A DNA stretch of 25,047 nt from a virus, in IMG/VR virus record IMGVR_UViG_3300005293_000051, positions 1 through 25,047 of that record. The stretch is one strand, 5' to 3'. This document shows, piece after piece, positions 1-25,047 of this stretch. Positions within the stretch are counted from its first letter, which is position 1; each line of letters opens with the position of its first letter. The position numbers and the translations under genes were made by a program. The notes beneath the pieces are model-generated. The model had not been told where the DNA came from. It ran no database searches and saw only the letters and a program-made list of their open reading frames with translations.

Positions 1-2643
1 ATCCGGACCGCCTACGCCTTCACGTCCTCATCCACCCTGGCCCTCGCCGCCGGAGCCACCCTCTGGGTCGGCATTGGGGAAGGCGTGGCCGGCGCGGCCA
101 GGTTCGGCGGCACGGGTACGGCCGGGAACCTCTACTTCTACTCATCCACCAACGGGACGGCCTGGACGCAGCGCCACACCGTCGCTACCCCCGCCTACGT
201 CAATAACGTCACCGTCATCCTGGACCAGGGCAGCTACCAGGCGGGCACGGCCGTCACCACCTGGGACGACTTCAACACCACCAGCACAGTCGACTACACC
301 GCCGCCCCAGCAGACGCCGCAGGGATCACCGACAGCGCAGCGCGGGCCCTGACCGCCACCCGGACCCAGGGCGACACTGCCGGGATCACGGACACCGCGA
401 GCGACGCTCTCGCGGCGAGACGTACCCCCGCCGACAGTGCCGGGATCAGCGACACGGCCGCACGGTCCCTCGCAGCGGCCCGGGCCCCCGCCGACAGCGC
501 CGGGATCACGGACGCCAGGACGGTCCAGCGCACGAGCGCCCGCACCCAACCGGACACCGCCGGCATCACGGACGCGCGCGCCCTCGGCCGCGGCACGGCC
601 CGGGCGGACACCGCAGGGATCACGGACACGGCGACCGACGCCCTCGCCGCGAGGCGTACCCCGGCAGATAACGCCGGGATCACGGACGCCCGGACGGCGG
701 CCATGGGCCGGAACCGCGCACCTGTTGATAACGCTGGGATCACGGACACGGCGACCGCCTCGAGGACCACGGCCCGGACCGCCGGAGATAACGCCTCGGT
801 CACGGACGCGCGGACCGTCACCCGCACCACCGCCCGCGCCCAGCCGGACAGCACAGGCATCACGGACGCGCGGACCGTCACGCGCACTAGCGCCCGCACC
901 CAGGGCGACACCGTCGGCCTGACCGATGCGCGGACCGTCCAGCGCGCTACATCGAGGACCGCCACGGACGGCGCCGGCGTCACCGACAGCATCATCGCGA
1001 CCATCGGCATTCCCAAGTCCGTCGGCGACAGCGCCGGGATCACCGATCAGGTCACGGCCACGAGGACCACGGCCCGGACCGTCGCGGACGTCCTCGGCCT
1101 GACCGACGCCCGCGCGCTCCGCCGCGGCGAGACCCAGCCGGACAGCGCAGGCATCACGGATGCCGTCGCGGACGCCGTCGCTGCAGCGCGTACCCGCAAC
1201 GACGCCACGGGCATCAGCGACACCGCCACCGACGCCCTCACGGCACGCCGCGCCCCGGCAGACCTGGCAGGCCTGACCGACGCGCGGACCGTCACTCGCA
1301 CCACCCGCCGGACCCCGGCGGACACGGCCGGCATCACCGACGCCGTCACCGTCCAACGGACCACCGCCCGCGCCATCACCGACGGCATCGCGGCCGTCGA
1401 TAACGGCGCAGAACAGGACGGCGGGTCCAAGCTCCGCACCCCCGCTGACCAGGCCCCCATCACGGACCAGGTCACGGCCGTCCGCACGAGCTCCCGCACC
1501 CCGGCAGACACAGCCGGCATCACCGACACCGCCGCCGGCGTGCTCTCCCGCACCACCGCCCGGACCATCACCGACACCCTCGGGATCACCGACGCCGCCA
1601 CCGCGGCCGCAGCCGCAGCCCGGACCGTCGCGGACGTCCTCGGGATCAGCGACACCGCAGCGGACAGCCTCGCTGCCCGCCGGGCCCCGGCGGACGCCCT
1701 CGGCCTCACCGACGCCCGAACCGTCCAGCGGACCACCCGCCGGACCCTGACCGACACCGCCGCCCTGACTGACGCCGCAGCGGACGCCCTCGCAGGCACC
1801 CGGACCAGGACGGACCAGTCAGGGATCAGCGACGCCGCTGCCGGCCAGTGGGGCAGGGCCCGCACCCAGGCAGACAGCACGGGCATCACGGACGCCCGGA
1901 CCGCCGCCATGTCCCGGCCCCGCACCGCGACGGACACCGCCGGGATCAGTGACGCCCGGACCGTCACCCGCACGAGCGCCCGCACCCCCGCGGACACGGC
2001 AGGGATCGCCGACACGGTCACGGCCGTCCGCACCACTGCCCGGACCATCGCCGACGTCGTCGGGAACACGGACCAGGCGGAGCAGGATGGCGGCTCCCGG
2101 AACCGGACCAAAACCGACCTGGCCGGCATCACCGACGCGGCGACCGACGCTCTCGCGGCGAGGCGTACCCCCGCGGACACGACAGGTATCACGGACGCGC
2201 GAACCGTCCGCCGCACCACAGCGAGGACCCGGAATGACGGGGCCGGCATCACGGACCAGGTCACGGCCCGCATCGACCGCCGCGCCACCATCACCGACGT
2301 CGTCGGCACCGCAGACACCCGCGCCCGGGCAGCAGCGAACCGCCGCACCCGCAACGACGTCGCCGCGATCACCGACGCCGTCCTCGCTCTCAAGGGCCAC
2401 GACTACCACGCGACCATCGCCGACATCCTCGGCCTCAGCGACAACGCCGCAGGGCAGCGAGCCGAACGCCACTACATCATCACCATCGACCTCGGCGCCC
2501 CCCGCTGGATCGCCGACCCAGGCGCCGCCCGCTGGGACGCCGGTCCCGTCGCCGCCGGCCCGCGCTGGCTAGGCGACGGGAGCAACCCCCGATGGGACGC
2601 CGCCCACCCCGGCCCGCGCTGGACCGCGGACCACACCGAATGA
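1..2643 (+). CDS. Repeat-rich tail-fibre-like protein (5' truncated)
   Basis: The frame is open from base 1, so the gene starts outside the window; 880 codons plus stop are visible. A GTG at 85 is only an internal candidate start. Residues 1 to about 100 look like the end of a LamG/concanavalin-type jelly roll (NLYFYSSTNGTAW, then VILDQGSY and TTWDDFNTT). Residues about 107-830 are about 36 tandem copies of a 20-residue unit with consensus AGITD-x5-R-x2-R-x3-D. The C terminus carries five short units containing RW (APRW, AARW, PRW x3). Actinophage fibre and minor tail proteins are known to carry 'D-x-LGLTD' repeat arrays, so a surface fibre or spike stalk is the best guess. Its position before the capsid genes is unusual for a fibre. 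Function is inferred from architecture only; a role in adhesion to host or surface is plausible but not shown. Confidence 0.8.
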   Translation: MRTAYAFTSSSTLALAAGATLWVGIGEGVAGAARFGGTGTAGNLYFYSSTNGTAWTQRHTVATPAYVNNVTVILDQGSYQAGTAVTTWDDFNTTSTVDYTAAPADAAGITDSAARALTATRTQGDTAGITDTASDALAARRTPADSAGISDTAARSLAAARAPADSAGITDARTVQRTSARTQPDTAGITDARALGRGTARADTAGITDTATDALAARRTPADNAGITDARTAAMGRNRAPVDNAGITDTATASRTTARTAGDNASVTDARTVTRTTARAQPDSTGITDARTVTRTSARTQGDTVGLTDARTVQRATSRTATDGAGVTDSIIATIGIPKSVGDSAGITDQVTATRTTARTVADVLGLTDARALRRGETQPDSAGITDAVADAVAAARTRNDATGISDTATDALTARRAPADLAGLTDARTVTRTTRRTPADTAGITDAVTVQRTTARAITDGIAAVDNGAEQDGGSKLRTPADQAPITDQVTAVRTSSRTPADTAGITDTAAGVLSRTTARTITDTLGITDAATAAAAAARTVADVLGISDTAADSLAARRAPADALGLTDARTVQRTTRRTLTDTAALTDAAADALAGTRTRTDQSGISDAAAGQWGRARTQADSTGITDARTAAMSRPRTATDTAGISDARTVTRTSARTPADTAGIADTVTAVRTTARTIADVVGNTDQAEQDGGSRNRTKTDLAGITDAATDALAARRTPADTTGITDARTVRRTTARTRNDGAGITDQVTARIDRRATITDVVGTADTRARAAANRRTRNDVAAITDAVLALKGHDYHATIADILGLSDNAAGQRAERHYIITIDLGAPRWIADPGAARWDAGPVAAGPRWLGDGSNPRWDAAHPGPRWTADHTE
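319..2490 (+). repeat. 60-bp in-frame tandem repeat array, about 36 copies
   Basis: Units begin at the codons for AGITD/LGLTD/TGITD. Most are exactly 60 bp (20 residues); exceptions are 18 residues (units 5 and 14), 21 (unit 30) and 22 (units 19, 21 and 35). The D before each unit and the TD inside it are almost invariant, and the middle is Arg/Thr/Ala-rich. Two variants carry an inserted AEQDGGS (around 1407 and 2077) and lie 11 units apart, which suggests an older block duplication. Copies differ by many third-position changes, so the array is old rather than freshly expanded. Confidence 0.9.
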
Positions 2644-2653
2644 GGAGCCCGAC

Positions 2654-2929
2654 ATGATCAATGAGTACCCGCAGGAATCCAACGTCTTCCAGCCCGTCAC
2701 CGTACGCCTGGACGGCAGCCCGCACTACACCGGCGTCCTCTTCGCCGTCGTACCGCCCCGGGAACGGCCCGCCGCCGAAGACTTCACCGCCGCCACCATC
2801 CTCGGCGGAGTAACCGGAGTCATGACCGGAGGCCGCGCCCTGGGCACCTGGCACGTCTGGGCCAAGGTCGAAGACGTATCCCCCGAAACCCCCTGGGTCG
2901 ATTGCGGCCCCGTTTTCAGAACCGAGTAA
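2654..2929 (+). CDS. Small beta-rich protein next to the fibre gene
   Basis: This 91-residue protein starts at ATG 2654. The SD AGGAG (2643-2647) overlaps the stop codon of the upstream fibre gene, so the two are probably translationally coupled. The sequence alternates hydrophobic and polar residues (QPVTVRLDG, GVLFAVVPP, GTWHVWAKVED), which suggests a small beta-sandwich. There is no signal peptide or membrane segment. I do not recognise a family. Coupling and position suggest it works with the fibre, for example as a capping, assembly or virion accessory protein, but that is inference. Confidence 0.75.
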   Translation: MINEYPQESNVFQPVTVRLDGSPHYTGVLFAVVPPRERPAAEDFTAATILGGVTGVMTGGRALGTWHVWAKVEDVSPETPWVDCGPVFRTE

Positions 2930-2933
2930 AGAC

Positions 2934-3275
2934 ATGGAAGACGCAGCAGCAGCGGCAGCGGTCCTCGCCGAAGTCGAACGAATCATCGAGCACGAGCACG
3001 CCGAACAGGGCGCCACCGCGCACCTCAAGGACATGTTCAACCTCCAGGACCGGCAAGCGACCATGGCCCTCCACCAGATCAGGGCCAACTTCGCCCGGGC
3101 CGCGCATAGGGCCGGCATGACCTTTGACGAGTACGTCGACGCCCTGACCCTGGCCGGGAAGATGGCGATCTTCGGTTTCTGCGTAGGCGCCGTCCAGCAG
3201 CAGGACCTGGACCTCGGCGTCGACCCGGTCACAGGGGAGAAGAGGCGCCCGCCCGCCCAGGACTACAACATCTAA
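2934..3275 (+). CDS. Small helical hypothetical protein
   Basis: This 113-residue protein starts four bases after the preceding stop; its SD is weak (GAGTAAAG), so coupling is likely. Composition is strongly helical: an Ala-rich start (EDAAAAAAVLAEVERII), then amphipathic stretches around HLKDMFNLQDRQATMALHQI and FDEYVDALTLAGK. The tail (KRRPPAQDYNI) looks disordered. There are no Cys pairs or catalytic motifs and no TM segment long enough to call. It is the last gene before a 237-nt control region, so it probably ends a transcription unit with the fibre gene. Family and function are not recognised. Confidence 0.7.
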   Translation: MEDAAAAAAVLAEVERIIEHEHAEQGATAHLKDMFNLQDRQATMALHQIRANFARAAHRAGMTFDEYVDALTLAGKMAIFGFCVGAVQQQDLDLGVDPVTGEKRRPPAQDYNI

Positions 3276-3418
3276 CATGTGCGCGAGCAGTGAAACCAGG
3301 GTAAAGACTCATAGGCAACTCCCAGCGAAAAACCCTTCCACCCGCCATAACCGAGGTTTAGTCTTGAAGAAACAGGGGAAGCAGGGCCAACCGAAACGAA
3401 ACCAGGAGGTGAAGAACG

Positions 3419-3448
3419 ATGGCGACCAACGCCGATAGAAGACCTTAA
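3419..3448 (+). CDS. Nine-codon leader-like ORF with strong SD
   Basis: ATG GCG ACC AAC ... TAA encodes MATNADRRP. It follows AGGAGGTGA (3404-3412), one of the strongest SD matches in the window, ending 6-8 nt before the ATG. The ORF stops 16 nt before the hairpin at 3465. It could be a leader peptide, an upstream ORF that controls read-through into the hairpin, or the relic of a lost gene: the internal start of the scaffold gene at 4102 also begins MATN. Translation is plausible; function is unknown. Confidence 0.4.
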   Translation: MATNADRRP

Positions 3449-3464
3449 CTTCACAGAAAAAACG

Positions 3465-3500
3465 AAGGACCCCGCAGCCGAACTAGATGCGGGGTCCTTT
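3465..3500 (+). terminator. Intrinsic terminator T1
   Basis: A perfect 12-bp stem, AAGGACCCCGCA (3465-3476) with TGCGGGGTCCTT (3488-3499), closes an 11-nt loop containing GAACTAG. Only a short T tract follows (CCTTTACG). It is expected to end transcription from the fibre unit, and it lies 12 nt before the next ATG. Confidence 0.75.
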
Positions 3501-3512
3501 ACGCTGTGTCCC

Positions 3513-3776
3513 ATGAGGCACTCCATTTCGGGCGAAGACCCAATCAGCAGAACCGGCACCTGTTCCGTCTGCGGCCCCATCGGCATCCGCCTACGCAAGG
3601 GACGACGCCCCGAGTGCATGACCGTCCGCAGAGCCCAGGCAGACAGCCCGAGAGCTAAACAGACCAGACGCCGCGCGCGACTCCGCGAGAACCGTTGCAA
3701 CAACCTCGTGGGAATCATCGAGAACAACCCCGGCCTCGCCGGGAAGGCGCACAGGTATATCGCGCAATACGCCTAA
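3513..3776 (+). CDS. Small Cys/Arg-rich protein between two terminators
   Basis: This 87-residue basic protein starts at ATG 3513. It has CSVC near residue 17 and another Cys in RRPECM, giving a possible partial zinc knuckle, followed by a run rich in Arg/Lys (RAKQTRRRARLREN) and a helical end. That composition suggests nucleic-acid binding, but I see no HNH catalytic residues and no known family. No SD precedes the ATG (TACGCTGTGTCCC), so it may be poorly translated, leaderless, or dependent on read-through from T1. Terminators lie on both sides, the layout of a 'moron', a gene with its own control added to a phage late region. The start is uncertain. Confidence 0.6.
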   Translation: MRHSISGEDPISRTGTCSVCGPIGIRLRKGRRPECMTVRRAQADSPRAKQTRRRARLRENRCNNLVGIIENNPGLAGKAHRYIAQYA

Positions 3777-3797
3777 AACCAAACAGCACAAAACTAA

Positions 3798-3828
3798 GGG
3801 AACCTGCGAACTAGGCAGGTTCCCCTTT
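3798..3828 (+). terminator. Intrinsic terminator T2
   Basis: A perfect 10-bp stem, GGGAACCTGC (3798-3807) and GCAGGTTCCC (3815-3824), closes the 7-nt loop GAACTAG, followed by CTTTACG. The loop and trailing sequence (CCTTTACG, then TTGTCC) nearly match T1. It insulates the capsid unit from upstream transcription. Confidence 0.8.
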
Positions 3829-3850
3829 ACGTTGTCCAGCCTATTACCCC

Positions 3851-3892
3851 GGCGTGTCGGACAACGGCGGACACGCCGCCCAACCGTAGCCT
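3851..3892 (+). promoter_or_regulatory. Late promoter-like element, copy A (head unit)
   Basis: GGCGTGTCGG starts at 3851 and TAGCCT occupies 3887-3892, 36 nt downstream. The same geometry recurs at 10493, 22155 and 23071. A perfect inverted copy, GACACGCC, lies at 3870-3877. No -35-like hexamer is present at the usual 17-nt spacing, which suggests dependence on an activator, or a repressor site over a promoter. The scaffold gene starts 44 nt downstream of the hexamer, and T2 lies just upstream. Confidence 0.6.
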
Positions 3893-3936
3893 AAGCCCTA
3901 TTGAACGCCCTTACACCCGACGGAAGGCCCGGTGCG

Positions 3937-4716
3937 ATGCCTGAGAAGCAGCAACGGAAGATGGTCGACATCGATGTAACCGAGACCTCCGCCGTGGACC
4001 ACCCAGCACACCTCGCAGAGGGATGGATCGTTTGCAAGTCCGCAACGGCCAAGGACGTCGAGAGCATCTTCGGAGCCCTCGCTACGGAAGGAAACGCCAC
4101 GATGGCAACCAATGACCAGACGGCCCCAACCGTCGAATCCCTGACCAAAGCCCTGGCAGACAAGGACGCAGAGCTCACCGCAGCGAACGACGCCCTCGCC
4201 AAGGCCACGGCCAAGCCCGAGGAACCCACCAGCCAGGAAGAGATGCTCAAGGCCCTGCCCGAGCCCGTCCGCCTGATGATCCAGAAGACCGAATCCGACG
4301 CCGCCGCCCTCAAAAAGCAGGCCGACGAAGACCGTGCCGAACTCATCAAGGTACGCGACGCCCGCCTGGACGACGCAGCGAAGACCGAAGCAGCGTCCAT
4401 GTTCAAGGCCGTCGCCATTGACACCGACACCGTCGGGCCGGCCCTCCGCCGCCTCGCCCTGGTAGACGCGGACCTGCACAAGTCCGTGACCGAGGCCCTC
4501 AAGGCCGCCGACGCGCAGCTGGAAACCGCCGGCGTCTTCAAATCCTTCGGCAAGGAATCCGACGCAGCCGCGCCGGCCCTGTCCAAGCTGGACACTGCAG
4601 CAGCCGAGCTTATGAAGGCTGACGCAACCCTCACCATGCCAGCGGCAATCGCCAAGGCCGCAGCCCAGACCCCGGCGCTGTACGACGAATACCTCGCAGA
4701 GAAGGCAGGAAAGTAA
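3937..4716 (+). CDS. Capsid scaffold / maturation-type protein
   Basis: I chose ATG 3937 (259 residues) because GGAAGG (3922-3927) lies 9 nt upstream; an in-frame TTG at 3901 has no SD. Residues 1-40 contain ETSAVDHPAHLAEGWIV, resembling the 'VDxPA...W' segment in XkdF-like and other phage head-maturation proteins. From residue 56 on it is a long charged, Ala-rich helical protein (KALADKDAELTAANDALAKA), typical of scaffolds. The N-terminal part is far too short to be a full protease and no catalytic triad is visible. A second start at ATG 4102 with its own SD could yield a shorter scaffold. Position directly before the decoration and capsid genes supports the role. It would guide procapsid assembly and then leave the head. 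Confidence 0.75.
   Translation: MPEKQQRKMVDIDVTETSAVDHPAHLAEGWIVCKSATAKDVESIFGALATEGNATMATNDQTAPTVESLTKALADKDAELTAANDALAKATAKPEEPTSQEEMLKALPEPVRLMIQKTESDAAALKKQADEDRAELIKVRDARLDDAAKTEAASMFKAVAIDTDTVGPALRRLALVDADLHKSVTEALKAADAQLETAGVFKSFGKESDAAAPALSKLDTAAAELMKADATLTMPAAIAKAAAQTPALYDEYLAEKAGK
4102..4716 (+). other. Possible internal translation start (shorter scaffold)
   Basis: ATG 4102 is in frame with the scaffold gene (residue 56) and is preceded by GGAAGGAA (4086-4093). The short product would begin MATNDQTAP and hold only the helical scaffold part. Nested protease/scaffold genes such as lambda C/Nu3 are the known precedent. This is a candidate; the SD is visible but use of the start is not proven. 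Confidence 0.4.
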
Positions 4717-4719
4717 GCC

Positions 4720-5094
4720 ATGGCTATTGAAGAAGGACTCAAGCAGGTTAGCGCCGACGCCGGCGCCGACCTTTCCGCAGCGGCAAACCAGTTCAAGGCC
4801 GTCAAGCTGGACGCCAACGGCGCCGTGGTTCTCTGCTCCGCCATCACGGACGTCACGTTCGGCATCCTCCAGGACGTAGCCGTCGCAGGCAAGGCCGTGC
4901 CCGTAGCGGTAGGCGGCATCTGCAAGGCCAAGGCCGGAGCGACGATCGCCGCAGGCGCCCCCGTAGCGACCAAAGCCGACGGTACCCTCCAGACCGCCGC
5001 AACCACCCAGTATGTCATCGGAGTGGCCCGTTTCGGCGGCGTCTCCGGCGACATTATCTCCGTTCAGCTGCAGCCCGCAGTCCTGAAAGCCTAG
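4720..5094 (+). CDS. Head decoration protein (DUF2190-like)
   Basis: This 124-residue protein starts three bases after the scaffold stop, with AGGAAAG just upstream. It has the compact, Gly/Ala/Val-rich pattern of DUF2190/lambda gpD-like decoration proteins: FKAVKLDANGAVVLCSAITD, ILQDVAVAGKAVPVAVGG, a turn with GATIAAGAPVATKADG, then IGVARFGGVSGDIISVQL. Size and the scaffold-decoration-capsid order fit the family. It should bind the outside of the expanded capsid and stabilise it. The family assignment comes from pattern only. Confidence 0.75.
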   Translation: MAIEEGLKQVSADAGADLSAAANQFKAVKLDANGAVVLCSAITDVTFGILQDVAVAGKAVPVAVGGICKAKAGATIAAGAPVATKADGTLQTAATTQYVIGVARFGGVSGDIISVQLQPAVLKA

Positions 5095-5129
5095 CGGCGC
5101 GAGCCGGATAACCCGAAAGGACCAGAATC

Positions 5130-6107
5130 ATGGCTCAGCCGACCCTCAACAGCCAGCATTACGATGCTGTGCTCACCAACATTTCCGTCGCCTACATGCA
5201 GGCACCGGACAACTACGTCGCCCGCCGGGTATTCCCCGTCGTCGGAGTAGACAAGCAGTCCGGGATCTACTTCAAGTACAACCAGGGCGACTGGCTGCGC
5301 GACGAAGCGAAGAAGCGCGCGGACGCGACCGAGTCAGCCGGGTCCGGCTACTCGACCAGCACGGATAACTACCAGGCCGACGTCTACGCCTTCCATAAGG
5401 ACGTAGGCGAGCAGATCGTTGCCAACGCGACGTCCCCGCTGGCACCCCTGACCGACGCAACGAAGTTCGTCGCGAGCCGCCTCCTGCTCCGCCAGGAAGT
5501 GGACTTTGCCACAACGTACTTCAAGACCGGGGTTTGGGCGACCGACCTCACCGGACACGCATCGACGAACACCGGGTCCAACTTCATCCAGTTCTCGAAC
5601 TACTCAACGTCCACCCCGATCGAGACCATCGACCGGGCCAAAGAATACGTTGTCGGCGTGACCGGTTTCGAGGTCAACACCATGGTTGTCGGGAAGACCG
5701 TTTTCAACGCGCTCAAGAACCACCCGGCCATCATCGACCGCATCAAGTACACATCCTCCGATGTGATCACCGAGCAGATCCTGGCCCGGTACTTCGACGT
5801 CGATAATTTCCTGGTAGCCAAGGCTATCCGGAACACCGCCGCAGAGGGCCAGGCTGACGCGATCAGCTACCTCTACAGCGACGGCATCTTCCTCTGCCAC
5901 GCAGCATCCAACCCGGGCCTCCTGACCCCGTCCGCCGGCTACACGTTCGCGTGGAACGGCATCACGGGCTCATCCGGCCTGGACGTAGGCACCTACCAGA
6001 TCCCGATGCCCCTTGCCAAGGCGACCCGCATCGAGTCGCAGTCCGCATGGGTCAACAAGGTTGTTGCAACCAACCTCGGCGTCTTCATGAACGACGTCCT
6101 CGCCTAA
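5130..6107 (+). CDS. Major capsid protein
   Basis: This 325-residue protein starts at ATG 5130 with GAAAGGA 8 nt upstream. The N-terminal sequence (AYMQAPDNYVARRVFPVVGVD) and the following YFKYNQGDWLRDEAKKRA.GSGYS resemble the 'vfP.v.v....Y..y....f.r' start of HK97-fold coat proteins of the lambda gpE-like kind. A long helix with LLLRQEVDFATTYF follows, then a capsid-like strand and loop pattern. Size, the preceding decoration and scaffold genes, and a strong terminator directly afterwards all support the assignment. There is no N-terminal delta domain like that of HK97 gp5, in keeping with a separate scaffold. Confidence 0.85.
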   Translation: MAQPTLNSQHYDAVLTNISVAYMQAPDNYVARRVFPVVGVDKQSGIYFKYNQGDWLRDEAKKRADATESAGSGYSTSTDNYQADVYAFHKDVGEQIVANATSPLAPLTDATKFVASRLLLRQEVDFATTYFKTGVWATDLTGHASTNTGSNFIQFSNYSTSTPIETIDRAKEYVVGVTGFEVNTMVVGKTVFNALKNHPAIIDRIKYTSSDVITEQILARYFDVDNFLVAKAIRNTAAEGQADAISYLYSDGIFLCHAASNPGLLTPSAGYTFAWNGITGSSGLDVGTYQIPMPLAKATRIESQSAWVNKVVATNLGVFMNDVLA

Positions 6108-6132
6108 CCAGCAGGGACGCACGCTACCGGCT

Positions 6133-6168
6133 AAGCCCCGGGCCGGACACGACCCGGCCCGGGGCTTT
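6133..6168 (+). terminator. Strong hairpin terminator after the capsid gene
   Basis: A perfect 14-bp stem, AAGCCCCGGGCCGG (6133-6146) and CCGGCCCGGGGCTT (6154-6167), closes the 7-nt loop ACACGAC and is followed by TCC. I see no promoter before the next gene, so this hairpin probably attenuates rather than blocks: much capsid mRNA, less connector mRNA. Confidence 0.8.
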
Positions 6169-6205
6169 CCCATACCCCCACCAGAGCTCACAGGAGGACC
6201 CCGCC

Positions 6206-6481
6206 ATGACCCTCACCCCCATCGCCAAACCAGGACCGCCGCCGGCAAGCAAACCGCCTGTCGACCCGATCCTCCTCGAGACCGACGCGGGCCTCATGAT
6301 CGAAACCCCGTACGAATGGCGCGAGTTCTGCGACCCGTGCGGCCTCAAACACCTTGCCTGGGCGGCCCGCCCTTACCGGACCGTCAGCCTGTACGAGGTA
6401 CTAACCTCATACCGCCAGTACACCTGCTACAGCTGCCGCAAGCCCCTCTGGGCGCCCGAGAACGCGCAGACCACCCCATGA
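6206..6481 (+). CDS. Small zinc-ribbon-like protein in the head module
   Basis: ATG 6206 is preceded by AGGAGG (6192-6197), giving 91 residues. The first 30 residues are Pro-rich and probably flexible. CDPC near residue 42 and CYSC near residue 75 form a two-CxxC zinc ribbon, spaced by a compact stretch (LKHLAWAARPYRTVSLYEVL). The stop overlaps the next start (ATGA at 6478-6481). It lies between the capsid and the connector genes; similar small zinc proteins occur there in other actinophages, but I cannot name a role. It may be a structural zinc fold for head assembly, or nucleic-acid binding. Confidence 0.75.
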   Translation: MTLTPIAKPGPPPASKPPVDPILLETDAGLMIETPYEWREFCDPCGLKHLAWAARPYRTVSLYEVLTSYRQYTCYSCRKPLWAPENAQTTP

Positions 6482-6870
6482 GCGGTCCTTGGAACTACGG
6501 CGGAGACCTGAACAACCCCGCCGACCTCGTCCGCTATCTCATCGGCGACACCACCCAGGCCAAGCATTCACCGACGGACACCGAAATCGAGTACTGGATG
6601 ACGGTCAACACCACCGACGGGACCATCGACGCCTACAAGGCCGCCGCCCAGGTAGCCCGGCACCTGGCCACCAGGTTCCGCACGCTGGCGAACAGCCAGG
6701 TCAAGATCGGCGACATGTCCCTCACGAACAACTACGGCACCCTCGCGGACCAGTACATCGACACCGCAGACCGCCTGGACGGCGGAGCGAACGCAGGCGG
6801 CCTCGGCGGCCCCCGCTGGGACACCAGCGTCGCCGGGTCCTTCTCCATGGGCCTCATGGACCACCCATGA
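6478..6870 (+). CDS. Head-tail connector, adaptor-like
   Basis: This 130-residue protein starts at ATG 6478, coupled to the upstream gene by a 4-nt overlap. It begins DLVRYLIGDTTQAKHSPTDTEIEYWM, the usual start of gp6/gp15-type adaptor proteins ('vr.liGD......lsD.ei...l'), followed by a helix with AAAQVARHLATRFRT and a second half ending in an extended tail. The adaptor ring joins the portal to the stopper. Position as the first connector gene after the capsid fits. The identification rests on this motif and the gene order. Confidence 0.75.
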   Translation: MSGPWNYGGDLNNPADLVRYLIGDTTQAKHSPTDTEIEYWMTVNTTDGTIDAYKAAAQVARHLATRFRTLANSQVKIGDMSLTNNYGTLADQYIDTADRLDGGANAGGLGGPRWDTSVAGSFSMGLMDHP

Positions 6871-7259
6871 CCGTCACCAACCCGAACAACTACCAGACCG
6901 TCGAGGACGAGTACCTCGCCGTCATGCCTTCGACGGTCCGCTGCACCCCGGCGACGACGAAGAACGCCTACGGGAAGAGGAGCGCCGGCGGCCCGGCCGT
7001 GGAGTCCCCCGCCTACCTGGAGACCAGCCACGAGTCCTTTACCACGGAGGACGGAGACATTCAGGTCGCGAACGGCCGCGCATTCCTCGGCTACGTCATC
7101 CCGTGGCTGACCGCAGACGATACGTTCCAAGTCCAGGACCTCGCCGGGGCATGGTCAACCGTCACCATGATCGCCGTCGAAGCCAAATACGGTCCCGACG
7201 GCATCCACCACCAAGAAGTCTGGTACGGCGGCCGCGGAACCGTCCGGGGCAGGAAGTAA
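6867..7259 (+). CDS. Head closure / stopper-like connector
   Basis: This 130-residue protein overlaps the adaptor gene by four bases (ATGA). It is beta-rich, with DIQVANGRAFLGYVIPWLTADDTFQVQDLAGAWSTVTMIA in the centre, a pattern seen in gp16-like stopper proteins (SH3-like barrels with a 'D.v...G..w.V..v' end). The tail (HHQEVWYGGRGTVRGRK) is basic. Placement between the adaptor and the gp10-like gene is the standard slot. The call rests on gene order and fold pattern, not on a named motif. Confidence 0.65.
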   Translation: MTVTNPNNYQTVEDEYLAVMPSTVRCTPATTKNAYGKRSAGGPAVESPAYLETSHESFTTEDGDIQVANGRAFLGYVIPWLTADDTFQVQDLAGAWSTVTMIAVEAKYGPDGIHHQEVWYGGRGTVRGRK

Positions 7260-7262
7260 ACC

Positions 7263-7691
7263 ATGGCGGAGATAGAGGTCGCCCGAGTCACCGTCACCGG
7301 CCACGACGACCTCATCCGACTCATGGTCCTCGCCGGCCAGTCCGCCGCGCCCATCCTCGGGCAGACCCTCAAAGAGGGCGCCGACGACATGATGCGCGAG
7401 TCCCAGGAACAGGTCCCCTTCCGCCACGGCCAGCTACGGGAGTCCGGCCGCGTATCGGGGCCCGTCACGCTAGGCGCAGACCTTGTCGTGTTCCTCTCCT
7501 ACGGCAACACCGCCGTCGCGTACGCCCTCTACCAGCACGAGGGCCAGCGGAAAGACGGCACCCACCAGATCCGCAATTACCACAACGGCAAAAAGGGCCA
7601 CTACCTCACGGACCCGGTCAACGACGCCGCACCTACCCTCGGCCCCGCCATCGCGCTCAAGCTAGAGGAACTCATCCGGAGGAGCACATGA
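7263..7691 (+). CDS. HK97 gp10-like neck / tail-completion protein
   Basis: This 142-residue protein has AGGAAG 6 nt before ATG 7263. It shows the family pattern: helical first half with DDLIRLMVLAG and LKEGADDMMRESQEQVPFRHGQLRESG ('....a......vP..tG.Lr.s'), then a strand part with VSGPVTLGADLVVFLSYG and VAYALYQHEG ('.....vgy....YA.y.h.G'), then a tail with H and Y (YHNGKKGHYLTDPV). The motif is clear enough to place it in the HK97-gp10/minor-capsid-like family. It should sit at the head-tail joint or the tail end facing the connector. Confidence 0.75.
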   Translation: MAEIEVARVTVTGHDDLIRLMVLAGQSAAPILGQTLKEGADDMMRESQEQVPFRHGQLRESGRVSGPVTLGADLVVFLSYGNTAVAYALYQHEGQRKDGTHQIRNYHNGKKGHYLTDPVNDAAPTLGPAIALKLEELIRRST

Positions 7692-8140
7692 GCGAGACAA
7701 CCCCCCAACCCATCCAGGACACCGACGGCCACACACCCACAGCGCTGGAGCTCGTCCACGACTACGTCCTCTCCGTCACGCCCGGCGCGGCCAGCGGCAC
7801 GGACCTGTTCATGGCGTACGACCAAGACGCGACCGGCCTGGTCCGCTTCATCGAGGAAACCCCCGGCGACATCCTTCGCACCCATGGCAAGGCCGTAGCC
7901 CTCGAGTTCACCCCGATCACCATCACGGTCCGGGACAACGCCGACGACTACCAGAACGCCAAAGACGAAATCATCCGCCTCCGCTACCGGCTGGCGGCCG
8001 CCGTCGGCTACACCAGCCGCGGCCTGACCATCCTGGACGCCGAACCCCGCGGCACCATCAACCCGATCGGCCGGGACATCAAAGACCGCGAGGCTTTCCA
8101 GGCAGTCTTCGTCATCATGACGGCGCCCAGCTATGAGTGA
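7688..8140 (+). CDS. Tail terminator-like protein
   Basis: This 150-residue protein starts at ATG 7688, coupled by an ATGA overlap. The mixed alpha/beta sequence (YVLSVTPGAASGTDLFMAY, then VALEFTPITITVRDN, then DEIIRLRYRLAAAV, then AFQAVFVIMTAP) matches the 'short helix, long strand, helix, final strand' pattern of tail terminator proteins. As the last neck gene it would cap the tail tube and join it to the connector. The usual next gene, the major tail protein, is not there; a set of small unknown genes intervenes. Assigned by order and general fold. Confidence 0.65.
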   Translation: MSETTPQPIQDTDGHTPTALELVHDYVLSVTPGAASGTDLFMAYDQDATGLVRFIEETPGDILRTHGKAVALEFTPITITVRDNADDYQNAKDEIIRLRYRLAAAVGYTSRGLTILDAEPRGTINPIGRDIKDREAFQAVFVIMTAPSYE

Positions 8141-8396
8141 CCCCAGAGAAGCAGCAGCGGAGGCCCTGGAGTCTTCCCTCCGCGCCATCGACGCGAGCCT
8201 CAGCGTCCTCGTCGTAGCCCGGGAGAACCTGGTCAACGCCCTCCGCACCATCAGCACAGCCCCGGCCAAGGACCCATACCAGACCATGGGGCAGCCGCCC
8301 ATGGAAGGCTGCGAGCACACCGGAGAAGTATTCCCCGCCGGCCAGGGGCGAGGCGTCTGCGACACGTGCGGTGAGGATATACCTTGGGCTGGATAG
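8133..8396 (+). CDS. Small helical protein with C-terminal CxxC
   Basis: This 87-residue protein overlaps the tail terminator gene by eight bases. Residues 1-45 form a helix (REAAAEALESSLRAIDASLSVLVVARENLVNAL). The end carries C-EHTG followed by CDTCGE, so one Cys plus a CxxC could bind zinc. Spacing (C then 17 residues then CxxC) is that of a half zinc ribbon. The stop overlaps the TTG start of the next gene by 13 bases. First member of a chain of small genes inserted in the neck-tail junction; function unknown. Confidence 0.7.
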   Translation: MSDPREAAAEALESSLRAIDASLSVLVVARENLVNALRTISTAPAKDPYQTMGQPPMEGCEHTGEVFPAGQGRGVCDTCGEDIPWAG

Positions 8397-8554
8397 CGTC
8401 AGACCTGAACCCGCGTTGCCGCTGCTGCGGCAAGCTACTCGCCGAAAAAGTAACCCGCCCCTGGACTATCCGCTGCGGCCGCTGCAAGACCCAGAACAGC
8501 GGAGAGGACAGGACCATCCCCGTAACCACCCTCCTCGAAGAAGACCAGCCATGA
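8384..8554 (+). CDS. Com-like zinc-ribbon mini-protein
   Basis: This 56-residue ORF starts at TTG 8384 with GTGAGG (8371-8376) 7 nt upstream and ends in a 4-nt overlap with the next ATG. The core has two Cys pairs: CCGKLLAEK, then a 10-residue gap, then IRCGRCKTQNS. The pattern 'RCxxCGKLL....IRCxRCKxxN' matches the Com family of Mu-like phages, small zinc fingers of which Mu Com activates translation of the mom DNA-modification gene. No mom-like gene is visible. Whether it binds RNA here is inference; it may simply be a coupling or structural zinc protein. The start codon is the least certain part. Confidence 0.65.
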   Translation: MGWIASDLNPRCRCCGKLLAEKVTRPWTIRCGRCKTQNSGEDRTIPVTTLLEEDQP

Positions 8555-8847
8555 CCACCACCCTCTCCCCGGACACGATCACCGAAACGGACATCGTCCT
8601 CACCCAGCAGTGCGAACACTCCGCCCACCACCGCGGCCGTTCCCAGTCCCACGGCAACGGGCCGGCGACTCACTACGCCATCGCCGTCCATGCCTGCACG
8701 GTAGGGGAGGTCCCGACGGTCTATGCGGCCTGCGCGGAATGGGCGGCTTATGTGGTCGCCAAACGGGACGCGTTCTGGCTATGCCCCAGTTGCCAGAAAA
8801 TGGAACTCGGCCACGACATGTGCAGAATCATCGGCCCGATAACTTAG
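8551..8847 (+). CDS. Cys/His-rich small protein
   Basis: I start this gene at ATG 8551 (98 residues), which overlaps the zinc-ribbon gene's stop; a longer in-frame reading from 8371 would cover the whole Com-like ORF and is unlikely. Cys and His residues are many: CEHSAHHRG near the start, HAC, AACAEWAAYV, then CPSCQ and a final C. The last CPSC with the earlier Cys/His could hold one or two zinc ions. There is no good SD (GAAGAAGA), so translation probably relies on coupling. Family not recognised; part of the small-gene cassette. Confidence 0.7.
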   Translation: MTTTLSPDTITETDIVLTQQCEHSAHHRGRSQSHGNGPATHYAIAVHACTVGEVPTVYAACAEWAAYVVAKRDAFWLCPSCQKMELGHDMCRIIGPIT

Positions 8848-8849
8848 GT

Positions 8850-8855
8850 TATGAT
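8850..8855 (+). promoter_or_regulatory. Possible -10 of a leaderless transcript
   Basis: TATGAT (8850-8855) is five of six to TATAAT and lies 6 nt before ATG 8862, so a normal start point would be the A of the ATG. The gene lacks a usable SD, as expected for leaderless mRNA, which is common in actinobacteria. No -35-like sequence is seen 17 nt upstream. This is a weak but specific prediction. Confidence 0.4.
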
Positions 8856-8861
8856 TGATAT

Positions 8862-9032
8862 ATGACAGTAGATCCCGTAGGGCAGCGAAACGGCATGGTT
8901 TGGGTAGACGGCAAAGGGTACGTCCTGATAGCCAAGGCCCACGCCTACGCGGCCCTCGGCCTCAAAGTCCATTGGGACACCGCGGAGCCGGAGGAAACAA
9001 CTAACCCCGGCCTCGCCTACAAAAACGACTAA
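8862..9032 (+). CDS. Small hypothetical protein, possibly leaderless
   Basis: This 56-residue ORF (MTVDPVGQRNGMVWV...) starts at ATG 8862 and stops at TAA 9030. It sits in the gap between two better supported genes, shares their GC-rich codon use, and reads as a compact mixed protein (MVWVDGKGYVLIAKAHAYAA) with an acidic end. No SD is present, but TATGAT lies 6 nt upstream. The SD of the next gene begins 3 nt after its stop. No family recognised; the case that it is real rests on fit in the gap and codon use. Confidence 0.55.
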   Translation: MTVDPVGQRNGMVWVDGKGYVLIAKAHAYAALGLKVHWDTAEPEETTNPGLAYKND

Positions 9033-9049
9033 CCAGGAGCCAAACCCGC

Positions 9050-9286
9050 ATGGCACTAGATCACAACACCAACGAAGTCCCGCAGGCAGACGTCGACGCC
9101 GCCCTCGAGGCCCTCGGCATCAGCCGCGAACGATTCAACGTCATCTCCGAAGTACGCATCCTCCCCAAAGAGGTCCAGGTTTCCGTCTTCGAGACGACGG
9201 AGGACGGCAAGTTCAAAATCCTCACCACCGACATGGGCAACGTAGCCGCCATGGGCATCCGCACCTACAGGATTGTCAAGAAATAA
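9050..9286 (+). CDS. Small hypothetical protein
   Basis: This 78-residue protein starts at ATG 9050 with AGGAG (9035-9039) 10 nt upstream. The first half is helical (QADVDAALEALGISRERFN); the second half alternates strands (VRILPKEVQVSVFETTEDGKFKILTTD). The end is basic (YRIVKK). There are no Cys, TM or catalytic motifs. It lies in the small-gene cassette two bases before the next start. Not recognised. Confidence 0.7.
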   Translation: MALDHNTNEVPQADVDAALEALGISRERFNVISEVRILPKEVQVSVFETTEDGKFKILTTDMGNVAAMGIRTYRIVKK

Positions 9287-9288
9287 CC

Positions 9289-9795
9289 ATGGGCAAGAAA
9301 AAGAAAAAGCCCAAGTACTACGTCGACCTCTTCGATGGGCGAGACGACGAACCGCTGAGCGAGTGGAAGAAATTCAGGTCCCTAAAAAAGGCCGTCGCCT
9401 ACGCGATCAAACAGGAAATCACTGAGGACCGCATCCTCGACTCCGAAGGCCACGCCATCCCGGACCTGGACCTCGACGACCCGAAGTGGTGGAACCACCG
9501 CCGCCTCGAAACCGAATACCACCACGCAGCGTCCGCCAGGGACGTGGCGCGGAGCAACCTCGACCGGGAACGGGATGCCCGCCGCAACTGGCAGGTCACG
9601 ATGATCCGGGCAGGCTACGTCCCCATCGAGCTACTCACCGGACGCCTCATCGGCGTCAGCATCGAGCACACCGGCAGGGACGACAGCACCGTCTACCTAA
9701 CCCTCGCAGGCAACCCAGGTAAGGAAGCATCCCAGTACAGGCAGCGGCCATTCGCCGCATTCCTCCAGGCACTCAACGAAGGACTCGGCAAGTGA
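9289..9795 (+). CDS. Lys-rich-start hypothetical protein
   Basis: This 168-residue protein starts at ATG 9289. Residues 2-8 are basic (GKKKKKPK), followed by VDLFDGRDDEPLSEWKKF, a short helix, and a long charged helical middle (TEYHHAASARDVARSNLDRERDARRNW) that may form a coiled coil. The last third is more globular (RAGYVPIELLTGRLIGVSIEHTG). It has no Cys and no TM segment. It is the largest gene of the cassette and overlaps the next gene by GTGA. Function unknown; the basic start could contact nucleic acid or an acidic partner. Confidence 0.75.
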   Translation: MGKKKKKPKYYVDLFDGRDDEPLSEWKKFRSLKKAVAYAIKQEITEDRILDSEGHAIPDLDLDDPKWWNHRRLETEYHHAASARDVARSNLDRERDARRNWQVTMIRAGYVPIELLTGRLIGVSIEHTGRDDSTVYLTLAGNPGKEASQYRQRPFAAFLQALNEGLGK

Positions 9796-10046
9796 AAGCA
9801 CTCACCTTTGACCAGATCAACCACGCCCAGCATGGCTACCGGGCCGGCATCACCACCCTCCTCGACCTCGGCGGCATCCCCGAACACACCCCGGTAACGG
9901 AACGCGAATGGGTCCTCTTCGACACCAACCAGCACCTCCGCGACATGGGCCTCCAAAAGCCCCTCCCCTGGGGAGCAGACGCCGTCCCCATGTCCGAGAC
10001 GGACCTCCTGGACGTCCTCGAGAAAGCGCAGCGCAAAGCCCGGTGA
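9792..10046 (+). CDS. Small hypothetical protein
   Basis: This 84-residue protein starts at GTG 9792, overlapping the previous stop by four bases. It reads KALTFDQINHAQHGYRAGITTLLDLGGIPEHTP, then a mixed part and a helical end (ETDLLDVLEKAQRKAR). The C terminus overlaps the next start (GTGA at 10043). No zinc or TM motif and no family seen. Tight coupling on both sides makes it likely to be translated. Confidence 0.65.
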   Translation: MKALTFDQINHAQHGYRAGITTLLDLGGIPEHTPVTEREWVLFDTNQHLRDMGLQKPLPWGADAVPMSETDLLDVLEKAQRKAR

Positions 10047-10297
10047 GTACCGACGCCAGAGCCGAGACCCCGGTCCAGGAACGCACACCGGCGCCGCAGC
10101 GCATCCGCACGACCTGGCACGCAGCAGAGGCCCGCCGCATCGCCCGCCTCCACCAGATCGACGGACACGCCCAGACCCTCCGCCGCATCCGCGCCGCAGC
10201 GACAGCCCACGGCTGGTCCGAAGCTCTGCAGGCCGCAGCGAACCACCACATGGAACGACTCGAGCACCACCTGGAACTGGTGGAGGCCGGGCTGTGA
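10043..10297 (+). CDS. Small Arg/His-rich helical protein
   Basis: I start at GTG 10043 (84 residues, GTGA overlap with the gene before). The first 20 residues are Pro/Thr-rich; the rest is an amphipathic helical protein with many Arg and His (RRIARLHQIDGHAQTLRRIR, then ALQAAANHHMERLEHHLELV). It is basic and may bind nucleic acid or a membrane surface. Last gene of the cassette: a 277-nt gap with a terminator follows. Not recognised. Confidence 0.65.
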   Translation: MSTDARAETPVQERTPAPQRIRTTWHAAEARRIARLHQIDGHAQTLRRIRAAATAHGWSEALQAAANHHMERLEHHLELVEAGL

Positions 10298-10358
10298 CCA
10301 GCACCCGCCCCACCTAAAGACCAACCCAACCCGGTGGGCACGCCGGGCAGGCACGGAC

Positions 10359-10384
10359 GCCGAAGCAACGGTTATTGCTACGGC
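10359..10384 (+). other. Hairpin upstream of the tail-unit terminator
   Basis: GCCGAAGCAA (10359-10368) pairs with TTGCTACGGC (10375-10384) with one A.A mismatch and a 6-nt loop. No T tract follows. It may be an RNA structure at the end of the cassette mRNA, an operator-like dyad, or chance. Confidence 0.35.
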
Positions 10385-10434
10385 GGAATTGAGAATATCC
10401 CCCAAGGAACAGGTGAGGCGAACGGGCCTCTACG

Positions 10435-10480
10435 AAAGCCGGGACCGCGCAAAAACCTTTCAGCGCGCGGGCCCGGCTTT
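10435..10480 (+). terminator. Terminator before the tail unit
   Basis: AAAGCCGGG (10435-10443) pairs with CCCGGCTTT (10472-10480), with an inner CGCGC/GCGCG helix and a loop of about 12 nt. The tail is CCATTTG, a poor T tract. It ends the connector/small-gene unit 12 bp before the second promoter-like element. Confidence 0.7.
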
Positions 10481-10492
10481 CCATTTGCCCCC

Positions 10493-10534
10493 GGCGTGTC
10501 AGAACGCCGCCCGCGACACGCCGGTCTGTATTCT
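10493..10534 (+). promoter_or_regulatory. Late promoter-like element, copy B (tail unit)
   Basis: GGCGTGTCAG starts at 10493 and TATTCT lies at 10529-10534, exactly 36 nt downstream as in copies A, C and D. A perfect inverted GACACGCC is at 10515-10522. Transcription would start near 10541 and reach GTG 10575. It lies right behind a terminator, so it probably drives the tail module. Confidence 0.6.
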
Positions 10535-10574
10535 CCAAGAGACGCATACCATCCACCAGCGGGAAGGGCGAACC

Positions 10575-10751
10575 GTGGCCGCCAAAGCACCGAAATATAA
10601 GGTCCTCAGGGGCCTGAACTACCCGCCGGACAACAAACGGGCCGAGGCCGGCGACGTCGTCGACGACCTGCCCGACTACGCCATCGACCCGCTGCTCCGC
10701 CAGGGCGCCATCGAGCCGGCGGACGATAAGAAACCGGAGCCCGGCAAATGA
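10575..10751 (+). CDS. Small protein before the tail-tube genes
   Basis: GTG 10575 (58 residues) is preceded by GGAAGGG (10562-10568) at 6 nt; an earlier in-frame ATG at 10389 would span the terminator and promoter and is rejected. The sequence (YKVLRGLNYPPDNKRAEAGDVVDDLP, then LLRQGAIEPADDK) matches a type of small acidic protein often found next to capsid or tail genes of actinophages, with 'GLNYP...KRAEAGDVV.DLP...LL.QGAI'. Its role is not established. It is coupled to the next gene by an ATGA overlap. Confidence 0.7.
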   Translation: MAAKAPKYKVLRGLNYPPDNKRAEAGDVVDDLPDYAIDPLLRQGAIEPADDKKPEPGK

Positions 10752-11515
10752 CCTTCCGTCACGGTAGAAGTACAGCCCTCTTCCTCAACCAGATCAACGC
10801 CACGCCCTACTTCAACGCCGGCGACTTTTCCCAGACACTCCTCACCGCGGACGTTACCGTGTGGGGCAACACGGATAAGAACTACATCCCGGGCCAGGGC
10901 GACGCGACGTTCTCCGCGTCCGGTTTTTTCGACGGCGACATTGGCAAGATCGATAAGACCCTCTGGGATCTGAACGAGGCCGCAGCGTCCTACCCGGTCA
11001 CGTACTGCCCGGACGGCGGCTGCGCAGTAGGCAGGAACGCCCGCCTCAGCAGCCTCCTCCAAACGGACATCAGCAACTCCTCGCCGATCAGTTCGGCCGT
11101 GACCCTCAAGCTCAGCGCCCAGGCGAACGGAGGCGGCAAGTTCGGCAGCATCCTCAACGACGCCGCGACCCTCTCCTCCGCGACCATCACCGGCACGACC
11201 GTTGACTCCGGCATCATCGGCGGCAGCACCGCCGGAGGTTTCGTGAACATCCACGTCCCCCTGAACACCCGGACAGCCACCATCAGCGTCAAGGTCCAGG
11301 ACAGCACCAACGGCACCGTCTGGGTCGACCTCGCAGGCGGAGGCGCCCAGGTGGTACCCGCCGGCGTCGCGATAGACGCCACCCATCCGTTCGGACAACC
11401 GACCGCGTACCAGCTGCAAATAGCCGGGACGATCAACCGCTATGTGCGGGCACTCATCACGCCCACCGCAGGCACCGGGAACTTCGTTGCCGTAGTGGCA
11501 CTCGCCCGATACTAG
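10748..11515 (+). CDS. Tail-tube-like protein 1
   Basis: This 255-residue protein starts at ATG 10748. The first 60 residues (FRHGRSTALFLNQINATPYF, then DKNYIPGQGDATFSASGFFDG) match the tail-tube pattern 'HGk...l.l......f.....Kt.I.G..d.TfS..G..D', which the next gene also has. The C-terminal half (residues about 150-255) is Gly/Thr/Val-rich and may be an added Ig-like or outer domain. It is likely a tail-tube subunit, perhaps the main one with a surface domain, or a minor tube or cap variant. The order small protein, tube, tube, chaperones, tape measure fits. Confidence 0.7.
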   Translation: MTFRHGRSTALFLNQINATPYFNAGDFSQTLLTADVTVWGNTDKNYIPGQGDATFSASGFFDGDIGKIDKTLWDLNEAAASYPVTYCPDGGCAVGRNARLSSLLQTDISNSSPISSAVTLKLSAQANGGGKFGSILNDAATLSSATITGTTVDSGIIGGSTAGGFVNIHVPLNTRTATISVKVQDSTNGTVWVDLAGGGAQVVPAGVAIDATHPFGQPTAYQLQIAGTINRYVRALITPTAGTGNFVAVVALARY

Positions 11516-11530
11516 AACAGGAGCACGAAA

Positions 11531-11956
11531 ATGGCTTTTTCACACGGTAAAGTCGCGGTCCTCAAGATTGACAACGCAGCCGGCGCCCTCGTCGACATCA
11601 GCGCAATCTCCAACGCCGCCGACCTGGCAAACCAGACAGGCACCGGCGAGACAACCTCGTTCGGGTCCGCGTCCAAGACCTTCATCGCCGGCCTCAAAGA
11701 CGGCACGTTCAGCATTGGCGGGTCGTATGACAACGTCCAGGACGCGATGATCAGCGCCATGATGGACGCCGTCGCCGCGGGCACCCTGGCGTTCTGCTCC
11801 GTCGAGTACTACCCCTCCGGAGTAGGCACCGGCAAGGTCAAGTACGCCCTCGAAACCATCCCCACCAGCTACACGATCAGCACCCCGGTAGGTGGCGTAT
11901 CCACCTTCAAGCTGGACCTCCAGCGCAGCGGGAACCTCACCCAGACCGTCCAGTAA
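11531..11956 (+). CDS. Tail-tube protein 2 (major tail protein candidate)
   Basis: This 141-residue protein starts at ATG 11531 with AGGAG 7 nt upstream. It reads AFSHGKVAVLKIDNAAGA, then ETTSFGSASKTFIAGLKDGTFSIGGSYDN, then a final strand part (GVSTFKLDLQRSGNLTQTVQ), the typical short tail-tube protein of siphophages. It is closer to usual family length than the 255-residue neighbour. The frameshifting chaperones follow directly, the standard place for the major tail protein. Having two tube-like genes in a row is unusual. Confidence 0.75.
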   Translation: MAFSHGKVAVLKIDNAAGALVDISAISNAADLANQTGTGETTSFGSASKTFIAGLKDGTFSIGGSYDNVQDAMISAMMDAVAAGTLAFCSVEYYPSGVGTGKVKYALETIPTSYTISTPVGGVSTFKLDLQRSGNLTQTVQ

Positions 11957-11988
11957 CACACCCCACCTAAGAGAAGCGAGTGACCCCC

Positions 11989-12426
11989 GTGTCCGAAACA
12001 CCTGAGCAGCTGACCTCCGTACCGTCCGAGACGGCCGGCTACCTCGCCCCGGGCGGGAACCTCCGCCGCAGCATCCGCGACCGCATCGCCGCGGCCCGCC
12101 CGTTCGTCAGCGAGCTTGTCCCCGTAGAGGAGTGGGACGCGACCATCGAGGTACGGTCCCTGACCCTCGGCGAACGACAGGCCATGATGGTCGAACTGGT
12201 AGACGACGACGGGAACCTGGATAAGGAAGTCCTCGAGGCCGCCTACATCCGGGCCTGCGCGTACGACCCCGAAACCGGAGAGCGGGTCTTCGGCGACGAC
12301 GACCTCGACTTCATCCAGTCCCGCGCCGCCGGGTCCATGGACAAGGTCGGGAACGTCGCCATGCGCCTCTCCGGGAACGCAGCAGCGAAACCGGCTGAGG
12401 CGGCTGAGGGCGAAGCAAAAAAATAA
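11989..12426 (+). CDS. Tail assembly chaperone, upstream frame (gpG-like)
   Basis: This protein has 145 residues from GTG 11989; AAGCGAG (11974-11980) gives a better spaced, if weak, SD for it than for GTG 11980 (148 residues), so the start is uncertain. It reads PFVSELVPVEEWDATIEVRSLTLGERQAMMVELV, then a helical part and an Ala/Glu/Lys end, typical of gpG-type chaperones. It ends GCA AAA AAA TAA, so ribosomes meet an A7 slippery run just before the stop. The tape measure follows the downstream frame. It should bind and stabilise the tape measure during tail assembly. Confidence 0.8.
   Translation: MSETPEQLTSVPSETAGYLAPGGNLRRSIRDRIAAARPFVSELVPVEEWDATIEVRSLTLGERQAMMVELVDDDGNLDKEVLEAAYIRACAYDPETGERVFGDDDLDFIQSRAAGSMDKVGNVAMRLSGNAAAKPAEAAEGEAKK
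12417..12423 (+). promoter_or_regulatory. A7 slippery site for -1 frameshift
   Basis: A_AAA_AAA in the 0 frame ends directly at TAA (12424-12426), the classic X_XXY_YYZ form. Slipping back one base gives ATA ATG ATG GAC..., open for 57 codons to 12596. A downstream hairpin is possible: GGCGACC (12434-12440) faces GGTCGCC (12446-12452). Chaperone frameshifts are conserved across siphophages. Confidence 0.75.
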
Positions 12427-12596
12427 TGATGGACGGCGACCTTCGGGTCGCCTTCGTCGTAGCCGAGCGGACCGGCCGCACGCTACACGAGCTCTACAAC
12501 GGCAGCCCCGGCAAGGAACCCATGACGGTCGCCGAGTTCGTCCAGTGGCGGGCACTGCTCACCATCATCGAACCCGACGAGCGCAAGCAGAAGTAA
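12426..12596 (+). CDS. Tail assembly chaperone, downstream frame (gpT-like)
   Basis: This 56-codon frame is reached mainly by -1 frameshift from the upstream chaperone; the joined product would be 11989-12423 plus 12423-12596, about 202 residues. An ATG overlaps the upstream stop (TAATG), so reinitiation is also possible. The sequence (LRVAFVVAERTGRTLHELYN, then MTVAEFVQWRALLTIIE, then ERKQK) is typical of the T part of gpGT chaperones, with 'm...ef..w.a...i' near the end. The next SD overlaps the stop region, just before the tape measure. The gene is easily missed because it is short. Confidence 0.75.
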   Translation: MMDGDLRVAFVVAERTGRTLHELYNGSPGKEPMTVAEFVQWRALLTIIEPDERKQK

Positions 12597-12609
12597 GAGG
12601 AGGCGGCCC

Positions 12610-15600
12610 GTGGGTATAGGCCAGGTTATCAACGTACAGGCCATGCTCACGGGCAACGCCACCGGCATGCAGGCCGCCTTTGCCCAGGGCTCAGCGTCAG
12701 CCAAAGCGTTCCAATCCGCGTACGCCCAGACGGGCGCGAACGTCCAGATGACCTCCGCGCAGATCCAGGCGGCCATGGCCAAGGACATCGCCGCCGCGCA
12801 GGCGGCGGCAGCCTCAGCCAAGGCAGCGTCGGAGAAGGCCGCGATCGCACGGTCCCTCGCCGCAGCCCAGGCCCAGGTCGCCGCCGATAAGGAAGCCGTC
12901 GCGCACGCCAAAGCGTCCGCGGCCGCTAAGACCGCGTCAGAGGCCAAAATACGCGCGGACGTCCTGACGTCCCAGTCCGCCCAAACGAACGCGGCCGCGC
13001 AGGCAGCAGCCGCCGAGAGGGCGGCTAACGCGGCCGTCCTCGCCACCCAGCAGAAGCTCGTGGCGAACGCGAAAGCCGCCGAGGCGTCCACCGCCGAGGC
13101 CGCAGCCGTAGCCAAAGCCATGGCCGCCGAAGAAGCAGCCCTCGCCGCGTCGGCCCGGGCGGCAGAGTACGCGGCAGCGCAGAAGCAGGCGGCGCAAGAG
13201 AAGACCGCCGCGATCTACACCAAACTGGCGGCAGGCGTCACCCTCGCGGCCGCGGCGGTAGGCATCGGGTCCGTCATGATGGCCGCAGACTTCGAAGCGT
13301 CCACCCTCAAGCTACACACTTCCGGCGGCATGGCCATGGACGACCTCGCCGTTGTCCGCGACGGCATCCTGCAGATAGCCCAGTCCACCGGCACCGGAGC
13401 CAAAGAACTAGCCGATGGCATGTACGACGTCGTCTCCGGCGGTTACATGGGCGCAGACGCCCTGAACATCCTCAAGGCAGCGACCCAGGGTGCCAAGGCC
13501 GAAGGCGCCGACCTCTCCACCATGGCCAAGGGCCTCACGGCCGTCATGGCCTCCTACAACATCCCCGCAGCCGAGGCCGTCCAGACGACGAACGCCATTT
13601 CGGCCGCCTCAGGTATTGCCAAGGGCAGCCTGGAGGAATTCACCGGGTCCCTCGCGACCGTCCTGCCTATCGCGTCGAGCGTAGGTATTTCCTTCGCCGA
13701 AGTAGCGTCCGCCGTCGCCGTCATGACCCAGTCCGGCAAGTCCGCGGACCAGGCCACCCAGGAACTCCGCAACGGCATCCTGAACCTTTCCAAGCCCAAC
13801 GAAGTCGCCGCCAAGCTCATGCAGCAGCTAGGCATCGACGCCAACGACGTAGCGAACAACCTCGGCAACCGGGGCCTCGGCGGAACCCTGAACTACCTGA
13901 CCGAGAAAATACTGGAGAGCAGCGAAGGCAACCAGGTCCTCCTCGGCACCTTCAAAGAATCAGAGGCCGCCGGCAAGGCCATGCAAGCCATGATGGGCGG
14001 CATGCCACCGCAGCTAAAGCAGTGGTCCCAAGAGCTCATGGACGGCACCCTGACGTCCAACGAATACACCAAAGCAGTCAACGGCCTCAGCCTCGAAGAA
14101 GAGGCCCTGGGCGACCAGTTCCTCAAGCTGGCCAAGAAATCAGCAGGCTTCTCGGACACGATCAAAAAGGGCGGGCCCGAGACCGTATCCTACTCCGGCG
14201 CCCTGGCGACCATGATGGGCGGCACCACCGGCCTGCAGGTAGCCCTTGACCTGACCGGCCACCGGGCCGAAGCGTTCGCGGACGCCACGAAGCTCGTCTC
14301 CGACGCCCAGAAAGAAGCAGCGGAGAACGTCTCCACCCACGCAGACATCCAGGGCACCGTCGCAGCGGCCTGGGACCGCCTCACGGCCACCGTAGGCGTC
14401 CTGGCCATTCAGCTAGGCACCGCCCTCCTCCCGGCCGCGCAGGGCATCCTTGACGTGTTCTCCGGGACCATCAAGTTCTTCCAGGAGAACTCCGGGGCAG
14501 CGGAGGCACTGGGCCTCACCGTAGCCGCCCTCGCCGGCCACATCATCGTTACCACGGTAGCGACGAAAGCATGGGCGGCCGCAAAGGTAATAGCCACGTT
14601 CGCGTCCGGCGGCCTGTCCGGAGCCATGACCACCCTGAACGCCGCCATGGCAGCGAACCCGATCGGCATCGTAGTCCTGGCCCTGGCCGCCCTGACCGCA
14701 GCCTTCATCTGGTGCTATAACAACATCGGCTGGTTCAAAGACGGCGTCGACACGGCCATGAAATTCGTTTCCGACTCCATCGGAACCTTCATTACCTGGG
14801 CGACCGAGACCGCCATCCCGGCCCTCATCGCCGGCTGGGAAACCGCGACGAAGATATTCACCGACAGCGTCGGAATGTTCTCGGACTTTTTCGATAACAC
14901 GGGCGGCATGTTTGAGGACTTCAACTCGAACACGAAAGGCATGTTCGACGACTTTGCGACGAACACGACGGCGACCGTCGACACCTGGAAAAACAACACC
15001 CTCGGCATGTTTACCGACTTCAACACGAACACCCAAGGCATGTTCGATGACTTTTTCCGCGGCTTTGGTGAGGGCTGGGAAGGCTACTGGAAAGACCCGA
15101 TCGGCGAGACCGAGAAGTTTTTCACCATCACCTTCGGAGGGTTTGAAAACTGGTCCCGGGAAGTATCAGCGAACCTCACCACATGGATGGACGACACCAA
15201 AAACGGGTTTGAGGGCTGGAACAAAGACGCATCCAAAAACCTGACCACCTGGATTGACGACACCAAAAACGGTTTCGAGGGCTGGAACAAGGACACATCC
15301 ACGAACCTGACCACGTGGATCGAGGACACCAAAAACGGGTTTGTTGGCTGGAACAAGGACACCTCAGTCAACCTGACCACCTGGATCAGCGACACTCTCA
15401 CCGGCTTCCAGGGATGGAACAAGGACACCAGCGCGGACCTCGTCGACTGGCGGAAGAACAACACCGCCAACGTCGAGACCTTCAACAAAGACACCAACGG
15501 CATGTTTGCCGACTGGAAGAAAAACACCGAAGGCATGGTCAAGGATTGGTGGACCAACACCGAAGGCATGTTCAAGGACTGGTCCACGAACACCCAGAAC

Positions 15601-17088
15601 GGGTACGAAGGCTGGAAGAACGGCCTCACGGGTAAGACCCGCGATTTCGTCGAGACGACCGAGACCAGCATCCGGGACTTCAACACCACGACCTCCGGCA
15701 TGTTCGACGACTTCACCAAGAACACCAAGGGCATGTTCTCGGACATGTGGACGCACATCTCCAACGCCTGGCAGTGGATCATGGACCGCGGCGCCGAAGC
15801 CGGCCGCTGGATGAACACCTACGTCTTCGACCCGGTCCGGACCGCCATCGGCTACGTAGGCGACGCCTTCAACACTGCCCGCGACGTCGTCGGCCGCGCC
15901 TGGGAAGGCATGCGCGAGGCAGCGAAAAACCCGGTCAAGTTCGTTGTGGACACCGTCTACACCAACGGCATCCGGGCCCTCTGGAACCCGGTAGCCTCCA
16001 CGTTCGGCCTCCCGCAGCTACCGGCCGCACCGTCCCTCGGCTTCTCCGACGGCGGCACCGTACCCGGGTACCACAACGGCGGAGCCATCCCCGGATACTC
16101 CCCCGGCATCGACAACCAGACCATCGCCGTATCCGGCGGCGAGGCCATCATGAGGCCCGAGTGGACCCGCGTCGTCGGCGTCGAAGGCATCCGCCAGATG
16201 AACGCCGCAGCGAAGGCAAACGACGGCGCAGGCATCCGCGCAGCCCTCGGCTCCACCGCCGGCCGACACTTCGCCGACGGCGGAGTCTTCGACCCCGGCG
16301 CGATCACCAACCAGATCAACTCCGGCCCCGGTAAGGGCACCAACTACGGCGACGCGATCCTGGGCCTCCCCACGAAGCTCATCGGCGCCCTCGTCGGGCA
16401 GGTAGCGGCCGCGGTAGCCAAGGCAGCGGAGGCGGCCATGAACGCCGTCGGCGCGATCTTCTCCGGCGGCTCAGGCGGCCTGCAGAACCCCCTCCCGTCC
16501 GCCGTCATCAGCCAGCGCTACTCCGCCTCCCACAACGGCCTGGACATGGCCGCCCCGACCGGCACAACCATCCGCGCCGCCGGAGCAGGCAAGGTCTCCT
16601 CCGCCGGCTGGTCCAGTTTCGGTGGCGGCAATGAGATTCACATCGACCACGCCAACGGCCTCCAAACCTGGTACGCCCACATGAATGGTTTCGGCGTCAG
16701 CCAGGGCCAGGCCGTCCAGGCAGGGCAGGGCATCGGCCCCGTCGGGTCCACCGGCAACAGCACCGGACCGCACCTGCACTTCATGGTCCTCAACGGCGGC
16801 TGGCCGAACGTCATGAACCCGGCCCCGTTCATCGGCCTCAAGAACGGCGGCGTGGTCCCCACCTTCGATAACGGAGGCACCCTCGCCCCGGGCCTGAACA
16901 TCGTGAACAACGCGACCGGAGCACCGGAACAACTCACCCCGGGCGGCTCCGACATGGCCAAGGAAATAGCCGCAGCCATCACCGCGGCACTCCTGGACGC
17001 ACGGTTCGAATTCGACACGGACGGCATCACCCGGCACGTCGCCGGAAAGCTGGTCCTGGCATCCCAACGAAGGGCAGGTAGAGCCTAA
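12610..17088 (+). CDS. Tape measure protein with M23 peptidase domain
   Basis: This 1492-residue protein starts at GTG 12610 with GAGGAGG (12597-12603) 6 nt upstream. Residues 1 to about 200 form an Ala-rich coiled coil; 201-225 are hydrophobic. Residues about 225-440 match the TP901-type tape measure core (TGTGAKELADGMYDVVSGGY and TQSGKSADQATQELRNGILN). A hydrophobic part about 635-711 contains NPIGIVVLALAALTAAF. Residues about 750-1047 are 11-residue F/W repeats. The C-terminal part has a peptidase M23 domain with HNGLD (H1308, D1312), H1357 and HLH from 1388, all metal or catalytic residues in place. It sets tail length, is threaded through the tube, and the M23 part probably cuts peptidoglycan at DNA entry. 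At 3.3 to 4.5 bp of gene per 0.15 nm, tail length scales with it in the usual way; exact length is not derived. Confidence 0.93.
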   Translation: MGIGQVINVQAMLTGNATGMQAAFAQGSASAKAFQSAYAQTGANVQMTSAQIQAAMAKDIAAAQAAAASAKAASEKAAIARSLAAAQAQVAADKEAVAHAKASAAAKTASEAKIRADVLTSQSAQTNAAAQAAAAERAANAAVLATQQKLVANAKAAEASTAEAAAVAKAMAAEEAALAASARAAEYAAAQKQAAQEKTAAIYTKLAAGVTLAAAAVGIGSVMMAADFEASTLKLHTSGGMAMDDLAVVRDGILQIAQSTGTGAKELADGMYDVVSGGYMGADALNILKAATQGAKAEGADLSTMAKGLTAVMASYNIPAAEAVQTTNAISAASGIAKGSLEEFTGSLATVLPIASSVGISFAEVASAVAVMTQSGKSADQATQELRNGILNLSKPNEVAAKLMQQLGIDANDVANNLGNRGLGGTLNYLTEKILESSEGNQVLLGTFKESEAAGKAMQAMMGGMPPQLKQWSQELMDGTLTSNEYTKAVNGLSLEEEALGDQFLKLAKKSAGFSDTIKKGGPETVSYSGALATMMGGTTGLQVALDLTGHRAEAFADATKLVSDAQKEAAENVSTHADIQGTVAAAWDRLTATVGVLAIQLGTALLPAAQGILDVFSGTIKFFQENSGAAEALGLTVAALAGHIIVTTVATKAWAAAKVIATFASGGLSGAMTTLNAAMAANPIGIVVLALAALTAAFIWCYNNIGWFKDGVDTAMKFVSDSIGTFITWATETAIPALIAGWETATKIFTDSVGMFSDFFDNTGGMFEDFNSNTKGMFDDFATNTTATVDTWKNNTLGMFTDFNTNTQGMFDDFFRGFGEGWEGYWKDPIGETEKFFTITFGGFENWSREVSANLTTWMDDTKNGFEGWNKDASKNLTTWIDDTKNGFEGWNKDTSTNLTTWIEDTKNGFVGWNKDTSVNLTTWISDTLTGFQGWNKDTSADLVDWRKNNTANVETFNKDTNGMFADWKKNTEGMVKDWWTNTEGMFKDWSTNTQNGYEGWKNGLTGKTRDFVETTETSIRDFNTTTSGMFDDFTKNTKGMFSDMWTHISNAWQWIMDRGAEAGRWMNTYVFDPVRTAIGYVGDAFNTARDVVGRAWEGMREAAKNPVKFVVDTVYTNGIRALWNPVASTFGLPQLPAAPSLGFSDGGTVPGYHNGGAIPGYSPGIDNQTIAVSGGEAIMRPEWTRVVGVEGIRQMNAAAKANDGAGIRAALGSTAGRHFADGGVFDPGAITNQINSGPGKGTNYGDAILGLPTKLIGALVGQVAAAVAKAAEAAMNAVGAIFSGGSGGLQNPLPSAVISQRYSASHNGLDMAAPTGTTIRAAGAGKVSSAGWSSFGGGNEIHIDHANGLQTWYAHMNGFGVSQGQAVQAGQGIGPVGSTGNSTGPHLHFMVLNGGWPNVMNPAPFIGLKNGGVVPTFDNGGTLAPGLNIVNNATGAPEQLTPGGSDMAKEIAAAITAALLDARFEFDTDGITRHVAGKLVLASQRRAGRA
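14863..15758 (+). repeat. 11-residue (33-bp) tape measure repeats
   Basis: About 27 consecutive 11-residue units with a Phe/Trp at a fixed place: NTxGMFxDFx units at both ends, and TKNGFEGWNKD / TSxNLTTWIED alternating in the middle, so the local period is 22 residues (66 bp) over about 15190-15440. The 66-bp copies are close to identical at the DNA level. Such F/W 11-mers are known in tape measure proteins and mark the part that fills the tube. Confidence 0.85.
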
Positions 17089-18956
17089 TGGCCGTAGCAC
17101 TCCGAGGCTATACGCAGGGCACCTCACAGGCGTCCGGGTCGGTGGCCATCACCTGGCCCACCGGCACCATCGCCGGAGACCTGGCCGTCCTCTTCGCCCA
17201 TGACGGCGAGTTCCGCCTCAACCGCGCCGGCGGCCCGACGACATCCGGATGGGTAGGCGCCGGCGAAGGCGCCTGGGTAAAGAAGGTCACGGCCGCGGAC
17301 CTCGCCTCAGCCCTGCCCGTCAACGGCGTGGTCACGTTCCTGCAGACCTTCACCGGAGCAGCCCGCATCGACAGCGTCCGGCAGAACAACGGCCTGCGCG
17401 TACAGCAGGCAGGGTCCGGGCTCCTCGTCACCGCCTACGGCCCGGCGTGGCTGAACTTCATCGTCCCCGGCGCGACCGAGCGCCTAGGAAACCACTTCCG
17501 GTCCGCGACGTTCAACAAGCTGGAATCAACCTGGTTCAAGACCGCAGCGTCCGCCGGATGGGTGGAGCTCACCGGAGGGCGAGACTGGGACTCCAACTAC
17601 TACGCCTACGAGATAGTACCGAGCACGGTCCCGTCCGCCCCGGTCGTTATCGCCCCCATTTCGGCGTCCCAGACGGACACCACCCAGCCCGTCGTTTTCA
17701 CTTGGCTGCACCAGTCCAACTCGAACGCTGACCAGGACGGCGCGCAGATCAAGGTCCGCGCCGTCGGGTCCGGTACCTGGTCCTACGTCCAGTCCGCCGG
17801 GACCATCACGACGACGACCACCACCATGACCCAGACCGCGCAGGCGGCGACGATCAACGCCGGCGTCCTGACCACCGGCACCCAATACGAGTTCACCATC
17901 GCAACGCGCGAGTTTGGTTCCATGGGTGCCGCGTCGTCCCTGTCGACCTTCACCCCGGCGAACAAGCCGACCGTCAACACGATCACGCCCACGGCCACCA
18001 TCGAATCACTCACCCCGTCCATCGCCTGGACCGCGACCATGGGCCTCGGTTCCCAAGACGCCTGGCAGGTCCGGGTCAGCCCGTCCGCGGACCCCAACTC
18101 AGAAACCCCCCTATGGGACTCTGGAGTCGTCCAGGGCAACACGACGACGACCGCGGCCCCGGCGAACGCCGGCTGGACGAACGGCCAAACCCTCTACGCC
18201 TGGGTCCGGGTCCTGCAAACCGGAGGCCTCTGGTCTCCATGGACGAAATCAGCGTCGACGTTCGCCGTCACCTGGACGCCCCCGGCAGCACCGACATCCG
18301 TGGTAGCGGCGAACGTCGCCGGGCAGCCCCTCCAGGCCACGGTCTCCGGCATAGGCGCCGGCTATGACCTGACCATCGAAATGAGCGTCGACGGCGGCGA
18401 GAACTGGGCCCCGGTCAACACCCTCAAAAACCCGGGTACCCCGGTCGTCGCGCAAATACCGCTGGCCGGCTACGGCATCAGTACCATCTTCCGGGCCCGG
18501 ACTTCCGTGACCCTTTCCGACGTTGTCGTCCTCTATTCGGCCTGGGTCCAGTCCGCGGCCCTGGCCTCTACAGACACGAGCTACTACCTGGTCTCCGTAG
18601 ACGGGAACCAGTTCTTCCAGGTCCGCATGGTCCAGGACGCCGTGCACCGGACCGCGCAAGGCGTATCGATCACCTACGGGCACGGAGCGACCCGCGCCCG
18701 GCAGGACCAAACCGTTGCCATGGGCGAGTCGGGAGCGACCACGATACAGGCCAGGACTTTGAATGAGGAGAACGCGATCATTTCCTGGCTGACCGCGCAG
18801 GGCACCTGGTGGCTCCGCTGGGGCCCGGAACGCGGGCCCACCCTCACGGACAAACCAGCTACCCGGATGGCACTGGCAGCACCGATCGAATCAAACCGCG
18901 TCGCACAATTCAACACGGCTTACCGGAACATCACGTTCTCGTGGGTCGAGCAATAG
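17088..18956 (+). CDS. Minor tail protein with Fn3-like domains
   Basis: This 622-residue protein starts at ATG 17088, overlapping the tape measure stop (TAATG). Residues 1 to about 180 form a beta-domain with IAGDLAVLFAHDG. Three Ig/Fn3-like segments follow (starting near 182, 291 and 400, each opening with Pro-rich 'P.aP.v....' and containing W and Y at strand positions). Residues about 495-622 make a C-terminal domain (YYLVSVDGNQFFQVRMVQDA, then TTIQARTLNEENAIISWL). Position right after the tape measure is that of a distal-tail or baseplate component. The N-terminal domain resembles that of the gene at 19419. Attachment to sugars is possible but not shown. Confidence 0.75.
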   Translation: MAVALRGYTQGTSQASGSVAITWPTGTIAGDLAVLFAHDGEFRLNRAGGPTTSGWVGAGEGAWVKKVTAADLASALPVNGVVTFLQTFTGAARIDSVRQNNGLRVQQAGSGLLVTAYGPAWLNFIVPGATERLGNHFRSATFNKLESTWFKTAASAGWVELTGGRDWDSNYYAYEIVPSTVPSAPVVIAPISASQTDTTQPVVFTWLHQSNSNADQDGAQIKVRAVGSGTWSYVQSAGTITTTTTTMTQTAQAATINAGVLTTGTQYEFTIATREFGSMGAASSLSTFTPANKPTVNTITPTATIESLTPSIAWTATMGLGSQDAWQVRVSPSADPNSETPLWDSGVVQGNTTTTAAPANAGWTNGQTLYAWVRVLQTGGLWSPWTKSASTFAVTWTPPAAPTSVVAANVAGQPLQATVSGIGAGYDLTIEMSVDGGENWAPVNTLKNPGTPVVAQIPLAGYGISTIFRARTSVTLSDVVVLYSAWVQSAALASTDTSYYLVSVDGNQFFQVRMVQDAVHRTAQGVSITYGHGATRARQDQTVAMGESGATTIQARTLNEENAIISWLTAQGTWWLRWGPERGPTLTDKPATRMALAAPIESNRVAQFNTAYRNITFSWVEQ

Positions 18957-18968
18957 GAAAGGACCGCC

Positions 18969-19397
18969 ATGACCAGCATCCTCTTCGGGCCCGCCAAAGA
19001 AGGTTTCCTCAAGGGCGAAATCTCCCTGTCGACGGCCACGATCAAAACCTCCCTGGTACGCAGCTACACCCCGAACGCCGCGCACAAGTTCGTCTCCGAA
19101 GTCACCGGCGCCGGAGGCGTCATCGCCTCCACCGCCCCGGCCCTGACATCGAAGACCACCACCCTCGGCGTCTTCGACGCGGCAGATATCACCTTCACCG
19201 CCGTCACGACGAACGCGAACAACCACTACCTCCTGATCTACCAGTCCAGCGCCGTGACCGGAGGCGCCGACGTCGCCGCGTCCGCCCAGCGGATCATCGC
19301 CTGGATCGACACCGGCACCAACCTGCCCGCAGTACCCAACGGCGGAGACGTCAACATCGTCTGGGACAACTCAGCGAACAAGATATTCGCCCTCTAA
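18969..19397 (+). CDS. Small minor tail/structural protein
   Basis: This 142-residue protein starts at ATG 18969 with AAAGGA (18958-18963) 5 nt upstream. The strands (AAHKFVSEVTGAGGVIAST, TTLGVFDAADITFTAVTTN, YLLIYQSSAV, IIAWIDTGTNLPAVPNGGD and a final VNIVWDNSANKIFAL) form a pattern repeated in structural proteins of many phages, generally encoded in tail or virion modules. There are no Cys and no TM. It probably sits in the baseplate region with its neighbours; a precise role is unknown. Confidence 0.7.
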   Translation: MTSILFGPAKEGFLKGEISLSTATIKTSLVRSYTPNAAHKFVSEVTGAGGVIASTAPALTSKTTTLGVFDAADITFTAVTTNANNHYLLIYQSSAVTGGADVAASAQRIIAWIDTGTNLPAVPNGGDVNIVWDNSANKIFAL

Positions 19398-19418
19398 CCC
19401 CGAGGAGGTGAACCCCGC

Positions 19419-21323
19419 ATGGCGGTCGCCCCAAGCCTTGTATCGCACGCCCAAACCACCTGGACGTCGAAGACCAGCCCCAAGACCATCCCCGTCACCG
19501 TCCAGAACGGCGACCTCATCGTTGTGGCCGCCATGGCCGACGGACCCCAACCCGTCTTCGGCATCTCGGGCGGCTCCCTGACCTGGACGCAGCAGCAGCT
19601 AGTCACCGCCGCAGGCTACGCCGAGGCCGTCATCTGGTCCGCGACGGCGACGACCACAACGACGTTCTCCGTCTCCGTATCGAACTCCGGGCCCACCGCC
19701 TACTACGGCGCGTCCGCGACCGTCTGGCGGTACCACGGCGGCATCGGCACGACCGCCCAAGCCCACGGCGACGGCATCGGCATACCCGCCTTCACCAGCA
19801 TCAGCGACGACTCCGCCGTCGTCGTCTACATGGTCGACTACTCCGCGACGTCCGGAGCAGCCAGGACCTGGCGCCCGTACAACGGCACCGCCGCGACCGA
19901 AACCGTCTACGGCCAACTCTCCGGCGAGTACACCTGGTACGGCGCCTACTACCCGGACACCAACGCCGCGACCACCGACAACATGGGCCTCAACACCCCC
20001 GGCGGCCTGACCTATTCGTTCGTGGCCCTGGAAATCAAGAGCACCGCCACCGGCGTCGGGACCTCCTACGCCTACCCGACAGCCCTGACTAACACGGGCG
20101 GATTCGGCGCCCCCACCGTAAGCTACGGCGTGGCCACCCGCATCCCCGTCGGCATCGCCTCCACCGCCACGTTCGGCAACCCCACTGCCCGGGTCGACAC
20201 CTGGCGGCAGATCATCGAGGGAGCATCCTGGCGCGAGGCCGTCACCGCCCACCAACGCACGGTAGGCTTCCGCGGCGAACTCATCGACGCCAACGACAAC
20301 CACGTCATCGACGTCCCCCTCACCGGAGGATCAGTCAGTTTCGACGGCGAGTCAGCAGAGCAGTGGGCCTGCCAAGTAACCATCGCCGGTGAGGAGTGGG
20401 TCCCCCGGAACCCCGGCGACTACCTCGACCCCCGCACCGGCCTGCGTTTCCGCATCTGGTGGCGCCTCATGATCAACGGAGGATTCGTGGACGTCCCCAC
20501 CGGCACGTTCGTCCTCGAGGACCCCCGCATCACCGACGACGGCGCGATCCCCTCCACGTCCGTCCGAGGCCGCGACCCGCTAACCGTTATCCGCCGCGCC
20601 GGCTACGGGTCCTCGGTTATCAGCGTAGGCGGCATGACCGTACCCGCAGCCCTCATCCGCATCATGGGCTCCATCGCCCCCAGGACCCCGTTCAGGATCG
20701 ACGCGACCTCCTACGTCACCCTCCCGGCCACCTATGAACTCACCGGCCAGGACCCCGTCGACGACATGACCAACATCGCCTCCCAGGCCGGCCTCGTAAT
20801 ACGCACGGACCCGGAAGGCCGCGTTGTCTGTTCCCCGAACCCGACACCGCAGAACCTCCGCGCGGACTGGCAGGAAGGCCCGGACTGCCCGGTCACGGAC
20901 CTATCCCGCGCCGTAAACACCTCCCAGATGGTCAACTCCGTCACGGTCGTTTCCACCAACCCCGAAGTCGTCCCACCCATCAGCATCACCGTCGAGGACA
21001 CCGACCCGTCCTCCACCACCTGGATCGGCGGCCCCTGGGGCAAGCGGACCCTGACCATCCGCACCGACAGCATCGCCACGGACGCCGGCGCGAGGTCCAT
21101 GGCCACCGGCATCCTCAACGGCCGCCGCCGCCCGCAGGAGGAAATCAGCATCGAGGTACCGCCCCGCGGAGACCTCGGCTACCGGGACAAGGTATCCCTT
21201 GCCCGATCCATGTCCGGAGTAGCGAACACCTACCGCATCGCTGGCTGGGCCCTGGCGTTCGGTAACGCCCAGGAAGTCACCAAAACCATGACCGTCAAGA
21301 TGATATCGAGGACCCTGGTGTGA
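19419..21323 (+). CDS. Minor tail protein, tail-hub-like
   Basis: This 634-residue protein has AGGAGGTG (19403-19410) 8 nt before ATG 19419. Residues 1 to about 215 form a beta-rich domain (NGDLIVVAAMADG) similar to that of the gene at 17088. From about residue 260 the sequence (TVGFRGELIDANDNHVIDVP, FRIWWRLMINGGFVDVPTG, TSVRGRDPLTVIRRAGY, TYELTGQDPVDDMTNIASQA) has the pattern of DUF5047 / tail hub proteins (gp27-like). It would form the ring at the tail tip to which fibres and the spike bind. It overlaps the next start by GTGA. Confidence 0.75.
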   Translation: MAVAPSLVSHAQTTWTSKTSPKTIPVTVQNGDLIVVAAMADGPQPVFGISGGSLTWTQQQLVTAAGYAEAVIWSATATTTTTFSVSVSNSGPTAYYGASATVWRYHGGIGTTAQAHGDGIGIPAFTSISDDSAVVVYMVDYSATSGAARTWRPYNGTAATETVYGQLSGEYTWYGAYYPDTNAATTDNMGLNTPGGLTYSFVALEIKSTATGVGTSYAYPTALTNTGGFGAPTVSYGVATRIPVGIASTATFGNPTARVDTWRQIIEGASWREAVTAHQRTVGFRGELIDANDNHVIDVPLTGGSVSFDGESAEQWACQVTIAGEEWVPRNPGDYLDPRTGLRFRIWWRLMINGGFVDVPTGTFVLEDPRITDDGAIPSTSVRGRDPLTVIRRAGYGSSVISVGGMTVPAALIRIMGSIAPRTPFRIDATSYVTLPATYELTGQDPVDDMTNIASQAGLVIRTDPEGRVVCSPNPTPQNLRADWQEGPDCPVTDLSRAVNTSQMVNSVTVVSTNPEVVPPISITVEDTDPSSTTWIGGPWGKRTLTIRTDSIATDAGARSMATGILNGRRRPQEEISIEVPPRGDLGYRDKVSLARSMSGVANTYRIAGWALAFGNAQEVTKTMTVKMISRTLV

Positions 21324-22150
21324 GCGACGACATCGACGTCCTCGGAGGCATGCTAAGCCCCGCAGGCAACAGCGACGGGGCGAACGTCCCCGCCTACTTC
21401 GACACCGGCATCGTCACCGCCCTGGTCGACGCCAACCACGTCCGAGTCAACCTCGGAGACAAGCAGGTCCTCTGCTACGTACCGCAGACCGGCGCGATCG
21501 CCCCGGCCGTAGCCTCGGCAGTCCAGGTATGCGTCCAGGAGAACACCTACTTCCTGGCCGCCATCCTATCCGGCGGCACCGCCGTCCCCCCTGTGGAAAT
21601 TACCAACGCCACCAGCCTGTACACCCCGGATACGCTCGTGAAACGGGACGCCTTCGGCCGCGCCCAGTTCATCCAGCCCTCCGGCCAGTACGACGCGGCA
21701 CCCAAGGTCTACGTGGACGAGATGATCGGCTCCCGGCCGTTCGGGCACATGGGCCGGACCGATGGTTTCGCCCTGAACATCAACGCCGTCGTCGGCATGT
21801 CCGCGGCCCAGAAACTCCGCGGCGGGATGACGTTCAACTCCGGCACCTACGCCCTGGTCGTCCCAGCGACCGGCCTCTATATGCTCAACCACCGCGCCTA
21901 CTGGACCGGCGGCACCGGGTACGCCGGCACGTCCAAGCTCCTCAAGAACGGCGGCACCGAAATCGTCGGCAGCTACCTCGCCCAGTGGAAGCAGGACGGC
22001 GCCGACTACACATGGAACAACAGCGTCTGCGTCGACCTCACCGCCGGCGACACCGTCTCCATCTTCATGTCATCCGCAGGCAGCGCCGGGTCAACCTGGG
22101 GCACCACCGGATACAACGGGACCTTCCTTGAGGTACTAGCCCTGTTCTAG
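21320..22150 (+). CDS. Tail tip protein with C1q-like head (receptor-binding candidate)
   Basis: This 276-residue protein starts at GTG 21320, coupled by a GTGA overlap. Residues about 25-85 look like a small OB-type barrel (GIVTALVDANHVRVNLGDKQVLCYVP). Residues about 100-145 connect to the rest (VYVDEMIGSRPFG). The last 125 residues have the C1q/TNF jelly-roll pattern: GMTFNSGTYALVVPATGLYM, then AYWTGGTGY, then CVDLTAGDTVSIFMSSAGS and GTFLEVLALF. Such heads commonly form trimers that bind host surface structures, so this is the best receptor-binding candidate of the window. Confidence 0.75.
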   Translation: MSDDIDVLGGMLSPAGNSDGANVPAYFDTGIVTALVDANHVRVNLGDKQVLCYVPQTGAIAPAVASAVQVCVQENTYFLAAILSGGTAVPPVEITNATSLYTPDTLVKRDAFGRAQFIQPSGQYDAAPKVYVDEMIGSRPFGHMGRTDGFALNINAVVGMSAAQKLRGGMTFNSGTYALVVPATGLYMLNHRAYWTGGTGYAGTSKLLKNGGTEIVGSYLAQWKQDGADYTWNNSVCVDLTAGDTVSIFMSSAGSAGSTWGTTGYNGTFLEVLALF

Positions 22151-22154
22151 CACT

Positions 22155-22196
22155 GGCGTGTCAGGAACCGGACACCGCCCATAACCAGAGTAGCCT
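22155..22196 (+). promoter_or_regulatory. Late promoter-like element, copy C (membrane-protein pair)
   Basis: GGCGTGTCAG starts at 22155, 4 bp after the preceding stop, and TAGCCT lies at 22191-22196, again 36 nt on. The inverted arm is imperfect (GACACCGCC, 22171-22179). ATG 22218 follows 21 nt after the hexamer, with GGAAGGGG between. Confidence 0.6.
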
Positions 22197-22217
22197 CGGC
22201 CGCGGAAGGGGAACCCA

Positions 22218-22640
22218 ATGAGCTACCAGCAACCGCCACTAACGGAACGCATCTGGCATTCCGGGACGTACCTGTTCACCGCCCTCATCGGGCTTTCGAT
22301 CATCATCTGGCCGCCGGCCAACACCGTGGAAAGCACCCTAGGCGCCTTCCTCACCACCGTATGGGCGCTGTTCCTAGCGACCGCCCTGGTCCTGGTACCA
22401 GCGCACATGAAGGGTAAGTACCTTTGGGAGTACGCCCTCCTCCCGCTATGCACCATAGCCCTCTTCGTTGCCCTGGCCGTCGTTTGGGGCAACACCACCC
22501 ACGACCCCACCCTGGTCCCGAGGGCGAGCGCATCATCCGCCCTCCTCTGCGAGCTCATCCGCCACTGGCTATACCTCCATCACCTGATCGGACGCAGTAA
22601 GAAGGCGAACCGACTGGAGGCCCCGTGGACCCGGCATTAA
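22218..22640 (+). CDS. Three-TM membrane protein of the lysis region
   Basis: This 140-residue protein has GGAAGGGG (22204-22211) before ATG 22218. Three hydrophobic segments stand out: residues about 16-34 (GTYLFTALIGLSIIIWP), 42-62 (LGAFLTTVWALFLATALVLV) and 72-91 (YALLPLCTIALFVALAVV). The C-terminal part is soluble and basic (GRSKKANRLE). It could be a holin-like or host-membrane protein, or an unknown inner-membrane protein of the lysis cassette. It overlaps the next gene by 16 nt. No family recognised. Confidence 0.75.
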   Translation: MSYQQPPLTERIWHSGTYLFTALIGLSIIIWPPANTVESTLGAFLTTVWALFLATALVLVPAHMKGKYLWEYALLPLCTIALFVALAVVWGNTTHDPTLVPRASASSALLCELIRHWLYLHHLIGRSKKANRLEAPWTRH

Positions 22641-23062
22641 TCCAGATCATCCTCGGCACCCTCCTTGGCACCGGCGGCCTCGGCGGCACCATAGCCGCCA
22701 TCCGCGGCATCAAAGCCCGCAAAGCTGATACCGTCCCCGCTGTAGAGTCCGAGGCCCGCGCCCAGGTAGCCGACTCCGACGTCACCAAGTACTTCCAGTC
22801 CGAACTCAAGCAGCTGCGCGCCGACAGGGCCGCGGAGCTCAAGCAGCTACGCGCCGACAGGGCAGCGGAGACCACCAAGTTCGAAGCCCAGATAGTCCGC
22901 CTCAAAGACGACGTCATCATGCTACGCAACCACGTCGTCGTCCAGGCCACCGAAGACGCCGAACACATCGACGCCCTCGAGCAGCACATATGGCTGCGCC
23001 TGGGGCCGCCCCCGCCGCAGCGCAAAGGACCCCGCGCGCTACCCCCGCAGATCAGTTCCTAG
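22625..23062 (+). CDS. TM plus coiled-coil protein
   Basis: This 145-residue protein starts at GTG 22625, with GGAGG (22616-22620) only 4 nt upstream, so coupling to the gene before is likely. Residues 5-26 are a hydrophobic Gly-rich segment (LIQIILGTLLGTGGLGGTIA), followed by a charged coiled coil with an exact internal duplication (ELKQLRADRAA twice). The end is Pro-rich. It resembles small membrane-anchored coiled-coil proteins in actinophage lysis regions, which may be spanin-like or holin regulators, but I see no clear motif for either. Function unknown. Confidence 0.7.
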   Translation: MDPALIQIILGTLLGTGGLGGTIAAIRGIKARKADTVPAVESEARAQVADSDVTKYFQSELKQLRADRAAELKQLRADRAAETTKFEAQIVRLKDDVIMLRNHVVVQATEDAEHIDALEQHIWLRLGPPPPQRKGPRALPPQISS

Positions 23063-23070
23063 ACGTCCCC

Positions 23071-23112
23071 GGCGTGGCACTCCCCGGACCGGACCGCAAC
23101 CGGGGTTAGGCT
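23071..23112 (+). promoter_or_regulatory. Late promoter-like element, copy D (endolysin)
   Basis: GGCGTGGCAC starts at 23071 (the most divergent box) and TAGGCT lies at 23107-23112, 36 nt downstream. No inverted arm is clear. CCCC precedes the box as in copies A and B. ATG 23146 follows 33 nt after the hexamer. Confidence 0.5.
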
Positions 23113-23145
23113 TTTCCCGCAACCGAGACGAAGGACACACACGCA

Positions 23146-24765
23146 ATGGTTGATTACATCTGGCCCTGGGCCAAGGGCACCCGCGCGTCCCAGGAGTTCG
23201 CAGCGAACCCGAACCTGAACGCCGACCCGAACAACCCGAACCCCAGAGGCGGGCACACCGGCCTCGACGCGGCCCTGCCCGCCGGCACACCCCTCCGGGC
23301 GGAGGCAGACGGGACCGTCGTCTTCGAAGGCTGGGCGAACCTCAGTAACAACCCCTACCTCCTCACCGACGGCGGAGGCATCGGCCTGGTCATCGATTTC
23401 GGCAACAACAAACCCATGTCCCTCAAGGGCCACCTCTCGAGTACGTTCGTCAGCGTAGGCGACCAGGTCAAGCAGGGCCAGATCGTGTGCGAGTCCGGGA
23501 ATACCGGGAGGTGGACGACAGGCCCGCATTGCCATGAGGAATTCATGCCGCCCGTCTATTTCCTCACCAGCCCCACCTACGGCCGCGTCAACCCCCGGAA
23601 CTACTGCACCGCCTACTGGGAGGACGTCATCGCCCTCCAGCCCGCAGGCGGCGACATCAAGATCCTCCTCAAGGGATACCAGCGCGAGACCCAGACGAAG
23701 GTCTGGGAACGGACCGCCCCGGACAACAGCAGCGACATTACGAAGGTCAAGCTGTGGGACGAAGAAACCATCTTCGACTTCGGCGGCTACGTCATCGGCG
23801 CGGACCCCTTCGGCGACGGGAACCGGACCTGGTTCAAAGGCCGCTACTCCGACGTCTATTTCCATTCGTCCGCGTTCAAAGACATGGACACCCACGACCT
23901 ACCCAACCTCACCCCGGTCGCGACCGTACCGACACCGCCCATCATCATCACCCCGGCCCCGGAACCCAAGCCGGAGGAACCGCCCGTCGTCGTTGTCCCG
24001 GATTACACCAGCTACCTCCACGGCGCCGACATCAGCGAGCACCAGGGGAAGATCAACGCAGGCGTCCTGGCCGGCGACTTCATCGGCATCAAAGCCACCG
24101 AAGGCGACGGTTGGCTGGACCCGGAGTTCTACGACAACGAGGCGGAAGCCCGGACCGTGGACCGGCCCCGGATCTTCTACCACTTCGCCCGCCCGGACCT
24201 GGGCAACACCGCGGCCGCGGAACTCCGCTGGTTCCTTTCCGTTGTTGGGCCCAAGCTACGCCTCGGCGACATCATGGCCCTCGATTGGGAAGCGGAGAAA
24301 GCGGACCTGTCCGACGTCCCCTGGGCTGACGCGTGGCTCACCGGCGCCCAGGACAAGCACGGCGGCACCCCCCTCCTGTACGCCGGCGCCCGAGGCGTCG
24401 ACGCCGGCGGAGCCCGGTGGGAACCCGTCGAAACCAGGTTCCCCCTCTGGTACCCCGCCTACGGGGCCGGCCAGGTCATCGAAGGCTTCCAGCCCGGGCA
24501 GGCAGGCGCCCGGCCCCCGGTCGTGTGGAACGGCAAGCCGATGCTGATCTGGCAATACACCAGTAACGGCCGCCTGGCAGGCTACCCGGACCGCCTCGAC
24601 CTGAACGTCTTCATGGGCACCCGGGCGGACCTGACCGCCCTGGGCATCACCAAACTTCCGGCCACAACACCGGAGCCGAAACCGGAGGAGCCGGCCAAGG
24701 TTCTCCCGACAGCAGACCAGCCCATCCAGGCGCTGATCGACTACTACAAGGAGCAAACCCCGTGA
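23146..24765 (+). CDS. Dual-domain endolysin (M23 peptidase + GH25 muramidase)
   Basis: This 539-residue protein has ACGAAGGA upstream of ATG 23146. Residues about 1-165 form a peptidase M23 domain: HTGLD (H37, D41), H96 and HCH (H128, H130), the metal-binding set. Residues about 180-260 are a middle domain of unknown type (LLKGYQRETQTKVWERTAP, then TWFKGRYSDVYFHSSAF), maybe cell-wall binding. A Pro-rich linker (PEPKPEEPPV) follows. Residues about 287-505 are a GH25 lysozyme: GADISEHQG (D295), LDWEAE (D380, E382), WQY and LDLNVF. The final 35 residues are a second Pro/Glu linker and a short end. It should cut both the peptide and sugar parts of peptidoglycan. No signal peptide is seen, so it needs a holin. 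It overlaps the next gene (GTGA). Confidence 0.92.
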   Translation: MVDYIWPWAKGTRASQEFAANPNLNADPNNPNPRGGHTGLDAALPAGTPLRAEADGTVVFEGWANLSNNPYLLTDGGGIGLVIDFGNNKPMSLKGHLSSTFVSVGDQVKQGQIVCESGNTGRWTTGPHCHEEFMPPVYFLTSPTYGRVNPRNYCTAYWEDVIALQPAGGDIKILLKGYQRETQTKVWERTAPDNSSDITKVKLWDEETIFDFGGYVIGADPFGDGNRTWFKGRYSDVYFHSSAFKDMDTHDLPNLTPVATVPTPPIIITPAPEPKPEEPPVVVVPDYTSYLHGADISEHQGKINAGVLAGDFIGIKATEGDGWLDPEFYDNEAEARTVDRPRIFYHFARPDLGNTAAAELRWFLSVVGPKLRLGDIMALDWEAEKADLSDVPWADAWLTGAQDKHGGTPLLYAGARGVDAGGARWEPVETRFPLWYPAYGAGQVIEGFQPGQAGARPPVVWNGKPMLIWQYTSNGRLAGYPDRLDLNVFMGTRADLTALGITKLPATTPEPKPEEPAKVLPTADQPIQALIDYYKEQTP

Positions 24766-25047
24766 TCATTTTTGACGTACCCATCTGGATCGTTCTTTCG
24801 ATCCTGGCCACCGGCGTCCTCCCGGTCATTGTTGGCCTGGTCACGACCCGGTCCACGGACCCGGCCCTCAAGGCCACCCTCCTGGCCTTCCTTGCCCTGG
24901 TAGCCCAGCTACTCGTCGAGGTATCCAAGGCACTGGAAACGAACCAGCCCTACAACCTGGGCCTGGCCCTCGTCCTCGGCGCCGCCCAGTTCATGGGCGC
25001 GGTAGCGGTCCACTACGGCATCCTCCGCCCCACCGGAACGTCCGACA
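24762..25047 (+). CDS. Holin-like membrane protein (3' truncated)
   Basis: GTG 24762 overlaps the endolysin stop by four bases and the frame stays open for 95 codons to the end of the window. It reads MIIFDVPIWIVLSILATGVL, with three hydrophobic segments: about 5-24, about 36-54 (KATLLAFLALVAQLLVE) and about 64-84 (LGLALVLGAAQFMGAVAVHY). TTRSTDP is a short loop between the first two. Small size, three TM segments and direct coupling to an endolysin are the marks of a class I holin. The end of the gene is outside the window. Confidence 0.8.
   Translation, partial: MIIFDVPIWIVLSILATGVLPVIVGLVTTRSTDPALKATLLAFLALVAQLLVEVSKALETNQPYNLGLALVLGAAQFMGAVAVHYGILRPTGTSD

Follow-up and report, generated by a model that had tools for sequence, protein, structure and literature searches.

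To our knowledge, the control of late transcription is known for few actinobacteriophages. In the activator-dependent late promoters of the P2/186/P4 type, the Ogr site is a TGT-N12-ACA dyad with its centre near -55. WhiB proteins are carried by hundreds of actinobacteriophages. In Streptomyces, WhiB needs WhiA in order to bind promoters; the motif of WhiA is GACAC, and the WhiA targets include GTGTC-oriented sites as well (PMC3781837, PMC4850268). For Microbacterium phages, the portion of one report available to us (PMC7302621) describes repeated intergenic motifs, namely an 18-mer in cluster EC, a 30-mer in cluster EI and the SAS and ESAS of EF/K, and describes no such repeated motif for phage ValentiniPuff. 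In the Arthrobacter cluster AL phages, large insertions interrupt a canonical order of virion genes (PMC5513430). The word promoter is absent from the main text of that paper, and a literature search found no description of the motif presented here. This motif is a four-copy element in a 25,047-base IMG/VR record (IMGVR_UViG_3300005293_000051), hereafter the window. Judged from sequence, it is probably the late promoter of a lytic actinobacterial siphophage family, working on the host polymerase with the help of an activator. Conservation, spacing, orientation, synteny, terminator context and the presence of whiB are observed, and from them we infer that the element is active as a promoter, that it acts late, and which activator serves it and how; the case for a promoter is strong, and what we propose for its regulator is offered as a hypothesis.

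The window is a fragment of a siphophage late region, with genes for a head-fiber/scaffold protein, the major capsid protein, two major tail proteins, the tape measure, further tail proteins and an endolysin, and without regulatory genes. A preliminary description had reported four boxes, each starting exactly 36 nt before the start of a TAnnCT hexamer, and all four pairs lie where it placed them, on the + strand. At P1 the putative activator box, CCCC-GGCGTGTC, occupies 3847..3858 (box start 3851) and the predicted -10, TAGCCT, 3887..3892, a spacing of N28; behind them lie an unknown, scaffold-like gene (phrog_13547, 3937..4716), the head-fiber/scaffold gene (4720-5094) and the major capsid gene (5130-6107). 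At P2 the putative box, again CCCC-GGCGTGTC, is found at 10489..10500 (box start 10493) and the predicted -10, TATTCT, at 10529..10534, also at N28, ahead of a small conserved gene (10575-10751) and a major tail protein gene (10748-11515) that together span 10575..11515. The putative P3 box, GGCGTGTC at 22155..22162, is preceded by CACT in place of CCCC and followed by a predicted -10, TAGCCT, at 22191..22196; by their position only, the two genes behind it (22218-22640 and 22625-23062, together 22218..23062) are putatively of lysis/holin type, and in a family search the first had no match and the second only weak matches to unknown families. The putative P4 box, CCCC-GGCGTGGC with one mismatch, lies at 23067..23078 (box start 23071) and its predicted -10, TAGGCT, at 23107..23112, before an endolysin gene (23146..24765) that matches endolysin and metallo-endopeptidase families. 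Sites orthologous to P1 and P2 occur in relatives, and P3 and P4 are supported by agreement within the window genome only. Elsewhere in the window, 85-2643 is very GC-rich (73-76%) and encodes an 852-aa protein built of short repeats (DARTVTRTTARTPADSAGITD and variants) that matches phrog_12240, and 3513-3776 encodes a small protein with a CxxC motif (CSVCG) and no family match; in phage Kovu the corresponding place is taken by an endonuclease VII gene on the opposite strand.

The setting of the elements agrees with the preliminary description. All four point with transcription, three (P1, P2 and P4) are preceded by CCCC, and the start codons, said to follow at 21-44 nt, come 44, 40, 21 and 33 nt after the hexamers of P1 to P4, with Shine-Dalgarno-like sequence present. 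All four are intergenic once the true gene starts are applied, which at P1 means ATG 3937, the start supported by homologues, in place of the TTG 3901 chosen by the ORF lister. At 15-20 nt P1 and P2 have no -35-like hexamer (best match 2/6), and P3 has a 4/6 match at 16 nt; the TTGACA-like hexamer 16-19 bp before the -10 that defines an ordinary sigma-A promoter was not found as a feature of the element. Most copies come 6-30 nt after the end of a strong terminator-like hairpin, which is what the start of an insulated transcription unit would be expected to show. Before P1 this is an intrinsic-terminator-like hairpin on the + strand at 3798..3824 (GGGAACCTGC-7nt-GCAGGTTCCC followed by CTTTAC; -19.4 kcal/mol), with hairpins of the same type equally placed at most P1 and P2 sites of relatives, and before P2 a terminator-like hairpin on the same strand at 10436..10479 (-27.2 kcal/mol).

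The four-copy spaced element is genuine and far above chance. The pattern GGCGTGNC-N28-TANNCT occurs four times on the forward strand of the window, never on the reverse strand and never with the reversed-pattern control; written as GGCGTG[T/G]C-N28-TAnnCT it likewise has four copies, all on the gene strand. Not one copy of the spaced pattern arose in any of 300 second-order Markov simulations of the window. The find also survives a look-elsewhere correction, in which any 8-mer with one mismatch was allowed at any spacing of 10-50 before TANNCT in 40 simulated windows, since the best simulated count was three (in 4/40 windows) and four was never reached. The 10-mer taken alone is not enriched in the window (35 found against 44 expected), and therefore the signal is the box together with its fixed distance.

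By their capsid and major tail proteins, the nearest isolates are the Arthrobacter cluster AL phages, Ottawa and Kharcho, and the Microbacterium singleton ValentiniPuff, along with a few IMG/VR contigs; megablast of the window against phage records gave no match. The preliminary description had advised a search of relatives, and in these the element stands before the same genes, with the box-to-hexamer distance conserved, in Arthrobacter phages LiSara, Waltz, Shrooms, Edmundo, Wheelbite, Kovu, Ottawa and Kharcho, in ValentiniPuff and in several IMG/VR contigs. A site orthologous to P1 precedes the same gene in the eight Arthrobacter phages, ValentiniPuff, L005, L025, L028 and L037. In the isolates the element, at N28 or N29, lies upstream of both the scaffold-capsid block and the small gene with the major tail protein; a third copy in cluster AL (GGCGAGTC) lies before the portal gene, which is preceded by the element in LiSara, Waltz, Shrooms, Edmundo and Wheelbite, and ValentiniPuff has a copy before its capsid maturation protease gene. 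The annotated start of ValentiniPuff gene 54 (L010 18589) lies upstream of the promoter and is doubtful, because the conserved N-terminus MPGQSPQRRMVDINV begins downstream of the promoter; judged by the sequence, this annotation is probably wrong. No relatives of the window's lysis module were found in IMG/VR, and the element was absent from those relatives of the capsid protein that come from freshwater (GC below 0.6). Among such freshwater relatives, L040, L049, L054, L063 and L103 have no box ahead of the small gene that precedes the major tail protein, and several of them have another similar-looking intergenic stretch there (GTGGTCCCTGCGGCGGTGCGGAT and CGCGCTGCC), which is perhaps a late promoter or leader of their own.

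Spacing counts and alignment bear on the explanation that chance or the shared ancestry of functionless intergenic DNA accounts for the copies. With up to one mismatch allowed in the box, six genomes or fragments contain 18 boxes at N28 before TANNNT, whereas other spacings average 0.32 and the reverse strand 0.61, and with the window excluded the count is 14 against 0.30; six sites (in Ottawa, Kharcho, Kovu, L028, L037 and L302) have N29. In an alignment of 22 sites GGCG.G.C never varies and T at positions 5 and 7 hardly does, most boxes follow a CCCC, the consensus box of the family is CCCCGGCGTGTC, and the -10 is TANNNT in 22/22, with the C of TA-N-N-C-T in 18/22. The core GTGTC, GACAC on the other strand as at WhiA/WhiB-dependent promoters, is present in 19/22, the remainder being GAGTC, GTGGC and GTGCC once each. 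As a rule the aligned sites have no -35 hexamer (best 2-4/6 matches), and the spacer between box and -10 shows weak preferences only and is otherwise unconserved; even the close relative L115 keeps the box, -10 and leader of P2 and not its spacer. A PWM scan of four complete genomes recovers the known sites and almost nothing else, with 2-4 copies per genome, every one at a -10. The cluster AL phages are close relatives whose copies are not independent. Yet box, -10 and distance persist between phages whose proteins are only 28-70% identical and whose capsids are about 45-60% identical, while the spacer and flanks are scrambled, and four different loci in one genome share the element. The fixed-spacing counts and the site alignment thus already contradict chance or ancestry, to which we give a vanishingly small probability.

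Copies of the box in the opposite orientation, overlooked in the preliminary description, are found within three spacers of the window: exactly at 3870..3877 in P1 and 10515..10522 in P2 (GACACGCC on the + strand, the box therefore on the - strand), and imperfectly at about 22170-22179 in P3. They lie at differing distances and are peculiar to the window phage, GACACGCC being found in no relative, L115 included, and they were accordingly rejected as a core part of the element. A hairpin was also rejected as a functional part, the folds of box and spacer being overall no stronger than with shuffled spacers. The inverted copies overlap the -35 to -20 region in P1 to P3 and, together with the presence of TGTC in oriented intergenic sites, would suit an asymmetric repressor operator or stoperator of the kind found in L5-type mycobacteriophages, at which late-gene transcription would be blocked or stopped. 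That alternative, raised in the preliminary description, is not supported by our results and is very unlikely: the copies are tied to a -10 at 28 or 29 bp with none elsewhere, a genome has only two to four of them, and the inverted copies are not conserved. L5-type stoperators are many scattered copies of GGTGGMTGTCAAG in temperate phages with an immunity repressor, and the family box here is CCCCGGCGTGTC. Of 46 phages only Galaxy has an integrase, none being reported for the AL phages (PMC5513430), and ValentiniPuff is listed as lytic (PMC7302621).

We propose a model of late transcription in this phage family that fits these observations. The host RNA polymerase with its housekeeping sigma factor (sigma-A) would read TAnnCT as the -10. 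If this hexamer spans -12 to -7, the 8-nt box falls at -48 to -41, and the preliminary proposal of a -10 with an activator site at about those positions is upheld by the conservation of both parts and of the distance between them. With CCCCGGCGTGTC as its binding site (about -52 to -41), an activator would sit one DNA turn upstream of the -35 position, a usual location for activators in contact with sigma region 4, and by such contact it may hold the polymerase where no usable -35 exists. Each copy would open one set of virion genes (portal or protease, scaffold-capsid, or major tail) or, in the window phage, also the lysis genes, so that a single activator could switch on late blocks even where other genes lie between them. 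The occurrences agree with an activator-dependent late promoter, the element being repeated upstream of portal or protease, scaffold-capsid and major tail genes, and in the window of lysis genes, with a -10, no -35 and the box at N28 or N29. The fixed two-block architecture could also mean that a phage-encoded sigma factor reads the box itself as a remote -35 equivalent and needs no further activator; a small HTH protein of these phages carries the annotation RNA polymerase sigma factor in Edmundo and has a sub-threshold match to Sigma70_r4_2. A spacer of 28 bp, however, exceeds the normal sigma2-sigma4 span by about 11 bp, the 83-aa protein has one HTH only and no region 2 with which to read the -10, and the -10 looks host-type, which leaves a phage sigma factor an unlikely reader of the box.

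The activator of the proposed promoter is most likely encoded by the phage. The non-virion proteins common to Ottawa, LiSara and ValentiniPuff are an SSB, a MarR-like HTH protein and a WhiB-family protein. A WhiB protein (PF02467, Pfam) is encoded in all four complete genomes examined, LiSara, Waltz, Ottawa and ValentiniPuff, as would be seen with WhiA/WhiB-dependent promoters; the Waltz gene is unannotated (L013 12358-12672, record 52275-52589) and is the orthologue of LiSara gp90, and the best solved match of the phage WhiB is to the WhiB chains of entries 8dy9/8dy7. Just upstream of whiB lies the small HTH gene, whose family occurs in exactly the 14 Arthrobacter phage records of the group. 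It overlaps whiB by 4 nt in Ottawa and is separated from it by a 44-codon ORF in LiSara; in ValentiniPuff a different small gene takes its place, also overlapping whiB by 4 nt. No homology to the Ottawa HTH protein is detectable in that of ValentiniPuff, though the box is the same in both, and structure prediction for the HTH protein returned a plain HTH with no informative match. Because the box carries GTGTC, which is complementary to GACAC, the motif of WhiA, and because whiB lies near the small HTH gene, our leading candidate, so far a candidate only, is phage WhiB with a DNA-binding partner, either the neighbouring HTH protein or host WhiA. The element was not found in the WhiB-carrying phages TPA4 and Fruitloop, and therefore WhiB alone does not predict it. 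We tentatively suggest, as a possibility short of a probable one, that phage WhiB and the phage HTH protein (or host WhiA) form a WhiA/WhiB-like bridge on host sigma-A that drives all late genes through the GTGTC boxes.

The same complementarity, and the co-dependent binding of WhiA and WhiB to their target promoters (PMC3781837, PMC4850268), would fit a phage that had copied a host promoter type driven by host WhiA and a host WhiB-type protein alone. We consider this unlikely. Neither 40 genomes of an actinobacterial class, with 7 hits against 12 for the control, nor two whole actinomycete genomes are enriched in the full pattern. In 2.7 Mb of DNA from a sporulating actinomycete, GTGTC or GACAC at a fixed distance from TANNNT, GTGTC-N28-TANNNT included, showed no clear peak, in a test of low power in which the -35/-10 positive control did peak; to that limited degree the result also speaks against our leading candidate for the activator. 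Moreover, the orientation of GACAC is not fixed in Streptomyces targets (PMC3781837). Among bacterial genome contigs, the 32 hits to CCCCGGCGTGTCNG-N25..28-TANNCT were scattered and followed neither host nor spacing, and thus gave no sign of use by prophages or hosts. The lack of enrichment in actinobacterial genomes, with the strand orientation and the neighbouring terminators, further supports a phage-specific late regulon signal, the reading favoured in the preliminary description and borne out by the conserved motif parts and distance before orthologous late genes.

Across all IMG/VR contigs, CCCGGCGTGTC-N28-TANNCT matched 15, of which seven belong to this phage family, several of them newly found, and CCCGGCGTGTC-N29-TANNCT matched 35, mostly through repeated coding matches. 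The scans yielded L025, L115, L120 and L302, all members of the family. L302, picked from the N29 matches for its intergenic position and thus found by DNA motif alone, has its site upstream of a homologue of the small gene and of a major tail protein 36% identical to that of the window. As a marker, the motif can reveal new members of the family from DNA sequence only. In cluster AL the element marks the starts of several virion blocks split by insertions, and it offers a candidate explanation of how these phages could express them. It also provides, in phages amenable to laboratory growth, a defined late promoter, and it points to two neighbouring candidate regulator genes. If the suggested bridge exists, WhiB would serve as dedicated late activator of a lytic actinophage family, the first positive role for phage WhiB proteins.

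The element has points in common with several known systems and coincides with none of them. As in the Ogr/Delta systems of P2, 186 and P4, a few late promoters have no useful -35 and an upstream activator site, and the host RNA polymerase would serve separate late operons through one activator. Unlike those systems, the site is a single asymmetric box ending at -41 with no conserved dyad, inverted GACAC being found only in P1 to P3 of the window at varying distance, and no Ogr-like zinc-finger gene was identified. With the WhiA/WhiB sigma-A promoters of Streptomyces (sepX, ftsZ) the element shares a GACAC/GTGTC core, an activator position upstream of the -35 region and an encoded WhiB protein, here supplied by the phages; it differs in its box of 8-12 bp, its fixed orientation and distance and its lack of enrichment in host genomes. 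Like the L5-like stoperators, the copies are short, keep one orientation, lie mostly between genes and have a TGTC core, but they are few, always linked to a -10 rather than scattered, and found in phages without known lysogeny. The Microbacterium motifs (PMC7302621) are also oriented, lie in short gaps roughly 20-45 bp before start codons and, in cluster EC, begin with a -10-like TAGaCT, whereas the sequences of the EC, EI and EF/K motifs differ from ours and are not built of two blocks with a remote box.
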